64,000 bases of DNA from Prevotella melaninogenica (GTDB taxonomy: Bacteria > Bacteroidota > Bacteroidia > Bacteroidales > Bacteroidaceae): the NCBI RefSeq assembly GCF_018127965.1, contig NZ_CP072349.1, positions 186,001 to 250,000 on the forward strand. Direction: 5' to 3'. Shown piece after piece: positions 1-64,000 of this stretch (within the stretch, counting starts at the first letter, position 1; each line of letters begins with the position of its first letter). The position numbers and the translations under genes are program-made. The notes beneath the pieces were generated by a model. It was given only the letters and a program-made list of their open reading frames with translations. It was not told the origin of the DNA and made no database searches.

Positions 1-1
1 C

Positions 2-730
2 GTCAATTCATACGGCTTGTTGCCTAATGGAAAGCGTCCAGAGAATGGCGTTTCCTTTGCAGAATTGTTGCATAAGGTGGCACAGAGCGTACCAGATATG
101 CGTGTGCGCTTCACGACTTCTAACCCAGAAGATATGACAGAGGATATCATTGAGGCGGTAGCTACCGAACCAAACCTCTGTAATCATATCCACTTCCCTG
201 CACAGAGCGGTAGTAATAGCGTGCTGAAGTTGATGAATCGTAAATATACTCGTGAGGACTACCTTGAGAAAGTGGCTGCTATTCGTCGTCTTATTCCTGA
301 TTGTGGATTGACAACTGATATCTTTATTGGTTATCATAATGAGTCAGAAGAAGACTTCCAGCAAACGCTTTCATTGATGCGAGAGGTAGGTTTCGATTCA
401 GCCTTTATGTTCAAGTACTCTGAGCGACCAGGTACTTATGCTGCAAAGCACCTCCCTGATAATGTATCAGAGGAAGAGAAGATTCGTCGTTTGAATGAGT
501 TGATTCGCCTTCAGACCGAAATCTCTGCCGAACAGAACAAGAAAGACGAGGGCAAAGAGTTTGATATCCTCATCGAACGCTTTGGAAAACGTAGTCGTGA
601 ACAGCTGATGGGACGTACTCCACAGAACAAGGCTGTAGTCATGCCACGTGGCAATCATCATATTGGTGAGACGGTCCGTGTACGCATCACAGGCTCAACC
701 AGTGCTACACTCTTTGGAGAAGAAGTGTAA
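2..730 (+). CDS. miaB: MiaB, tRNA-2-methylthio-N6-dimethylallyladenosine synthase (3' part)
   Basis: The window opens inside this gene. The first in-frame codons read VNSYG, which matches the N-terminal NVNSYG stretch of MiaB, so the start and the first iron-sulfur cysteines lie upstream. The visible part is the end of the radical SAM barrel (IHFPAQSGSNSVLKLMNR, then TDIFIGY) and a C-terminal TRAM-type RNA-binding domain (about the last 65 residues, around GETVRVRITGSTSATLFGEE). MiaB adds a methylthio group to i6A37 in tRNAs reading UNN codons. A strong terminator follows 21 bp after the stop, so the gene ends its transcription unit. Confidence 0.93.
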   Translation, partial: VNSYGLLPNGKRPENGVSFAELLHKVAQSVPDMRVRFTTSNPEDMTEDIIEAVATEPNLCNHIHFPAQSGSNSVLKLMNRKYTREDYLEKVAAIRRLIPDCGLTTDIFIGYHNESEEDFQQTLSLMREVGFDSAFMFKYSERPGTYAAKHLPDNVSEEEKIRRLNELIRLQTEISAEQNKKDEGKEFDILIERFGKRSREQLMGRTPQNKAVVMPRGNHHIGETVRVRITGSTSATLFGEEV

Positions 731-751
731 ATATAGTTTATATAAAAAGAT

Positions 752-781
752 AAAACCGCAAAACAATTTTGCGGTTTTACT
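752..781 (+). terminator. Terminator after miaB
   Basis: A perfect 12-bp stem (AAAACCGCAAAA, 752-763, with TTTTGCGGTTTT, 767-778) closes on a 3-nt loop. The A-rich 5' arm and T-rich 3' arm make it usable in both directions. The right arm also carries a TTTG that fits as the upstream element of the next promoter. Confidence 0.9.
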
Positions 782-798
782 ATTTATACTTATATTTG
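768..798 (+). promoter_or_regulatory. Bacteroidota-type promoter overlapping the miaB terminator
   Basis: TTTG at 768-771 inside the terminator stem is separated by 19 bp from TATATTTG at 791-798. That matches the Bacteroidota sigma-ABfr promoter (TTTG, about 19-21 bp, TAnnTTTG). Transcription would begin a few bases later and give a short leader before the ATG at 826. The reading is from motif match only. Confidence 0.7.
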
Positions 799-825
799 CA
801 CATAGGAATTTAAATAAGAAGTAGT

Positions 826-1062
826 ATGGATGCAGTTATCAATATTGGAAGTTTCCTGAACTTCGTCAACTCAATGTCACTCTCTCCGAGGGTCAAACGT
901 TGGCTGGGTGAGCGACTTATTCATGAAGCAAAAGAAGAAGAAGCAAAGCTGGAACATAAAGAGAAACTTGTTTTGCTCGGTAGTCTTGCTGGTTCATGGT
1001 CTGATGTTGATATTGATACTATTAAGTTGAGTATACAGGAGGGGCGTCAGTCCATATTATAA
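826..1062 (+). CDS. Small conserved-looking hypothetical protein, 78 aa
   Basis: I do not recognise a named family. The protein is highly charged and probably helical: residues about 18-45 (SPRVKRWLGERLIHEAKEEE and following) are rich in Glu and Lys. The C-terminal part, with SWSDVDIDTIKLSIQEGRQS, resembles the general style of small antitoxin or DNA-binding proteins. No toxin-like gene is next to it, so an antitoxin role is not supported. A good promoter lies upstream and the msbA-type gene starts 33 bp downstream, so the two may be co-transcribed. No signal peptide or membrane segment is visible. The ATG at 826 is the first start after the promoter. Confidence 0.7.
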   Translation: MDAVINIGSFLNFVNSMSLSPRVKRWLGERLIHEAKEEEAKLEHKEKLVLLGSLAGSWSDVDIDTIKLSIQEGRQSIL

Positions 1063-1095
1063 AAATAGAAAATTGGATAACCAGATAACATATCT

Positions 1096-2955
1096 ATGAA
1101 GGAATTCATACACGTTTTACGCAGGTTCGTACCACCCTATAAGAAGTATCTTGTGCTGTCAATTATTTTTAATATATTGTCAGCCTTTCTCAATATATTC
1201 TCCTTTGCTACCCTTATCCCACTCCTTCAGATTCTTTTTAAGGTAGATGCTGGAACGGGTGCAATGCGTGCAATGGCTTGGAGCGAAGGCTCTTTCAAGG
1301 AGGTATTATCGAACAATGCAGATTATTACACGCAGATATACATCACCAGTTGGGGACCAACAACCGTCCTGTTGGCAATCGGTTTGATTCTTGCCTTTAT
1401 GACTTTCCTAAAGACTGGTGCCTATTTCCTTTCTTCTGCATCAATCATTCCTATCCGAACAGGTGTAGTGCGTGACATTCGCAACCAACTCTATGAGAAG
1501 ATTACATCCCTTTCTTTAGGCTTCTTTAGCGAGGAAAGAAAGGGAGACATCATCGCTCGTATGAGTGGTGACGTCCAGGAGGTTGACAACTCTATCATGT
1601 CATCTATCGACATGCTCTTTAAGAACCCTGTTCTTATCATCATTTACTTTACCACACTACTTGTTATTTCTTGGCAGTTGACACTCTTCACGCTCATCTT
1701 CGTGCCCATCTTCGGATGGTTTATGGGCTTTGTTGGTAGAAAGCTAAAGCAGAACAGTATGACAGCACAGAAGTTGTGGAGTGATACGATGAGTCAGGTG
1801 GAAGAGACCTTAGGCGGATTAAGAGTCATCAAAGCCTTCTGTGCTGAAGGAATGATGAACGAACGCTTTGATAAAATCAACTCAGAATACCGCAGCGACA
1901 TCATGCGTGTGAACATTCGTCAGCAGTTAGCACATCCGATGAGTGAGTTTCTCGGAACGGTCATGATAGTTGTCGTACTTTGGTTTGGTGGTACCCTTGT
2001 CTTGGGCGAGTCACCAATTATCAGCGGTCCTACCTTTATCTACTATCTTGTTATCCTCTATAGCATTCTTAATCCATTGAAGGAATTCTCCCGTGCAGGT
2101 TACAACATTCCTAAAGGACTTGCCTCAATGGAGCGTATTGACAAGATTCTACAGGCAGAAGTGAAGATAAATGACCCAGAGAATCCAGTACATATTGATA
2201 GCTTCGAACATGAGATAGAGTTCCGCCATGTCAGCTTTGCCTATACTGATGGTAAGGATGATGATGGTAATACAGAACTTCACTGGGTATTGAAGGATAT
2301 CAACCTCGTTATTCCAAAGGGTAAAACAATTGCTTTGGTAGGACAGAGTGGTAGCGGAAAGTCTACTTTGCTCGATCTTATCCCACGTTATTATGATGTG
2401 CAAGAAGGCGAAATTCTTATTGACGGAATCAATATTAAGGATTTAGGAGTACACGACCTTCGCCAGCTTATTGGTAATGTAAACCAAGAAGCAATCCTCT
2501 TCAACGATAGTTTCAAGAACAACATCTCCTTCGGTGTCAATACAACAGACGAAGCAATAGTCGAAGCTGCGAAGATTGCCAATGCCCATGAGTTTATCAT
2601 GCATAGTGAGCGAGGATACGACACAAACATCGGTGACCGTGGTGGACGCCTCTCTGGTGGACAGCGTCAGCGTGTGAGTATTGCGCGTGCTATCCTTAAG
2701 AACCCTCCAATCCTTATCCTCGACGAAGCAACATCAGCCCTCGATACAGAGAGCGAGCGCCTTGTACAGGATGCCCTTTATAAGCTTATGAAGACGCGTA
2801 CGACCATAGCTGTAGCACACCGCCTATCTACTATCAAGAATAGCGATGAGATTTGCGTGCTGCATGAAGGTGAGATAGTAGAGCGAGGTACGCACGAAGA
2901 GCTTATGGACATCGAAGGATACTATAAGAAACTGCATGATATGCAGGAGATATAA
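1096..2955 (+). CDS. ABC exporter, MsbA/lipid A flippase type
   Basis: A fused half-transporter of 619 aa with an N-terminal type IV exporter membrane domain (six predicted helices, residues about 15-340) and a C-terminal ATPase. The ATPase shows Walker A GQSGSGKST at 416-424, the signature LSGGQRQR at 519-526, Walker B ILILDEATSALD from about 539, and the switch histidine in VAHRLST near 577. Proteins of this length and order act as inner-membrane homodimers exporting lipids or peptides. The next gene is a lipid A-type acyltransferase and glycosyltransferases follow, which supports a lipid A/LPS flippase role. Substrate cannot be read from sequence alone. A 60-residue loop between helices 1 and 2 is longer than in E. 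coli MsbA. Confidence 0.9.
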   Translation: MKEFIHVLRRFVPPYKKYLVLSIIFNILSAFLNIFSFATLIPLLQILFKVDAGTGAMRAMAWSEGSFKEVLSNNADYYTQIYITSWGPTTVLLAIGLILAFMTFLKTGAYFLSSASIIPIRTGVVRDIRNQLYEKITSLSLGFFSEERKGDIIARMSGDVQEVDNSIMSSIDMLFKNPVLIIIYFTTLLVISWQLTLFTLIFVPIFGWFMGFVGRKLKQNSMTAQKLWSDTMSQVEETLGGLRVIKAFCAEGMMNERFDKINSEYRSDIMRVNIRQQLAHPMSEFLGTVMIVVVLWFGGTLVLGESPIISGPTFIYYLVILYSILNPLKEFSRAGYNIPKGLASMERIDKILQAEVKINDPENPVHIDSFEHEIEFRHVSFAYTDGKDDDGNTELHWVLKDINLVIPKGKTIALVGQSGSGKSTLLDLIPRYYDVQEGEILIDGINIKDLGVHDLRQLIGNVNQEAILFNDSFKNNISFGVNTTDEAIVEAAKIANAHEFIMHSERGYDTNIGDRGGRLSGGQRQRVSIARAILKNPPILILDEATSALDTESERLVQDALYKLMKTRTTIAVAHRLSTIKNSDEICVLHEGEIVERGTHEELMDIEGYYKKLHDMQEI

Positions 2956-2990
2956 GTAATATCATTGAAGATAGAGAGACTTCTTGTAAA

Positions 2991-3965
2991 ATGAAAAAAG
3001 GACTTTCTTATATTGCTTACGCACTATCATATACCTTTTGGTATACGATGTCTCTGCTACCTATGAGTGCTCTTTATGTTTTTTCTGACTGTCTTTATCT
3101 TTTGGTTGGAAAGGTAGTAAAGTATCGTCATAAGGTTATTTGGAAGAACCTCAAGGACAGTTTTCCAGAGAAAGATGAGGCTGAACTGCAGCGTATAGAA
3201 CGTGGTTTTTATCATTACTTCTGTGATTATCTTGTAGAGACCATCAAGCTTCTCAATATGAGTAAGCGTGAACTTCGTCAGAGGATGGTTTTCACAGGAA
3301 TAGAAGAAATGAACGAGTTACTTGAAAAAGGGGTGTCCTGTGCTATCTATTTGGGCCATTATGGTAATTGGGAATTAATAACATCCTTACCTTTATGGGT
3401 TTCTGAGAAGGCACAGTGCTGCCAAGTTTATCATCCGTTGAAGAACGAACGATTTGATAAACTCTTCAAGTCTGTACGCGAAAAACATCATGCACTTTGT
3501 ATTCCAATGGCAGAGACACTGCGACAAGTAGTTTCTTATCGCCAGAAGAAACAACCTATTGTGATTGGATATATCGCTGATCAGGCACCTTTCTGGAATA
3601 ATATTCACCATTGGGTAGACTTCTTAAACCATGATACACCCGTCTTAACAGGTAGTGAACGTATCATAAAGAAGACAGGACAAGCCGTTTTCTATGGTGA
3701 TGTCTCACGTGTGCGAAGAGGCTATTATCGGTGTGATTTTAAGTTGATTACCACTGAACCAGCAAAATATAAGGATTGGGAAATAACCGATAAATACTTT
3801 CAGTTGTTAGAAGAAACCATCCGTCGACAGCCAGAACTTTATCTTTGGAGTCATAAAAGATGGAAGCGTACGCGCGAAGAGTTTAACTTACGCTATGACG
3901 AGAAGACTGGAAGAGTAAGTTTAGAGCCATTGGATGAGATTATAAGGAAAAAAGATAAGGAATGA
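2991..3965 (+). CDS. Lysophospholipid / lipid A acyltransferase (LpxL/HtrB family)
   Basis: The 324-aa protein carries the family catalytic motif H-x4-E as HYGNWE at residues 123-128. It has one N-terminal hydrophobic segment (about 5-30) that would anchor it on the inner face of the cytoplasmic membrane. LpxL/HtrB enzymes add secondary acyl chains to lipid A from acyl-ACP. The gene lies 35 bp after the MsbA-type exporter and its stop overlaps the start of the fucosyltransferase by four bases, so the three genes are very likely one operon for making and exporting a glycolipid. Which acyl chain and position are used cannot be told from the sequence. Confidence 0.88.
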   Translation: MKKGLSYIAYALSYTFWYTMSLLPMSALYVFSDCLYLLVGKVVKYRHKVIWKNLKDSFPEKDEAELQRIERGFYHYFCDYLVETIKLLNMSKRELRQRMVFTGIEEMNELLEKGVSCAIYLGHYGNWELITSLPLWVSEKAQCCQVYHPLKNERFDKLFKSVREKHHALCIPMAETLRQVVSYRQKKQPIVIGYIADQAPFWNNIHHWVDFLNHDTPVLTGSERIIKKTGQAVFYGDVSRVRRGYYRCDFKLITTEPAKYKDWEITDKYFQLLEETIRRQPELYLWSHKRWKRTREEFNLRYDEKTGRVSLEPLDEIIRKKDKE

Positions 3966-4777
3966 TTTTTGTAAGAGATAAAGGGCGGATGTGTAATAAC
4001 ATCCTACAGTATGGACATCTGTATGCTTGGGCAAGGGCGAACAATCGGAAGACGGTTTCAATGCGATTTGCTTACAAGTATCAATACTTTCATATCTGTA
4101 GGACTCGTTGGCATAACTTTTTTGTTTATCTTCTTGCAAAGTATGCAGCCAAATTTAAGCTAATACCTACCGTCACATTTGATACACCTGATGAAGACTT
4201 AACTGAAAAGGAAAATGCAATGCGGCGTGGATGTCTTGTTGCTGAGGGGTGGTTTGCTCGTTGGTATGACCTTTTCTTACAGTATAAGCCAGAGATATTA
4301 TCCTTATTTGCCTTTGATTCCCACATCGAAAACAAGGTTACTTCATTGTTGGAAGCATCCTCTAAAGAGGGTATTATCAGATTAGGTGTACATATCCGTC
4401 GTGGAGATTATGCCACATGGAATGATGGTAGATTCCTCTATGACGATGAGCAGATGGTTAATATTATCCGCCAATTTATCCTCCTTCATCCTAATAAACG
4501 TGTTATAATCTATATTTGTGGTAATGATCCAAAACTCAATAAGCAAGCTTATAGCGAGGCTTTTGGACAAGAGAATGTCGTCTTTCCACAAGGTAATCCA
4601 GGAGAGGACCTGTATCTTCTTTCTCATTGCGACTATCTAATCGGTCCACCGAGTACGTTTACACTCGTTGCATCAATGTATCGTAACACTCCATTGTATT
4701 GGATCAAAGATATCAACAAGCCCTTACAAGAGGATAGCTTTGACTACTTTGATAATCTCTTTCGCAATATCCTATAG
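3962..4777 (+). CDS. GT11-like alpha-1,2-fucosyltransferase
   Basis: HIRRGDY at residues 144-150 is the hallmark GDP-fucose-binding motif of GT11 alpha-1,2-fucosyltransferases. The later CDYLIGPPSTFTLVASMY segment (about 225-242) fits the conserved donor-site motif where SxFSxWWA is usual. The N-terminus (GRMCNNILQYGHLYAWA) is a divergent form of the usual GxGNQxFQYAxARAL. The start codon ATG overlaps the upstream stop (ATGA), implying translational coupling to the acyltransferase. It probably decorates LPS or a surface glycan with fucose. The N-terminal divergence leaves room for a related but different fucosyl linkage. Confidence 0.78.
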   Translation: MIFVRDKGRMCNNILQYGHLYAWARANNRKTVSMRFAYKYQYFHICRTRWHNFFVYLLAKYAAKFKLIPTVTFDTPDEDLTEKENAMRRGCLVAEGWFARWYDLFLQYKPEILSLFAFDSHIENKVTSLLEASSKEGIIRLGVHIRRGDYATWNDGRFLYDDEQMVNIIRQFILLHPNKRVIIYICGNDPKLNKQAYSEAFGQENVVFPQGNPGEDLYLLSHCDYLIGPPSTFTLVASMYRNTPLYWIKDINKPLQEDSFDYFDNLFRNIL

Positions 4778-4865
4778 TCTTGGAAGCCGTAAATAAGATA
4801 AGAAAACAATAACAGTTCATCAATATTCCGTAGTGTATGGTCATACAATCGACGTCTTTTAGTGA

Positions 4866-4953
4866 ATTATTTTCATGAAAAGAAAGAATTATTTTCATGA
4901 AAATAAATATTTATTGTCATGAAGAAAAAGATTTATTTACATGAAAAAAAATA
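4866..4953. repeat. Four tandem 22-bp units, AT-rich dyad family
   Basis: Four units start at 4866, 4888, 4910 and 4932, exactly 22 bp apart. Each centres on a near-palindrome TTTTCATGAAAA (CATGA at 4874, 4896, 4918 and 4940) flanked by A/T. The same family and copy number recurs at 45009. The array fills the middle of a 329-bp gap between the fucosyltransferase and the next gene. No clear terminator is seen here, and I found no TAnnTTTG box just before 5107. Confidence 0.9.
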
Positions 4954-5106
4954 GCCACAAGCTGTCGGGAAGTCTACTTATGATGCCTATTATGAGTAGA
5001 AATAATGATAAAAACAATGACTCTTGATGCTCTGTTATTACAGAAAATATTCTATCTTAAAGTCGAAATAAGTAAGAACAAACCCCGAAATAAGTAAAAA
5101 GAAATA

Positions 5107-7080
5107 ATGTATAAGAACTTAACATATCTACTAAAGCACTCTGCTGTCATCCTTGTTATCTTATTTTTTGTGCGCATTTGCTTTGCTATTGCGTTCGTTC
5201 CGATGGGTCTTATAGGCAGCAACCTAACTGTTCTTCCACGTTTACTTTTCAATGTCCTGCGTTTTGATATGCAGGTAGTTTGTTACGTTTTGTTGCTGCC
5301 AACGGTTTTGACCTTTGTTTTTGCAGCCCTTCGTAAGCCGTGGACTGATCGTGTATTGAGCCGTTTTCGTAAGGTTTATTACGCTATTGTCAACATTCTT
5401 ATACTGGCACTCAGCGGTATAGATTTGGGCTTCTTTTCTAATTTCAATAGCCATATTAACCTCACATTCTTTGATTTCTTCAATGAAGGACCCTTAAGTT
5501 TAATACAGGCTATATGGGAAGAATACCATTGTGTTTATGAAGGTTTAGCCTTCCTTCTCCTCTCATTATTAATCCTTTATGTCATTCGTAGAATAGAATC
5601 AGATAAGGTGTTGGCTCGTCATCCGAACTGTTCTTCAGGCGGTCGGAGGACTTCACGCTGTCAACTTATTAAACTTTCGACTATCATCTTACTGTATATT
5701 GCTTTTGTAGTTATTGGTATGCGTGGCTCGGTATGGCGTTTCCCTTTGCAGATAGAAGACACCTTTGTGTCAAATCAGAAGCTTTTGAACGACCTTGTTC
5801 CCAATGCTATTTATATGTTGAAGAAGGCTTGTAAAGAGAAAGTTAAGGCTTTCAAGATAGAGAAGATAGATGACTTATTAGTACAATATAAGTTTAAGAG
5901 TCTGCAAGAAGCATTAGATGTTTATACTGATGGGCAAATAAAGATAGCAAAGAACGACACGCTAACAGCCTTGCAGCGTGCATTATTCGCAGAAGTGGGT
6001 GATAGTTTAAAGCAGCCACAACCTAATGTTGTAATTATTTATAGCGAAAGTTGGAGTAATTATCTGTTCAATCTCCAACAGAAGGATGTGGAGATGAACT
6101 TCGGATTGGACCGTCATTTCAAGGAAGATCTGCTCTTTCGCAACTTCCAATCGGTTCAGAATGGTACGATAAATTCGCTTGAAAACCTCTTTGTATCTAC
6201 TCCTTTCCCACACTTCTTTACTTCATCTTATCGTTTCAATACGCTTCCTACGTCGATAGCCTTACCTTTCAAAGCCAGCAACTATACAACGATGTTCATG
6301 TCGGGAATGGATGCTGCGTGGGAGAACTGTGCTGAAGCATTGCCTCATCAGCAGTTTGATGCTGTCTATGATAAGTTCTTCCTCTTGAAAGACTATCCTC
6401 ATGCGACTTATAATAGTATTGGTGTTTACGATGAATACCTCTTCCAAGCCTTGTTAGATAAGTTAAATAAACCATCAAAGAAACGGCAGATGATAACTGT
6501 GATGACGACGACAAATCATCCACCTTTTGAGTTCCCAAAGGACTTGAAACTTCCTCCTTTGCCCGATTCTTTCTATGGTAAGAAGTGTTTTGCAGAGCAT
6601 AATCGTAAGGTTTTGGATAAGTATCTCACGGGATTCCGCTATTATAACAAGACACTGAACGACTTTCTCAATCGCTTCAAAGCCTCTGCAGCAGCAAAGA
6701 ATACGATACTTGTTATCACAGGTGACCATAATGTGCGCGTTATTCTTAATCATGATGTAATCGATAAGCGGTATGAACATTCCGTTCCGCTCTATGTCTA
6801 TCTCCCACCTTACCTGCGCAAGGAGGCTTATAACAAGCTAACTAATCGATGGGGAAGTCATGATGATATCTTAGCAACGCTCGCCCCCTTTGCTTTTCGT
6901 AATACAAAGTATTTCAAGATGGGTAAGAACCTCTTAGATACATCCGTTTCGGACAGTACTTATTATAGTGCAAACGTTGACCAGATAGAAGCTATACCAA
7001 GCTATCAAAAGAAGGCTGAGCGACTTACGGCAGCCCGCAACCTACTGCGATTGGTTTATTTCACAAAGGTTTTACATTAA
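5107..7080 (+). CDS. LtaS-type sulfatase-fold transferase (phosphoglycerol/phosphoethanolamine transferase-like)
   Basis: Five hydrophobic segments in the first about 215 residues are followed by an extracytoplasmic alkaline phosphatase/sulfatase domain (about 300-600). NVVIIYSESWSNY at about 307-319 supplies the metal-binding Glu. Thr in NGTINSLEN (about 353) sits where LtaS has its catalytic Thr, and GDHN at about 539 supplies metal ligands. This is the arrangement of lipoteichoic acid synthase and OpgB-like phosphoglycerol transferases, with 657 aa being typical. In a Gram-negative with no teichoic acid, transfer of phosphoglycerol or phosphoethanolamine to LPS or a glycan is the likelier job. 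It opens a run with two GT2 genes 29 and 46 bp apart. Confidence 0.85.
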   Translation: MYKNLTYLLKHSAVILVILFFVRICFAIAFVPMGLIGSNLTVLPRLLFNVLRFDMQVVCYVLLLPTVLTFVFAALRKPWTDRVLSRFRKVYYAIVNILILALSGIDLGFFSNFNSHINLTFFDFFNEGPLSLIQAIWEEYHCVYEGLAFLLLSLLILYVIRRIESDKVLARHPNCSSGGRRTSRCQLIKLSTIILLYIAFVVIGMRGSVWRFPLQIEDTFVSNQKLLNDLVPNAIYMLKKACKEKVKAFKIEKIDDLLVQYKFKSLQEALDVYTDGQIKIAKNDTLTALQRALFAEVGDSLKQPQPNVVIIYSESWSNYLFNLQQKDVEMNFGLDRHFKEDLLFRNFQSVQNGTINSLENLFVSTPFPHFFTSSYRFNTLPTSIALPFKASNYTTMFMSGMDAAWENCAEALPHQQFDAVYDKFFLLKDYPHATYNSIGVYDEYLFQALLDKLNKPSKKRQMITVMTTTNHPPFEFPKDLKLPPLPDSFYGKKCFAEHNRKVLDKYLTGFRYYNKTLNDFLNRFKASAAAKNTILVITGDHNVRVILNHDVIDKRYEHSVPLYVYLPPYLRKEAYNKLTNRWGSHDDILATLAPFAFRNTKYFKMGKNLLDTSVSDSTYYSANVDQIEAIPSYQKKAERLTAARNLLRLVYFTKVLH

Positions 7081-7109
7081 ATATGAATATTGATATACCC
7101 TGTTAAAAT

Positions 7110-8048
7110 ATGCCTAAGTTCAGTATCATAGTTCCCTGTTATAAAGAAGTATTCCTAAAAGAATGTATAGAAAGCATTCTTTTCCAAACCTATCAAGACT
7201 TTGAACTTATCTTAGTAAACGATGCCTCACCTTATAATATAAGACAAATAGTGGATCAATTCAAGGATGATAGGATAAGATACTACGAGCGCAAGCAAGG
7301 CTTTGGTGCTAAGGGGTTAGTGCAAAATTGGAATGATTGCCTACGATATGTGCATGGAGAGTATGTTATAAATATGGGAGATGACGATAAGCTCATGCCC
7401 AATTGTTTGTCTGATTACATTGACTTGATGAAGAAATATCCGTGTCTTGACATCTATCACACGCGTGTTGCCTTCATTGATGAGCATGGAAAGACTATCC
7501 GATTACAGCGAGAGGCTGCAGAATACGAGTCGGTCTATGCTTTTATGTGGGCTTGTTGCTATGGTCGTCGCAGCACGTTCATTGGTGATTTCCTCTATCG
7601 TACGGAGGCTTTAAGGGCTGTTGGAGGCTATTATCCATTGGATTATGCATGGAACTCTGACCGTATATCGGCTTTTGTAGTGGCAAAAGAAAAGGGGTTA
7701 GCCAATACCAATAAGATTGGTTTCAAGTTTCGTAAGAGTAGATATGAAATATCAAATGATACATCATCTTCCATGGATAAAGTCCTTTTGTGGAAACGGA
7801 TAGAGGATTGGTATCGCTCATTTCTTTCAGAATCAATGGTCTCTGGTGAAGATAAAGCTATTGTTGAACGCCTGCAACACAGGCTTAGACGATTCATAGA
7901 CGATGCCATTGTTACTGACATTTATACTGATTTGAAAGCAAATAAGTGGCACATCGGAGTGTGGCTGAAGTTGTGTCGTAGAGAGCAGTTCTCTTTCCGT
8001 GTGAAAAGAAGAATTATCGGTAAGTTCTTGCATTGCCTTTTCAAATGA
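7110..8048 (+). CDS. Family 2 glycosyltransferase
   Basis: The first 100 residues form a GT-A fold with the usual SIIVPCYKE start, LVNDASP at about 36-42 and a DDD metal site (NMGDDDK, about 89-95). The C-terminal 120 residues are helical and unlike any group I can name. No membrane segment is present, so it would act at the cytoplasmic face. The gene begins 29 bp after the LtaS-type gene and is followed by a second GT2, suggesting stepwise assembly of one surface glycan. Donor and acceptor are unknown. Confidence 0.85.
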   Translation: MPKFSIIVPCYKEVFLKECIESILFQTYQDFELILVNDASPYNIRQIVDQFKDDRIRYYERKQGFGAKGLVQNWNDCLRYVHGEYVINMGDDDKLMPNCLSDYIDLMKKYPCLDIYHTRVAFIDEHGKTIRLQREAAEYESVYAFMWACCYGRRSTFIGDFLYRTEALRAVGGYYPLDYAWNSDRISAFVVAKEKGLANTNKIGFKFRKSRYEISNDTSSSMDKVLLWKRIEDWYRSFLSESMVSGEDKAIVERLQHRLRRFIDDAIVTDIYTDLKANKWHIGVWLKLCRREQFSFRVKRRIIGKFLHCLFK

Positions 8049-8094
8049 TAAGTAAAAGTACTCTTAATGTTTAACGATGAGATAATATTACGAT

Positions 8095-9096
8095 ATGATA
8101 AGTATAATAACTCCTGTTTACCAAGCTGAGAAGTATCTAAAAAATCTGATTAACTCCATTATTAATCAGACATATCATGATTGGGAATTGCTGTTGATAG
8201 ATGATGGTAGCACAGATGGATCGGCGGAAATCTGCGATTGTTATGCTCATAAAGATAATAGAATACGTGTCTTTCATAAAGCCAATGGAGGTGTCGCATC
8301 AGCACGTAATCAAGCTATGGATATGGCTAAAGGTGATTATTTAGCATTTGCTGATAGTGACGATTGGGTAGAGCCTAATTGGTTAGAACAGTTGTATACT
8401 ATTGCAAAGGAGCAGGAGGCAGATATTGTAGTGTCCGATTACTATGAAGAATATCCTCAAAAGACCATTATGCGAAGCAAAGATGACGATTCTATAATTG
8501 TTTTAAATAGAAAAGAAACTTTACTTTTGACCTTTCAGAATAAGATAGCAAGTTATCTGTGGTCAATGCTTATCCGAAGAGATATAGCACAAGAACGGTT
8601 TACCCCTTATCGTGCATTTGAAGACTATGCTACTGTATTTGCTTGGATGCGTCATGTAAATAAAGCCGTAATATTACATACGCCACTTTATCATTACAGG
8701 CAGTCTGCTAATAGTTGTCTTCATAACAATATGAAACAGAACTTAATAGACTGGATAAATGCGACAATCACACGTTATGAATTAATTAAAGAAACCTCTT
8801 TTATGCAAGAGAATACCTCTCAAATTAATGCTGCTTATATTTGTTCATTAGTGAAAGGCGTTAAAGATGTTGTGCGTTCTCCGTATGATAATAAGTTTAA
8901 ACAAAGTTTATTGAAGAAAGTCTCCGTTGAAATTAAAAGTATTCAACTCTCTTCACCATATAAATTATTAGGCTTAAAATATTTCCTGCGCTATCGACTA
9001 CTCTGTCAGAGTACAGACCTCTTTAAGTTTATTGTAGAGAAAACTGCTGTGTTTTCTTTTCATCAAAATAAAAGAAAAGACAATTTATACTCATAA
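8095..9096 (+). CDS. Family 2 glycosyltransferase
   Basis: A typical GT2 N-terminus is visible: SIITPVYQAEKYL, then LLIDDGSTDGSAEICD (about 34-49), NGGVASARNQ and the metal motif FADSDDW at about 86-92. The length of 333 aa is normal for capsule or LPS side-chain transferases of the EpsH/WcaA style. The last 100 residues are basic and could lie against the membrane. It ends the forward run of genes; the next gene is on the opposite strand, with 440 bp of repeat-filled DNA between. Confidence 0.85.
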   Translation: MISIITPVYQAEKYLKNLINSIINQTYHDWELLLIDDGSTDGSAEICDCYAHKDNRIRVFHKANGGVASARNQAMDMAKGDYLAFADSDDWVEPNWLEQLYTIAKEQEADIVVSDYYEEYPQKTIMRSKDDDSIIVLNRKETLLLTFQNKIASYLWSMLIRRDIAQERFTPYRAFEDYATVFAWMRHVNKAVILHTPLYHYRQSANSCLHNNMKQNLIDWINATITRYELIKETSFMQENTSQINAAYICSLVKGVKDVVRSPYDNKFKQSLLKKVSVEIKSIQLSSPYKLLGLKYFLRYRLLCQSTDLFKFIVEKTAVFSFHQNKRKDNLYS

Positions 9097-9193
9097 ATAG
9101 CTTCCTTATCTCCTGTCTAATTATGGTTCCTCCGACAATAGCTTTCTGATAAGATATACTATTACACATACTACAAGAATAGTATATTTTTTA

Positions 9194-9279
9194 ATTGCTG
9201 TCATTTTTAACGTTTCATGAAATACCATTGTAAACTAAAGACTTAGGTGATGACTTTGACTGACAGTGATGACAGCAAA
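9194..9279 (+). repeat. 86-bp dispersed element, copy 1
   Basis: The element runs from ATTGCTGTCA to TGACAGCAAA, which are inverted ends. The interior has TTTTTAACgtTTC near the left end and TGACAGTGATGACAGC at the right. Copies of exactly the same length and layout lie at 29277 (opposite orientation) and 35965. It immediately abuts the 87-bp direct repeat at 9280. It is non-coding and resembles a miniature inverted-repeat element. No clear target duplication is seen. Confidence 0.8.
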
Positions 9280-9453
9280 TTTTAATCTTAGTGCAAACCT
9301 TTGTTGTTGATACTCATAAGCAGGGGGGATTGTGAGTATTAAAAATCACGTATGCATCAAAAGATTTTTTAATCTTAGTGCAAACCTTTGTTGTCGATAC
9401 GCATAAGCAGGGGGTATTGTGAGTATTAAAAATCACGTATGCATCAAAAGATT
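9280..9453. repeat. Two direct 87-bp repeats
   Basis: Two nearly identical 87-bp copies lie head to tail (9280-9366 and 9367-9453), differing at only a few bases. Each contains TTTTAATCTTAGTGCAAAC, an ATACTCA/TGAGTAT hairpin around a run of G (the stem has one mismatch in copy 2), and ends in ATGCATCAAAAGAT. There is no coding potential. The location between two converging transcription units fits a duplicated hairpin or small RNA, but nothing in the sequence proves transcription. Confidence 0.85.
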
Positions 9454-9535
9454 TGGAAGGAAACGGTAGACGAACGCAATAAAGAATGATGGCTATGTAT
9501 TATTCAATAAGTCGAATGTTCCTTGATAGTTTACA

Positions 9536-10309
9536 TTACCCTTTCTTATTATGCTTTTCTTCTAAGAGTTTAGCTACAATATAGAATTGGTATTCTGCAT
9601 CTAACACAGCATGAATCAGTCCAGGAATACCATCTAAACAGCCCCGTTTAATGAAATAAGACTTAAAGAAGCGAAATATAGGACGATAGATGAGTGCCAT
9701 GCAGCCATAGTTCTTTTTGCGACGGCGTGGGACTTCGTAGTCAGAATAGGTGTTGTTCTTTCTAATAATGTTGGTAACACTGTCGTTGGCAAGGTGTTCG
9801 AAAGCAAGATCCATGCGTGATGCTGGAATCTTCAAGATTCTTCCGTCTACCTTAGGGGCTGCATGAATAACTGGAGGCCAACTGCATTTGTCGCGTCGGA
9901 GAAAGCGGAGTATATAGTCAGGATAGCTGCTGTGCATTATTCTTCCCATGAAGTAGTTTTTTCGTGGGATAGCAATAGCATCAGGGTGGTTATCCTTCTG
10001 AATAGTATCATAAAGGTATTTGCGTAGTTCTGGAGTAACAATCTCGTCTGCATCAACCACCAATACCCACGGCGAGCTTGCCTTATCGATGGCAAACTGG
10101 CGTGCTGGTTCTACAATGCGTAGGTTGCCTTTGGGAAAGGTAATAATCTTACAGTTGTAGGAACGTGCTATGTCAAGGGTCTGGTCAGTACTTTCCATGT
10201 CGCAAATGACAATCTCGTCAAAGTCCTTTACTGCTTCAAGTACGACTTTTAGATGTTCTTCTGCATTGTAAGTATTGATGACTACGGAAATATGTTGTGT
10301 ACTATTCAT
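9536..10309 (-). CDS. GT2 glycosyltransferase, WaaE/KdtX-like (LPS core glucosyltransferase type)
   Basis: ISVVINTYNAEEHL at the start, ICDMESTDQT (about 35-44) and WVLVVDADE (about 81-89) give the GT-A core. The DMxSxD pattern and the later IHAAPKVDG/HLANDS segment are typical of the WaaE/KdtX-like beta-1,4-glucosyltransferases of LPS core. I chose the ATG at 10309 (257 aa). A longer frame begins at 10381, but its first 24 codons would run through a TATATTTG promoter box at 10315-10322 and read as implausible hydrophobic residues. The gene is alone on the minus strand, diverging from the GT87-like gene. Only 5 bp separate the promoter box and the ATG, so the message may be leaderless. Confidence 0.85.
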   Translation of the reverse strand: MNSTQHISVVINTYNAEEHLKVVLEAVKDFDEIVICDMESTDQTLDIARSYNCKIITFPKGNLRIVEPARQFAIDKASSPWVLVVDADEIVTPELRKYLYDTIQKDNHPDAIAIPRKNYFMGRIMHSSYPDYILRFLRRDKCSWPPVIHAAPKVDGRILKIPASRMDLAFEHLANDSVTNIIRKNNTYSDYEVPRRRKKNYGCMALIYRPIFRFFKSYFIKRGCLDGIPGLIHAVLDAEYQFYIVAKLLEEKHNKKG

Positions 10310-10314
10310 ATCCG

Positions 10315-10322
10315 CAAATATA
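10315..10322 (-). promoter_or_regulatory. TATATTTG promoter box abutting a start codon
   Basis: On the minus strand TATATTTG is followed after CGGAT by the ATG at 10309. With transcription expected a few bases after the TTTG, the 5' leader would be near zero. This box is the main reason to reject the longer upstream start. Confidence 0.65.
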
Positions 10323-10500
10323 CAAATTATTTTTATCTGTACTATGTCATAATATAAAATGATAAAAATAATATCAACCAAACTTTGTAGTTCCCCATTA
10401 AAAGCTTAAAATATCAATTAATTTTCACTTGATGGTTGACTCTATTGAGCTTCATCTTAAATAATAATTCAAAAGCCGAACTTATATCATACTTTATTGC

Positions 10501-10508
10501 TACTTTTG
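10501..10508 (+). promoter_or_regulatory. TACTTTTG promoter box for the GT87-like gene
   Basis: TACTTTTG matches the TAnnTTTG element. It lies 48 bp before the ATG at 10557 in the divergent intergenic region. I do not see a convincing TTTG about 20 bp upstream. Confidence 0.55.
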
Positions 10509-10556
10509 TACTGCCATTGACAAAATGGATATTAACACAATTAATGGAAAAACTAT

Positions 10557-11738
10557 ATGAGTGATAAAGTCAAACGTTTTCTAAGTCATCCGCTACTCTC
10601 TAATCGCCGTTTACTCCTTGGTATATGGATTATCTTATCGTTGGCTGGTATGTTGAAATTTCATCGCAGTTATAACAACTTCCTTATTTTCAAGGGTGTT
10701 TATTGGCACACAGTAAATGGAACTTCGCTCTATGCGGCTTATCCTACAGAGTATGGAGATGTGAACCATTATGGTCCTTTATTTTCTCTAATCATAGCAC
10801 CTTTTGCTATCCTCCCTGAGTGGATAGGCATGTTGCTATGGCTCTTGTTCTTATCAGGGTGGTTGTTTGCGGCCATCTATTGGTCAGGACTACGTAAATC
10901 ACAGCAAGTCTACATCTATTGGTTCTGCGGATTTACATTGTTGACAGCTCTGTTCATGCAGCAGTTCAACATAGCTATTGCCGCTATCATCCTCTCATCA
11001 TTCTTTCTTATTGATAAGAAGCACGAAGGATGGGCAGCTTTCTTCATCGTCTTAGGTACGTTGGTGAAACTTTATGGCATCGTGGGATTAGCATTTTTTC
11101 TTTTTTCACGGCACAAGGTACGACTAATACTATGGTTAGCAGTGTGGTCGATAATACTTTTTTTAGCACCAATGGCAATCAGTTCGCCCGACTATATCAT
11201 CGGACAATATCAAGAGTGGTACAGCAGCCTTGTTGCAAAGAATACGGAAAACATTCATTCGATTGCGCAGAATATCTCCCTCTTAGGACTTGTTCGCCGT
11301 ACAACAGGTTGTATGAACTATTCGGATTTATGGCTAATTCTACCAGGAATGGCGCTCTTTGCCCTTCCTTACCTGCGTTTCTCACAGTATAAGAACCTTG
11401 CCTTCCGTGAGACAATACTCGCCTCTGTACTTATGTTTGTTATTCTTTTTAGTACAGGTAGTGAGTCAAGCGGATACATTATAGCATTAACAGGTGCTTG
11501 TATATGGTATACGGTTGTGCCATGGAAGCGTGGAAAATGGGCTGTAGCTCTGATGGTGTTTGTCTTTATATTGTCTGGTATGGGTAACAGCGACCTTATT
11601 CCGAAGTGGATACGCCACGATTACATACAGCAATATGCCCTCCGTGCGTTGCCAATCAGTATTCTCTGGCTGTGGCTTTGTTATGAGTTATGCACAAAGG
11701 ACTATACCCCAATAGAAAAGGCCGATGCTCATGAATAA
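10557..11738 (+). CDS. Polytopic membrane glycosyltransferase, GT87/DUF2029-like
   Basis: The 393-aa protein is largely hydrophobic with about nine or ten predicted membrane helices. An N-terminal loop with NFLIFKGVYWHTVNGTSLYA and HYGPLFSLIIAPFAILP matches polyprenol-phosphate-mannose-dependent alpha-mannosyltransferases of the GT87 (DUF2029) type, in which the Asp/Glu-containing first periplasmic loop is catalytic (here YPTEYGDVNHYG). Such enzymes extend glycans on the outer face of the inner membrane. The gene overlaps the next glycosyltransferase by 14 bp, so both are translated from one message. Family assignment rests on topology and this loop and is moderately sure. Confidence 0.75.
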   Translation: MSDKVKRFLSHPLLSNRRLLLGIWIILSLAGMLKFHRSYNNFLIFKGVYWHTVNGTSLYAAYPTEYGDVNHYGPLFSLIIAPFAILPEWIGMLLWLLFLSGWLFAAIYWSGLRKSQQVYIYWFCGFTLLTALFMQQFNIAIAAIILSSFFLIDKKHEGWAAFFIVLGTLVKLYGIVGLAFFLFSRHKVRLILWLAVWSIILFLAPMAISSPDYIIGQYQEWYSSLVAKNTENIHSIAQNISLLGLVRRTTGCMNYSDLWLILPGMALFALPYLRFSQYKNLAFRETILASVLMFVILFSTGSESSGYIIALTGACIWYTVVPWKRGKWAVALMVFVFILSGMGNSDLIPKWIRHDYIQQYALRALPISILWLWLCYELCTKDYTPIEKADAHE

Positions 11739-12855
11739 GAAGATAATAGGTTATGATGCTAAGCGAATCGTAAGAAACGGTACCGGATTGGGTAGCTATG
11801 GGCGTACGCTCATCAACGACCTTGCTCCGTTGATGCCTGACACAAACTTACGACTCTATGCTCCAGATGCTGGACATGACGACCTTCGCAATCAGGTGGA
11901 ACTGCGAGATAACGTGCAGTTCTGCTATCCTGACCACCTTTGTTTCCGTCTGCAGCGTGACTGGTGGCGTGTGAAAGGGGTAGTAAAAGACTTAAAGACT
12001 GATGGAGTAGAACTTTATCACGGTCTTTCGGGTGAACTCCCTTCAGGCTTGGGAGCAGCAGGCATCCCTGGTGTAGTCACTGTTCACGACCTTATCTTCC
12101 TACGTCATCCGGAGTTCTATCCTGCTATTGACGTTTTCTTCTATAAGCGTAAGTTCTATCAGACACTGCGTGAGGCAAGCCGCATCATTGCAATTAGCGA
12201 ATGTACGAAGCGTGACATCTTATATTATGGTGACTTCCCAGAGGATAAGATAGACCTTGTTTATCAGAGCTGTAGCACCCACTTCAATCAGTCGGTAAGT
12301 CCTTCACTAGTTGAAGAAGCCCGCCGTAAGTATCAACTCCCACAGCGTTATATATTAAATGTAGGAACGGTAGAAGTGCGAAAGAACATCCTTTTGGGTA
12401 TTCGTACTATGGCAAAGCTACCTTCCGACTTACATCTTGTTATTGTAGGACGGCAGACTAAGTATCAGAAAAAGCTCGATGCAGAAATCAAGCATTTAGG
12501 AATTGGCGACCGAATCCATTTCCTTCAAGGTGTACCTAACGACCTTCTCGCAGCCATTTACAATCAGGCTGAGGCTTTCATCTATCCTTCACGTTATGAA
12601 GGCTTTGGTATTCCTATCATTGAAGCCATACAAAGTGGATTACCAGTTGTAGCTGCTATGGGTAGTTGTTTGGAAGAAGCGGGTGGTCCAGATTGCCTTT
12701 ATGTAGGTCCAGACGATGTCGACGGCAATGCTGCTGCTATCCTTTCAGCGATAGAGCATCGTAAGGAGATAGTCAGCAAGAGTCAACGCTACGTAAAACG
12801 ATTCGAAAATCAAGATGTAGCCTCCCAGATTCTTGAAGTGTATAATAAGGTATAA
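11725..12855 (+). CDS. Family 4 glycosyltransferase (GT-B)
   Basis: A GT-B fold with an N-terminal acceptor half (GTGLGSYGRTLINDL, then TVHDLIF near 135) and a C-terminal donor half: RYILNVGTVEVRKN, then PSRYEGFGIPIIEAI with the EGFGIP motif at about 292-297. It belongs with GT4 mannosyl/rhamnosyl-type transferases. The frame can start at the ATG at 11725 or the ATG at 11731; both overlap the end of the upstream gene. A strong terminator follows. It probably adds sugars to the same glycan as its membrane-bound neighbour. Sugar specificity is unknown. Confidence 0.88.
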   Translation: MLMNKKIIGYDAKRIVRNGTGLGSYGRTLINDLAPLMPDTNLRLYAPDAGHDDLRNQVELRDNVQFCYPDHLCFRLQRDWWRVKGVVKDLKTDGVELYHGLSGELPSGLGAAGIPGVVTVHDLIFLRHPEFYPAIDVFFYKRKFYQTLREASRIIAISECTKRDILYYGDFPEDKIDLVYQSCSTHFNQSVSPSLVEEARRKYQLPQRYILNVGTVEVRKNILLGIRTMAKLPSDLHLVIVGRQTKYQKKLDAEIKHLGIGDRIHFLQGVPNDLLAAIYNQAEAFIYPSRYEGFGIPIIEAIQSGLPVVAAMGSCLEEAGGPDCLYVGPDDVDGNAAAILSAIEHRKEIVSKSQRYVKRFENQDVASQILEVYNKV

Positions 12856-12860
12856 AGCAT

Positions 12861-12911
12861 CATCCCCAAGCCCTTTTCTTATCCTAAAGAGCTTGGGGAT
12901 GAGTTTTTTCT
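12861..12911 (+). terminator. Terminator after the GT4 gene
   Basis: CATCCCCAAGC (12861-12871) pairs with GCTTGGGGATG (12891-12901), 11 perfect base pairs, and is followed by AGTTTTTTC. This is a standard intrinsic terminator six bp after the stop codon. Confidence 0.92.
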
Positions 12912-12938
12912 TCCCTTTTTTATTGCTGTGTTACTGCT

Positions 12939-13026
12939 TAGCACCAATCGTGCGAACGCTCCGCACCATGTGTGCGGACGCCTAACACCATTTGTGCGAA
13001 CGGCTAATACGAATCTCGTAAACCAT
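12939..13026. repeat. Four tandem 22-bp units, GC-rich dyad family
   Basis: Units start at 12939, 12961, 12983 and 13005. The pattern is a 6-mer ending in CAC or TAC, four variable bases, then TGTGCGG or a variant. The second unit is the best palindrome (CCGCAC then GTGCGG). Relatives with the same period occur at 36604, 45813, 51052 and 58167. The array passes directly into the 44-bp repeats that follow. Confidence 0.88.
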
Positions 13027-13190
13027 TATCACCCACCATTCAACACCCATCACCCAATCTTGCCAACCATTATCACCCACCATTCAACACCTATCATCCA
13101 ATCCTGCAAACCATTAACACCCACCATTCAACACCTATCACCCAATCCTGCCAACCATCAACACTTAACACCCATCACCTAACACCCATC
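13023..13190. repeat. Tandem 44-bp C-rich repeats running into the gtrA 3' end
   Basis: CCATTATCACCC-type repeats begin at 13023, 13067, 13111 and 13155, exactly 44 bp (two times 22) apart, and contain CACCCACCATTCAACACC. The bottom strand is G/T-rich, like the repeat at 18252. The block runs into the end of gtrA, so the last residues of that protein (ADGC) and its stop codon are made of repeat sequence. The possible plus-strand reading frame through the block is low-complexity and not a gene. Confidence 0.88.
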
Positions 13191-13598
13191 AGCCTTCTTC
13201 CCTTTTACAAACACAAGACGTAGTAAAACGAAGTTGATAGGAACAACTATCACCATCACAAGGATAGGCGACAGCCATTTGCTTGCACCCATCCAAAGGA
13301 AGAGATGGAGCAATCCTATTTCTAAAAGATAGTTGAGTATGTGGCTACCAACGAAGCCTGCAACATTATTTTTTGACGGTTTTCCTTTAAAAGTAAAGTA
13401 AGTTGTAAGTCCGTAGTTACAAAGAAGTCCCACTCCGTAACCAGCTGTATAAGCTATGGTTGTATTCGTAAAGAGTAGAAAGAGACAATAGATTCCATAA
13501 TGAATAAGCGAACATATAGTGCCCGTTATACCAAAACGGAAGAGTCGCCAGAAGTCTTTTCGCCAGCGTTGCCAAAGCTCTTTAATGCGTATCGCCAT
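13179..13598 (-). CDS. GtrA-family membrane protein
   Basis: The 139-aa protein has four hydrophobic helices after a short basic N-terminus (RWRKDFWRLFRFGITGTICS). This is the GtrA family: small membrane proteins that accompany GtrB-like transferases and are thought to flip undecaprenyl-phosphate-linked sugars. Consistent with that, it starts 11 bp after the stop of a GtrB/DPM1-like transferase. The C-terminus is unusual in that the final four residues and stop lie inside the 44-bp repeat block, so its exact end may vary between strains. Confidence 0.88.
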   Translation of the reverse strand: MAIRIKELWQRWRKDFWRLFRFGITGTICSLIHYGIYCLFLLFTNTTIAYTAGYGVGLLCNYGLTTYFTFKGKPSKNNVAGFVGSHILNYLLEIGLLHLFLWMGASKWLSPILVMVIVVPINFVLLRLVFVKGKKADGC

Positions 13599-13609
13599 GT
13601 GAGAAGGGA

Positions 13610-14554
13610 TTAATCGAGTATTTGACTGATGTTATAAAGTGGACGCTGTTTTACCTCTTCATATATTTTGGCAATATAAACTCCCACCGCACCGATAGAA
13701 ATCATCAGCATAGCGCCCACGAGCCAGATACTAAGAATGAGTGAAGCCCAGCCCGCTACTTCTGTATGATTGACGAAAGCGTGGATAACGTAGATACCTA
13801 TGCACAAGGTGACGAACAAAAAGGCGATACCAAGATAGATGACATAGTAGATTGGTTTTACGGAGAATGATGTGATACCATCCAATGCTAAGCTAAGCAT
13901 CTTGCGCAAAGTGTATTTAGAAGTACCAGCTTTACGTTCGCTGATGCGGTCGTCAACAGTTGTAGACTTGAGTCCAATAGAAGGGATAAGACCACGCAGA
14001 TAGAGGTTACGTTCCTTATATCCAGAGAGTATCTCTAAGGACTGACGGCTCATCAGACGGAAGTCGGCATGGTTAAAGATACTGTTCACGCCCATCTTCT
14101 CTTGTAGATGATAGAATGCTTGTGCAGACATACGCTTCAAGATTGGGTCGGCTTTGCGCGAAACCTTCACTCCATAGACAATCTCATTGCCTTCTTCAAA
14201 GGCGTCAATCATCTGCGGAATACATTTCTGATAGTCGTCTTGCAGGTCGGCATCGAGTGTGATAACAGCATCAGCCCAGTCTTTTGCCGTCATCATACCA
14301 GCCATGATAGCATTCTGATGACCCACGTTATGAGTGAGGTTGATACCCTTTATACGTGGATGCTGGCTGTGTAGCTGTTGGATAATCTCCCATGTTCGGT
14401 CACGGCTTCCGTCATTGACAAACACTATCATCGAGTCATCAGAAATCCTTCCCTGACTGATGAGTTCGTCGAATAGCTCCATGAGCTGTGCTGCCGACTG
14501 TTCTAAAACCTCTTCCTCGTTGTAACAAGGAGAGACCGTTGCAAGTTTTATCAT
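13610..14554 (-). CDS. GT2 polyprenyl-phosphate glycosyltransferase (GtrB/DPM1/ArnC-like)
   Basis: The N-terminal domain has TVSPCYNEEEVL (about 6-17), VFVNDGSRDRTWEII (about 44-58), NVGHQNAIMAGM and ITLDADLQDD (about 93-102), the classic polyprenyl-phosphate-sugar synthase set. Two membrane helices follow at about 232-254 and 270-295. Enzymes of this type charge undecaprenyl phosphate with glucose, mannose or aminoarabinose. The neighbouring GtrA-type flippase would move that lipid-linked sugar for use in periplasmic glycan modification. A 79-bp gap separates it from the deacetylase upstream, so all three genes are probably one operon. Confidence 0.9.
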   Translation of the reverse strand: MIKLATVSPCYNEEEVLEQSAAQLMELFDELISQGRISDDSMIVFVNDGSRDRTWEIIQQLHSQHPRIKGINLTHNVGHQNAIMAGMMTAKDWADAVITLDADLQDDYQKCIPQMIDAFEEGNEIVYGVKVSRKADPILKRMSAQAFYHLQEKMGVNSIFNHADFRLMSRQSLEILSGYKERNLYLRGLIPSIGLKSTTVDDRISERKAGTSKYTLRKMLSLALDGITSFSVKPIYYVIYLGIAFLFVTLCIGIYVIHAFVNHTEVAGWASLILSIWLVGAMLMISIGAVGVYIAKIYEEVKQRPLYNISQILD

Positions 14555-14633
14555 ATCTTATATTCTGCTTGTTGGGGTGTTTATAGGGAGTGTTTCTTTG
14601 CCTGCTGTCTGCTGTTCAGAGCGGGAATCGAAC

Positions 14634-15413
14634 TTATTTCTTCTGTCTGTTGACAAAGTCTACGTAGGTAATAAACTCCTGCTTGTCTGCCTTCATTGCT
14701 TTGATAAAGCGGTCGAGTCGCTGTTCTAATTCGTGTCCACTGTGGTTCTTGATGATAAAAGGCATCTTGAACTCTGGATGTGACTTGAGATCATAGAACT
14801 CCCATGGGTGGAAATAGGTCACGAAATAGCCATCATGGCTCAATACTTGTCGAACTAAACGAAGATAAAACCACTCAGGGAAGTTGTGCATAGACAGCCA
14901 AAAGAGTGGAATACGTAGGTGAGGACTGACGCTGGCAGGTATCTGCATGACCTTCCCTTGCATAAACCATGTGCGTGGAGTGGTGAGGTGCATGTATCGA
15001 CCCGGTATGAAAGCAGGGTTCAGAGAAGAGTTATAAAGGTAGCCAGCCTTCTCTATATCCTCATCCGATACAGGGAACATACGTGGCTGACGATAGCCCG
15101 CAACCTTCACACCTGTTACGCGTTCGATGATTTCCTTAGAACGAAAAACGTCCTCTGGTTTGGGTTGCCAGTGGTCAACACCATGACAAGCCACCTCGTG
15201 CCCTTCGTTCTTAATACGCTCCATGACCTCTGGTGCCAGTTCTGCAAAGTTGCCAGTGCAGAAGAAGGTAGCGCAGACGTTATTTGCTTTCAGTATGTCG
15301 AGGATGCGATTCGTACCCTCAATGGATACCTTCATGCCCTCTTCAAGGGAGAAGTCTACCCCATGTTCACGTGGTACATCAAACTCTTCCGTATCGAAGC
15401 TCAGTAATATCAT
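14634..15413 (-). CDS. Polysaccharide deacetylase (NodB domain, CE4)
   Basis: NodB signature residues are present: LSFDTEEFD with Asp7 as the likely catalytic base, ATFFCTGN at 48-55, the metal pair in ACHGVDHW (His77 and His81), and GYRQPR at 106-111. There is no signal peptide, so the 259-aa enzyme appears cytoplasmic, as in some lipid-linked sugar deacetylases rather than secreted chitin or peptidoglycan deacetylases. Its place at the head of a GtrB/GtrA operon suggests it trims an N-acetyl group from a glycan or lipid-linked sugar. The exact substrate is unknown. Confidence 0.88.
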   Translation of the reverse strand: MILLSFDTEEFDVPREHGVDFSLEEGMKVSIEGTNRILDILKANNVCATFFCTGNFAELAPEVMERIKNEGHEVACHGVDHWQPKPEDVFRSKEIIERVTGVKVAGYRQPRMFPVSDEDIEKAGYLYNSSLNPAFIPGRYMHLTTPRTWFMQGKVMQIPASVSPHLRIPLFWLSMHNFPEWFYLRLVRQVLSHDGYFVTYFHPWEFYDLKSHPEFKMPFIIKNHSGHELEQRLDRFIKAMKADKQEFITYVDFVNRQKK

Positions 15414-15559
15414 TTCTCTTCTGTTTCTTTATTTGTTCGATTTCCTTCATCAAAAGAAAGCTATTCTACAAATCCTTTTCCCTTTTGAGGATAGCCTTAA
15501 CAACGGCTTTGACCATGTCTTGTTTTATTGTGGTAAGCTTTCATTTGTGGAAAGTATTG

Positions 15560-15567
15560 CAAAGTTA
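15560..15567 (-). promoter_or_regulatory. TAACTTTG promoter box for the deacetylase operon
   Basis: On the minus strand TAACTTTG lies about 147 bp upstream of the ATG at 15413, giving a long leader. No clear upstream TTTG at 19-21 bp was found. Confidence 0.5.
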
Positions 15568-15622
15568 CAATAAAAGTCTGATATTATCCCTTAATTCTAC
15601 AGCGTAAAATCTTTTAAGAAAG

Positions 15623-15659
15623 CCAAGTGTTTGAGAAACAAAGTTCTCAAGTCACTTGG
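15623..15659. other. Long hairpin in a 480-bp gap
   Basis: CCAAGTG (15623-15629) pairs with CACTTGG (15653-15659), and TTGAGAA (15631-15637) with TTCTCAA (15644-15650), around a 6-nt loop. There is no U-run on either side, so it need not be a terminator. Apart from this and the promoter at 15560, the gap 15414-15896 shows no gene or repeat I can support. Confidence 0.6.
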
Positions 15660-15896
15660 ATATGTCTGAATATTCTGAACCTACATACAAATAAAGCCTA
15701 CAACTTTGAGTTCTTCCTTGAATAAAACAGTATTTCATTGTAGTTGTCATACTTCCCATTGGATTGGGGATTTCATACTTAGTTAAGCCTCGAAGAACTC
15801 TAAAAAATCCTGAAATCAACTGATAGAGTCCCTCAAAGAGATATTTTAATAGATAAAATTTTCTCGCAAGGAATAACGTTGCGGACTTAAAGTATA

Positions 15897-16775
15897 TTAT
15901 GAATCACTATTTTTGTTCTTCGGTAGTTTTTGTGAGATTTGTTCTATCTTTTTCTCGTCTCGTGCAACCTTGCGTTCCAGTTTCTTAATATCTTCTGCAG
16001 GTGGAAGGTCTTCTGGCTTGATACCACGCTGTCCCAACATATTACGCACACTATAGTTGTTCTGTATGTGTTCGCGCGTAATAGGTAGTTCTCCGTGCAG
16101 GTCTTTGTTTTCTACGTTGTAGTTGGTCATCTCTGTGGCAAGGTTCTTGGCAGCTATGGTAAGGGTGGGTAGAAAGTCTGCCAGCGGTCTATTAGATTTC
16201 ACTCCCAATCGCCTCTTCATATCTTCAGTGGTGTGTCCTCCAAAAAGTGCCGTGTCACCCTTAGAACGTATGCGTCCGAAGCCTTTGTCATCAACTCCTC
16301 GCTGATATATGTTCTGCGATAATTGCTTCTCAGCCGTTCTCAGTTTATCACGGGTTTCTAAACGAGATAGCAGGTTCAGTCGCTCTTCTATTAATTCAGC
16401 TTTTCGTGTTTGTACGGCAAAGTAGCTTTGGGCAAAGGCTATTTCTTCTTTCTTTGGGTCACCGTTTTGGGCGATAAGATAGCAGGCATAGCGAGTAAGC
16501 ATAAAGTCGGATACTTCTCGTTTTCCGCCTTTGCCTATTTCTATCATTTTCGTGACCTCACGAAAATGATCATCAACATTGATTCCTTGTGCTTTACACG
16601 AATCTACTGCCCGTCGTATGGCAACAAGAAAGTTCTCCCAACGTGCATAGCCTAATATTGTTTGCAGTTCGCGTGCAAACCAAACTTCTACCTGTTCTTC
16701 GCTATTGTCACTCTCAATGTATCTGACAATACTATCGAACGATGATTTATATTGTAATATGCTATTCTTGTCCAT
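15897..16775 (-). CDS. dinD: DinD-like DNA-damage-inducible protein
   Basis: The 292-aa sequence matches DinD closely. It has an N-terminal BRO-like region (VWFARELQTILGYARWENF and ISIGKGG-like MIEIGKGGKREVSDFMLTRY), then the diagnostic IYQRGVDDKGFGRIRSKGD and ALFGGHTTEDMKRRLGV, and ends in a Lys/Glu coiled coil. E. coli DinD is SOS-induced and inhibits RecA filament activity. The gene overlaps the upstream membrane-protein gene by 14 bp, so the two are co-translated. That pairing is not part of the E. coli locus and suggests a local module. No SOS-type operator could be recognised, since the Bacteroidota box is not well defined to me. Confidence 0.88.
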   Translation of the reverse strand: MDKNSILQYKSSFDSIVRYIESDNSEEQVEVWFARELQTILGYARWENFLVAIRRAVDSCKAQGINVDDHFREVTKMIEIGKGGKREVSDFMLTRYACYLIAQNGDPKKEEIAFAQSYFAVQTRKAELIEERLNLLSRLETRDKLRTAEKQLSQNIYQRGVDDKGFGRIRSKGDTALFGGHTTEDMKRRLGVKSNRPLADFLPTLTIAAKNLATEMTNYNVENKDLHGELPITREHIQNNYSVRNMLGQRGIKPEDLPPAEDIKKLERKVARDEKKIEQISQKLPKNKNSDS

Positions 16776-17379
16776 TGTCTTTTTCCTCCATCCATTCTGT
16801 ATATTTACTATATTCAGTATCCAGCAAAGTTTTTTTATCTTCTTTGCTCATTATTCCTTTTTTAGCTTCTTCTCTCATTCCATGCCATTCAAGAGCAAGC
16901 CATGATTGCATTAGTGTTATGAAACTATCAATATCTTCTGTTTTATTCTCTGCTTGGACTATTTTATCAATCATTTCAATAGCTTTCCTATCCCAATGCT
17001 CATTTTCCTTATCAGCAGGATTCATCAACAATTTTAATTTATACGACAATTCTTTCAACTCATCATTGTCGTTTCTTTCAGCAGTTACACAAAACTCTTC
17101 AACAGCTTTACGAAGTTCTGCCATATATTCCTTTCGAGCAATCGTTATGGTATTGATAAAAGTATTTTTACTTGACTGTTTTATAGTTGCGGAAATTTCC
17201 ATTGTGCTAACAAAAGCTACAATTATTCCTACTATTAAAGTTGCTTCTACTTGTCCTATTCCTACTTTTTCTGTTAAGAAAATCTCTATTCCTATTCCTA
17301 TTAATGATATAATAGCTATTACAAAGAGTATATTTTCTATTTTCTTCCAGCATATGTTGTTTATTTTTATCCAGTCCAT
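16762..17379 (-). CDS. Two-helix membrane protein coupled to dinD (SLATT-like, unknown function)
   Basis: Residues about 16-35 and 43-62 are two adjacent membrane helices with a short turn, followed by a 140-residue charged cytoplasmic region with helices and no recognised enzymatic motif. Two-TM-plus-cytoplasmic-domain layouts occur in SLATT/2TM pore-forming effectors of defence systems. That resemblance is in topology only, not in a motif I can name. The stop lies 14 bp inside dinD. It is AT-rich compared with the glycan genes before it, which fits an acquired module. No signal peptide is visible. The start ATG at 17379 is the first in frame and precedes the first helix directly. Confidence 0.8.
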   Translation of the reverse strand: MDWIKINNICWKKIENILFVIAIISLIGIGIEIFLTEKVGIGQVEATLIVGIIVAFVSTMEISATIKQSSKNTFINTITIARKEYMAELRKAVEEFCVTAERNDNDELKELSYKLKLLMNPADKENEHWDRKAIEMIDKIVQAENKTEDIDSFITLMQSWLALEWHGMREEAKKGIMSKEDKKTLLDTEYSKYTEWMEEKDNGQE

Positions 17380-17443
17380 TTTTTATCTTATAATTTAATG
17401 TTAATCTCTATTTACTAACTTATTTACCCTAATTTCGTCTATT

Positions 17444-17662
17444 TTAAGAGTGTAGTAAAAACAACCTTGCTGTGCATTCTCTTAAAATTATCTTGTAAGA
17501 CAAATCCAGCTCTTTGCTAAATATTGATTTGCAACGAGTTAAAAAAATGATTTTTCTCCTTGAAGTCAGATTTATAGGTATGATTGGTGAGGTCTGCGGA
17601 TAAGCCTTCGTTTCTTCTTTCATCAGCGGGTCCTTCTTCACTTGAATTACGTACTTTGTCAT
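17444..17662 (-). CDS. Small hypothetical protein, possibly a degraded HU-like N-terminus
   Basis: A TATCTTTG promoter box on the minus strand (17694-17701) precedes an ATG at 17662 that opens MTKYVIQVKKDPLMKEETK, giving 72 residues. The opening resembles the start of Bacteroidota HU-like DNA-binding proteins (MAxKYVVQxxxDP). The remainder (LTSRRKIIFLTRCKSIF) does not keep the expected pattern, so this could be a remnant or a fast-evolving small protein. It is separated from the two-TM gene by 64 bp on the same strand. Treat as uncertain. Confidence 0.35.
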   Translation of the reverse strand: MTKYVIQVKKDPLMKEETKAYPQTSPIIPINLTSRRKIIFLTRCKSIFSKELDLSYKIILRECTARLFLLHS

Positions 17663-17996
17663 ATTGATTAGAATTAAAGGGTTTGTAATGCTACAAAGAT
17701 ACAAAATTTCATGATGAAGCCAGTATAATATACAAACTTTCTGCTAAGAGAGATTGATTATTTTCTAATCTCTATTTAAGAGGAATACTTGGAAGAACTA
17801 TTATTTATTATCTAAAGGAGGAAATTATTTGGGGCTTATTAACCATCAATAATAGGACAGGAGAGGATTAATAAGGTTCTTCTGTTAAATGTATAGATTG
17901 TAAATAGATACTATGTCTTTCCGTCTTCTACCAACAACTTATTCCCATTTTATGGACTCTTGTAAATTATTTTCGTGCGGTTCAAAACCAATATAT

Positions 17997-18106
17997 GCTC
18001 TTTTGGCTTCTTAAAGACACCTAATAGGCTTGCAAAAGGTGCCCTTTTGAGATCTTACTAACACCCTTTTGGAGTCCAATTAAGCACCTTTTATGATAGT
18101 ACTTTA
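17997..18106. repeat. Five tandem 22-bp units, GCCCTTTTG family, copy 1
   Basis: Units start at 17997, 18019, 18041, 18063 and 18085. They alternate forms such as GCCCTTTTGAGATC, ACCCTTTTGGAGTCCAATTA and ACCTAATAGGCTTGC. A longer stretch around it (about 17910-18205) is alignable with 23815-24110, so the array sits in a roughly 290-bp dispersed element. The third relative is at 61259. The rest of the 1-kb gap 17705-18731 holds the G/T-rich repeats at 18252 and no supported gene. Confidence 0.85.
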
Positions 18107-18251
18107 TAACTAACTGATTTTGTGTTTGTTACAAACCTGATTTCTATACGTGTATTTGGCATTATATACGGATGTCTTATTTGAAAATATGTAATGATTT
18201 TTCAAAAACGTTATCTTGAATCTTTGGAGTATTGACTGGTGGGTGTTGGGG

Positions 18252-18390
18252 GTTTAATGTTAGGTGTTGATGATGTGAGTTTTGGGTTGTTGGGTGTTTG
18301 ATGATGGGTGTTGGGTGTTTAATGTTGGGTGTTGATGGTATGATTTTAGGATTGTTGGGTGTTTAATGTTAGGTGTTGATGAAATGATAA
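18252..18390. repeat. 44-bp G/T-rich repeats upstream of the GH16 gene
   Basis: GTTTAATGTT-type repeats occur at 18252, 18296, 18317 and 18361, that is steps of 44, 21 and 44 bp, each with a following GGGTGTTGATG or GGTGTTGATG. The plus strand is strongly G/T-biased. The mirror case is the C-rich 44-bp block at 13023 on the other strand. Confidence 0.8.
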
Positions 18391-18731
18391 GGTGGTTGAT
18401 AAAGATAATCTACAATATGAGTTGGCATTTTATATGCTTTTTATTGTTTTTAAGTGAATGGAGGCTTGATTTTTAGATGCTTTTTACTTGTAAGATATAA
18501 AAATATATTTTTTCTCCTCAAAAGATTTTGTTTTCTCAATAATATTTCGCACTTTTGTCCTCAGAATACACTAACGTAAACAAAAGATAATCTAAAAAAC
18601 GGAAAGTCGAGAAAGCTACGTGGGGAAATGTAGACCTATGTTATGTCAAATTCCTTATGTTTTCATCTGTGCTATAGGATGATTCTATGCTTTTCTGATC
18701 GTACCGCTTCAGATAGAATCTTAATAAAATC

Positions 18732-19736
18732 ATGTCACAAAAGAAGAACAACAAGAGATTGCTTGCAGTGCTTACAATGGCATTGTTTTCCATAGTATCA
18801 TTTGCACAGGGAGTCAAGTTGGCGGATGGTGTTGAGCCATTGCCTGCGGATGCAGAAACTCCAGGCTCAGAATATACACTCGTCTTCCATGATGAGTTTA
18901 ATGAGCCGGATGGTACCTTGCCTAATACAAAGGTGTGGAGATACTGTACGCGCCGTCCTCAAGTGACATGGGCACGCTTCTTGAGCAACTCTTCTGAGGT
19001 TGCTTTTATGAAGGATGGTAATCTCGTTCTGCGTGCCATTCCTAATCCTGATAGGTCTAATGATAATGTGGAAATGCTTTCAGGCGGTATCGAAACCAGT
19101 CAGAGCTTTACCTTTCGCTTTGGTCGTGTAGAGTGTCGGGCAATGGTTAATCCTTTTATAGGTAATTTCCCTGCTATCTGGATGATGCCAAAGTCAAAGC
19201 TTGGATGGCCGAAAGGCGGTGAGATTGATATCTTTGAGCAGATTGATAATGAGCAGCGTTGTTATGCAACCGTACACTCTGCGTGGACAAAAAGTCATGG
19301 AAATGAGCCACACTCTGGCAATCTTTGGATGCCAATGAATCGTTATCATACCTATGCCGTAGAGTGGGAAGAGGATGTGCTGACCTTCTTTGCTGATGGT
19401 AAGCGTGTGTTCCAATATAAGAAACAGAATGATAGTCAGGAGCAATGGCCGTTTGATAAGTCTAATTTCTACCTGATTCTCAATCAGTCAGTGGGCAATG
19501 GTTCATGGGCAAAAAAGGCAGATGTCAATCATACCTACGAGATGCGTGTCGATTGGATACGTGTCTATCAAAAGGAAAAGCATATCCCTACGGGTATCGG
19601 CGTTCCAATGACAAAGATACAGGAAAGCACAGAAAGCAATGATATTTATTCGTTGCAGGGTGCTAAGATGGGGACTCATGAGAGCGAATTGCCAAAGGGA
19701 ATCTATGTTCTTAATGGTAAGAAGTTTATTAAATAG
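18732..19736 (+). CDS. Secreted glycoside hydrolase family 16 (beta-glucanase/laminarinase type)
   Basis: A signal peptide (about residues 1-26, ending FAQ) precedes a GH16 beta-jelly-roll. The catalytic motif EIDIFEQ at 164-170 provides the nucleophile Glu164 and acid/base Glu169. AIWMMPK before it and YAVEWEEDVLTFFADGK after it are also family features. GH16 enzymes cleave beta-1,3/1,4-glucans. The last 50 residues (SNDIYSLQGAKMG then LPKGIYVLNGKKFIK) form a short type IX secretion-like sorting tail common in Prevotella, so the enzyme is probably exported to the surface. No SusC/D partners are nearby. The start ATG at 18732 gives a normal basic signal peptide. Confidence 0.9.
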   Translation: MSQKKNNKRLLAVLTMALFSIVSFAQGVKLADGVEPLPADAETPGSEYTLVFHDEFNEPDGTLPNTKVWRYCTRRPQVTWARFLSNSSEVAFMKDGNLVLRAIPNPDRSNDNVEMLSGGIETSQSFTFRFGRVECRAMVNPFIGNFPAIWMMPKSKLGWPKGGEIDIFEQIDNEQRCYATVHSAWTKSHGNEPHSGNLWMPMNRYHTYAVEWEEDVLTFFADGKRVFQYKKQNDSQEQWPFDKSNFYLILNQSVGNGSWAKKADVNHTYEMRVDWIRVYQKEKHIPTGIGVPMTKIQESTESNDIYSLQGAKMGTHESELPKGIYVLNGKKFIK

Positions 19737-19805
19737 GCTTTACCGCAATGGTGGAAAAGCTAAGAAATACAGAAACGATTTACTAACATAAACAAGAAAT
19801 AATCT

Positions 19806-21704
19806 ATGGAAGAACAAATCGAAGTGAAAGAACTCGACAGTGTTGTAGTGCACTTTTCTGGTGACTCAGGTGATGGTATGCAGCTTGCGGGTAACATTTT
19901 CACCACTGTCTCGGCTACAGTCGGCAATGGTGTGTCTACTTTCCCAGACTATCCTGCTGATATCCGTGCCCCGCAAGGCTCCTTGACAGGTGTGAGTGGA
20001 TTCCAGGTTCATATCGGTTCGGGCAAGGTTTATACGCCTGGTGACCTCTGTGACGTTCTTGTAGCAATGAATGCTGCTGCGTTGAAGATGCAGTATAAGC
20101 ATTGTAAGCCTAACAGTACAATCATTATTGATACTGATTCATTCGGACAGCGTGACCTTCAGAAGGCTGAATTCCGCAGTGATGACTATTTAGGCGAGAT
20201 GGGTATCGACCCTGATCGTGTAGTGGCTTGTCCGATAACAAAGATGGTGAAGGACTGTTTGGCTGATACTGGCATGGATAATAAGTCTATGCTAAAGTGC
20301 CGTAATATGTTTGCCTTAGGTCTTGTCTGCTGGCTTTTCAGTCGTGACTTAGAGTTGGTAAACAACTATCTTGAGACAAAGTTTAAGAAGAAACCAGCCA
20401 TTGCAGAGGCGAATATAAAGGTAGTACGTGCAGGATATGACTATGGTCATAACGTACATGCTTCTGTTCCTAATACCTATCGTATTGAGTCAACAGTGAA
20501 AGAGCCTGGCCGTTATATGGATATTACGGGTAATAAGGCTACTGCTTATGGTCTGATGGCTGCGGCTGAGCGTGCTGGCTTGCGTCTTTTCTTAGGTTCT
20601 TATCCTATCACTCCAGCAACAGATATCTTACATGAGTTGTCAAAGCATAAGTCAATGGGTGTGACAACGGTACAGTGTGAGGACGAGATTGCTGGTTGTG
20701 CATCGGCTATTGGTGCTGCTTTCGCTGGTGCTTTGGCTGCTACTTCAACCTCTGGTCCTGGTATCTGTTTGAAGAGTGAGGCAATGAATCTTGCACTTAT
20801 TGATGAGCTTCCATTGGTGATTATCGACGTACAGCGTGGTGGTCCGTCAACGGGTATGCCTACGAAGAGTGAGCAGACTGACCTCTTGCAGGTGCTTTAT
20901 GGTCGTAATGGTGAGAGTCCAATGCCTGTCATTGCAGCGACAAGTCCTACAGATTGCTTCGATGCAGCCTATAATGCTTGTAAGATTGCATTGGAACATA
21001 TGACGCCAGTCGTGCTCCTTACCGATGCATTCATTGCTAATGGTTCTTCTGCTTGGAAGCTTCCAAACATCGAAGATTTGCCTGAAATCCATCCACACTA
21101 TGTCACAGAAGACCAGAAGTATAAGTATACTCCATACAAACGTGACCCTAAGACGTTGGCACGTTACTGGGCTATCCCTGGCACGGAGGGCTATACACAC
21201 ATCCTTGGTGGTTTGGAGAAAGATGGTGAAACAGGTGCTATCTCAACCGATCCTGAGAACCATGACAAGATGGACCACATCCGTTGGAACAAGGTGGCAC
21301 GTATTCCTGTACCTGATTTGACAGTTTTAGGCGACAAGGATGATGCTGATTTACTCATTGTAGGCTTCGGTAGTACATACGGTCATCTCTATTCAGCTAT
21401 GGAGGTGTTGCGTGGTAAGGGACATAAGGTTGCTTTGGCACAGTTCAAGTATGTGAACCCATTGCCAAAGAACACTGCAGAAGTGCTCAGTCGTTACAAG
21501 AAAGTCGTTGTTGCAGAACAAAATCTTGGTCAGCTTGCTGCCCTCTTGCGTATTCGTATCAACCACTTCGCTCCTTATCAGTATAACCAAGTTAAGGGAC
21601 AACCATTCGTTGTCACGGAGTTGGTTACTACTTTCGAGAAACTCCTCAAGGCTCCACTGCCTAAGGAAGAAACTGGTACTTTCTATACGAAGATACTTGA
21701 GTAG
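19806..21704 (+). CDS. korA: 2-oxoglutarate:ferredoxin oxidoreductase, alpha subunit (gamma-alpha fusion)
   Basis: At 632 aa this is the fused gamma+alpha form. The N-terminal gamma domain starts with VVHFSGDSGDGMQLAGN (about 14-30). The alpha domain (about 240 onward) carries GSYPITPATDILHELSKH, GCASAIGAAFAGALAATSTSGPG and the QRGGPSTGMPTKSEQTDL motif of 2-oxoacid oxidoreductases. It pairs with the beta subunit encoded 178 bp downstream. Together they convert 2-oxoglutarate and CoA to succinyl-CoA, passing electrons to ferredoxin in the cytoplasm; the enzyme can also run reductively in anaerobes. Choice of 2-oxoglutarate over other 2-oxoacids is by overall family resemblance. Confidence 0.92.
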   Translation: MEEQIEVKELDSVVVHFSGDSGDGMQLAGNIFTTVSATVGNGVSTFPDYPADIRAPQGSLTGVSGFQVHIGSGKVYTPGDLCDVLVAMNAAALKMQYKHCKPNSTIIIDTDSFGQRDLQKAEFRSDDYLGEMGIDPDRVVACPITKMVKDCLADTGMDNKSMLKCRNMFALGLVCWLFSRDLELVNNYLETKFKKKPAIAEANIKVVRAGYDYGHNVHASVPNTYRIESTVKEPGRYMDITGNKATAYGLMAAAERAGLRLFLGSYPITPATDILHELSKHKSMGVTTVQCEDEIAGCASAIGAAFAGALAATSTSGPGICLKSEAMNLALIDELPLVIIDVQRGGPSTGMPTKSEQTDLLQVLYGRNGESPMPVIAATSPTDCFDAAYNACKIALEHMTPVVLLTDAFIANGSSAWKLPNIEDLPEIHPHYVTEDQKYKYTPYKRDPKTLARYWAIPGTEGYTHILGGLEKDGETGAISTDPENHDKMDHIRWNKVARIPVPDLTVLGDKDDADLLIVGFGSTYGHLYSAMEVLRGKGHKVALAQFKYVNPLPKNTAEVLSRYKKVVVAEQNLGQLAALLRIRINHFAPYQYNQVKGQPFVVTELVTTFEKLLKAPLPKEETGTFYTKILE

Positions 21705-21727
21705 AATAGTTGACGAGTTTACAAGTA

Positions 21728-21870
21728 GACGAGTTAACAAGTTGCTTGCGACGTTGGGAAGTCTACAAGTAGATGAGTTAATGAGTTTACAAGATGCTTG
21801 TTAATAGCCCCAAGCGAATAGAAGTAATCATAATTATGAATTATGAATTATGAATTTTGAATTATGAATT
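21728..21870. repeat. 22-bp-spaced and 9-bp repeats between korA and korB
   Basis: GACGAGTTA, GACGTTGGG and GATGAGTTA start at 21728, 21750 and 21772, 22 bp apart, amid ACAAG repeats. A separate 9-bp tandem run of TTATGAATT fills about 21832-21870, just before korB. The block separates two subunit genes that are normally adjacent, so the operon has been invaded or expanded here. Confidence 0.75.
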
Positions 21871-21882
21871 AAAATAAAAGTC

Positions 21883-22893
21883 ATGAATCAATATACAGCA
21901 CAAGATTTTAAGAAGGGACAACCACGTTGGTGTCCTGGCTGTGGCGACCATTTCTTCCTTGCCAGTTTGCAGAAAGCAATGGCAGAGTTAGGTGTTCCAC
22001 CTTACGAAACAGCCGTTATCAGTGGTATCGGATGCTCAAGCCGATTACCTTATTATGCTAATACATATGCTATGCAGACCATTCACGGTCGTGCAGCAGC
22101 CATCTCTACAGGTGCAAAGGTGACGAATCCAAACCTTACCATCTGGCAGGTTTCGGGCGATGGTGACGCACTTGCCATCGGTGGTAACCACTTTATCCAT
22201 GCGATGCGTCGTAATGTGGACCTGAATATGATTCTTCTGAACAACCGTATCTACGGTCTAACGAAGGGACAGTATTCACCAACCAGTCCACGTGGTTTCG
22301 TTTCTAAGTCAAGTCCTTATGGTACTACGGAAGATCCATTCCGCCCAGCAGAACTCTGTTTTGGTGCGCGTGGTAACTTCTTTGCACGTAGTGTTGCCAG
22401 CGACAATACCGCGACAATTGAAATCCTTAAGGCTGCTTATCAGCATAAGGGTGCTGCCGTTTGTGAGATTTTACAAAACTGTGTCATCTTCAACGATGGC
22501 TGTCACAACTCTGTCTATACCTCACAAGGTCGTAAGGAGAATGCTATTTATGTCAAGCATGGCGAACCATTGATCTTCGGTCCCAACCAAGAGTTTGGAC
22601 TTGTACAAGAAGGCTTCGGCTTGAAGGTGGTTAAAATCGGTGAGAACGGTATTACCCGTGATGACATCCTCGTACATGATGCTCACTGTCAGGATAATAC
22701 CTTACAGCTAAAGCTCGCTATGATGAGCAACGAAGACGGCTTCCCTGTAGCCCTCGGAGTTATCCGTGACGTTGAAGCACCTACCTATGACGCTGCTGTC
22801 AATCAGCAGATAGAAGAGGTGAAGGCGCAGAAGCATTACCATACCTTTATGGAGATGCTCGAAACCAACGATATTTGGGAAGTAAAAGAGTAA
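21883..22893 (+). CDS. korB: 2-oxoglutarate:ferredoxin oxidoreductase, beta subunit
   Basis: CPGCGDH at 17-23 is the conserved Cys motif of this subunit. VSGDGDALAIGGNHFIHAMR and LLNNRIYGLTKGQYSPTSPR form the thiamine diphosphate and Mg-binding region. The 336-aa length is normal. It binds TPP and the iron-sulfur centre and works with KorA. A separate promoter is not obvious between the genes, so it most likely shares korA's transcript through the repeat block. The ATG at 21883 is supported by conservation right from NQYTAQDFKKGQPRWCPGC. Confidence 0.92.
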   Translation: MNQYTAQDFKKGQPRWCPGCGDHFFLASLQKAMAELGVPPYETAVISGIGCSSRLPYYANTYAMQTIHGRAAAISTGAKVTNPNLTIWQVSGDGDALAIGGNHFIHAMRRNVDLNMILLNNRIYGLTKGQYSPTSPRGFVSKSSPYGTTEDPFRPAELCFGARGNFFARSVASDNTATIEILKAAYQHKGAAVCEILQNCVIFNDGCHNSVYTSQGRKENAIYVKHGEPLIFGPNQEFGLVQEGFGLKVVKIGENGITRDDILVHDAHCQDNTLQLKLAMMSNEDGFPVALGVIRDVEAPTYDAAVNQQIEEVKAQKHYHTFMEMLETNDIWEVKE

Positions 22894-22913
22894 AATTTTA
22901 AGACGAAATACAC

Positions 22914-22944
22914 TTGCACGAAAAGAGGAAAAGATGTAACTTTG
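22914..22944 (+). promoter_or_regulatory. Promoter for the LytTR gene
   Basis: TTG at 22914-22916, a 20-bp spacer and TAACTTTG at 22937-22944 match the Bacteroidota promoter. The leader before the ATG at 22970 is about 20 nt. Confidence 0.7.
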
Positions 22945-22969
22945 TGGACAACCAACCATTTAAGACATC

Positions 22970-23803
22970 ATGAGTAGACTAACCTCATTTCTACATAGCA
23001 GGTGTACGATACAGACAAATGCCACTTCCTGGCGCACGAGTGTTGCGTTAGGAGTTGGCATTTTTTTGTTTCTTTACCTCCTACAGCCATTTGGAATCAG
23101 CCAGTATCGGGGTAATACATTCCTGATGTGTCTTGGTTTTTGTGTCATGACTATCTTCGTTCAATGGCTTTGTGCTTTCCTTTTCTTCAAAAGACCATTA
23201 CGAAAAAATGTCCCAATCACCAATGGTTATATAATTCTTTATAGTGTTGCTATCGAGTTGGCAATGGCAATCTCTATGACGCTCTATGCTGCTTTCTTCT
23301 TCCAGATGCCATTAACATGGCGGCTATTCAGTATATTCTTTTATTGGACATTCCTTGTTTGGGTAATCGTTACGGCTATTTTTACGTTGGTAAACTATAA
23401 CCGTATGTTGAATAGTAGACTGGAAGAAATGATAAAGAAGACTACGGATGAGCAGGAGGATATCCTCATTACATTGCATGATCAGAACCTGCGGGGAACC
23501 GACCTCACGTTGCCTATCAACAATCTACTCTATATCGAAGCTCGAAAAAACAATGTCTGCGTATGTTATCTAAAAGAAGGTAAGATACACAAAACCGAAC
23601 TTCGTTCTACGTTGACAGCCTTGAAAGATGACCTTCCTTACGATAATATCTTTCAATGTCATCGTTCCTTCCTTGTGAATATCAATAACATTTCTTCTGC
23701 AAAAGGCAATTCCAACGGCTATCAGCTGCGCCTTTCAGGTTGTGATGACTTCATTCCAGTCTCTCGTACCTTTGTTCCCGGTCTTCGCCACTTCGTTGAT
23801 TAA
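22970..23803 (+). CDS. Membrane-anchored LytTR DNA-binding regulator
   Basis: Four membrane helices occupy about residues 22-150 (GVGIFLFLYLLQPFG, CLGFCVMTIFVQWLCAFLFF, ILYSVAIELAMAISMTLYA, FFYWTFLVWVIVTAIFTLV). A LytTR domain follows at about 175-277, with LPINNLLYIEARKNNVCVCY, the recognition region HRSFLVNINNISS and a final SRTFVPGLR. There is no receiver domain, so it is not a standard response regulator. It would sense something in or across the inner membrane and bind DNA directly. LytTR proteins of this kind are common in Bacteroidota, usually of unknown signal. It has its own promoter and does not share korAB's strand context in an obvious operon. Confidence 0.88.
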   Translation: MSRLTSFLHSRCTIQTNATSWRTSVALGVGIFLFLYLLQPFGISQYRGNTFLMCLGFCVMTIFVQWLCAFLFFKRPLRKNVPITNGYIILYSVAIELAMAISMTLYAAFFFQMPLTWRLFSIFFYWTFLVWVIVTAIFTLVNYNRMLNSRLEEMIKKTTDEQEDILITLHDQNLRGTDLTLPINNLLYIEARKNNVCVCYLKEGKIHKTELRSTLTALKDDLPYDNIFQCHRSFLVNINNISSAKGNSNGYQLRLSGCDDFIPVSRTFVPGLRHFVD

Positions 23804-23814
23804 TATCTATTCAT

Positions 23815-24110
23815 TAGTATGTTTTTCCGTCTTCTACAAGCGACTTATTCCCTTATTACTTGATATCTGTAAACTATTTTCATACGTTTTGAAATCAATC
23901 CATACTCTTTTGGCTTCTAAAAGACGCCTAATTGACTTGCAAAAGGTGCCCTTTTGAGGTCCAACTAACGCCCTTTTGAAGTCCAATTAAGCACCTTTTC
24001 TTTTACTACTTTGTAACCATTTGATTTCCTGTTAGTTATAAACCTGCTTTTTATGCGTGTTTTTATCCTTGTTCATAGCTGTTTTACTTGAAATTATGTA
24101 ATGATTTTTC
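23815..24110. repeat. About 295-bp dispersed element with five 22-bp units, copy 2
   Basis: Units start at 23904, 23926, 23948, 23970 and 23992. GCCCTTTTGAGG and GCCCTTTTGAAG are the clearest pair. Flanks on both sides (for example CTTTTGGCTTCT before, and TAATGATTTTTCA near the end) align with 17910-18205. The remainder of the gap to 24563 has a stretch at 24151-24213 alignable to 36121-36200, and otherwise nothing I can support. Confidence 0.85.
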
Positions 24111-24563
24111 ACCATGCAATCTATGTTTTTGAAGTATTAAGATGAAAGTTTTTTTTCTGAAATAGGGAGTGATAAACTAAAGCTATTACATAAAAAGGCA
24201 CACTGAGGAAAGGACTAAGACGGTGCAAGAGAAAGTTTTGTGGCGTAGTTAGTAATAGAAATATTCAGTTACTATTAAAAAAATACTGGTAATCTTCCCA
24301 TAAAACCATACTGTTTGCTATTATATTCTTACCTTTGTAAGGTGATATTCTGAAATCGAATGTAATGATAAATCTAAACTAAAAAATACTTCAAAGAAAT
24401 TAGAAATATGGGAAAGATACGTTATTTTCGCTTGTTGTAGGTGTTGCGATGCGGCATGAAGTGTTTTCTATAAATCAAGGTGGCAACTATCTCTTTTAGA
24501 TAACGAAACAGCTATTAAAAAGAGGTTTTAGTCATATCTTTTAAATATTTTTCTAAGTTTCTC

Positions 24564-24595
24564 AAAAAAAAGTTCCTAAATCCGTGCAGTCTTTT
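24564..24595 (+). promoter_or_regulatory. Shared upstream motif, copy 1 (candidate ECF sigma target)
   Basis: An A-run ending AAGTT at 24564-24574 is followed 9 bases later by GTGCAGTCTTTT (24584-24595). The same arrangement, with a spacer one base shorter, lies at 26365-26392 before the radical SAM gene. No TAnnTTTG box is seen in the immediate region. The pair is a candidate promoter read by the sigma domain encoded just downstream, but the spacing is short for a classical ECF -35/-10 pair. Confidence 0.5.
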
Positions 24596-24637
24596 AAGCA
24601 AAACATGCTCCTTTTAATAAAAAGCTATGGTATATCT

Positions 24638-26344
24638 ATGAAAATAGATGTTAATATAGACGCATGTAAACAGGGAGAACGTGAGGCTCTCGGAAATTTA
24701 TATAAGGCATATTCCGACAGATTAAAGAGAATATGCCTGCACTATGTGGAAGATGAAAGTACGGCAGAAGATATTTTGCACGATGCTTTTCTCATCATTT
24801 TTACCTCTATTAATTCGCTGAAGGACAACTCAAAATTGGAAGGATGGATGATAACGATTGTGAGAAACCTTTCGTTGAGATTCCTACAAAGTACAGAAAA
24901 AAGTAATATTCTTTTATCCAGTCTGGGAAAAGATGTGTTGAGCGAAGAAGACGATAAAGAAAAGAATATAGAGCTGGAGTTGTTGCTGTCAGCGATAGAA
25001 CTGTTACCAGAGGGGAACCGAGAAATATTCAAACTCTCAGTGTTGGACGGTCTTTCACATAAGGAAATAGGAGATCTGCTTGGTATCAATCCACATAGTT
25101 CTTCTTCGCAGTTGGCTCGGGCAAAGAAAATGCTGCGTGTCATATTGATTAAGTATTGGATGCTGTTCTTGCTTCCAATCCTGATACCTGTCTATATCTA
25201 TTTCGTAACGAGGGACAAGTTCGTTGACACATCTGATAATAGGTCAACGGCTTTAGATACTCATCATAACTTTCCAAAACGAGTTCAACAAAATGGAGCT
25301 ACTTCTCAAAAGAATGGGCAGCCAAGGTATTCTATACCTTCAAGCGCTACTGGAAATGATAGGTGTGTTTTGGCAGAAAAGACTCTTTCTACTGAAGATA
25401 TTTCATCACGAATAATAACAGATAGTATAGAAATCAGACAGCAAATTGTATCATTTCATGAGGACTCCTTGCAGAAATATCTTGCTAAAATTAGAGTAAG
25501 TATAGACGACTCAGTGCTTCACATTCCACAAATTTCGGAAGATAAAATATTGGCATCGAATGAAAGTATGAAGGTCGATGTAAATCATAAGAAGAAATAT
25601 ACGTGGAAAATTAACTTTGGTTATTCCTCAAATACATCGGGTAATACAATATCTAACTTCAATTATCTGTCAGTTATCGATTATGCAAATGGTGGTGCAG
25701 CTGCTAAACTTTACACTTGGACAGATTTAGAGAACTATTATACTCGGAATAATGCTTTGATGGATTCTGTCGAGAGAGCGAGAATGTCCTTGATACTGCG
25801 TGAACATCCAACAGATGGCAATAGTTCATTGGGGGAGGTCGCACATCATAGTCGCCCTAAGACCTTTGGATTTTCCATTAATAAGCAATTAAGTCCAAAG
25901 TGGACTTTCGGGACAGGTATAACTTACACCAGACTAAAATCAGAATTTGAAAGCGAGTATAACAGGGCAAGACTGGTGAAAACCCAGAAAATAGATTATG
26001 TTGGCATACCATTGAGACTGACCTATCAAGTATGGTCAAAAGGACGGTTCAATGCATATATGACAGGTGGTATGGCATTAGAAATGCCTGTCCACAGTTC
26101 GCTTGAAAAGAAGTACATCATAACAGCCGACTCGTTGTACACGTTGAAGAGGGACATCAAGCCACGTTCTCAGTGGTCTGTAAACTTAGGTGCTGGTGTG
26201 CAGTACAAGCTATTCAAACCTTTCAGCTTGTATATAGAACCAAATATGTTCTATTATTTTAGAAATGGTAGTAGTCTCGAAACTTACCGTACAGAGCATC
26301 CGTTTATCATTACCGTACCATTCGGATTACGGCTTACTTGGTAA
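24638..26344 (+). CDS. ECF sigma factor fused through one TM helix to an outer-membrane beta-barrel
   Basis: Numbering from the ATG at 24638 (568 aa): residues 14-82 are sigma region 2 (GNLYKAYSDRLKRICLHYV, DILHDAFLIIF, LEGWMITIVRNLSLRFL). Residues 115-168 are sigma region 4 with the helix-turn-helix LDGLSHKEIGDLLGINPHSS. Residues 172-190 are one hydrophobic helix (YWMLFLLPILIPVYIYFV). About 125 mostly polar residues follow, then a PorT-like barrel from about 318 (WKINFGYSSN, FGFSINKQLSPKWTFGTGITYTRLKS) ending FGLRLTW with the terminal aromatic. The reading frame is uninterrupted. An upstream GTG at 24584 would add 18 residues, but it falls inside the shared promoter-like motif, so I prefer 24638. 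ECF sigma, membrane segment and barrel are normally separate proteins in this phylum. Confidence 0.85.
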   Translation: MKIDVNIDACKQGEREALGNLYKAYSDRLKRICLHYVEDESTAEDILHDAFLIIFTSINSLKDNSKLEGWMITIVRNLSLRFLQSTEKSNILLSSLGKDVLSEEDDKEKNIELELLLSAIELLPEGNREIFKLSVLDGLSHKEIGDLLGINPHSSSSQLARAKKMLRVILIKYWMLFLLPILIPVYIYFVTRDKFVDTSDNRSTALDTHHNFPKRVQQNGATSQKNGQPRYSIPSSATGNDRCVLAEKTLSTEDISSRIITDSIEIRQQIVSFHEDSLQKYLAKIRVSIDDSVLHIPQISEDKILASNESMKVDVNHKKKYTWKINFGYSSNTSGNTISNFNYLSVIDYANGGAAAKLYTWTDLENYYTRNNALMDSVERARMSLILREHPTDGNSSLGEVAHHSRPKTFGFSINKQLSPKWTFGTGITYTRLKSEFESEYNRARLVKTQKIDYVGIPLRLTYQVWSKGRFNAYMTGGMALEMPVHSSLEKKYIITADSLYTLKRDIKPRSQWSVNLGAGVQYKLFKPFSLYIEPNMFYYFRNGSSLETYRTEHPFIITVPFGLRLTW

Positions 26345-26364
26345 ATGGAGAGAATAAATTGATA

Positions 26365-26392
26365 AAAAAGTTACAAAACTGTGCAGTCTTTT
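26365..26392 (+). promoter_or_regulatory. Shared upstream motif, copy 2 (before the radical SAM gene)
   Basis: AAAAAAGTT at 26365-26372 is followed by ACAAAACT and GTGCAGTCTTTT at 26381-26392, matching the site before the sigma/barrel gene. It lies 44 bp before the ATG at 26436 and 20 bp after the stop of the fusion gene. Confidence 0.5.
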
Positions 26393-26435
26393 TTTTGTTT
26401 TCTACTCTTACAATAAAAGACAAAACTTAAAAAAG

Positions 26436-27521
26436 ATGTACAGTATTTATGACTACATCCACAATGGAATGGTATTTGTCAACAATGTAGTACGCAGACA
26501 GCATAAGGAACTTACCTCTTTAATGATATATTCCACAACAAGTTGTCAGTCTCGTTGCAAACACTGTTCCATTTGGAAAAAACCTACAGAAAATCTAAGT
26601 TTGGTTGATATTATCAGAATAATGAATAGTAAATGTGTAACAAAAAGCACAATAGTAGGTTTGGAAGGAGGTGAGTTTATCCTCCATCCCGAAGCAGACA
26701 ATATATTAGAATGGTTTGATACTAACCATCCTAATTATACATTGCTGTCCAACTGCCTTGCAACGAACAAGGTAATTTCTGCTGTAAAGAATCATCACCC
26801 TAAACATCTATACATATCACTTGACGGTAATAGAGAAACCTATCGTTATATGCGTGGGAGAGATGGGTATGACAAAGTGATTAAGGTTATAGAGGCATGT
26901 AAAGACATCGTGCCTATCTCCCTAATGTTTTGTCTTTCTCCATGGAACTCGTTTGAGGATATGAGGCATGTCATAGATTGTGCTAAACAATATAACATTG
27001 ATGTACGTATTGGCATTTACAGCACAATGTCATTCTTCGACACAACCAAAGATTTAATAGAATCCAATGATGCGGATTTCATCAGCCAGATACCTTCTTC
27101 CATACATCAAACATATGAGAACTTTGACTTTGTAGTTTTGTATGACGAGTGGAAGAATAATACACTGAAGTTACGGTGTCATAGCATATTCAGTGAATTG
27201 GTCATCCACTCTAATGGGGATGTCCCCTTATGCCAGAATTTAGATGTAATCTTGGGTAATATTCACGAGAATACACTCGATGAGATATTCAATTCAAAGA
27301 ATACGTGCAAAATTCAATGTCAGTACTCCAAAGAATGCAATCAATGTTGGATCAACTATCACCGAAAATATGACATTATCCTGTTAAGAAATATAGAAAA
27401 GATAATCCCCAAACGATTGATAGAGTTGTTTTATGGGAAATATCAATGGACCAGCAACAGGCAAACTACCTATAATAAACATTTCAAACGAATAATAGCA
27501 AAGCTAAAATGGGATATTTAG
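26436..27521 (+). CDS. Radical SAM enzyme with SPASM-like C-terminus
   Basis: TTSCQSRCKHC gives the C-x3-C-x2-C cluster site at Cys37, Cys41 and Cys44. The barrel shows GLEGGEFILHPE and LYISLDGNRETYRYMRG. The C-terminal SNGDVPLCQNLDVILGNI and five cysteines (about 266, 291, 295, 301, 304) match a SPASM/twitch auxiliary cluster domain, as in enzymes that modify peptides, cofactors or small molecules. It sits directly after the sigma/barrel gene behind the shared motif and overlaps the next gene by 13 bp. The substrate is unknown; no obvious RiPP precursor is adjacent, although the small lipoprotein downstream is a possible partner. Confidence 0.85.
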   Translation: MYSIYDYIHNGMVFVNNVVRRQHKELTSLMIYSTTSCQSRCKHCSIWKKPTENLSLVDIIRIMNSKCVTKSTIVGLEGGEFILHPEADNILEWFDTNHPNYTLLSNCLATNKVISAVKNHHPKHLYISLDGNRETYRYMRGRDGYDKVIKVIEACKDIVPISLMFCLSPWNSFEDMRHVIDCAKQYNIDVRIGIYSTMSFFDTTKDLIESNDADFISQIPSSIHQTYENFDFVVLYDEWKNNTLKLRCHSIFSELVIHSNGDVPLCQNLDVILGNIHENTLDEIFNSKNTCKIQCQYSKECNQCWINYHRKYDIILLRNIEKIIPKRLIELFYGKYQWTSNRQTTYNKHFKRIIAKLKWDI

Positions 27522-28573
27522 ATAACATCATAGGCAGATACAAGTATATACGCAGTATGAGAGAGTTGAGTCATACTTACACGCAACAGTATGCTCTTGT
27601 TGGGTTTGGCAATCATTGTGCAAACAACCTTCTGCCCGTCATACAGTATCTTCAGTTACCACTGAAATATATCTGCTGTACCTCAGAGAAGAAAGCCGAA
27701 CTGATTTCTCAAAAGTATAAAGGAGTCAAAGGAACAACTTCTTTACAGGATATACTGCTTGATGATACTGTTTCTGGTGTTTTTGTGGCAGCTAATCCCC
27801 ATTCACACTTTCATATTGCAACCGATATTATAAAGGCAGGAAAGTCCTTATTTATAGAGAAACCACCCTGTGAGAATGAAAGAGAATTAAAGTCTTTGAC
27901 CGATACTATCATGCTATATGGCTCACAACATATCGTTGTCGGACTGCAAAGGCGTTTTGCCCCTGCCACTCAAGTATTGAAAAAACGATTGAAAGGTGAT
28001 GGCAAACGGCATTATCATTATCGCTATCTGACAGGATTATACCCTGAAGGAGATACTTTACTTGACCTATTCATCCATCCTCTTGACTATGTAACATTCC
28101 TTTTTGGAGAGGCAAAGATAAAGAGTTTGGATGTCATTCGCAGTAGAGATGGTGCCCAAACTTTATTTCTTGTATTGGAGCACCAAGATATAACAGGTAT
28201 GTTGGAACTATCAACAGATTATTCTTGGCAAGAAGCACAGGAACAGCTAAATATCAGTACAGATAAAGGACTTTATGTGTTGGAAAACATGGAGCGACTT
28301 GATTTCATGCCGAGACGCTCTGCATTGTTAGGGATTCCGTTGGAGAAAGTCTTTCCAAACAAAGGAGCAACAATTTGTCTCTACGGAAGAAACAACTTTG
28401 TCCCAACTATTGGGAATAACCAAATCGTTTCGCAAGGGTTCTTTTCTGAAATCAAGACTTTTGCCGACATGATTGAAAACAAACATGAGGCTGATTATAC
28501 TTTGGGTTTAGAAAGTGTTAATCATGTTTATTCGTTAATGACAGAAATACATAAATACACAAGCAAGATATAA
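27509..28573 (+). CDS. Gfo/Idh/MocA-family oxidoreductase
   Basis: The N-terminal Rossmann fold has ALVGFGNHCANNLLPVI (about 28-44), VSGVFVAANPHSHFHIA, and the family EKP catalytic motif at 117-119 (LFIEKPPC). The C-terminal alpha/beta domain follows. The opening glycine motif GFGNH is a variant of the usual GxGxxG. Such NAD(P)-dependent enzymes oxidise or reduce sugars and related molecules. Overlap with the radical SAM gene suggests the two act on the same compound. A nucleotide-sugar or modified-sugar route would fit, but this is inference. Confidence 0.85.
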   Translation: MGYLDNIIGRYKYIRSMRELSHTYTQQYALVGFGNHCANNLLPVIQYLQLPLKYICCTSEKKAELISQKYKGVKGTTSLQDILLDDTVSGVFVAANPHSHFHIATDIIKAGKSLFIEKPPCENERELKSLTDTIMLYGSQHIVVGLQRRFAPATQVLKKRLKGDGKRHYHYRYLTGLYPEGDTLLDLFIHPLDYVTFLFGEAKIKSLDVIRSRDGAQTLFLVLEHQDITGMLELSTDYSWQEAQEQLNISTDKGLYVLENMERLDFMPRRSALLGIPLEKVFPNKGATICLYGRNNFVPTIGNNQIVSQGFFSEIKTFADMIENKHEADYTLGLESVNHVYSLMTEIHKYTSKI

Positions 28574-28619
28574 TAAAAATTACGTTTATAAAATAGTAAC
28601 AAACTAAATTCATGTAATT

Positions 28620-29150
28620 ATGAAAAAAACATTTTACAGCCTTCTGTGCATCATCGGATTGTCTGCATGTTCAACAGAGAATGTTGCCCTTGATTCATTA
28701 AAAGTTTATGATGTTGCAAATTCTACTTGCAAGTTAACACTCTCTCTAACAGAGACACGTCCCGATGCCTATGCTGAAAACAACATTATGCCGGCAACTT
28801 TAAGCATGGAGCTGGGCAAAGACGGGATAGTTCAATGTATGCTGGAAGACGTGAAAGCCAACTGTGCCGTAAAAAATATTTATGTGAACATCGCTAATCA
28901 AAACAATCAGATTACCCTTGTCGTGTACCATAATGTACTTGATGCACTAGCCGATTGTATTTGCAAATATGATGTTCGTTTTAAGATGAGTAAATTGCCT
29001 TCTGGTAATTATAAACTAAAGGTGTACTATGCTAACCCAAATATGAAATATGATGAATCTAATATTGCATATAATGGACAAGTAAATATTGTTCAGAATA
29101 GAAAAGTCTCTGTAAAATTCAATCCAGAAATAGGTTTACCTGAGAATTAA
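28620..29150 (+). CDS. Small lipoprotein, unknown function
   Basis: A lipobox LSAC at residues 14-17 follows a short hydrophobic signal, so Cys17 would be lipidated. The mature 160 residues have no recognised domain; beta-strand-rich sequence with KLTLSLTET and YKLKVYYANPN suggests an Ig-like sandwich. It lies 46 bp after the oxidoreductase and is probably the last gene of this block. A perfect hairpin follows. It could be a surface partner or substrate of the upstream enzymes, but nothing in the sequence shows this. Confidence 0.75.
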   Translation: MKKTFYSLLCIIGLSACSTENVALDSLKVYDVANSTCKLTLSLTETRPDAYAENNIMPATLSMELGKDGIVQCMLEDVKANCAVKNIYVNIANQNNQITLVVYHNVLDALADCICKYDVRFKMSKLPSGNYKLKVYYANPNMKYDESNIAYNGQVNIVQNRKVSVKFNPEIGLPEN

Positions 29151-29171
29151 AGATGTAGGTGTCTATTCAAA

Positions 29172-29213
29172 ATATGGCACTTGGGCTGGTATATATCAGG
29201 TCAAGTGCCATAT
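29172..29213 (+). terminator. Hairpin after the lipoprotein gene
   Basis: ATATGGCACTTG (29172-29183) pairs perfectly with CAAGTGCCATAT (29202-29213) around an 18-nt loop. There is no strong T-run, so it may be a weak terminator or an mRNA 3' end stabiliser. Confidence 0.6.
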
Positions 29214-29276
29214 AGTATTGTCAATATTCCATCTTCATCTTATCTTTTTCTCTATAGATATTCCTTTATAATTGAG

Positions 29277-29362
29277 TTTCCTGTCATTCCTGTCATTCGT
29301 CATAATGACTTAACTTATTAATTCACAGTAGGGTTATACGAAGTGTTAAAAGTGACAGCAAA
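29277..29362 (-). repeat. 86-bp dispersed element, copy 2 (inverted)
   Basis: Read on the minus strand it runs from TTTGCTGTCA through CTTTTAACACTTCGT and TTAATAAGTTAAGT to TGACAGGAAA, aligning along its whole length with the copy at 35965. The length is exactly 86 bp. One terminal repeat has a single changed base. Confidence 0.85.
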
Positions 29363-29543
29363 CTAAAAGTAAAATTATTCTTGTAGAAATGAGTAGTGGG
29401 TGTCTTTTTACTTTAGTCAGAAATATAACATCATTCTCTTAACCATCCAACGAACTAAGTGTATTAGTTATTCGTCACAAAAGATAGTATTTCAGCGGGC
29501 TTGATAGTTATTTAAACCGCTTTCTTGTTGTCTGTCCCCATTA

Positions 29544-29575
29544 TTTGGAGGCTATAAAAAGCTTTGATACATTTG
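29544..29575 (+). promoter_or_regulatory. Promoter for the 211-aa secreted protein
   Basis: TTTG at 29544-29547, a 20-bp spacer and TACATTTG at 29568-29575 form a full Bacteroidota promoter. It overlaps a longer possible reading frame starting at 29564, which argues for the ATG at 29615 as the true start. Confidence 0.8.
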
Positions 29576-29614
29576 CAACAGAAATCATTGTTTCACTTTT
29601 TAAAATCAAAGCGT

Positions 29615-30250
29615 ATGAAAACTTTAGTTTCTAAAATCGTCGTTATCGTTGCCCTTATGTGCGCAACCAGTATGAATGCACAGAACAACAATCAGTTCGA
29701 TGCACAGTTAAAAACCACTTTAAGTAATGTCAAGGCAGACGAACCTACATCTATTGTAAAGGGAATGAATGACTTGAAGCGTATGGAAATGCAGTATCCT
29801 GATGCTTGGCTCCCTACCTATTACCGTGTGTTCTATGCCCTTCAGTATGCTGCTCGCAACCCACAGAGTGATTATTCTTCCTTATTCTTAGACGCAGTGA
29901 AGGCTGATCTTGAGGCTTTACAGACAAAGAAGGGAGTTGACCGTTCAGAACAGTACACATTGAAAGGATTCTATTACACAGCCCTTATCACACAAAACCC
30001 TGTTGAGAATGGTAGGCTTTATTTCATCGATGCAATCTGCTGTTACAAGTCAGCCATTGGCATTAATCCATCAAACCCTCGTCCTCGTATTCTTCTTTAT
30101 ATGTTCTTTGAGAATATGAGTAAGCAGACCGGACAGCCAAGTATGAATAATCCAAAGGATTTAGAGACTATCAAAGAGTTGTTTAGCAAGGAAAAGCAGA
30201 ATGGTCTACAGCCAGCATGGGGACGTAATCTGATAGGCTATTGTAAGTAA
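29615..30250 (+). CDS. Secreted protein, unknown function, helical repeat-like
   Basis: From the ATG at 29615 the 211-aa product starts MKTLVSKIVVIVALMCATS with a signal peptide ending MNAQ. The mature part is predominantly helical with aromatic and small residues spaced as in tetratricopeptide-like proteins (LPTYYRVFYALQYAARNPQS, YTLKGFYYTALITQNP, CYKSAIGINPSNPRPRILL). I do not assign a family. It would act in the periplasm or beyond. The gene is monocistronic: its own promoter is 40 bp upstream and a repeat element lies downstream. Confidence 0.75.
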   Translation: MKTLVSKIVVIVALMCATSMNAQNNNQFDAQLKTTLSNVKADEPTSIVKGMNDLKRMEMQYPDAWLPTYYRVFYALQYAARNPQSDYSSLFLDAVKADLEALQTKKGVDRSEQYTLKGFYYTALITQNPVENGRLYFIDAICCYKSAIGINPSNPRPRILLYMFFENMSKQTGQPSMNNPKDLETIKELFSKEKQNGLQPAWGRNLIGYCK

Positions 30251-30288
30251 AGGTAATGTTCTGAAAGAACTTAAACCATAAAGATGTG

Positions 30289-30510
30289 GGGCGTATCAAA
30301 ATAGACACATCCTCTCTTTTAAATTCCTAAAACTTAATCTGTCTACAAAAAGGTCAACAGTTTTTATCAAAATAGTCGACTATTTTTCAAAAAAGGTTGA
30401 CCCTTCCGTCAAAAAAGGTTGACCTTTTCGTCAAAAAAGGTTGACCTTTTCGTCAAAAAGGGTTAACCTTCTTGTCAACAAAAAGGATATGTCTATTTTG
30501 ACACACGCCC
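30289..30510. repeat. 22-bp array framed by 24-26-bp inverted repeats
   Basis: Inverted ends GGGCGT..TCAAAATAGACA..ATCC occur at 30289-30312 and, reversed, at 30485-30510. Between them TCAA-starting units lie at 30387, 30409, 30431, 30453 and 30475, exactly 22 bp apart, each with the dyad AAAAGGTTGACCTTTT or a close variant. A partial unit with ATAGTCGACTAT starts 20 bp before. The whole looks like a bounded mobile or structural element inside a 434-bp gap. No gene is present. Confidence 0.88.
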
Positions 30511-30607
30511 TATCTTTGTGAGGTCCTTTATCATACAAAGGAATTATGCTAATAGATACTATAAATCGTCATCAAGTCTTCATAAAAGGTAAGATAAAGA
30601 GTATAGA

Positions 30608-30639
30608 TTTGCTCTCTTTAAGAAAAAAATGTATCTTTG
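30608..30639 (+). promoter_or_regulatory. Promoter for lemA operon
   Basis: TTTG (30608-30611), a 20-bp spacer and TATCTTTG (30632-30639) match the consensus; the leader to the ATG at 30685 is about 40 nt. Confidence 0.8.
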
Positions 30640-30684
30640 AAGCCTAAAAACAGATATTATTGAAAACAAAGAACGATTTAAACT

Positions 30685-31434
30685 ATGGCAAATTCATTAG
30701 ACGAAGTGACAGGACCAGTTAATGATGCTGGCCGTGATGTGCATGTAATAGACAAGCAACTTCCTGTTGAAGTTGGTTTTGGTTCAACCCTTTTCCAGAT
30801 TGCTTTGTGGGTAGTTGGTCCAGTGTTGGTATTGTTATTTGTGTTGTTATTGGGTAGTACGATGACAAATCCATTGCTTGTAGGGGTAGTAGGCTGTCTG
30901 GTGGGAATCCTTCCAGGTGTTATCTTTATCTTTATGAAGATATCAGCACGTAACTATTTCCAGAAGTTAGAACAGCGTATTCAGGCTGAGGCGTCTAATA
31001 TAGACAACTATTTGGAACAGCGCGTACAGATACTGCAGAACGTAGTAGGACTGGTAGAACGTGCTATCGACCTTGATAAAGACGTGATGAAAGCCGTTGC
31101 AGCCCTTCGTAGTGGTGGTGTGAACGAAGGTAACAGAAGTGATGTGAATGCACAAGTAAATACAGCCTTCGGTCGACTCTTCCCACAGGTTGAGGCTTAT
31201 CCAGAGTTGAAAGCACACAATGCCATTGCTGATGCGATGCAACAGAATAACTACTTACAGCGTGAGATTACGGCAGCTCGTACTGTCTATAACAGTCGTG
31301 TGACACAATGGAATACTGATATCTTCTCTTGGCCAACAAAGATGATTGTTGCTGCTCAGCAGGGTTATACAACACGCATACCATTTACTGCAACAGCAGA
31401 GACACGAGAGGCTGCAAGAGGTAAGTTCTTCTAA
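30685..31434 (+). CDS. lemA: LemA family protein
   Basis: After about 45 residues come two hydrophobic helices (about 38-60 and 63-85) and then the LemA domain: NYFQKLEQRIQAEASNIDNYLEQRVQILQNVVGLV, EAYPELKAHNAIADAMQQ, ITAARTVYNSRVTQWNTDIFSWP. LemA proteins have an N-terminal membrane helix and a long helical body whose role is unclear. The two-helix start is longer than the common single-helix form. A DUF3137 membrane protein gene follows 14 bp later, the usual pairing for this family. A clear promoter precedes it. Confidence 0.9.
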   Translation: MANSLDEVTGPVNDAGRDVHVIDKQLPVEVGFGSTLFQIALWVVGPVLVLLFVLLLGSTMTNPLLVGVVGCLVGILPGVIFIFMKISARNYFQKLEQRIQAEASNIDNYLEQRVQILQNVVGLVERAIDLDKDVMKAVAALRSGGVNEGNRSDVNAQVNTAFGRLFPQVEAYPELKAHNAIADAMQQNNYLQREITAARTVYNSRVTQWNTDIFSWPTKMIVAAQQGYTTRIPFTATAETREAARGKFF

Positions 31435-31448
31435 GACTATAGAAGTAA

Positions 31449-33179
31449 ATGGTAGAGGATATATATGATCCACTAAACGAATACATCAGCACCTTCAAAG
31501 ATAAGTTTAAGAAGTTGGCTGATGAAACCTTTAATGCACTTGCTGATGAGGCTCAGGTTGATGTTGAGGCTAATCGTGAGACGTGTCGACAAATCTATGC
31601 AGGTGAGAAGCAACTCACGGATGTGTCTGGTCGTACCACGATGTGGACTATCCTATGTGTCATTCTGTGGATAGCTGTGGTGGCAGGTGGTGCTGTTGTT
31701 TATGTGAAATGGAATGAGCTTCCAATGGAATACCTCTTGATGATAGGTGGAGGGGCAGTCTTACTGCTTGTCTTTCTATTATTAAAGGTACATCCAACAT
31801 TGAAGTCTTTACGTGCTCAGCACAACGATTTAGACAATAAGGTGAAAACTTTGAAAGAGCAGGCATGGAATCAGATGGCTGCTCTGAATAGGCTTTATGA
31901 CTGGGATGTCTTTACGCGTATGATGTCGAAGACCGTACCCAGACTGGAGTTCGACCCTTATTTTACGACACAACGACTGGCAGACCTTCGTAAAACATAC
32001 GGATGGAATGACTCTTTTAATACTGAGCGTTCTGTGCTTTATTCCCATTCTGGACTTATTAATGGTAACCCCTTCGTCATCTGTCGAACACGAAAGATGG
32101 AGATGGGAGAGAAGACCTATCACGGTCAGAAAACCATTTTTTGGACAACAACAGAGACGGGTCCTGATGGAAAACCACGTACTGTGTCTCACTCAGAAAC
32201 CTTACATGCCAGTGTGACAGCACCTTATCCTAATTACTTTGAGCGTACAAGGCTTATCTATGGTAATACAGCAGCACCCGACTTGACCTTCTATCGTAAG
32301 CCAAGTGGGTTGGCAGGAAAGGAAGGGTCGTTGCGTTATAAGTGGGATCGGTTTATGTTGAGGCGTAAAGCACGCAACCTTGAGAACGGTGATTTTGCGA
32401 TGTTGACGAATGAAGAGTTTGAAGTTGCGTTCAATACAAGTAATCGTAATAACAATCAGCAATATGCTTTACTCTTCACACCATTGGCACAACAGAGTAT
32501 GATGGCATTGTTGATGGACGAGAAAGAGGGCTATGGTGATGACTTTGATTTCGATAAGCATTACATGATAAACACTATCATACCAGAACATCTACAAGTG
32601 TTAGACCTCGATATGAACCCTACTCAGTATCGCAGTTTTGACTTTGAGAAAGCTAAGAAAGACTTTTACGAAATCAATGAGAGATACTTCCGTGCTATCT
32701 ACTTTAGTTTTGCACCTTTGTTGTGTGTGCCGATGTATCAGCAGATACGTCCACAGAAGGATATCTACGGACATGATATGGAGCAGAAGAGTTCGTTCTG
32801 GGAACATGAAGCATTGGCTAACTTTTGGGGACAGGAGAATTTCCAGCATCCAGATTGTGTGACTCCTTGTATTATGAAGACTTCTTCTGCGGCACAGGGT
32901 GATGGCTGTATGCTGATTAACGTGACAGCTTATGGTTTCCGTTCAGAGCGTCGTATGTCGTATATCAGTAAGTATGGTGGTGACGGTTCATGGCATGATG
33001 TACCCGTGGAGTGGTATGAGTTCTTACCTGTTGAGGGCAATGGTCGTATTATGATGCAGGAGGATGAGACTCAAAACGATACTGATATGAGTCAGAAACA
33101 GCGTATGAACCATATCAGTGACGTCTTACAGAAATCACACTTAGATGTCTATAGAAGGCATATTGCTTCTAAGATATAA
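31449..33179 (+). CDS. DUF3137-like membrane protein, LemA partner
   Basis: Two adjacent membrane helices at about 65-88 and 95-114 follow a helical N-terminus, and a large mainly soluble domain occupies the remaining 450 residues (NDSFNTERSVLYSHSGLING, FVICRTRKMEMGEKTYHGQ, GDFAMLTNEEFEVAFNT). This layout, and its position right after lemA, match the DUF3137 family that commonly travels with LemA. The biochemical role is unknown. A strong bidirectional terminator separates it from the convergent upp gene. Confidence 0.8.
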   Translation: MVEDIYDPLNEYISTFKDKFKKLADETFNALADEAQVDVEANRETCRQIYAGEKQLTDVSGRTTMWTILCVILWIAVVAGGAVVYVKWNELPMEYLLMIGGGAVLLLVFLLLKVHPTLKSLRAQHNDLDNKVKTLKEQAWNQMAALNRLYDWDVFTRMMSKTVPRLEFDPYFTTQRLADLRKTYGWNDSFNTERSVLYSHSGLINGNPFVICRTRKMEMGEKTYHGQKTIFWTTTETGPDGKPRTVSHSETLHASVTAPYPNYFERTRLIYGNTAAPDLTFYRKPSGLAGKEGSLRYKWDRFMLRRKARNLENGDFAMLTNEEFEVAFNTSNRNNNQQYALLFTPLAQQSMMALLMDEKEGYGDDFDFDKHYMINTIIPEHLQVLDLDMNPTQYRSFDFEKAKKDFYEINERYFRAIYFSFAPLLCVPMYQQIRPQKDIYGHDMEQKSSFWEHEALANFWGQENFQHPDCVTPCIMKTSSAAQGDGCMLINVTAYGFRSERRMSYISKYGGDGSWHDVPVEWYEFLPVEGNGRIMMQEDETQNDTDMSQKQRMNHISDVLQKSHLDVYRRHIASKI

Positions 33180-33199
33180 GTTGGAGGAAATGAATAAAA

Positions 33200-33242
33200 A
33201 ACAAAGGACGATAAAAGCATCTCACTTTTATCGTCCTTTGTT
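33200..33242. terminator. Bidirectional terminator between the lemA operon and upp
   Basis: A perfect stem of 16 bp (CAAAGGACGATAAAAG at 33202-33217 with its complement at 33225-33240), extendable by two A:T pairs, closes on a 7-nt loop. A- and T-rich flanks on both sides suit the two converging transcription units. Confidence 0.93.
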
Positions 33243-33256
33243 GTATATGGAGTAAT

Positions 33257-33916
33257 TTATAACTTCTCACCATAGCACAAGTCACCAGCATCACCGAAGC
33301 CAGGAACAATGTACTTATGTTCGTTCAGTCCTTCGTCAATTGCTGCACACCAGATGGTGGTAGAGTCTTCAGGGAAGGTTTTGCGGATATGTGCGATACC
33401 TTCTGGTGTAGCCAAAAGACAAGCAACATGCACATGACGAGGAGTTCCCTTTGAAAGGATAGCCTTATAACCCAACTCCATAGAACCACCAGTAGCCAAC
33501 ATTGGGTCAGCGATGATAAGTGTCTTACCATTGATGTCTGGTGTAGCAAGATATTCAACGTGAATACCTACCTCATGATGTTCAGCATCCGTATATTCGC
33601 GATAAGCACTAACGAAGGCATTACCAGCATGGTCGAATATGTTAAGGAAACCGTTATGGAAAGGCAATCCAGCACGGAAAATAGTAGCCAAAACAATCTT
33701 GTCAGTTGGTACATTAACCTGAGCCGTACCTAATGGAGTAACAACATCCTTTGGTTCGTAGTTCAGTGTTTTAGAAATTTCAAAAGCTTCGAACTCGCCG
33801 ATACGCATAACATTGTTGCGGAAGAGCAAACGATTCTTCTGATAATCCTTATCACGGATTTCTGCTAAATACTGATTGATAATAGAGTTCTGCTCTGAAA
33901 AATTAATGATGTCCAT
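33257..33916 (-). CDS. upp: Uracil phosphoribosyltransferase
   Basis: The PRPP-binding loop LIIADPMLATGGSM is present, preceded by ATIFRAGLPFHNGFLN and followed by HVHVACLLATPEG and the conserved C-terminal YIVPGFGDAGD, all characteristic of UPRT. At 219 aa the length is normal. It makes UMP from uracil and PRPP for pyrimidine salvage in the cytoplasm. It diverges from pckA, with separate promoters for each direction. Confidence 0.95.
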   Translation of the reverse strand: MDIINFSEQNSIINQYLAEIRDKDYQKNRLLFRNNVMRIGEFEAFEISKTLNYEPKDVVTPLGTAQVNVPTDKIVLATIFRAGLPFHNGFLNIFDHAGNAFVSAYREYTDAEHHEVGIHVEYLATPDINGKTLIIADPMLATGGSMELGYKAILSKGTPRHVHVACLLATPEGIAHIRKTFPEDSTTIWCAAIDEGLNEHKYIVPGFGDAGDLCYGEKL

Positions 33917-33973
33917 TTTATGTCTTAGGTGTTATAGATAAGCAAGTTAGCAACCTGCTCTGCAAAATTTCGG

Positions 33974-34006
33974 CAAAAGTAAGAAATAAATCTGAAGTTT
34001 TGCAAA
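33974..34006 (-). promoter_or_regulatory. upp promoter
   Basis: On the minus strand TTTG (34006-34003), a 21-bp spacer and TACTTTTG (33981-33974) match the consensus. The leader before the ATG at 33916 is about 55 nt. Confidence 0.65.
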
Positions 34007-34096
34007 GTCTAATTTGCAAATATAGCAATGTGTGTTATTTTTTTAATTTCTTTAACCTTCTAAGCAAATACTTTGATACTTTTTCTTCGGTATTTT

Positions 34097-34128
34097 TTGT
34101 GTGAATTTAATAAATATATTACCTTTGC
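34097..34128 (+). promoter_or_regulatory. pckA promoter
   Basis: TTTG (34097-34100), exactly 20 bp, then TACCTTTG (34121-34128) is a near-ideal Bacteroidota promoter, in keeping with a strongly expressed gene. The leader is about 65 nt. Confidence 0.85.
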
Positions 34129-34196
34129 GGTGTCTTAATTAATAGGACGTAAAAACAGTGAACAAATCAATTTTCAACTAAATACATTTATAAGAA

Positions 34197-35810
34197 ATGG
34201 CAAAGTTTGATAAGAGCGTACTTGAGAAGTACGGTATTACAGGTACAACAGAAGTACTTTACAATCCTTCTTACGAAGTATTGTTCAATGAAGAAACAAA
34301 AGAGAGTCTTCAGGGCTATGAAAGAGGTCAGGAGACTGAGCTTGGTGCAGTAAACGTAATGACTGGTATCTACACTGGTCGTTCTCCTAAGGATAAGTTC
34401 ATCGTTGATGATGAGAACTCTCACGATACAGTATGGTGGGATTCTGAGGAATACCATAACGATAACCACCGTGCTTCTAAGGAAGCTTGGACAGCTGTTA
34501 AGGACATCGCTAAGAAGGAGCTTTCTAACAAGCGTCTTTTCGTAGTTGATGGTTTCTGCGGTACTCACAAGGACACACGTATGAAGATTCGTTTCATCGT
34601 TGAGGTTGCTTGGCAGGCTCACTTTGTAACAAACATGTTCATCCGTCCAAAGTCAGAGGCAGACTTCGATCAGGAGCCAGACTTTATCGTTTACAACGCT
34701 TCTAAGGCTAAGGTTGAGAACTGGAAGGAGCTCGGTCTTCATTCAGAGACTTGCGTTATGTTCAACGTAACAACTAAGGAGCAGGTAATCGTTAACACAT
34801 GGTACGGTGGTGAGATGAAGAAGGGTATGTTCTCTATGATGAACTACTTCTTGCCATTGAAGGGTATGGCTTCTATGCACTGCTCTGCTAACACTGACAT
34901 GAACGGTGAGAACACAGCTATCTTCTTCGGTCTTTCTGGTACTGGTAAGACTACTCTTTCTACCGATCCAAAGCGTAAGCTCATCGGTGATGACGAGCAC
35001 GGATGGGATGACAAGGGTATCTTCAACTATGAGGGTGGTTGCTATGCTAAGGTTATCAACCTTGACAAGGAGTCTGAGCCAGACATCTACGGTGCTATCA
35101 CACGTGACGCTCTCCTCGAGAACGTAACAGTTGACGAGAATGGTAAGATTGACTTCGCTGATAAGAGCGTAACAGAGAATACTCGTGTTTCTTACCCAAT
35201 CTACCACATTAAGAACATCCAGCGTCCTGAGTCTCAGGGTCCAGCTGCTAAGCAGGTTATCTTCCTTTCAGCTGATGCATTCGGTGTATTGCCTCCAGTA
35301 TCTATCTTGACTCCAGAGCAGACTAAGTACTACTTCCTCTCTGGTTTCACTGCTAAGTTGGCTGGTACAGAGCGTGGTATCACTGAGCCTACTCCAACAT
35401 TCTCTGCTTGCTTCGGTCAGGCATTCTTGGAGCTCCACCCAACAAAGTATGCTGAGGAGTTGGTTAAGAAGATGCAGCAGAGTGGCGCTAAGGCTTACTT
35501 GGTTAACACTGGTTGGAATGGTACAGGTAAGCGTATCTCTATCCGCGATACTCGTGGTATCATCGACGCTATCTTGAACCACTCAATCGACGCTGCTCCA
35601 ACAAAGCAGATTCCTTACTTCGACTTCACTGTTCCTACAAAGCTCGAAGGTGTTGCTACTGACATTCTCGATCCACGTGACACTTACGCTGATGCAGCTC
35701 AGTGGGAAGAGAAGGCTAAGGACCTCGCAGCTCGTTTCATCAAGAACTTCAAGAAGTACGAGAACAACGAGGCTGGTAAGGCTCTCGTAGCAGCTGGTCC
35801 ACAGCTCTAA
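34197..35810 (+). CDS. pckA: Phosphoenolpyruvate carboxykinase (ATP)
   Basis: The kinase P-loop [13 protein letters not shown] is at 245-257, followed by the metal-binding [43 protein letters not shown] near the N-terminus and [11 protein letters not shown] further on are also diagnostic. At 537 aa it is full length. In Prevotella the enzyme works mainly in the carboxylating direction, PEP to oxaloacetate with ATP formation, feeding succinate production. Codon choice is extremely biased (AAG, GAG, GCT, TTC, GGT almost throughout), unlike its neighbours, which indicates very high expression. That bias also opens long meaningless frames on the opposite strand. Confidence 0.97.
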
Positions 35811-35843
35811 TTCTTTCGGAATACTTCTGAATAGATAATAATG

Positions 35844-35880
35844 ACTCCTATCCGTAGCAATACGGGTGGGAGTTTTTGTT
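35844..35880 (+). terminator. pckA terminator
   Basis: ACTCCTATCCGTA pairs with TACGGGTGGGAGT (with one G:T pair and a 5-nt loop) and is followed by TTTTTGTTTG, 33 bp after the stop codon. Confidence 0.88.
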
Positions 35881-35964
35881 TGTCCTTCTGTAATATAGGA
35901 TAATAAGACTGCTAATTTTAGGTAGAAATATTCCGCACTATTACTACAGTAGTTTTAATTTTGT

Positions 35965-36050
35965 TTTGCTGTCACTTTTAACACTTCGTGTAATGCTACT
36001 GAATATTAATAAGTTAAGTAGATGTTTTGAATGACAGTAGTGACAGCAAA
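35965..36050 (+). repeat. 86-bp dispersed element, copy 3
   Basis: This is the cleanest copy: TTTGCTGTCA (35965-35974) to TGACAGCAAA (36041-36050), perfect 10-bp inverted ends. The interior shows CTTTTAACACTTCGTG, TTAATAAGTTAAGTAGATG and an extra TGACAG just before the right end. The pckA-to-KilA gap of 970 bp also holds the inverted repeat element at 36121 and the 22-bp array at 36604. No gene is supported in it. Confidence 0.87.
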
Positions 36051-36120
36051 GTTTGTTTTGGTAAGATTATGTCCTGTCTCTTATGAGTTAATTATTCATA
36101 TAGAAAATCCCTGTCAGGAT

Positions 36121-36470
36121 TTTTTGTTCTTCCGAAATGTGGAGTGATATGCTAAAGCACTTATATAATAACGCACACGGAGATACAGAGGGAACGGAGC
36201 TAAACGCCATATTGTGGAGGTGCCGATGGCACTATGAGTGACGGAGGGGTAGCATACTGATTCCTAATAACTTTTTAGGATAAACGCTTTGTATATAAAT
36301 TGCTAATAGAACTGGCAAACAATCTCCTTTACTCTATGCACTGACTGTGCCTCTCTGGACTGCTATTATTATGTTTTAATACTCCTCCGTACCCTCCATT
36401 TCTCTGTGTGATATTTCGTCAGAGATCTAAGATTATACGGATTATTATCACTCTAAATTTCTGAAAACCC
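36121..36470. repeat. Non-coding element with imperfect inverted arms
   Basis: The left arm (about 36121-36200, with GAAATGTGGAGTGATA and CACACGGAGA) is loosely matched by the inverted right arm (about 36391-36470, reading GAAATTTAGAGTGATA and CACACAGAGA on the minus strand). A relative of one arm lies at 24151-24213. There is no reading frame of note between. It may be a decayed insertion sequence or a miniature element. Confidence 0.5.
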
Positions 36471-36603
36471 ATATTTTTGTGAACATCCAACTTCTGTTTC
36501 CCTCAGCTTGCTCTGTATGGTTTATCGTGTTGCAGGCTTACTTTATTGTTTTCATCTGATTATCAAACTTCTAATGGGGATTATGGCGAATGTATTGAGT
36601 ACT

Positions 36604-36669
36604 CCGCACCACTTGTGTTCAGCCTCCGCACGACCTGTGCGGACACTCCGCACAAGATGTGCGAAGCAT
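36604..36669. repeat. Three tandem 22-bp units, GC-rich dyad family
   Basis: CCGCAC starts at 36604, 36626 and 36648. Each unit has the half-sites CCGCAC and a TGTGCGG variant separated by four bases, followed by a short spacer ending CT. It lies about 110 bp beyond the 3' end of the KilA-N gene. Confidence 0.9.
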
Positions 36670-36781
36670 CATTACGTTGACTGAAAGAAGTAGAAAGAGC
36701 TACGATAGATATTTATTTGAGTAGCAGTAGACTATTAAGGCAAATATAATTCCTTAAATGTGTAAACTATTTCGATACTAA

Positions 36782-37606
36782 TTACTCTATTATCTTTGTA
36801 CTATCAGGTAAGATCTTTCTAAATCTTTGTTCTGTATTGTTCGTGTCAAGTACCTTTAACTGTTCTTTTGCCATTTTATGGAGAATCTCAAAACGTTGCT
36901 TTCTTGGTACCCCTTGTTTTATCATTTCAGAATTAGCAGATTCCATATTAGATAATACTACTAACTGGTTGATGCTTGCAGTTTCTCTAATATTTATTCC
37001 TTTAGATGCCAAATTCGGGTTCGCTTGAACCCATTCTTTTGCTTTACACCCAAAGAGAATTATATTTAACATATCAGCTTCTGTTGCATAGATAATCCCA
37101 TGCTTGATAGCCTCAATGTCCATTTTAGGAATAATCACGTTTTTAATAGCATCAGTATGAAGTGTATAATTGGTTTTGGATAGTATTCGCTTTGCGTTCC
37201 ACTCTAACGAAAGCGGTTCGCTCTCTTGTTCTTTTAACCGCTGGTATTCCTTTACAATGTAAAGTTGGAATACAGGACTTAGCCACATGCCAAAATTAAA
37301 GGCTATATCCTTGTGTGCGTAAGTTCCACCATACCTGCCAGCCTTAGACATAATACCTATCGCATTTGTCTTTTGTATCCATTGCTTTGCGGTTAGAGTA
37401 AATGAGTTTAATCCTGCGCTATTTCTAAACCCATCGAATTCGGTGGGATTAAAATTAGGGTTGTAAAGCTGTTCCCATGCTCCCAAATATTCTATTGTGC
37501 TTCTTGTGCGTAACCAGTTCTGTATGACATAATCCGTCCTTTCCTTGTCTTTGAAATGTGCCATATCTGTTAGGCAAATGTAGTCGCTCTCATTTCCTAT
37601 CAGCAC
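36782..37606 (-). CDS. KilA-N domain protein, N-terminus apparently frameshifted
   Basis: The first 110 residues are a KilA-N domain (DYICLTDMAHFKDKERTDYV, NWLRTRSTIEYLGAWEQ, KTNAIGIMSKAGRYGGTYAH), a DNA-binding module of phage antirepressors and chromosomal homologues. The rest is helical. The open frame starts at a GTG (37606) in the middle of the expected N-terminus. A different frame starts at an ATG at 37644, well placed 20 bp after a promoter box, and encodes MNTSKKITVQ before running into a stop. Joining the two would give the usual KKITVQxTEISVL, so a small deletion near 37617 probably broke the gene. It may still be made from the GTG. Confidence 0.75.
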   Translation of the reverse strand: MLIGNESDYICLTDMAHFKDKERTDYVIQNWLRTRSTIEYLGAWEQLYNPNFNPTEFDGFRNSAGLNSFTLTAKQWIQKTNAIGIMSKAGRYGGTYAHKDIAFNFGMWLSPVFQLYIVKEYQRLKEQESEPLSLEWNAKRILSKTNYTLHTDAIKNVIIPKMDIEAIKHGIIYATEADMLNIILFGCKAKEWVQANPNLASKGINIRETASINQLVVLSNMESANSEMIKQGVPRKQRFEILHKMAKEQLKVLDTNNTEQRFRKILPDSTKIIE

Positions 37607-37664
37607 AGATATTTCTGTACTGTTATCTTCTTTGATGTATTCATATTTTTAGTTATTATATCAG

Positions 37665-37672
37665 CAAAAGTA
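37665..37672 (-). promoter_or_regulatory. TACTTTTG promoter box for the KilA-N gene
   Basis: On the minus strand TACTTTTG is 20 bp before the ATG at 37644, supporting that ATG as the ancestral start. The 300 bp beyond, up to the next promoter at 38018, hold nothing I can support. Confidence 0.6.
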
Positions 37673-38017
37673 ACAAATAAAAAACACTTCTCAGTATTGT
37701 TAGGGTCTTTTTTGCTTCTTATACGATTTTTTCTCCACAATGAGGACAAATGATGGTGTAATGTAAATAAGTAGACAAATAAAGGCGTAGAAAAGTAGAA
37801 GAATGATAAGGTTTTAAGTCGAGAAAAGGCGTGTGAAAAGACAATCGTATAAATTGAAAAGTTCAAGTGAAGGTAAGGAAGATAGCAGAAGCTTATCAGA
37901 TGTGATTTATTGGTCATTTTTCTTCAAGTTTATCGTTACTTTAGCAATACTTACTAAACAAACTTAAAAAAACGCAGTTATTTTCGATATTTTACATAAT
38001 TAACCTCGTTAAAGACG

Positions 38018-38046
38018 TTGATTCTGAAGAATTCTGATTAAATTTG
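38018..38046 (+). promoter_or_regulatory. Promoter for the outer-membrane biogenesis block
   Basis: TTG (38018-38020), an 18-bp spacer and TAAATTTG (38039-38046) lie just before the ATG at 38073. Spacing is slightly short, so this is a moderate match. Confidence 0.55.
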
Positions 38047-38072
38047 CAGCTAAATTCAATTATTAGTATCTG

Positions 38073-39434
38073 ATGCGTAATAAGATATATACTCTCGTAG
38101 CTTTAATGATGGCTACTTTGACAATGACTTCTTGTCTTAAGGACGACGACGAGAAAACTATCGTAAGTTACAAAGACACGGCTATTTTGAGCTTTTCTTT
38201 GGGACAGTTGAAACAAGTGCGTGATACCATTGCTAAGAATGGCAAGGATAGTACTTATACAGGCAAGTTCAATGCTGCTAAGGTTAAGTTCTATATTGAT
38301 CAGGCTCAGGGTTTGATTTATAACCCTGATTCTTTGCCATATGGTACGAATCCAGCCAGTGCGTTGGCAAAGGTTGTGGCAAAGAATAGCGGTACTATTG
38401 TTATCAAGTCAACAACTGACGAGAAGTTCACTTATTACCGCAACAATGATTCCATCAATTTTAGTACCCCACGCGTTTTCCGTGTTTATTCAAACAAGGG
38501 AAGTGAGTATAGAGACTATAAAGTTACAGTGAATGTTCATAAGCAGAAGGGCAACGTGTTTAGCTGGCAGGCGCTACAGGCAAACAGCAACTTCGCTTCG
38601 TTCACAGCAATGAAGGCTGTGAGTACAGGTAGTAAGGTGTTTGTATTCGGTACGAATGGTAGTCAGACCGTTGTTTATGTTGCGTCAAAGGACAATGGTA
38701 ATAGTTGGACAAAGCTCAGCAAGACTTTCACAGCAAATGCTTATAAGAGTGTGGCAGTGCAGGGTACTAAGATTTTTGTTATCGACAATGGTACGGTTTA
38801 TAGCTCTACAGACGGCAGCAGCTGGACTACAGTGGCTACAAACAGCAGCTTGAAGCAGTTGGTGGCAGCATCGCCAGCAGAGTTGTTTGCGCTTTCAACA
38901 TCAGGTACGCTGTTGGCTTCAAAGAACAATGGTGTTACCTGGACTAACGAGTCATTAGATAGCAATGCATCACTACTCCCAGTAAGCAATATTGGTTCTT
39001 CGTTTACAGCAGTTACATCTGACTTGTATCGTGTACTGCTTGTTGGTACACTGTCAGGCGGTACAAAGAATGCTGCATGGACGAAACTTTCTTTTCGTCA
39101 GAATGAGCAGTGGAGCTATGTAGAGAGTAATGCGGATAAGTTCCAGCTCCCTCTTTACAAGAGCCTTTCAGTTGTAAACTATGATAAGGCAGCCCTTGCA
39201 TTAGGTCTTGATAGCAGTGGTAAGTTGGCTTCTATGCTTCTCTCTCGTGATGGTGGTATCACATGGAAGCGCGATAAGAGCTTTACTTATCCAACAGGTA
39301 TACAGGCAGCAACAGCTTTTGCAGCAACAGTTGATAGCGATGAATACCTCTGGGTAATCAGTGGTACAAAGGTTTGGCGTGGTAGACTCAATCGAGTAGG
39401 CTGGGCATTGAACCTTAGCCGATTGGTAGAATAA
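38073..39434 (+). CDS. DUF6242-type lipoprotein with BNR-like repeats
   Basis: The signal ends in the lipobox TMTSC with Cys21 lipidated, followed by the acidic stretch LKDDDEK that often marks surface-exposed Bacteroidota lipoproteins. The mature protein has repeated SKDNGNSWTKLS, SSTDGSSWTTV, SKNNGVTWTNE and SRDGGITWKRD segments, that is BNR/Asp-box beta-propeller blades. The gene heads a block of envelope genes in an order (DUF6242, DUF6089, uppS, bamA, ompH) that I know from Bacteroidales. Its function is not established. Confidence 0.85.
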   Translation: MRNKIYTLVALMMATLTMTSCLKDDDEKTIVSYKDTAILSFSLGQLKQVRDTIAKNGKDSTYTGKFNAAKVKFYIDQAQGLIYNPDSLPYGTNPASALAKVVAKNSGTIVIKSTTDEKFTYYRNNDSINFSTPRVFRVYSNKGSEYRDYKVTVNVHKQKGNVFSWQALQANSNFASFTAMKAVSTGSKVFVFGTNGSQTVVYVASKDNGNSWTKLSKTFTANAYKSVAVQGTKIFVIDNGTVYSSTDGSSWTTVATNSSLKQLVAASPAELFALSTSGTLLASKNNGVTWTNESLDSNASLLPVSNIGSSFTAVTSDLYRVLLVGTLSGGTKNAAWTKLSFRQNEQWSYVESNADKFQLPLYKSLSVVNYDKAALALGLDSSGKLASMLLSRDGGITWKRDKSFTYPTGIQAATAFAATVDSDEYLWVISGTKVWRGRLNRVGWALNLSRLVE

Positions 39435-39454
39435 GCTGTTAAAACAGGACAACA

Positions 39455-40147
39455 ATGAAACGTGTCTTCATCAACCTCCTCCTCTTTCTTGCTGCTACGC
39501 CTCTATGGGCGCAGTCGGATCCGGAGTATAAGATGGAGATAGGTGCCGGTGTCGGTATGATGGGTTACTTAGGCGACTTTAATGAGTCGTTGTTCAAAGA
39601 CCTACAGCCGATGGGAACGGTGCTGGCAAGATATAATATCAGTCCTTATATGGGATTAAAGATGAACGTATCGTTTGGAAAGATGAAAGGTTCGTCGGCT
39701 GATGTCAAGACTTACTATCCACGTTTTGCCTCGGCTCCCTATACATTCGACAATTCATTGGTTGATGTAGGCTTTGCATACGAGTATAACTTCCTGCCGT
39801 ATGGTACGGGTCGTGACTATCGTGGTGCACAGCGTTTGTCGCCTTACGCAATGATAGGATTGGGTGCCACCTACGTTAATATTAAGGGTGGCGACAGTAA
39901 GTCGGTGCTCACTGCGAATCTTCCAATCGGATTGGGTGTGAAGTATAAGGTGAGCGAACGAATGAACGTAGGATTGGAATGGGCTTTACACTTCTCGCTC
40001 AGCGATGAGTTAGACGGACAGAAAGACCCCTACGGCATTAAGAGTAGCGGACTCTTTAAGAATACAGACAGCTATTCAACCCTACAGTTGACGTTCTCTT
40101 ATAGTTTCATGGCAAAGTGTAAGACTTGTCATAACGAGGACGAGTAA
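39455..40147 (+). CDS. DUF6089-type outer-membrane beta-barrel protein
   Basis: A signal peptide (1-19, ending LWAQ) is followed by a small beta-barrel. Alternating strands are visible as MEIGAGVGMMGYLGDF, VLARYNISPYMGLKMNVSFG, DVGFAYEYNFLPYG and STLQLTFSYSF. A short tail with CKTC follows. It begins 20 bp after the preceding stop and belongs to the same operon. The family lies next to uppS and bamA in related genomes, implying an outer-membrane biogenesis role that is not defined. Confidence 0.85.
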   Translation: MKRVFINLLLFLAATPLWAQSDPEYKMEIGAGVGMMGYLGDFNESLFKDLQPMGTVLARYNISPYMGLKMNVSFGKMKGSSADVKTYYPRFASAPYTFDNSLVDVGFAYEYNFLPYGTGRDYRGAQRLSPYAMIGLGATYVNIKGGDSKSVLTANLPIGLGVKYKVSERMNVGLEWALHFSLSDELDGQKDPYGIKSSGLFKNTDSYSTLQLTFSYSFMAKCKTCHNEDE

Positions 40148-40245
40148 GGGAAGTTAGTTTCCACCTATTATATATAGGTAATGTCTAAAGCGTGCAGACG
40201 TAAGTGCTGTACAGAACAAAACATAGGTTAATCTCTTCAAAAGAT

Positions 40246-40998
40246 ATGGCAGAAGAATTAGATATGACACGAATACCCCAGCATATTGCCATCACAATGG
40301 ATGGTAATGGACGTTGGGCAACCGAACGCAATAAGCCACGCTCCTACGGACATCAGGCAGGAGTGGATACCGTTCGTCGCATAACATCAGAATGTGTACG
40401 ATTGGGTGTGAAGTTTCTCACGCTCTATACCTTCTCAACAGAGAACTGGAATCGCCCTACGGATGAGATTGCTGCGTTGATGGGACTTGTGCTTACGTCT
40501 TTGGAAGATGAAATCTTCATGAAGAATAATGTGCGTTTCCGTGTTATTGGTGACATGGCACGTCTGCCAGAAGAAGTGCAGAAGAAGTTGCGTGAGACTG
40601 AAGAGCATACAGCGAAGAACTCTGCAATGACAATGGTTGTGGCGCTTAGCTACAGTGCACGTTGGGAGATAGCCAAAGCAATGAGGGAGATTGTTGCAGA
40701 GCATCAGGCAAACAGCTCTGAACCTATACGTCCCGAAACGATTACAGAAGAGATGATTAGCGAGCATTTGGAAACAAACTTTATGCCTGACCCAGACCTC
40801 TTGATTAGAACGGGTGGTGAGCTTCGCATCTCAAATTACCTCTTATGGCAGATAGCTTACTCTGAGCTATATTTCTGTGATACCTATTGGCCTGACTTTG
40901 ATGAACAGGACTTGCAGAAAGCCATTGTGAGTTTCCAGAGCAGACAACGTCGCTTTGGAAAGACAGAGAAACAAGTAGAAGAAAACGAAAACAATTAA
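40246..40998 (+). CDS. uppS: Undecaprenyl diphosphate synthase (isoprenyl transferase)
   Basis: [13 protein letters not shown] (13-25, with catalytic Asp19) is the signature of cis-prenyltransferases. [24 protein letters not shown] and [23 protein letters not shown] motifs follow in order. The enzyme makes the C55 lipid carrier for peptidoglycan and surface glycans. I use the ATG at 40246 (250 aa); a GTG at 40204 would add 14 residues with no family support. It lies 12 bp before bamA. Confidence 0.95.
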
Positions 40999-41010
40999 GT
41001 TACGCGATAG

Positions 41011-43626
41011 ATGACTAAAATAAATAAGGTGTTAATGCTCCTTGCACTCTCTGGAGTTTCGCTCACGATGAGTGCACAGCAGAAGATTGTAACCCCAGAT
41101 ATCGTATATTCAGGTACTCCTAAGACTTACAAGTTAGCAGGACTGACCGTTACTGGTATTGATGGCTATGAGGATTATGTCCTCACTGGTATCTCAGGAC
41201 TCACTGTTGGACAGGAGTTGGAGGTTCCGGGTACGGCTATCACAGATGCTGTGAAGCGTTACTGGAAGCATGGACTCTTCTCAGATGTTTCCATTTCGGC
41301 TGACTCTATTGTGGGAGATAATATCTATTTGAAGATACACCTCGCACCACGTCCTCGTATTTCTACCATTAACTATAATGGACTGAAGAAGACAGAGCGT
41401 GAGGATATGGAAAAGAAACTCGGTCTCTTGAAGGGTGGACAGATTACGCCTAACATGATTGACCGTGCGAAGATACTTGCAAAGAAGTACTTTGAAGACA
41501 AGGGTTATAAGAATGCTGAGGTCTTCATCCGTCAGCGTGACGATGTAGCAGCTAAGAATCAGGTTATCCTTGATATCGATGTAGATAAGAAGGAGAAGCT
41601 GAAGGTGCGTACGATTACGATTGATGGCGACAACCAGTTGGGCGAAAAGAAGATTAAAGGAAGCATGTTTAGTAAGGGTGCCTTTGCTAAAACCCATGAG
41701 GCTGGTAAGCTTTCTAATCTTTTAAAGTCAAAGAAGTTCACTCCAGAGCGTTGGGCTGAGGATAAGAAGAACCTTATCACGAAGTATAACGAGTATGGAT
41801 ATCGTGATGCTATCATTCTGAAAGATAGTGTGTGGAACGTTGATCCAAAGCATGTAGATATCTATGTAAAGGTAGATGAGGGTAAGAAGTATTATATCCG
41901 TAACATCAAATGGGTAGGTAATACTGTTTACTCAACCGACTATTTGTCACGTCTACTTGATATGAAGAAAGGCGACGTGTACAACCAGACTTATATGAAT
42001 AAGCGTCTTTCACAAGATGAGGATGCTGTGGGTAATGCTTACTGGAACAATGGTTACCTCTTCTATAACCTTCAACCAACAGAGGTGAATATTGTCGGTG
42101 ACTCTATTGACCTTGAGATGCGTATCACTGAAGGACAGCAGGCACGTATCAACCGTGTGAGGATTAATGGTAATGATCGTCTTTACGAGAATGTTGTTCG
42201 TCGTGAGTTGCGTACAAAACCAGGCGACCTCTTCTCTAAGGAAGCACTCCAGCGTTCTGCACGTGAGTTGGCTTCAATGGGACACTTCGACCCAGAGGCT
42301 ATCAATCCAGTACCAGAACCAAACTATGAGGACGGTACTGTTGATATCAACTATAACCTCAAGCAGAAGTCAAACGACCAGGTTGAGCTTTCACTTGGTT
42401 GGGGTCAGACTGGTGTTATCGGTCGTGTCGGCTTGAAGTTGAATAACTTCTCAATGGCAAACCTCTTCCGCAAGAATCGTGAGCATCGTGGTATTATGCC
42501 TATCGGTGATGGTGAGACACTTTCATTGGGTGCACAGACCAACGGTACTTACTACCAGTCATACAATGCCCAGTACTCAACCAACTGGTTGGGTGGTAAG
42601 CGTCCTATACAATTCAGCGTGGGTATGTCATATTCAAAGCAGACAGACGTATCAAGCAACTATTATAACAGTGGTTACTTGAATAACTATAACAACTATC
42701 GTTACGGTTATGGTAACTACAATTACAATAGCTACGAGAATTATTATGACCCAGACAAGTATGTGAAACTCTTTAGTATCTATGCTGGTTGGGGTAAGCG
42801 TTTGAGCTGGCCTGATGACTATTTCACCTTATCACTCCAGTTGCAGTATCAGCGATACATGTTGCGTAATTGGCGTTACTTCATTATGTCGAACGGTTCA
42901 GCGAACAACTTGAATCTCAACATCGCACTTAATCGTACGTCAACAGATAACCAACTCTTCCCACGTCGTGGTTCTGACTTCTCTGTATCATTGACGATTA
43001 CTCCGCCTTGGTCTAAGTGGGATCATAAGGACTATGCTCACTTGGCAACCGACCGTAACTCTCCAACCTACTCACAGGAGCAGCAGGAGAAGTATCGTTG
43101 GGTTGAGTATCATAAGTGGAAGTTCAAGGCTCGTACCTTTACAGCCCTCACAAGCGGTCAGAAGTGTTTCGTCTTGATGACCCGTGTTGAGTTCGGATTA
43201 TTGGGAAGTTATAATAAAAACAAGAAAAGTCCGTTTGAAACCTACTACATGGGTGGTGATGGTATGAGTGGATACTCTACTGGTTACGCTGAGGAGACAA
43301 TCGGTCTTCGTGGTTACGAGAATGGTTCACTCACTCCATATGGTGCCGAGGGCTATGCTTACAGCCGTATGTCATTGGAGCTTCGCTATCCATTCCTCTT
43401 GGGTAATACAACCATTTATGGTCTTGGATTTGTAGAGGCTGGTAACGCATGGACAGAGACAAGCAAGTTCAATCCATTTGACATGAAGCGTTCTGCTGGT
43501 CTTGGTGTTCGTATCTTCCTCCCAATGGTGGGTATGATGGGTATCGACTGGGCTTATGGTTTCGACAAGGTATTTGGTACAAAGGGTGGTAGCCAGTTCC
43601 ACTTTATCCTTGGACAAGAATTCTAA
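41011..43626 (+). CDS. bamA: BamA, outer-membrane protein assembly factor
   Basis: The 871-aa protein has a signal peptide, tandem POTRA domains (about 40-430; for example ISTINYNGLKKTERE, VRTITIDGDNQLGEKK, IRNIKWVGNTVYST, INRVRINGNDRLYENVVRREL) and a C-terminal 16-stranded barrel ending HFILGQEF with the terminal Phe signal. GLRGYENG near 770 fits the conserved VRGF/Y loop motif. It inserts beta-barrel proteins into the outer membrane. A Tyr/Asn-rich barrel loop (NYNNYRYGYGNYNYNSYEN, about 555-573) is an unusual lineage-specific insertion. Confidence 0.96.
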   Translation: MTKINKVLMLLALSGVSLTMSAQQKIVTPDIVYSGTPKTYKLAGLTVTGIDGYEDYVLTGISGLTVGQELEVPGTAITDAVKRYWKHGLFSDVSISADSIVGDNIYLKIHLAPRPRISTINYNGLKKTEREDMEKKLGLLKGGQITPNMIDRAKILAKKYFEDKGYKNAEVFIRQRDDVAAKNQVILDIDVDKKEKLKVRTITIDGDNQLGEKKIKGSMFSKGAFAKTHEAGKLSNLLKSKKFTPERWAEDKKNLITKYNEYGYRDAIILKDSVWNVDPKHVDIYVKVDEGKKYYIRNIKWVGNTVYSTDYLSRLLDMKKGDVYNQTYMNKRLSQDEDAVGNAYWNNGYLFYNLQPTEVNIVGDSIDLEMRITEGQQARINRVRINGNDRLYENVVRRELRTKPGDLFSKEALQRSARELASMGHFDPEAINPVPEPNYEDGTVDINYNLKQKSNDQVELSLGWGQTGVIGRVGLKLNNFSMANLFRKNREHRGIMPIGDGETLSLGAQTNGTYYQSYNAQYSTNWLGGKRPIQFSVGMSYSKQTDVSSNYYNSGYLNNYNNYRYGYGNYNYNSYENYYDPDKYVKLFSIYAGWGKRLSWPDDYFTLSLQLQYQRYMLRNWRYFIMSNGSANNLNLNIALNRTSTDNQLFPRRGSDFSVSLTITPPWSKWDHKDYAHLATDRNSPTYSQEQQEKYRWVEYHKWKFKARTFTALTSGQKCFVLMTRVEFGLLGSYNKNKKSPFETYYMGGDGMSGYSTGYAEETIGLRGYENGSLTPYGAEGYAYSRMSLELRYPFLLGNTTIYGLGFVEAGNAWTETSKFNPFDMKRSAGLGVRIFLPMVGMMGIDWAYGFDKVFGTKGGSQFHFILGQEF

Positions 43627-43697
43627 GTAGAAGTCAAAGGGTAAAGAAATAACTGCAAGATTGCCCTAAAATAGAATTATTAAAAGAAGAAAAGTGT

Positions 43698-44243
43698 ATG
43701 AGAAAATGTATATTAAAGAAAGGTTTAGGAGTAATGTTTCTTCTTTACCTATTTGCTTTCTCACCTTTGACAGCTTCAGCACAGAAGTTTGCACTGATTG
43801 ATATGGAGTATATCCTCAAGAATGTGCCAGCTTACGAGCGTGCAAATGAGCAGTTGAATCAGGTAAGTAAGAAGTGGCAGGCTGAGGTTGAGGCTCTCAA
43901 CACAGAGGCTTCTACCATGTATAAGAATTATCAGAATGAGGTTGTCTTCCTTTCTCAGGACCAGAAGAAGAAGAGACAAGAAGCGATTATGGCGAAGGAA
44001 AAGCAGGCATCCGACCTCAAGCGTAAGTACTTTGGTCCAGAAGGCGAGCTCTTTAAGAAGCGTACCAGTCTGATTACTCCTATACAGGATGAGATTTATA
44101 ACGCTGTAAAAGATATCTCAGACCAGCGCGGTTATAGTTTGGTTATCGACCGTTCAAGCAATGCCGCTGGTATTATCTATGGTTCACCAAAGGTGGATAT
44201 TAGTAATGAGGTACTGCAGAAGTTAGGATATTCTTATCAGTAA
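43698..44243 (+). CDS. OmpH/Skp family periplasmic chaperone, copy 1
   Basis: A long signal peptide (1-29, ending ASAQ) precedes the Skp fold. KFALIDMEYILKNVPAYERAN starts the body, a Lys/Gln/Glu-rich coiled coil (about 60-120) forms the arm, and IYNAVKDISDQRGYSLVIDRSS closes it. Skp-like proteins hold unfolded outer-membrane proteins for BamA, whose gene is 71 bp upstream. The arms here have the DQKKKRQEAIMAKEKQ pattern and are longer than in the next paralogue. Confidence 0.9.
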   Translation: MRKCILKKGLGVMFLLYLFAFSPLTASAQKFALIDMEYILKNVPAYERANEQLNQVSKKWQAEVEALNTEASTMYKNYQNEVVFLSQDQKKKRQEAIMAKEKQASDLKRKYFGPEGELFKKRTSLITPIQDEIYNAVKDISDQRGYSLVIDRSSNAAGIIYGSPKVDISNEVLQKLGYSYQ

Positions 44244-44379
44244 GGAGTCTTTGTGCTATGTAAAATAGCTGCCTTAAGAAGCCTATCTACTATAGGAATT
44301 ATAGTCACACTGGATAAGTTAGAAATGCTATCACCGCAGATAAAAAGTAAATTAATAAACAATTAAACAATAAAAAGAA

Positions 44380-44883
44380 ATGAAGAAGTTATTTTTGATG
44401 TTGATGCTTTGCGCACCAATGACATTGTTCGCACAGAAGTTTGGTCACCTTGACTCACAGGCTCTCCTCCAGTCACTCCCAGAGGCTACAGCTGTTCAGA
44501 GTAAGCTCGAGGCTAAGGGTAAGGAGTATCAGAAGCAGATCGAAGACATGCAGTCAGAGTTGCAGCGTCAGGCAGAGGCTTATGACAAGTCTAAGAGCAC
44601 AATGAACGCTACAAAGCAGGCTGAGACAGAGAAGAGCTTGCAGGATATGTACAACAAGATTCAGCAGACTGCTCAGGACAACCAGAAGGCGTTCAATGAG
44701 GAGCAGCAGAAGCAGCTCGGCCCTGTCCTTGAGAAGGTTCGTAACGCTATCGCAGCTGTTGCTAAGGCAGGTAACTATGTTTACATCATGGAGAAGGCAG
44801 CTGGTCAGCCATTGTATATCAACGAGGCACTCAGCAAGGATATCACTGCAGAGGTAAAGGCTCAGTTGGCTAAGATGAAGTAA
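44380..44883 (+). CDS. OmpH/Skp family periplasmic chaperone, copy 2
   Basis: It has a signal peptide (1-19, LFAQ), then KFGHLDSQALLQSLPEA, a coiled-coil arm (about 40-115, Gln/Lys/Glu-rich) and the closing GNYVYIMEKAAGQPLYINE. Codon usage is strongly biased, like that of pckA, so this copy is probably the most highly expressed of the three. It is 136 bp downstream of copy 1 with no terminator between. Confidence 0.92.
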   Translation: MKKLFLMLMLCAPMTLFAQKFGHLDSQALLQSLPEATAVQSKLEAKGKEYQKQIEDMQSELQRQAEAYDKSKSTMNATKQAETEKSLQDMYNKIQQTAQDNQKAFNEEQQKQLGPVLEKVRNAIAAVAKAGNYVYIMEKAAGQPLYINEALSKDITAEVKAQLAKMK

Positions 44884-45008
44884 TACATTGCGGGTGCCTT
44901 TGCCCCGTAGTTGATTCTCCTTGATTTAGCGGTCTTTTAAGTCCTTGGGATAGGTGATAATTCCTACTTTGGCTCGTCTTTGAGAGTGCATTATGATGAT
45001 GACTCGGA

Positions 45009-45096
45009 TTTATTTTCATGATAAAAAGAAATTATTTACGTGAAAAGAAATATTTATTTTCATGAAAGAAAATACTTATCTTCATGAAAAGAATTC
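45009..45096. repeat. Four tandem 22-bp units, AT-rich dyad family
   Basis: Units start at 45009, 45031, 45053 and 45075 around CATGA or CGTGA (45017, 45039, 45061, 45083). They have the same sequence type, period and copy number as the array at 4866, 40 kb away. The array lies between ompH copies 2 and 3, before a terminator, in a 367-bp gap. Confidence 0.9.
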
Positions 45097-45173
45097 GGAA
45101 AAGATGGTCAATAGGGTAGGAGATAAGCCTCTCCAATCAATGGACTAACACTATTTTAGAGGAGAAAAAAGGG

Positions 45174-45220
45174 TGAGGTCACCGCACGGATATATGTTCT
45201 TGCGATGACCTCATTTTTGT
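45174..45220 (+). terminator. Terminator between ompH copies 2 and 3
   Basis: TGAGGTCA (45174-45181) pairs with TGACCTCA (45206-45213), with an inner CGCA/TGCG pair, and is followed by TTTTTGTTTA. It lies only about 30 bp before the next ATG, so copy 3 either has its own start site or depends on read-through. Confidence 0.8.
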
Positions 45221-45250
45221 TTATATATTGAAGAGATAATAAAAAACATA

Positions 45251-45766
45251 ATGAAAAAACTATTCTTTTCCTTTGTTTTCATGCTTTTGCCACTCTTGGC
45301 AATGGCACAGCAGAGTGTTCCAGCATTTAAGTTTGCATACTTTAGCTATGACAAGGTGTTTCATGCAATGGCTGACTATGCCACTGCAACACGTAGTTAT
45401 AACGACCTTAAGGCAAAGTATGATGCTGAGACAAAGCGTTCGGTAGAGGATTTCAATAGCCGTTATGAAGACTTCCTTGACGTACAGCGCAAGTTGGAAC
45501 CATCTATTCTTCGTAAGCGTCAGGCAGAGTTAGAGGAATTGATGGACCGCAACATCGCCTTTCGTAAGGAATCTGAGCGTCTGTTGAAGAAGGCAGAAGA
45601 AGATATCTATGCACCTGTTCACGCAAAGTTGAACAACGCTGTACGTCAGATGGGTAAGGAAAGCGGTTACGCTTTCATTCTGAATACAGATAACAATAGT
45701 GTCCCATTCGTTAATACAGCGATGGGAGAAGATGTTACAGAGGCTTTGATAGCTGCTTTGAAATAA
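45251..45766 (+). CDS. OmpH/Skp family periplasmic chaperone, copy 3
   Basis: A signal peptide (1-19, AMAQ) is followed by FKFAYFSYDKVFHAMADYA, an arm region with many Arg/Glu/Lys residues (about 55-120) and GYAFILNTDNNSVPFVNTA. It is the most divergent of the three paralogues: the opening Asp/Ser of the family is replaced by a Tyr-rich stretch. It follows a terminator, so it may be regulated separately. murI lies downstream beyond a 22-bp array. Confidence 0.88.
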   Translation: MKKLFFSFVFMLLPLLAMAQQSVPAFKFAYFSYDKVFHAMADYATATRSYNDLKAKYDAETKRSVEDFNSRYEDFLDVQRKLEPSILRKRQAELEELMDRNIAFRKESERLLKKAEEDIYAPVHAKLNNAVRQMGKESGYAFILNTDNNSVPFVNTAMGEDVTEALIAALK

Positions 45767-45812
45767 AAGACTTTACCCGCAGAAAAGGCTTTGCGTGGGA
45801 GGTGTTGATGCT

Positions 45813-45878
45813 CAGCACAAAGCGTGCTGGGCATCCGCACAGGATGTGCGGAGCGTCCGCACCACTCTGTATGTGGTG
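45813..45878. repeat. Three tandem 22-bp units, GC-rich dyad family
   Basis: CAGCAC/CCGCAC starts lie at 45813, 45835 and 45857. The middle unit has perfect CCGCAC/GTGCGG half-sites. The array fills the 148-bp gap between ompH copy 3 and murI and ends 36 bp before the murI start codon. Confidence 0.9.
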
Positions 45879-45914
45879 ATATCGGACAACGATTAATTGT
45901 ATTTAAAAAGACTA

Positions 45915-46754
45915 ATGACAAAGTATTCTAAACAGCCGGGACCTATCGGTATTTTTGATTCTGGGTATGGTGGACTGACCATTCTGCATGGTATTCGTCA
46001 GCTACTCCCAGAGTATGACTATCTTTACTTGGGCGATAATGCACGTGCTCCATATGGTTCACGCTCCTTCGATGTTGTCTATCAGTTCACACGTCAGGCT
46101 GTGATGAAACTCTTCGACCTCGGTTGCCAGTTGGTTATCTTAGGTTGTAACACTGCATCTGCCAAAGCGCTCCGTACGATTCAGCAGAACGACTTGCCCA
46201 ATCTTGACCCAGATAGGCGCGTGTTGGGTGTAATTCGTCCTACGGCAGAGGTTATCGGAAAGCTTACCCACTCACGACATGTAGGTGTGTTGGCAACTGA
46301 AGGAACTATTAAGAGTGATAGTTATAACCTTGAAATACAAAAACTCTGGGAGGATGTAAAGGTAACGGGGGTTCCTTGTCCGCTGTGGGTGCCAATCATT
46401 GAGAACAATGAAGCAGACAGTCCCGGTGCTGATTACTTCGTAAAGAAGCGTATCGACCATATCATGCGACTCGATCCAGAGATTGATACCCTCATCCTTG
46501 GTTGTACGCATTATCCTATTCTCATGCCAAAGATATTGAAGCATGTGCCACGTGGAGTGCGTATCGTACCACAAGGAGAGTATGTGGCGGAGAGTCTGCA
46601 AGACTATTTTCGTCGCCATCCAGACATGGATGCACGTTGTACGAAGAATGCCACAGTGAAGTATTACACCACAGAAAACCCCGAAAAGTTCAAAGAAACG
46701 GCACGTATCTTCCTGCATGAGCAGGTTAATGTGGAGCATGTAGACTTGGAATAA
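45915..46754 (+). CDS. murI: Glutamate racemase
   Basis: GIFDSGYGGLTIL gives the DSGxGG motif (Asp15). LGCNTASA holds catalytic Cys78 and LGCTHYPIL the second catalytic Cys197. At 279 aa it is full length. The enzyme makes D-glutamate for peptidoglycan. The start is the ATG at 45915; a TTG at 45897 would add six residues without support. Its place after bamA/ompH matches related genomes. Confidence 0.95.
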   Translation: MTKYSKQPGPIGIFDSGYGGLTILHGIRQLLPEYDYLYLGDNARAPYGSRSFDVVYQFTRQAVMKLFDLGCQLVILGCNTASAKALRTIQQNDLPNLDPDRRVLGVIRPTAEVIGKLTHSRHVGVLATEGTIKSDSYNLEIQKLWEDVKVTGVPCPLWVPIIENNEADSPGADYFVKKRIDHIMRLDPEIDTLILGCTHYPILMPKILKHVPRGVRIVPQGEYVAESLQDYFRRHPDMDARCTKNATVKYYTTENPEKFKETARIFLHEQVNVEHVDLE

Positions 46755-46813
46755 GCCCGAAACGGACAATAAAACAGCCTGTTGAGTCGTTAGATAAGAA
46801 CAAAAAGTAAAAG

Positions 46814-48280
46814 ATGAAAAAGTTATCTATATTGTTTTTTCTGTCAGTTGTCATGATCATGGCAGCCTGCTCTGATGATGATACTTTCACTACATCACGG
46901 GGCAATCTGCTCTCTTTCTCAACTGACACACTACGACTTGACACCACTTTCTCCAATGTTCCGACATCTACTAAGACTTTCTGGGTGTATAATAAGTCGG
47001 GCGATGGACTGCGGTTGACCAACGTTCGTCTGGCACAGGGTAATCAAACAGGTTTCCGTGTGAATGTAGATGGTGTAGAACTCTCGGCTGCTAATGGCTA
47101 TCAAGTAGGCAATTTGGAAGTGCGCAACAAGGATAGTATTCAGGTATTCGTTGAGATGACATCACCTTTTAACAATGCTGCAACACCGCAAGAGGTAGTA
47201 GATAACCTTTTGTTTACGCTCGAAAGTGGTGTACAACAGAAGGTAAACCTACGTGTCTACAGCTGGGATGCGGAGTTGGTAAAGGGTCGCAAGATTACAA
47301 CGAATACTACTTTGAGCATTACAAAACCGATTGTTTTCCAAGATACATTGAAGGTGGAAGCTGGTGCTACACTGACAATTCCTGCCGGAACAACCGTGTA
47401 CTTCTCTCAGAAGGCTGCCCTTGATGTTTATGGAACACTGCGTTGTGAAGGCACAGCAGACAATCCTGTGACATTGCGCGGCGACCGATTGGATAAGATG
47501 TTTAAGTATCTTCCTTACGATCGTGTCAGTGGTCAGTGGCAGGGAGTACGCTTTCATAAGGACAGTTACGATAATGTTCTTACGCATACGGATATCCATT
47601 CAACCTATAATGGTATTCTCTGCGATACGGCAACATCGACTCGTACGAAGCTGACACTCGCTAATTCTACCGTTCATAACTGTCAGGGCTATGGCTTGCA
47701 AGCAATTAACTGCAAGATTATAGCTTATAATACTCAGTTCTCGAATACGCTGATGGACTGTGCTTCCTTTGTGGGTGGTGAGGTGATTTTGACACATTGT
47801 ACTTTCGCACAGTTCTATCCTTTCGATAGTAATCGTGGTGCAGCGTTGAGCTTTGGCAATCATATTAACAACAAGGACTATCCACTTCAGACTTTCCATG
47901 TCGTCAACTCGCTTGTGACGGGATATGCAGATGATGTACTTATGGGCGGTAACAAGGATGGTGTTACAGCCAACTATCAGTTCTATAATTGTATTCTTCG
48001 TACGCCAAAGCCTAAGGATACGGCTCTGTTAGCACGTTTCACAGATGTCATTTGGGAGAATAGTAAGGATTATCCTGATGGTGGTTCAAAGCAGTTTGTG
48101 CTGGTAGATGGTGACAAACAGAAGTATGATTTTCATCTAAAGAAGGCTGAAAAAGGTGAGAAGTATCCTGCGATTGATGCAGGACTTCCCCTCAGCGATA
48201 CTCGTTTTGCAACTGATCATGATGGTAAGCAGCGTGATAATAAACCAGATATCGGCTGTTATGAGCTGATTGCTAATTAG
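46814..48280 (+). CDS. Lipoprotein with right-handed beta-helix domain
   Basis: The lipobox MAACSDDD has an acidic stretch after Cys, as in surface lipoproteins of this phylum. The first 150 residues look like an Ig-like sandwich. From about 160 a repetitive beta-helix begins (LKVEAGATLTIPAGTTVYFS, ALDVYGTLRCEGTADNPVTL, WQGVRFHKDSYDNVLTHTDI, NSTVHNCQGYGLQAINC). The end (GKQRDNKPDIGCYE) is the motif that closes many choice-of-anchor/parallel beta-helix proteins. Such proteins bind or cleave polysaccharides or act as adhesins; no catalytic residues are evident. Function unknown. Confidence 0.85.
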   Translation: MKKLSILFFLSVVMIMAACSDDDTFTTSRGNLLSFSTDTLRLDTTFSNVPTSTKTFWVYNKSGDGLRLTNVRLAQGNQTGFRVNVDGVELSAANGYQVGNLEVRNKDSIQVFVEMTSPFNNAATPQEVVDNLLFTLESGVQQKVNLRVYSWDAELVKGRKITTNTTLSITKPIVFQDTLKVEAGATLTIPAGTTVYFSQKAALDVYGTLRCEGTADNPVTLRGDRLDKMFKYLPYDRVSGQWQGVRFHKDSYDNVLTHTDIHSTYNGILCDTATSTRTKLTLANSTVHNCQGYGLQAINCKIIAYNTQFSNTLMDCASFVGGEVILTHCTFAQFYPFDSNRGAALSFGNHINNKDYPLQTFHVVNSLVTGYADDVLMGGNKDGVTANYQFYNCILRTPKPKDTALLARFTDVIWENSKDYPDGGSKQFVLVDGDKQKYDFHLKKAEKGEKYPAIDAGLPLSDTRFATDHDGKQRDNKPDIGCYELIAN

Positions 48281-48293
48281 GCTTATTTGCCCT

Positions 48294-48322
48294 ATTAGGC
48301 TAATTAGCCCAATTAGCCTAAT
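48294..48322 (+). terminator. Hairpin of 9-bp repeats after the beta-helix lipoprotein
   Basis: ATTAGGCTAATT (48294-48305) pairs perfectly with AATTAGCCTAAT (48311-48322) around AGCCC. It is built from a run of ATTAGCCTA/ATTAGCCCA 9-bp repeats that continues to about 48340. There is no poly-T tail, so its use as a terminator is uncertain. Confidence 0.55.
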
Positions 48323-48370
48323 TAGCCTAATAAGCCCAATAACCCCCACCACCAATAATAAATATCAACA

Positions 48371-48850
48371 ATGAAAACAATAGACATAAGCATCAAGATA
48401 GGTTTTTGCCAACAAGAGGAACTCTCAGAGGCTGATCAGCATCTCATTCAAAAGGCTGTGGAGGCAACTGGTAATAGTTATTCTCCTTATAGCCGCTTCC
48501 GTGTTGGCGCAGCGTTGTTGCTTGCTAATGGTACAGAAGTTATTGGAGCCAATCAGGAAAATGCTGCTTTTCCATCAGGCTTATGTGCTGAACGCTCAGC
48601 TATCTTTGCTGCTCAGTCTGTCTATCCAGACCAAGCAGTCACCACACTTGCCATTGCTGCAGCCAATGAGTATGGTTTGATGCGTGACCCGATAGTACCT
48701 TGTGGAGCCTGTCGGCAAGTTATTTTAGAAATAGAAGACCGTTATAAACAGCCTATTCGTATCCTTCTTTATGGTACGGCAGGCATATATGTTATCAATA
48801 GTGTAAAGGACCTCTTGCCTCTCCAGTTCTTAGGAGAGTCTATGAAGTAG
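48371..48850 (+). CDS. cdd: Cytidine deaminase
   Basis: Zinc and catalytic residues lie in LCAERSAIF (Cys72, Glu74) and PCGACRQVI (Cys111, Cys114), with SPYSRFRVGAALL before them and GANQENAAFPSG in between. The 159-aa length is that of the small tetrameric form. It converts (deoxy)cytidine to (deoxy)uridine in pyrimidine salvage. Confidence 0.95.
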   Translation: MKTIDISIKIGFCQQEELSEADQHLIQKAVEATGNSYSPYSRFRVGAALLLANGTEVIGANQENAAFPSGLCAERSAIFAAQSVYPDQAVTTLAIAAANEYGLMRDPIVPCGACRQVILEIEDRYKQPIRILLYGTAGIYVINSVKDLLPLQFLGESMK

Positions 48851-48877
48851 TCCTTTAGTTTTCAATAAATAGTAATT

Positions 48878-49078
48878 ATGGAGTATTTACCAAAAGACCC
48901 AGCAATATTAGTAAGCAGTGTTAACATGCTACTACGTGATGAAGAGTTTGATTCTTTAGAGTCACTTTGTTACAATTTCAATGAAGATATAGATAAGCTC
49001 AAAGCCAACTTGCGTGAAGCAGGCTATGTATATAGCGAAGAACAGCATCAGTTTCGTCCAATAGGCTTTGATGAATAA
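48878..49078 (+). CDS. DUF4250 small protein
   Basis: The 66-aa product reads MEYLPKDPAILVSSVNMLLRD, then a helical stretch and a final GYVYSEEQHQFRP. This matches DUF4250, a short conserved family found across Bacteroidota and Firmicutes with no known function. It starts 28 bp after cdd and is probably co-transcribed. Confidence 0.85.
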   Translation: MEYLPKDPAILVSSVNMLLRDEEFDSLESLCYNFNEDIDKLKANLREAGYVYSEEQHQFRPIGFDE

Positions 49079-49204
49079 GGTGTTTAATAACATCCTTTTA
49101 TTATCCCTTTTAGCTTGATTATGCCTATCAAACCCATTAAGTTTGGTAATTCGTGTAGGTTATAAAAAGTTAGAACAACAGTGGTGCAGATGATAATTAT
49201 TTTG

Positions 49205-49212
49205 TAATTTTG
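49205..49212 (+). promoter_or_regulatory. TAATTTTG promoter box for cysS
   Basis: TAATTTTG matches the TAnnTTTG element 28 bp before the cysS ATG. No clear upstream TTTG at the usual spacing was found. Confidence 0.5.
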
Positions 49213-49239
49213 CATCATTAAGATATAAACAACGGCATT

Positions 49240-50727
49240 ATGCAAGACTTAGTTATTTATAATACACTGCATCGTAAGAAGGAACTCTTCCAACCGATTG
49301 CAGCTCCTAACGTAGGAATGTATGTCTGTGGACCAACTGTTTATGGCGATCCACACCTCGGACACGCACGTCCTGCTATCACCTTTGATATTCTTTTCCG
49401 CTATCTTAAACACATAGGGTACAAGGTTCGTTATGTTCGTAACATCACGGACGTGGGCCATTTGGAGCATGATGCTGACGAAGGTGATGACAAGATTGAG
49501 AAGAAGGCACGTCTTGAGCAGTTGGAGCCAATGGAGATTGCGCAGCACTATACTAACCGCTATCACGATGCTATGCGTTCACTCAACGTTCTTCCACCAA
49601 GCATCGAACCACATGCAACAGGTCATATCATAGAGCAGGAAGAGTTAGTAAATCAGATTCTTGCCAATGGCTATGCCTATGAAAGCAATGGAAGTATCTA
49701 CTTTGATGTAGAGAAATACGATAAAGACCACCACTATGGCGTTCTTTCTGGTCGTAACATCACCGACATGATAAATAACTCTCGCGAGTTGGCAGGTGTT
49801 GGTGAGAAGCGTAATCAGATTGACTTTGCCCTTTGGAAACGCGCTATGCCAGAGCATATCATGCGTTGGCCATCTCCTTGGAGCGATGGTTTCCCTGGTT
49901 GGCACTGCGAGTGTACAGCGATGGGACGCAAGTATTTGGGTGATCACTTTGATATTCACGGTGGCGGTATGGACCTTATCTTCCCTCACCATGAGTGCGA
50001 GATTGCGCAAGCTGTAGCCTCACAGGGTGATGAAATGGTGAAGTATTGGATGCACAACAATATGATTACCATCAACGGACAGAAGATGGGTAAGTCGCTT
50101 GGCAACTTCATTACGCTTGAGCAGTTCTTTACTGGCGAGCATGACACGCTCACACAGGCTTACTCTCCAATGACGATTCGTTTCTTCATCCTCTCTGCTC
50201 ACTATCGTGGAACTGTTGACTTCTCTAACGAGGCACTACAGGCTGCTGAGAAGGGCTACGAGCGTTTGATGAATGGTATTGAGGATTTGGCACGCATTCA
50301 GCCTGCTGCAGCGTCAGACGAGAATACAAAGAAGTTTGTTGCAGGCTTCCGTCAGAAGTGCTATGATGCAATGAATGACGACTTGATGACCCCTGCTGTC
50401 ATCTCAACTCTCTTTGAGGCTTGCCACTTGGTGAACATCCTCATTGACCATAAGGCGCAGATTTCAGCCGATGACCTTAAGGAACTTACTGAGGCAATGC
50501 AGCTCTTTGCCTTCGATATCCTTGGTCTTCAGAATGAGCGTGGAGCCAATAACGATGCCCGTGAGGAGGCTTACGGTAAGGTAGTCGATATGGTACTCGA
50601 CCTTCGCGCAAAGGCAAAAGCAGAAAAGAATTGGGCTGTTAGCGACCAGATTCGTGATGCTCTTGCTGAGGCTGGCTTCCAAGTAAAGGACACCAAGGAC
50701 GGTGTTACGTGGAAACTTGACCGATAA
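49240..50727 (+). CDS. cysS: Cysteinyl-tRNA synthetase
   Basis: The class I HIGH motif appears as PHLGHAR (38-44) and KMSKS as KMGKS (about 282-286). The zinc ligands are in [10 protein letters not shown] (Cys30), [10 protein letters not shown] and HHECEIAQ. The 495-aa length is normal. The C-terminal helical anticodon-binding part is complete. It charges tRNA-Cys with cysteine. A hairpin terminator is found about 120 bp downstream. Confidence 0.97.
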
Positions 50728-50843
50728 ACAGATAATTTCAGATTACTTTTTTGATGAACATAAGTGCTGTTTGTCAGTGGAGTAAGCGGTAAATAAAAGG
50801 ATAATGAGTGAGCCCTAAATGGTGTCACTCGTATCCATTCCTA

Positions 50844-50916
50844 TAAGGATAGATATTCTTAGTATGTGTCAGCGATAATGTGCAGTGTATTAGGAATACC
50901 TATCCTTATTGTTTTT
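50844..50916 (+). terminator. Long hairpin terminator after cysS
   Basis: TAAGGATAG (50844-50852) pairs with CTATCCTTA (50900-50908) and TATTC (50854-50858) with GAATA (50894-50898), followed by TTGTTTTTATTG. The loop of about 35 nt is large, so efficiency is uncertain. Confidence 0.65.
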
Positions 50917-51051
50917 ATTGCTGTATGATAAGAAAATGATGCTATTCTCTTTCATGTAAATGGTCTTTTTAAAAGAATATCGTATATACTTTGGAAAAGC
51001 TAATAAGAAGTTGACTCTACTCCAGTCATATTTTACAATCTGTTTAGCACG

Positions 51052-51117
51052 CAATACCATTGGTGCTTACCAACAGCACGACATGTGCTGGGTATCAACA
51101 CATCGGCTAAAGATGAG
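51052..51117. repeat. Three degenerate 22-bp units beside the insertion sequence
   Basis: CAATAC, CAGCAC and CAACAC start units at 51052, 51074 and 51096, and the middle unit has CAGCAC/TGTGCTG half-sites. It is the most degenerate member of the GC-rich family and lies 75 bp before the insertion sequence. Confidence 0.7.
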
Positions 51118-51192
51118 AGGTAAGAGGCATTAAGGTCATAACAATGAAGGTAGTAAGATGCTAATACATAAGTAGAAAAACTCAATTCTCAA

Positions 51193-53324
51193 CCCAAGTT
51201 TAACAGGCAAAATTATTTTTCATAAATTTTCGGGATGTTTTGTGTAGTATCAATTTGATAAATGATTGATAATCAAGTATAGGGTATTGTTGCGAGGAGT
51301 AAAATCTGATTTGTAGGACACAGCCATATCAAAATTATTTTGTTACTTTGCACTCATGCACGCAAATGTACAGACACGATTCAACCCTGCCACAGGCGAC
51401 ATAGCTCCTTATTATCGCATCAAGGAGTCATATCGTGATGTGCAGGGTCATGTACACTCGCTAATTCTGTTGAACATCGGTTTTGAACCTTCACTTACTG
51501 CTGTACAGGTTCGAAAAATTGCATACGCTCTTACCGAACGCTTCAAAACCAGAAGTACACCCTCGCTTTTTAAAAAACATCTTGACGGACTTACTCCTAT
51601 TGAACAGGCAAAGGCTGACGAATGGTGGAGCCGTATGGAGAAAGAAGGTGGAATCGATCGGTTTAATAAGGAAGAGCAGAAGTCGCTGAGAAAATATGAG
51701 AACTATATTGACCTTGAGACGGCAAACTATACTGACGCAAGGAATGTTGGCGCAGAGTGGCTCTGCAAGCAGACAATAGACAAGCTGCAGTTAGAGGGTT
51801 TTCTGCGCAAAAATGGGTGGACGGAGAATGCGATACACACGGCTTTGTCAGCATTGATTGTCCGTACGGTATATGCTGTCTCTGAATGTTCATCTTATTA
51901 TTATTTGCGCGATAACTCGGCTGCCGCTGAACTTTATAGTGGAGCTCCTGGCTGGACACCAGGGATCAATTCTCTGTATAAAATCACTGACAAGTTATAT
52001 GAACTAAAGGAACAGTTAGAGCGTCATTTGTGCAGCGTTACTGACGATCTCTTTAATATAGACAACAAGTTGATGCTCTTCGACTTAACCAACTTCTATT
52101 TCGAGGGTAGTAAGCGTAATAGCGATAAAGCCAAGTTCGGTCGATCAAAAGAAAAACGCTCTGACTGTAAACTACTTGTACTTGCATTATGTATCAATAA
52201 AGAAGGTTTTATACGTTATTCTTCTATCTTGGAGGGTAATACAGCAGATCCCAAGTCTCTACCCAATATGATTGATACGCTGGCAAAGAGGAATCCATCA
52301 AGAACAAAGGATACGCTCGTTGTCATGGATGCAGGTGTTGCCACGGAAGAGAACTTGGAGTTAATAAAGAGAAAGGGTTACAATTATCTCTGCGTATCCC
52401 GTACGAAAATGAAAAACTATACGCTCAGTGATGATAACAAGAGTGTTACGGTAATGGATGCCCGTCGGCAGAAGATAACGCTGAAAGAGGTTAAGACAGA
52501 GGATGATGAGGATTATTATCTCGAAATAACATCTCCTTCGAAAGCTATGACAGAGTCGTCCATGAACAGGGTTTGGAGAGAGCGTTTTGAGATGGAACTG
52601 CAGAGGATAAACGAAGGAATCTCCAAGAAAGGTGGAACAAAAACCTATGAAAAGGTTGTTGAACGTACAGGACGTGCCATACAGAAGTACCCTTCTATAG
52701 CGAAGTTCTACCGGATTAGCTACATAAAAAACGAGAAGAAACCCAAGGAGATGCTGCGTGTAGACTGGGAGATAAAAGACCTCTCGGAAATGGAATCTGG
52801 TCACGGAGTCTATTTCCTCCGCAGCAATGTCAGGACACTTTCTGAGCGTGTGACATGGGAATACTACAATCTTATTCGTGAGATAGAATGTACGAACAGA
52901 CAACTAAAGAATGATCTCAACCTCCGTCCTATCTATCATCAGAAAGATGAGCGAAGCGATGCACACCTTTTCTTCGGTTTATTAGCCTACTGGGTGGTAA
53001 ACACCATCCGTTGTCAATTAAAACGAGAAGGAGAATCCTGTTACTGGACCGAGATAGTACGACGTATGAGCATCCAAAAGCTCGTCACCACAAAAGGGAA
53101 GAATCCATTAGGTGAAACCATCGAGATGCGCCAATGTAGTAGTCCTTCGAAGCAAGCAAAACAAATATACGATAAGTTGGACTTAAAACACTCACCATTC
53201 AAAAAGAATAAAATTTGTAGGACACAGAGCCCATAAGAAAAACGAGGAAAGTACGGTAACAGTAACAATTAGGCGAAAGTGGGTGTTAAACTTGGGTTAG
53301 GCGAAAGTGAGTGTTAAACTTGGG
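51193..53324 (+). mobile_element. Insertion sequence, IS4/IS1634-type
   Basis: Inverted ends CCCAAGTTTAACA (51193-51205) and TGTTAAACTTGGG (53312-53324) bound a 2.1-kb element with one transposase gene. TCAA directly flanks both ends (51189-51192 and 53325-53328), fitting a 4-bp target duplication, though four bases can match by chance. The right end is present twice, 28 bp apart (inner copy ending 53296). A 15-bp direct repeat ATTTGTAGGACACAG lies at 51309 and 53213, just outside and at the end of the transposase frame. The element appears intact. Confidence 0.8.
51356..53236 (+). CDS. DDE transposase of the insertion sequence
   Basis: A 626-aa IS4-superfamily transposase. The first catalytic Asp sits in LFDLTNFYFEGSK (about 243), the second in LVVMDAGVATEENLELI (about 325), and the Glu in the YREK-like segment YYNLIREIECTNRQLKNDL (about 510). 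SVTVMD and a long insertion before the last Glu fit the IS1634-like group. A TTACTTTG promoter-like box ends only 5 bp before the ATG, so the message may be leaderless. The frame is complete, suggesting recent insertion. Confidence 0.92.
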   Translation: MHANVQTRFNPATGDIAPYYRIKESYRDVQGHVHSLILLNIGFEPSLTAVQVRKIAYALTERFKTRSTPSLFKKHLDGLTPIEQAKADEWWSRMEKEGGIDRFNKEEQKSLRKYENYIDLETANYTDARNVGAEWLCKQTIDKLQLEGFLRKNGWTENAIHTALSALIVRTVYAVSECSSYYYLRDNSAAAELYSGAPGWTPGINSLYKITDKLYELKEQLERHLCSVTDDLFNIDNKLMLFDLTNFYFEGSKRNSDKAKFGRSKEKRSDCKLLVLALCINKEGFIRYSSILEGNTADPKSLPNMIDTLAKRNPSRTKDTLVVMDAGVATEENLELIKRKGYNYLCVSRTKMKNYTLSDDNKSVTVMDARRQKITLKEVKTEDDEDYYLEITSPSKAMTESSMNRVWRERFEMELQRINEGISKKGGTKTYEKVVERTGRAIQKYPSIAKFYRISYIKNEKKPKEMLRVDWEIKDLSEMESGHGVYFLRSNVRTLSERVTWEYYNLIREIECTNRQLKNDLNLRPIYHQKDERSDAHLFFGLLAYWVVNTIRCQLKREGESCYWTEIVRRMSIQKLVTTKGKNPLGETIEMRQCSSPSKQAKQIYDKLDLKHSPFKKNKICRTQSP

Positions 53325-53328
53325 TCAA
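53271..53328. repeat. Duplicated right end of the insertion sequence
   Basis: AGGCGAAAGTG plus GTGTTAAACTTGGGT occurs at 53271 and again at 53299, a 28-bp direct repeat. Either copy could serve as the terminal inverted repeat; only the outer one is followed by TCAA. Confidence 0.8.
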
Positions 53329-53488
53329 GTGTTCAGAGTTTCTTTTTATGCTTGTTTCTTTTCCCTTTCTCGTTTCTCTAAGTATGCTTTTTCTATTCAA
53401 AAAGGGCTGAATCTCGCAAAGAAATTCAGCCCTATAGCATTTTACAAAACTCTGTTAGAAAACAGAACTAAGTCATATGATAATGAAG

Positions 53489-53686
53489 TTAGTCCTTTGA
53501 GTCTACATTCCACGTGCTTCCCCATTCAAACTTTGGATTCTCTTCTTCCTCTTCAAAGACGAATCTTTGCTGTTTGCTATCAGCGTGATCATCCTGCGAA
53601 GAATCGAGAAGTGGACACTCTATCTGGGTTTCAAACACTGTTATAGTTGGTCTATTATATATCTTTTTCAGTTCCATGTGATTCAT
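53489..53686 (-). CDS. Small peptide gene directly after the giant secreted protein
   Basis: The ATG at 53686 comes one base after the stop of the 1262-aa gene, so translation is probably coupled; an in-frame ATG at 53677 is the alternative start. The 65-aa product begins KKIYNRPTITVFETQIECPL and turns very acidic (EEEEENP) with DSSQDDHADSK. No signal peptide is visible. I recall many Prevotella small proteins with this Lys-Lys-x-Tyr-x-x-Pro opening and a mid-protein Cys, usually annotated as hypothetical. Function unknown. Confidence 0.65.
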   Translation of the reverse strand: MNHMELKKIYNRPTITVFETQIECPLLDSSQDDHADSKQQRFVFEEEEENPKFEWGSTWNVDSKD

Positions 53687-53687
53687 T

Positions 53688-56600
53688 TTAGTAAACGATT
53701 ACTTTCTTATTATTTACCAAGTAGATACCTGCTGGTAGTGTATAGGTAGCGCGCTCACCAGCTTGGAGTGTAGTGTTCACATGACTGTGACCCGCTGCAC
53801 TTACTACACGCACAGTTGTAGTAGTTCCTGTAGCTACAGTAATTTGCCCCTTCTCAACAGTTACTTGCAGACCATCAGCCTGTGTAATACCATTGATATC
53901 CGTAGTATTATTTTCGATGTCGTCCCATGAAACTACAAATGAATTGAACATCTTAGCAGGTGCTGCTGCACCACCATCGAACTCGTAAACGGCACGGAAT
54001 GGGTAGATATATAAGTTAGGGTCGCGCAAGTTGCGGAGTGCTACATATTTATTGCGTGAGAAGTAGAATACATTGCCATTGGTAGCACGTGGAAGAGCAG
54101 TACCGCTATAGCTGTACTTACTTGTAAAGTTGGTTGCGTTTCCTTGTAGTAGGTTGGTGACAGTCTTACCATTCACGAGTCCGTCTTGCTTTACACTCTT
54201 CTCGATGAGTGCACCTTTCTCTACAGCAACAAATGAGATATTACCACTACCATATGCCTCACTATTGGTTACATAATAAGGGGTGTTAGCCTCACTCTTG
54301 CCTGATGTTATCTTCTTGAACTGCTGTGTAGCCTGATAGTCTCTACCTGAAGCTACCTGTACACCATCATACTGCAAACCATTCGCCTTCATCTCACTGA
54401 GTGTAAACTCGAAGTCGGTTGTACCTGCTGGGTTTGTATGCTTACCATCAGCATCGAGTGTGAGTGCGTAAGGTAGTACAACACTGTTATAGATGGTTCT
54501 ACCACGTGTTACATTTGTGTTCTCACGTGTGAACTGTGCGTACTTATCAGCATCAAGCTGAATATTAAATGGAGCGAAGAATGGATTCTTATCAGTTAAA
54601 ATAACATTACCCTTTCCTATGAATGTATCCTGTGAACCCTTTACCTTGATGGCGGTATTGGTATTTGCTGCATAGTTTGTTGCACGATAAGGTAGATAGA
54701 TAAGAGCGTTCTTTGCCAACTTGTTACGTAAGTCTTCGACGGTCTTTTCATTGACAGAAGTCTCTGGCTTAACAACGGAGAAGAGGCTTGAACCATCTAC
54801 ATAGAGTACCTGTGAGAGACTCTGTGGTGCCCCAGCTTCGTGATTATTGATAGAAGCCTGCATAGCATCATGAATCATATTGATGGTTAGATAACCTGAT
54901 GTCTCATCCTTTGAGAGCAAGTCAGCATAGTCATAGCCTGACTCGGTGGTAGTAATCTTTGCACCTACCATTACCTCGCTGTGGTCCTTGTTAGCGTTGT
55001 CCTTATAGTAGTTGGTAGTGTTATATACCTTCTCCCATGCTACCTTCGGCGTGTAGTCAGCCATCTGAAGCTTAATCTTGGTGTCATAGTAAGCATGAGC
55101 ACGGTGTACCTCTGCTGTTGTTGGTGCGATATTGTAACGTGTTTCATCAGCAGCAAAGAGATACATGGTCTTTGTTTCCAAGTCTTCTACTACTGTATTC
55201 TGCTCATTGAAGACACCATTTGCGGTGGTATGTGTGATGTTTCCATTCTTATTTATTGTCACATCATCGCTGCTACTTGTGTAAGCAGACATATTAAAGT
55301 CCTGCTCATAGAGATAAGAACCTTCCGTACTCTCGTTCGTGTTATAGAGTTCAGCAGCATTGTTGAACTTGAATGGAATGTTACCAACCTTAGCTGTTGT
55401 AATCTTAGACTTATAGTCGTAGTTCATAACATCTGCCTTATGGTTATAGAGCTTTCCATCTATAAGGGTGTTATAAGGTGAACCAACAAGGTTGTAACGG
55501 CTGTAACCATTCTTAGCAAGTGTACCATAAGTGTCATCTGCATAGTCTGACTTAGCCTCACGGAACTCGAAACGCGCCTTGTTAGATGCAACAAAACCCT
55601 TTGGAACCTTATAAATAAACTCTTCACCACCAAGTTTAAAGTCGGTAGAACCAAATCGACGAGTTACCTCCTCACCATTATCACCCTTGCAGACAGCGTC
55701 TACTTCGGCAAGATATGGGTTGAGTGGCTGTAGCTTCAGCTTAATCTGAAGGAGCGCAGTTGGGTTATCTCCATTTACACTCTCCACCTTAAACTTGATT
55801 GCATCGTTGTTAAGATCTGTCAAGCTGATAGTTTGATTCTTATTTGTTGCATTGATATTGGCTGTTGCAAGAACGTTATCACCAGTCTTATCATACACTG
55901 TCAGCTTGTAATCCTGTGGTATGAAGTAGTCGTCAGTTAATGTTCTATGAACGGAAGGGAGCTTCGTAGGAATGTTCCAGAACAAGAATCGCTGGTATTT
56001 CACATTCGTTCCGCGCAAGTAAAGACGCTGAATAATTTTATTGATAGGTGCATATACATAGAGTCCAGCATCATCGAAAGCCCACTTCATACCATAGTAT
56101 GAGTCGTTACCATCTGATGAAGGACGAGTCTTTATGGTGTACTCTCCTGTACCATAAGTGTAGAACCATGAAAGATAGTACTTTTCATTATTATATAAGT
56201 AGTATATCTTTCCTTCCTCATCCATGTGCCAATAGATGTTGTAATCAGTATTGTACCATTGCCCATCAGTGTAAAGATAGTAATAAGTATTGGTGGTTTC
56301 ATCCTTATACCATATCTTAAAACCACCTGAATAAAGATTAGTCTGTCCGTAATCAGCCGTTATATCAGCACCGACAATACGGTAAGCAATAGGCGTAGTT
56401 CTGTTTCCTTGTCCTGAACGAATCTTAATGTTTGTAGGTGCTTCGACGTAGTGTGTACCCTCCTGAACGCCATACCAGTATTTACCTTTATAACCTACGG
56501 CAGAGATAGTCTTGCTTCCTTGAGTTGCATCCCATGTACCATTGCTCACTGCACCCTCGTTATAAAGTAATGCAGTTGCATCGATATCATCTAATTGATT

Positions 56601-57476
56601 AGCATCATATGCGTAGAAAGTCTTGCCTTCCTTGACACGTCTTGTGATAGGTCCAAGATCTACTTTACCCACATTGAAGGCACTTTCTGTAAGACTAACA
56701 TAGTTTGTAGTATTACCCATTGGATTTAATGGAATCTCAAAAGTATTGTCAGCAGCAAACTTTATCTCTATATGTTTGATACGAAGCACGCCTACGCGAG
56801 CCTTTTTGATATTACCAGCAAAGGCAAAGAAGATACGGTTACCCATATCGTCAGCAGTGCGAGTCATTGTAAACTCTTGACCAACACTATTCGTTGGAAT
56901 GGTTATCTCAGTACCAGGAACAAAGGTAGGAATAGTTGGTTTCTTGCCAGTCAGTACATCCTTACGCTTTACTTCACCAACTTTCCAATCTACAATACGA
57001 CCAAATGGAGCCTGCTTTGAAAGACTTGGATCTGCCCAAACATCATCCAGTACACTTTTGTCTGCTGATGCGTCCAAATCATTCTTAAACACAATGGTAT
57101 AGCTCTTGATGCGATATCCACGTGGAAGAGCGATACATGCATACTCAGGGAAGTCGAGTGTAGCAAGGAGAAGATTACCCTGATACTCCTTCAAACCACC
57201 AGAGAGCTTTGTCATCACATCGTTTGATGTAAATTCGGGACTACCAGAAACGGTGAATGTCAGTGGTAATTGGTTATGAATCCAGTAAGAACCATAACCT
57301 GCAACGTATCCACGCTCTGTTTCATCGTTAGTCTTACCCGAAATAAGATGTCCCGATTTCGGGCTTATTGTTACGTTTTGAGCAGTAACATGTGTGCTGA
57401 AAAAGCACACAAAAACCAAAAGCATACAAAGTCTGTAAGTGAACTTTTGGTTACACTTTCTAATAATGTTAAACAT
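53688..57476 (-). CDS. Giant secreted protein with type IX-like sorting tail
   Basis: A signal peptide (about 1-32, ending THVTAQ) is followed by about 1200 residues with no family I recognise. The sequence is rich in Tyr, Asn, Thr and Asp with repetitive Tyr clusters (NTYYYLYTDGQWYN, KIYYLYNNEKYY around 420), suggesting beta-rich surface structure. The final 80 residues (TTDINGITQADGLQVTVEKG then AGERATYTLPAGIYLVNNKKVIV) form a short type IX secretion sorting domain of Prevotella style. It is probably displayed on or released from the cell surface as an adhesin or matrix protein. Confidence 0.85.
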   Translation of the reverse strand: MFNIIRKCNQKFTYRLCMLLVFVCFFSTHVTAQNVTISPKSGHLISGKTNDETERGYVAGYGSYWIHNQLPLTFTVSGSPEFTSNDVMTKLSGGLKEYQGNLLLATLDFPEYACIALPRGYRIKSYTIVFKNDLDASADKSVLDDVWADPSLSKQAPFGRIVDWKVGEVKRKDVLTGKKPTIPTFVPGTEITIPTNSVGQEFTMTRTADDMGNRIFFAFAGNIKKARVGVLRIKHIEIKFAADNTFEIPLNPMGNTTNYVSLTESAFNVGKVDLGPITRRVKEGKTFYAYDANQLDDIDATALLYNEGAVSNGTWDATQGSKTISAVGYKGKYWYGVQEGTHYVEAPTNIKIRSGQGNRTTPIAYRIVGADITADYGQTNLYSGGFKIWYKDETTNTYYYLYTDGQWYNTDYNIYWHMDEEGKIYYLYNNEKYYLSWFYTYGTGEYTIKTRPSSDGNDSYYGMKWAFDDAGLYVYAPINKIIQRLYLRGTNVKYQRFLFWNIPTKLPSVHRTLTDDYFIPQDYKLTVYDKTGDNVLATANINATNKNQTISLTDLNNDAIKFKVESVNGDNPTALLQIKLKLQPLNPYLAEVDAVCKGDNGEEVTRRFGSTDFKLGGEEFIYKVPKGFVASNKARFEFREAKSDYADDTYGTLAKNGYSRYNLVGSPYNTLIDGKLYNHKADVMNYDYKSKITTAKVGNIPFKFNNAAELYNTNESTEGSYLYEQDFNMSAYTSSSDDVTINKNGNITHTTANGVFNEQNTVVEDLETKTMYLFAADETRYNIAPTTAEVHRAHAYYDTKIKLQMADYTPKVAWEKVYNTTNYYKDNANKDHSEVMVGAKITTTESGYDYADLLSKDETSGYLTINMIHDAMQASINNHEAGAPQSLSQVLYVDGSSLFSVVKPETSVNEKTVEDLRNKLAKNALIYLPYRATNYAANTNTAIKVKGSQDTFIGKGNVILTDKNPFFAPFNIQLDADKYAQFTRENTNVTRGRTIYNSVVLPYALTLDADGKHTNPAGTTDFEFTLSEMKANGLQYDGVQVASGRDYQATQQFKKITSGKSEANTPYYVTNSEAYGSGNISFVAVEKGALIEKSVKQDGLVNGKTVTNLLQGNATNFTSKYSYSGTALPRATNGNVFYFSRNKYVALRNLRDPNLYIYPFRAVYEFDGGAAAPAKMFNSFVVSWDDIENNTTDINGITQADGLQVTVEKGQITVATGTTTTVRVVSAAGHSHVNTTLQAGERATYTLPAGIYLVNNKKVIVY

Positions 57477-57629
57477 GTTCTTTGTAAATTTATTTTCTTT
57501 AGTTGATATTTTTAGCCATTGATACCTGCTATTTTATAGCAAAAGTGTCCTTTTCTATGAATCCTCTGATTCTGAATTTTAGTTATATTCATATAGAAAA
57601 TAGTGGCCTTTATTGTTAATTTGTGAATG

Positions 57630-57637
57630 CAAAGTTA
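57630..57637 (-). promoter_or_regulatory. TAACTTTG promoter box for the giant secreted protein
   Basis: On the minus strand TAACTTTG lies about 155 bp before the ATG at 57476. From here to 58166 the DNA is very AT-rich with long T-runs and no supported gene. Confidence 0.55.
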
Positions 57638-58166
57638 ACGTTTATTTTATAAATATGCAAATAAACTATGTGTAAATATGAAATTATTTTTATTTTACAG
57701 GCTGTTAGCGGTAGTTTTGTAAGACTTTTTAAAAGTGTTATTAAATGTAGTGATATAGAGGATAATACATTTTAAAAGATGGATTAATCATATAATTTTA
57801 TATTGAAAGTTTTATACATATCAATCTTTTCTGATGTTTGTTATAGTCTAATTTTCAGTTTATTATGCTTTTGAATAAACTTGCAATCTATGTATTCTTA
57901 CTTCTGTTCTTTTGCATGAATTAGTCTTCTTGTTTTTGTGATATTATTAGTTAGAGTTTTGAGCATGATGTTTAAAAATATAATTTATCTTTTTTTTTCT
58001 TACAATTGTTTTCTTTTTCCGTTTTTGTATATCTAATACTGGGTGTTAAGTACTATTTTTTTTCAGTATTGGCAATATTTTTCTACTCCTAATAGTTACT
58101 TTTCATCTTATTTATATTAGGTTATTTGCAAAGCTATAAACCATCTAAAGTATTGTAGTTTATCGT

Positions 58167-58232
58167 CCGCACCATTGGTGTTAAGCCTTCGCACTATATG
58201 TGTTGGGCATCCGCACAATATGTGCGGAGCCT
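58167..58232. repeat. Three tandem 22-bp units, GC-rich dyad family
   Basis: Units start at 58167, 58189 and 58211. The third is a perfect CCGCAC/GTGCGG dyad. Surrounded by very AT-rich DNA, it stands out clearly. It lies about 170 bp beyond the 3' end of the GH2 gene. Confidence 0.9.
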
Positions 58233-58405
58233 TCGGACGATGATAAGAAGTTGTATAAATGTTCTTATGTTACAATCTTCTTATAACAAAGCAAGTCTTT
58301 CAAAAAAGATTTTTTGTCACTTAAGAATGATTTATAGTTCGTATAAGTGAAATGTAATAGCGAAATGAAACTCAAAAAGAGCTTTTAATTTAGAGATGGA
58401 AATGC

Positions 58406-60895
58406 TTACTGGTCGTGCACTTGCAGTGCGTTTCCAGTATTATGGATGGTGATATTTTTGCTGATTTTTATCTCTTTATCGTGTACAGTCAGCGTAATAT
58501 CTCCTTTCTTGTTATCTCCTTCCACAATGACGACAAGCTTGCCGTGGAAGAGTTTCATATGTGGTTCGGTGAATGACTGCAATGAAGTTGGATCACCATT
58601 GCATACGGCTTTGAAATGACCGGCACCTGACACGCTGAAGAAGAGTTCGTTGTCAGCATCGGGAACGGGATTACCCTGCTCATCAAGCATTGTAACGGTG
58701 ATGTAGACAAGGTTGGCACCAGGGATATTACAGGTAGATTTGTCGGCTTCAAGCAGTAGCTTATGGGGTTTCCCTGCAGTGAACACAGAAATGGAATCAA
58801 CCGTTTTGCCCTGCTCATCAAATGCCACAACCTTCAGTTCCCCAGGCTCATAGACAACATTATCCCATATCATTCGATAGCGTTTAGCACGTTGTTTAGC
58901 TTCTTCTGGCGTAGCGGCTTTTCCTGTAGCAGCCTCACCCTGTACCTCTTTTCCAGCCTTTTTGCATCGTCCCTGCGACTTTCCATTGACGAAGAGTTCC
59001 GTCTCCGGATAGCTTGAGTAGCAGAAGACAGGTGTCGTCTGTCCTTCACGTCCGTTCCACGTCCAGTGGGGGAGGAGGTGAAGCGTTGGTTCTTTCTTGT
59101 TCCAGACAGACCGGTAGAGGTAGTATCGGTCCTTAGGTAGTCCTGCGAGATCGCAAGCACCGAAGTAGCTGCTACGGCTGGGCCAGTATTCATCATAGGG
59201 AGTCGGCTCTCCAAGATAGTCAGTTCCAGTCCATATAAACTGTCCAATCGTATAAGGGAGGTCCTCCATAGCGATGAAGTCTTCTTCCGGTAAGTTGCTC
59301 CATGAACACCATTGTGTGTCGTAGCTTGAGACCTGTCCATCGCTGTCAGCCTCTGCTACGCCCCAGCGTACAGGAAACTTGTATACTCCACGGCTTGAGA
59401 CTGTTGAGGCTGTCTCAGTCCCTAAGAGAAAGCCTGCGGGCAATTGTGCAATGTTGCGGTTGTATTTATAAACACGATAGTTGAATCCCGGTACATCCAT
59501 CACCTGTGCAAAGCCCGATTTCAAGGCTGCTTCCGCTTGGTCCATACCCTGTGTAACAGGGCGAGAAGGGTCTAAGCGGTGACAGATAGCCTGTAGTCTT
59601 TCAGCAATCTGTCGTCCCTCTTCGCTCCATTGTTCGGGTATTTCGTTTCCGATGCTCCACATCACGATACTGGGATGGTTGCGGTGATGTCTTACGAGGT
59701 TCTCCATATCCTTGTCAGACCAGTCTTTAAAGAATCGTGCGTAGCCGTTCTTACACTTAGGATAGAGCCACATATCAAAACTTTCAGCCATTACCATCAT
59801 TCCTAAAGAGTCACAAAGGTGCACGAAGAGTTCTGAAGGCATATTGTGAGCGGTGCGTATGGCGTCTGCACCCATATCCTTCATCTGTTTTATCTGTCGT
59901 ATCAGTGCGGCTTTGTTTTCGGCAGCTCCGAGTGGTCCGAGGTCGTGATGCAGGCATACACCTTGTATCTTTCTGCTGATACCATTAAGCTGAAAGCCCT
60001 TTTCCTTTGAGACGGAAACTGTTCGGATTGCAGTCTTCGTCGTGTAAAGGAGAGCCAATCTACCCTTGTTTCGGGTGTAGATACCAAAGTGGATGAGGGC
60101 AGGATGCTCTGGAGTCCATACGCTGTATTTACCTTTCTTCCAGTTCATTTCGGTATGGGCAATACCAGTAAGCGGGTCAAGTGTCAGAGCGGTCTGTTGC
60201 ATTGGTCCGTCCTTACTTTCGTAGGCAATAGCTATCAGTTTCTCTTTACCGTCCCATCCGTCAATCTTTGCATCGACGGAAAGTGTGGCACCCTCCTCAT
60301 CGAGGCGTGTTGTACGTATATAGACATCCCACGGATCGATATGCAATCGAGGCATAAGGACGAGTTTTACAGGGCGGAAAAGTCCTGCTCCGGGATACCA
60401 TCGTGAGCTTTCTTCACGATTGTTGAGGTGAACAATTATTGTGTTTTCGCCTTCCTTTAGATATTCCGTAGCATCAATACGAAAGGCATTATAGCCGTAT
60501 GCCCACCTTCCTGCTTCCTTTCCGTTGATGTAAACGATGGGTTCTGACATCGCACCATCAAAGTAAAGATAGGCGCGAGAGTATCTCTGGCGCTTCTTGA
60601 TAGTCAGTTTATGGCTGTACCAGCCTTCTCCTATCCACGGTAAAGCACCGCTGCGACCACTCTTTTCAGTAGCTTGTTTCTCGCCATTCTGTTCTATTGC
60701 CACACGTTGTAAGTCCCATTTTTTGTCGAAGGGTCCGCTGATAGCCCAGTCATGGGGGATATTCACGGTTTGCCAATGTAGACTATCACGTGAGAACTGC
60801 CAAGTACGAAGTTCTGTTACTTGGTTCATTGCCCAGTTGAGGGTTGTATGACAGAGGAGTAGAAGGGTGATGAGGATTCTCGTTTTCATTGTCAA
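58406..60895 (-). CDS. Secreted glycoside hydrolase family 2 (beta-galactosidase type)
   Basis: A signal peptide (about 1-22) precedes a GH2 sugar-binding domain (WYSHKLTIKKRQRYSRAYLYFDG, YKYNAFRID-like YGYNAFRIDATEYL), an Ig-like domain and a TIM barrel. GADAIRTAHNMPS is a conserved GH2 stretch. The acid/base is the Glu in IVMWSIGNEIPEQW (about 418) and the nucleophile fits the Glu in LLGTETAST (about 494). A C-terminal DUF4982-like and Ig-like region (ETELFVNGKSQGRCKKAGK) completes the usual 829-aa form. It probably removes beta-galactosyl or related residues from host or dietary glycans in the periplasm or at the surface. No PUL genes are adjacent. Confidence 0.92.
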   Translation of the reverse strand: MTMKTRILITLLLLCHTTLNWAMNQVTELRTWQFSRDSLHWQTVNIPHDWAISGPFDKKWDLQRVAIEQNGEKQATEKSGRSGALPWIGEGWYSHKLTIKKRQRYSRAYLYFDGAMSEPIVYINGKEAGRWAYGYNAFRIDATEYLKEGENTIIVHLNNREESSRWYPGAGLFRPVKLVLMPRLHIDPWDVYIRTTRLDEEGATLSVDAKIDGWDGKEKLIAIAYESKDGPMQQTALTLDPLTGIAHTEMNWKKGKYSVWTPEHPALIHFGIYTRNKGRLALLYTTKTAIRTVSVSKEKGFQLNGISRKIQGVCLHHDLGPLGAAENKAALIRQIKQMKDMGADAIRTAHNMPSELFVHLCDSLGMMVMAESFDMWLYPKCKNGYARFFKDWSDKDMENLVRHHRNHPSIVMWSIGNEIPEQWSEEGRQIAERLQAICHRLDPSRPVTQGMDQAEAALKSGFAQVMDVPGFNYRVYKYNRNIAQLPAGFLLGTETASTVSSRGVYKFPVRWGVAEADSDGQVSSYDTQWCSWSNLPEEDFIAMEDLPYTIGQFIWTGTDYLGEPTPYDEYWPSRSSYFGACDLAGLPKDRYYLYRSVWNKKEPTLHLLPHWTWNGREGQTTPVFCYSSYPETELFVNGKSQGRCKKAGKEVQGEAATGKAATPEEAKQRAKRYRMIWDNVVYEPGELKVVAFDEQGKTVDSISVFTAGKPHKLLLEADKSTCNIPGANLVYITVTMLDEQGNPVPDADNELFFSVSGAGHFKAVCNGDPTSLQSFTEPHMKLFHGKLVVIVEGDNKKGDITLTVHDKEIKISKNITIHNTGNALQVHDQ

Positions 60896-61224
60896 AAGTG
60901 TGTTTGTTTAGCATAATCCAATCAAGTTCCGTACTCTCTTGGAATGTTGTCTGTTGTGTCTTTGATAATTACCAACGTCTGGTAATATATGAGCATATTA
61001 TTTTGTTTCTTAGATTGATTACAAGGTATATATTTTTTTCCACTTATAAGGTATATCTTTTATTTTTACAGGAAGAACCGTTCTTTTCTAAGGGTTATGG
61101 AGGTGAATGAGACAGGGGAATAGTGCTATGTACAAAGCGGTGTTTCTTTCATGATAGGGAAGCTGTTTGGTATAAACAGCATATCAGAACGCTCATTGTT
61201 TCCTGCTGTTGAAATATCTGTTTT

Positions 61225-61465
61225 GTAAGAATAAAATCAATCGTGGAAAATAAAAGACGCTTAATAGCGTTGCAATTAGGCCTTAACTGGCGTGCAACTA
61301 AGGCTTAATTGAAAGCTTAAAGGGCGTTAGTTGGAATACTATTAAGTACCGATAATTTTAAGGTTTTGTAATCAATTGATAGTCTGATGGTTGCTTGTTT
61401 GTGTTTTTGCGGTTTTTTTTATGATTTAAAGAAGGTTTTTCAATACTTTATGTAAATATATTTCA
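61225..61465. repeat. Dispersed element with 22-bp units, copy 3
   Basis: TTA of GCTTAA, GCCTTAA, GGCTTAA and GCGTTAG recurs at 61261, 61283, 61305 and 61327, 22 bp apart. Flanks resemble those of the elements at 17910 and 23815 (AAATCAATC before; TTTTGTAATCAATTGAT after). The unit sequences differ from the other two copies, so the array has drifted while the period has stayed. The 700-bp gap 60896-61602 otherwise shows only a short stretch at 61173-61201 similar to 63842-63870. Confidence 0.75.
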
Positions 61466-61562
61466 TAGTTTTGACTCGGTTGAGAACTGTATCTTATGAT
61501 GTAAGTTCTGTTGTCCCATCACTTGAGTTGTTGATGGACTGTAAGTAAGGCTGTGTTAAATT

Positions 61563-61592
61563 ATAGGGATGCACGAAGCCGTGCATCCCTAT
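61563..61592 (-). terminator. Terminator after the two-lipoprotein operon
   Basis: ATAGGGATGCACG (61563-61575) pairs perfectly with CGTGCATCCCTAT (61580-61592) around a 4-nt loop, directly beyond the end of the minus-strand lipoprotein gene. Confidence 0.88.
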
Positions 61593-61602
61593 TTCGATTT
61601 TC

Positions 61603-62010
61603 TTATCTATAAAGAACAAAAGTAAAGGAATTCTTCAGTAAGCCATTATGATAGATAAAAGGTTGTACTCCCTCAAATGGTTTACCAGTTCGTTCATCAA
61701 TAATCAAGAAGGCTCCTGCACGCTTGTCATAATAATATCGTCCATGCGCTATCACATCTTGGAAACTGTCTATTACACCTGTGTATCTGTTCACATTAGC
61801 ATAGGTAGCATAGCCATCACGAAAACTAATTTGTCTGATGGTTTTTTTTGGTGAAGTATTATCTATCATGCGCCAAATTGTATTTTCTACGTTTGGAACA
61901 GAGTCGTCATCATCGGAACACGAACTAAAAGAAATTGACAAGGTCAACAAACATAATGCAACAACAAATGGTTTCTGCATCTTGGATAAAAGTAATTTCA
62001 TAATTGTCAT
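61603..62010 (-). CDS. Small lipoprotein, unknown function
   Basis: A hydrophobic signal ends in the lipobox SFSSC followed by SDDDD, the acidic run linked with surface export in Bacteroidota. The mature part of about 105 residues contains NTIWRMID, SFRDGYATYANVNRYTG and GRYYYDKRAGAFLIID, a small beta-rich domain like those in the lipocalin-type lipoproteins of the phylum. The start could be the ATG at 62010 or 62001. It lies 7 bp after the 561-aa lipoprotein gene, so both come from one message. Confidence 0.8.
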   Translation of the reverse strand: MTIMKLLLSKMQKPFVVALCLLTLSISFSSCSDDDDSVPNVENTIWRMIDNTSPKKTIRQISFRDGYATYANVNRYTGVIDSFQDVIAHGRYYYDKRAGAFLIIDERTGKPFEGVQPFIYHNGLLKNSFTFVLYR

Positions 62011-62017
62011 ATTTAAG

Positions 62018-63703
62018 TTATCTATTAACTAAACTACGTTTTACAGGCATAATACACATATCAAAACACCCAAAAAGTTCTGTTGTAAGATAGGCTTTAT
62101 TACCCTCAATGCGTTCAATAGGGCTTGGGCTGAAGAAATGATAGCTACGATTACCTGTTAATATTTCATTATCAGCAACATCTATTTGTGCACGTTCTGT
62201 CAACTGTACCGTATGTTGTTTTTCCCAATCTGATGAGAGTTTGATAGAAGGATTACCATTTCCATCCTTAGAAATTGGTATTGTAACTGAACCTTCTACT
62301 CCTGCTTTTAAACGAGTCATATAAGTATCATCTTTACGCTTCTCATTTACATTCTTGGCATTTGTTCCTAATACGGAAACATAAATAGAACGTTGTAATG
62401 ATTGATCAAATGGATTCCAAGATTCAAAACGAAGATCCGTATCTATATCGTGTGGATAAACCCACTTAGAACGCAATTCCTGGGCATTTATGCTATACCA
62501 AGAATGACTTCTTCTAAATGCAGTTTTATGTTTTCTACGCACATGTATTGTTGCCGTAAATAAATCTTTTGGTTTGATAGAAAAAGGTATAAGTTTCTTG
62601 TTTGTTCCTGTTACGACAGTAATGTGGAATGTAAAATGACCTTCGAACCACAAACGGTCAAAGACATAATTATAATCCGGATCACCGCCAGCATCATAAT
62701 ATTCTTTGTCTTTAATATAAGGACTCAAATAGGCACCAGGAGCTACTTTTTGCTCCTTATGTCGACTCAACCAGTAATAATGTGCTGGATTAAGTTTCAT
62801 TCTAAACACAACATCTGTAACTGAATTATCCAAGTTACGTTTTTGAGTATTAAAATCATCGAGTTGATTTAGCTGGTAGGCCATTTTTGTCCTAAGGACA
62901 CCATTTCCGCTACCGACCTGCCTAAAAGCCTCTAAAGTCTCTTGAGGAAGAAATTTGAGTTCGATTGTATTTTTTGTGGCATCAAGTTTCTCTTCATATT
63001 TTTCATACATATCACCATAATAATAAGATCTCGCACGTGTTAAAGAGTTATACGTATGAGTCTTTGCAGGATTGTAGCCATCATCTACAAATGTATAACT
63101 TGCTTCACCTGTAGCACGTGTTATTCCATCTTTTAATTTCATTCTATGACTTTCACCTACGACAAATGTATGAAACAAAGGTAACATACCACGTGTTTCC
63201 TCTGAGACAGAATCTGTAACACTGCCATCAACATAGAATTTACCATTGTAATACACTGGCGTATTACAATCTTGGGTATTTAAATGATTTACAGATAAAC
63301 TGTCGTCAAATAGAGACAAATCGGGGACAAAAACATTTAAGAGTGGTGCAGACTTTTCTATCTGAGCAAGCTCTTTGTCATTCTTTGTGTACTTTTGCAA
63401 GATTTCAGCAAAAGTTTTTCCGTCTGTTACCGTTCGATTCTTTGCTAAAGGATAAAAAATGTTATAATCATTATCATTCTGTTCAAGTGCAACTTTCTTT
63501 AAGAATCCACGTAATTGTGGCTCTGCATAGGTTGCTTTTGAAAGGATTTGTGCAAAAAGAAGTTCTGCATTTTCCTTAGTTAATTGACTTTTATCAGTGA
63601 CTTCGCTTTGGCTTTGTAAGCTGCCATCCTGTAAATTTTCTTTTTGACAAGCACTAACTAAAATAGTTAGAGCAATAGTGCATGATACTAAAAATTTGTT
63701 CAT
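62018..63703 (-). CDS. Large lipoprotein, unknown function
   Basis: The lipobox is LVSAC with Cys19. The 540-residue mature protein has no family I can name. The first part is helical and Gln-rich (SQSEVTDKSQLTKENAELLF); the second shows beta-type stretches (YTFVDDGYNPAKTHTYNSLT, FTFHITVVTGTNKKLIPFSI, DVADNEILTGNRSYHFFSP). The pairing with a second lipoprotein gene downstream is all the context there is. A promoter box lies 29 bp upstream of the ATG. Confidence 0.8.
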   Translation of the reverse strand: MNKFLVSCTIALTILVSACQKENLQDGSLQSQSEVTDKSQLTKENAELLFAQILSKATYAEPQLRGFLKKVALEQNDNDYNIFYPLAKNRTVTDGKTFAEILQKYTKNDKELAQIEKSAPLLNVFVPDLSLFDDSLSVNHLNTQDCNTPVYYNGKFYVDGSVTDSVSEETRGMLPLFHTFVVGESHRMKLKDGITRATGEASYTFVDDGYNPAKTHTYNSLTRARSYYYGDMYEKYEEKLDATKNTIELKFLPQETLEAFRQVGSGNGVLRTKMAYQLNQLDDFNTQKRNLDNSVTDVVFRMKLNPAHYYWLSRHKEQKVAPGAYLSPYIKDKEYYDAGGDPDYNYVFDRLWFEGHFTFHITVVTGTNKKLIPFSIKPKDLFTATIHVRRKHKTAFRRSHSWYSINAQELRSKWVYPHDIDTDLRFESWNPFDQSLQRSIYVSVLGTNAKNVNEKRKDDTYMTRLKAGVEGSVTIPISKDGNGNPSIKLSSDWEKQHTVQLTERAQIDVADNEILTGNRSYHFFSPSPIERIEGNKAYLTTELFGCFDMCIMPVKRSLVNR

Positions 63704-63731
63704 AAATGGTTTTTAGAAAATAAATTGCTTG

Positions 63732-63739
63732 CAAAGGTA
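63732..63739 (-). promoter_or_regulatory. TACCTTTG promoter box for the lipoprotein pair
   Basis: On the minus strand TACCTTTG precedes the ATG at 63703 by 28 bp. It is a consensus-like TAnnTTTG element. Confidence 0.65.
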
Positions 63740-63870
63740 AACATTTTTTTTAACCTACAATATGTTTCTGTTAATTTTATAGAAATGAATAAAGTATCAA
63801 TTGTTATAGAGCTTCATTATGTAGAAAAACGATATCTTTAGTAAACAGTATATCAATGAACTCATTGTTT

Positions 63871-64000
63871 TAACATGGGAAAGGCTGAAACGTGCGAATG
63901 TATGCCATTGGGGGATATACAGCCTGGGGTACAAACGGCAGCAGGAGTGCCTTTTAATACTTGAATGAACTGCCTCCTAAGAACTCTCTCAGTAGGGAGG
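63871..64000. other. GC-richer non-coding block at the window end
   Basis: After very AT-rich DNA the last 130 bp become clearly GC-richer (GGAAAGGCTGAAACGTGCG, CAGCCTGGGGTACAAACGGC). The only frames are short: 29 codons on the plus strand, and one on the minus strand that runs off the edge. I cannot call a gene. It could be part of a dispersed repeat or an RNA gene continuing beyond the window. Confidence 0.35.

Follow-up and report, generated by a model that had tools for sequence, protein, structure and literature searches.

A common 22-bp spacing in intergenic tandem arrays of unrelated sequence in Prevotella

Tandem arrays in the intergenic DNA of several Prevotella species, P. melaninogenica among them, fall into unrelated sequence families and nearly always share one period of 22 bp, which suggests that they are landing strips for DNA-binding proteins in which the spacing matters more than the sequence. 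They form the central parts of elements dispersed between the genes. A repeat family is usually defined by its sequence; here the spacing is the common property of dozens of unrelated families in a genus. Either a high-copy DNA-binding system, so far uncharacterised, exists in bacteria that commonly live with humans, or arrays are copied by a process that has its own ruler. The window, that is, the whole 64-kb stretch of DNA analysed, covers positions 186001-250000 on the larger of the two replicons (1.863 and 1.355 Mb) of the source genome (G000).

The 22-bp period in the window, the genome and related genomes

A sequence-only reading of the window had reported at least ten arrays repeating at 22 bp (or 44 bp). 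We determined the best self-match lag among lags 12-34 at the 14 coordinates of that reading. Lag 22 was the best at 10 of them and second to lag 25 at 51052; the sites at 21728, 13023, and 18252 were without a 22-bp lag and dropped out of the claim. TRF gave 22 bp at 4864, 12942, 23948, 30387, 45010, and 58178, and 16 bp at 21708 (the site at 21728). The C/G-rich blocks at 13023 and 18252 showed a 7/14/21/44/65-bp structure by TRF and are of a heptamer type. No Rfam match reached the gathering score within the 64-kb window, and membership in a known RNA family was rejected.

At lags 22 and 44, the intergenic self-identity in the window was 0.325 and 0.320, respectively, vs ~0.29 at most other lags, and the coding DNA had a 3-bp rhythm only. 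Outside the window, we profiled an 800-kb sample of the genome (40 stretches of 20 kb). Lag 22 was on top in its intergenic DNA (0.3145; z 25), followed by lag 44 (z 16), with harmonics at lags 66 (z 8.7) and 88 (z 4.5) and lesser rises at lags 7-11, 21, 23, and 33 (z 7 to 12); these z values assume independent positions and give a scale, not a probability. The coding DNA of the sample showed no peak at 22 bp. A strict array scan of the same sample found 25 arrays at lag 22, 11 at lag 44, and at most four at any other lag from 10 to 43. First-order Markov resamplings (three per region) yielded no array in the strict scan, and we rejected a chance origin. When the threshold was relaxed and the window added, the scan gave 60 arrays at lag 22, and no other lag between 18 and 28 had more than nine. 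The predicted intergenic peak, absent from coding DNA, was observed. Genes were called as mechanical ORFs rather than taken from annotation, and some arrays fall inside false ORFs.

To compare periods among genomes, arrays from 22 Prevotella-like genome samples (one sample label pools two Segatella copri strains) were clustered on the sequence of their units, with rotated and reverse-complemented units treated as equivalent. There were 83 arrays of period 22 in 33 sequence families from 13 of the 22 samples, and 27 of these families were seen once, in line with the proposal that different sequence families share one period. Period 21 had 10 arrays in nine families, period 14 had 37 arrays in four families, and the remaining periods had at most six families each.

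Among nine sampled relatives within the genus (top lag judged among lags of at least 14), lag 22 was on top in G003, G006, P. bivia (G010), and G016, and only marginally, without any array, in G004. It was not on top in G001 (three short arrays), G007, G008, or G009, and 7-bp-based arrays dominated in G008 and G009. Lag 22 was also on top at 7 of 16 named Prevotella-like loci. The strongest of these, with a z of 5.7 on 2.2 kb of intergenic sequence, was from P. disiens, which has 46 places resembling its own array; the P. disiens and P. pallens loci lie in G030 and G031, respectively. Other families of the order, pooled to 336 kb, gave a z of 0.3 at lag 22 and three period-22 arrays, overlapping or short, and 23 other Bacteroidales contigs held four arrays at 22 vs 11 at 14. 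In nine Firmicutes-labelled contigs lag 22 was nominally on top (z 2.2) but level with several lags, and no period-22 array was found. The results from relatives and other families stand against a genus-wide rule. Of the 80 loci gathered, 48 were used in the lag survey and two more (L202 and L203) in the family clustering; fragments from G005, G012, and G017 were too short and were left out.

Dispersed elements that carry the arrays

The arrays of the window are listed in Table 1.

Table 1 Arrays and elements of the window, with positions counted from its first nucleotide
Feature	Positions	Strand	Remarks
Family B element, four 22-bp units around TTTTCATGAAAA	4864..4952	.	lag-22 identity 0.83
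Family A array (GCACN5GTGC + 9), core of oriented element	12939..13010	-	
Family D (ISL3-type MITE) copy	17875..18206	+	left end GGTTCTTCTGTTAAATG at 17875; 22-bp block 17997-18105
Family D copy	23852..24175	+	22-bp block 23904-24000; 77% to another D copy
Family C element between inverted end motifs	30293..30504	+	
Family A array, three units	36604..36691	+	
Family B element, four 22-bp units	45007..45096	.	lag-22 identity 0.73
Family A array, weaker	45813..45875	-	PWM score 54
Family A-like array, element-like right end	51030..51150	+	assigned by eye; best lag 25, then 22
Family A array, three units	58167..58240	+	
Period-22 array of D style	61259..61346	.	lag-22 identity 0.52, top lag

The family A array is the middle of an oriented element of ~176 bp whose ends are imperfect inverted repeats. 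The element is in register across 51 copies in an alignment that is gap-free by assumption, so that the outer rigidity is shown only by copies whose ends fall in place. There were 54 family A chains, of which 51 had enough flank for the element alignment and 48 scored high enough for the covariation analysis; the A-like array at 51030 lies outside the 54. A 44-bp heptamer-type block (13021-13188) adjoins the family A array that begins at 12939. Family B had exactly four units at six of eight loci and three at the other two, and one more array was out of register (L051:12780-12862). In six copies of family C the span across the end motifs was 212-213 bp, and one further copy was diverged; the copy in the window has four GGTTGACC/GGTTAACC units at 30387-30483 and some degenerate units besides. 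Inverted ends were seen in families B and C and, imperfect, in A, and those of B follow from its palindromic lattice. No direct target duplication was seen by eye in families B and C. Two arrays of G003 were compared with the same sites in the source genome. The gaps that hold them measure 608 and 522 bp in G003; the corresponding gaps of 212 and 119 bp in the source genome held no such array by eye, and no clean junction was readable.

Family D, whose ends are ISL3-like, is a MITE and the only family for which the arrays proved to be parts of a known type of transposon. Its ends read GGTTCTTCCGTTAAATG, and the first 15 bases occur at 82 places with at most one mismatch. The source genome has 10 PF01610 matches, nine of them of equal score, and the eight loci compared hold one identical insertion sequence (IS) of ~1,314 bp, beginning GGTTCTTCCG. 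This resident ISL3-family IS has ten end bases in common with family D and, by eye, 8-bp duplications in at least L317, L319, and L320. The 14 rows with both family D ends represent 12 distinct copies (L088 repeats L087 and L093 repeats L092). Judged by eye on A/T-rich flanks, the target duplication was 8 bp and exact in four of the 12 (L072, L074, L092, and L094), matched at seven of eight bases in three (L069, L079, and L095), exact with an offset of one in L078, and unclear or absent in four (L077, L081, L084, and L087). The elements are 479-785 bp long, and the longest ORF in one copy checked encodes 60 aa. In the window, the copy beginning at 17875 is 81% identical to another D copy over 17990-18206, and the D-style array at 61259 had no match to the D query but has an ISL3-like end at 61065 with two mismatches.

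The array is the most conserved part of the family D element and is free of indels. Across 17 copies, the 22-bp block had 6.2% substitutions and no indels, and three 100-bp stretches beside it had 13.8-31.5% substitutions and 2-31 indels. The copies were collected with a block-centred query, which favours the apparent conservation of the block; the first right-hand 100 bp, which lies mostly within the query too, was still twice as variable.

The positions of the arrays, with random places in the same regions as the control, fit dispersed elements kept clear of promoters. Start codons were avoided in the source genome (3 of 50 distances <100 bp vs 24% expected), and we rejected operators of the neighbouring gene on this count; the other genomes showed no avoidance (7 of 25 vs 33% expected). 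Divergent regions held fewer arrays than their share of length, both in the source genome (9 of 54 vs 28%) and elsewhere (1 of 30 vs 22%). Distances to stop codons did not differ from random in the source genome (5 of 58 <40 bp vs 11% expected) or clearly so in the others (2 of 35 vs 12%), and gave no sign for or against a terminator role. Family A was over-represented in regions flanked by convergent genes (20 of the 48 copies that were classed, of 51 in all, vs 24% of regions), but all period-22 arrays of the source genome taken together were not (13 of 54 vs 22%).

Spacing, site anatomy and base pairing

The 22-bp step was nearly without exception. In the 800-kb sample, 69 of 70 near pairs of family A cores were at spacing 22 (11 pairs at this spacing were counted as coding owing to false ORFs). 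Across the whole source genome, 78 strict GCACN5GTGC pairs were found with a gap of 2-30 bp (spacing 15-43), and among the matches listed the same 78 were at spacing 22, although the search may give one match per start and a second spacing from the same start could be hidden. The pair pattern read backwards had no match in this genome. P. bivia has AAAAGN5CTTTT pairs at 62 places, and among the 50 listed the spacing was 22 in 44 and 44 in six. The fixed-spacing family A pair was detected in 2 of 60 genomes of the genus, the source genome and G011, the latter with 15 places in another surrounding consensus. One exception was a G003 array with period 21 (L112:5119). The spacing itself looks constrained, as had been proposed, because it is exact in two genomes with different motifs, indel-free in the D block unlike its flanks, and common to 33 sequence families.

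Distances between palindrome centres (stems of at least 6 bp) concentrated at 11, 22, 33, and 44 bp, and less at 55 bp, in three genomes. At these five distances, the counts were 20, 15, 20, 12, and 6 in the source genome (0 to 6 at others), 14, 12, 10, 9, and 5 in G003 (almost every other distance 0 or 1, with 5 at 21), and 9, 5, 12, 10, and 2 in P. bivia (0 to 2 at others, 5 at 66). One dyad per 22-bp unit implies a second dyad 11 bp off, so the 11-bp lattice and the period are one fact. There was no such lattice in G016. The description of the units as mostly internal dyads was correct for many of them, but not all. In the source genome, the units were more palindromic than a permuted null (p<0.05) in 28% of the 60 period-22 arrays vs 35% of 57 arrays with other periods, and in none of the five G016 arrays.

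The P. bivia site reads AAAAG-R-T-N-A-Y-CTTTT with a loose 7-bp linker. Among 88 core readings (from 44 pairs, with cores in longer arrays counted twice), the half sites AAAAGRT and AYCTTTT were conserved and the centre base was free (25/24/21/18). The outer core pair was complementary in 24 of the 88 readings vs 44 expected, that is, there was no pairing covariation. Judged from the sequence, the kept half sites, the free centre, and the lack of pairing give this motif the look of a dimeric protein's site. In one G003 array (L115:2649-2900) the unit family switches mid-array with the phase kept.

Thirteen strands were folded, and every one was more stable than shuffled versions of itself (z -2.7 to -8.5); nine of them formed, by eye, one long hairpin rather than unit hairpins. 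Folding energies are indecisive, as any palindromic lattice folds well, and covariation is the better guide. In 143 family A units, no arm pair was more complementary than in shuffles and several were less so, in part because two orientations were mixed; with wobble pairs counted, one pair inside the centre loop had a P of 0.045. In the 48 oriented family A copies, the lattice centres given scored z -1.9 to +2.1, and the highest scores were off the lattice (z 3.2 and 3.0 among ~260 centres). Some paired arm changes were seen in family C and in the G003 array that switches unit family. The suggestion that each unit folds as a small RNA hairpin is weakened by the long hairpins and by the lack of arm covariation in the two families tested formally (A and P. 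bivia), on which we rejected unit hairpins.

Possible readers and origins of the arrays

The explanation we prefer, and give only slightly less than an even chance, is that each array is a row of sites for a putative dimeric DNA-binding protein, two helical turns apart, within dispersed elements. It builds on the period, its rigidity, the site anatomy, the dispersal, and the lack of pairing covariation in two families; the reader protein, its co-operative binding, and its service to the element (transposition) or to the host (chromosome organisation) are what it would add. An array would be an ordered row of about two to five sites, each a dyad of 13-18 bp whose centre is free, and neighbours would be exactly 22 bp apart. 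With about 11 bp to each helical turn of DNA in the cell, all dimers would sit on one face of the helix and be able to touch. The row would be the central part of a non-coding element, dispersed among intergenic regions, that is spreading or did so in the past, as family D did as an ISL3-type MITE and families A, B, and C presumably did. Different families and species would have different site sequences, presumably with different proteins, and keep the geometry. Candidate readers are a protein of the element itself, similar to a transposase, and a chromosome protein of the host. Tandem operators, iterons, and transposase sites of ~22 bp (as in the ends of Mu and Tn7) likewise place several protein sites two helical turns apart; the period-22 arrays differ from these by their many dispersed copies, their many unrelated families, and a reader that is only putative.

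Several observations count against rows of dimer sites. One protein would not read both unit families of the G003 array that switches in phase, and G016 has neither a lattice nor significantly palindromic units. The paired arm changes in family C and G003, the off-lattice covariation in family A, and the period-21 array of G003 also argue against it, as does the block-centred D query, which favours the apparent conservation of the D block. We hold with more doubt a broader idea, a Prevotella spacing code, in which unrelated intergenic elements would repeatedly take the form of an 11-bp dyad lattice with sites every 22 bp, and a co-evolving protein family would read them or a process with an 11-nt ruler would make them. 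If true, the spacing is inherited while the sequence turns over.

The step could instead be set at the birth of an array, if fold-back or template-switch copying with an 11-nt ruler made palindromic tandem arrays of any sequence that then became functionless passengers in mobile elements. This is the best rival, since it explains the free sequence most simply. It would account for one period in 33 families, for the palindrome centres on an 11-bp lattice, for the phase that survives a switch of unit family, and for the long hairpins (9 of 13 strands; z to -8.5). We nevertheless consider it unlikely, as it leaves unexplained the D block, the most conserved part of its element, and the usual four units of family B (6 of 8 loci), and as diverged A copies are in register at the scale of the element (with a gap-free alignment assumed). 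We know of no fold-back or template-switch process with an 11-nt ruler. Just as improbable, in our judgement, is a role of the arrays as hairpins, in RNA or as cruciforms, in the manner of REP/BIME; they could then serve as sites for gyrase or a nuclease, or as terminators. REP/BIME are high-copy intergenic dyads in alternating orientation, and the stability of all 13 folded strands, the convergent placement of family A (not of all arrays together), and the paired arm changes in C and G003 would suit such a role, as would family C, which lies 43 bp after a stop and has a terminator-like hairpin as its end. The distance to stop codons, the same as random, argues neither way. Against hairpins stand the missing covariation in family A, the anti-complementarity in P. 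bivia, and the CATG centres of family B, which cannot loop as unit hairpins. The period-22 arrays further differ from REP/BIME by their fixed step and by a source genome without a RAYT-type gene. Y1 transposase (PF01797) had no match in the source genome or G003 and was present in 15 of 20 genomes searched, and REP/RAYT was rejected on its absence from the source genome.

Least probable of all, and quite unlikely, is that these are ordinary MITE-borne minisatellites whose common period is an accident of the lineage. The ends and target duplications make family D a MITE, and MITEs of Porphyromonas carry 23-bp and 41-bp arrays. BrickBuilt, a MITE of P. gingivalis, contains a tandem array of 23-bp units, and the portion of the paper available also mentions 22-nt tandem repeats in strain W83 (Klein 2015, PMC4596501). 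Like the elements described here, it comes from an oral member of the Bacteroidales, is scattered between genes, and has an internal array whose unit spans about two helical turns; promoter activity is claimed for it (PMC4596501). It differs by its 23-bp unit in 1 to 22.8 copies, its single sequence family, and its IS5-like ends, and the same portion of the text describes no period common to unrelated families (PMC4596501); identity with BrickBuilt was rejected on the period. The accessible part of a second Porphyromonas paper added nothing further on the period (PMC5771137). An accident of the lineage fits poorly with a period of 22 that 33 families, spread over 13 of the 22 genome samples, have in common, and with a spacing exact genome-wide in two species with different motifs.

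Compared by description only, the 188-bp intergenic repeat PINSR of Prevotella intermedia (177-184 copies per genome, in related species only) is like family A in being lineage-specific, of similar size, and without known function; the part of the paper at hand describes no 22-bp structure and says that PINSR is without inverted ends (Naito 2016, PMC4755523). The open-licence literature, which leaves most subscription journals outside, yielded no report of a 22-bp rule in Prevotella or in bacterial intergenic DNA. The statement of the sequence-only reading that no described system fits was therefore nearly right, with BrickBuilt and PINSR, from the parts of those papers available, close in kind. 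For the preferred reading of protein sites two helical turns apart, GCACN5GTGC and AAAAGRTNAYCTTTT are ready bait motifs.

Flanks of family C and terminator-like hairpins

Outside the inverted end motifs that bound family C, the flanks of some copies (L179, L183 and L187) are each other's complement, inverted rather than direct, for example ACGAATAAGAGGG / CCCTCTTATTCGT in L183. The arrangement resembles a terminator hairpin with C inserted into its loop. A solitary terminator-like hairpin resembling a C end, GAGGATGTATCAATTTTGACACACCCTC, was observed in L189 and L190, and a variant of it in L193.

Family D and other neighbours of the arrays

The left part of several copies of family D, the MITE with ISL3-like ends (L013, L016, L021 and L028), contains sequence resembling the 9-bp array of the window. 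At L087 (G000:C1:1641726-1642312), the end of a D copy directly adjoins sequence resembling the start of a family B element, indicating that these two elements abut or nest. An IS1634-family transposase gene lies downstream of the family A-like array at 51052.

Features of the window
Feature	Position	Detail
C/G-rich array	13021-13188	units are ACACCC/GGGTGTT-like heptamers
C/G-rich array	18232-18408	units are ACACCC/GGGTGTT-like heptamers
9-bp array	48272-48340	CTAATTAGC
IS1634-family transposase gene	51356-53236	NCBIfam NF033559 match

Arrays in relatives

In two relatives of the genus, G008 and G009, the sampled intergenic repeats were mostly 7-bp-based arrays (14/21/28). Another relative, G003, carries a clear period-21 array of the same type as the 22-bp arrays (L112:5119, ATTATCTAAGTGTGATAATTA). 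On a contig labelled Paludibacteraceae, two 22-bp arrays (L262:3203 and L262:11745) are composed of 11-bp direct repeats (ACGTTTATCAT/ACGTTTATCCT).
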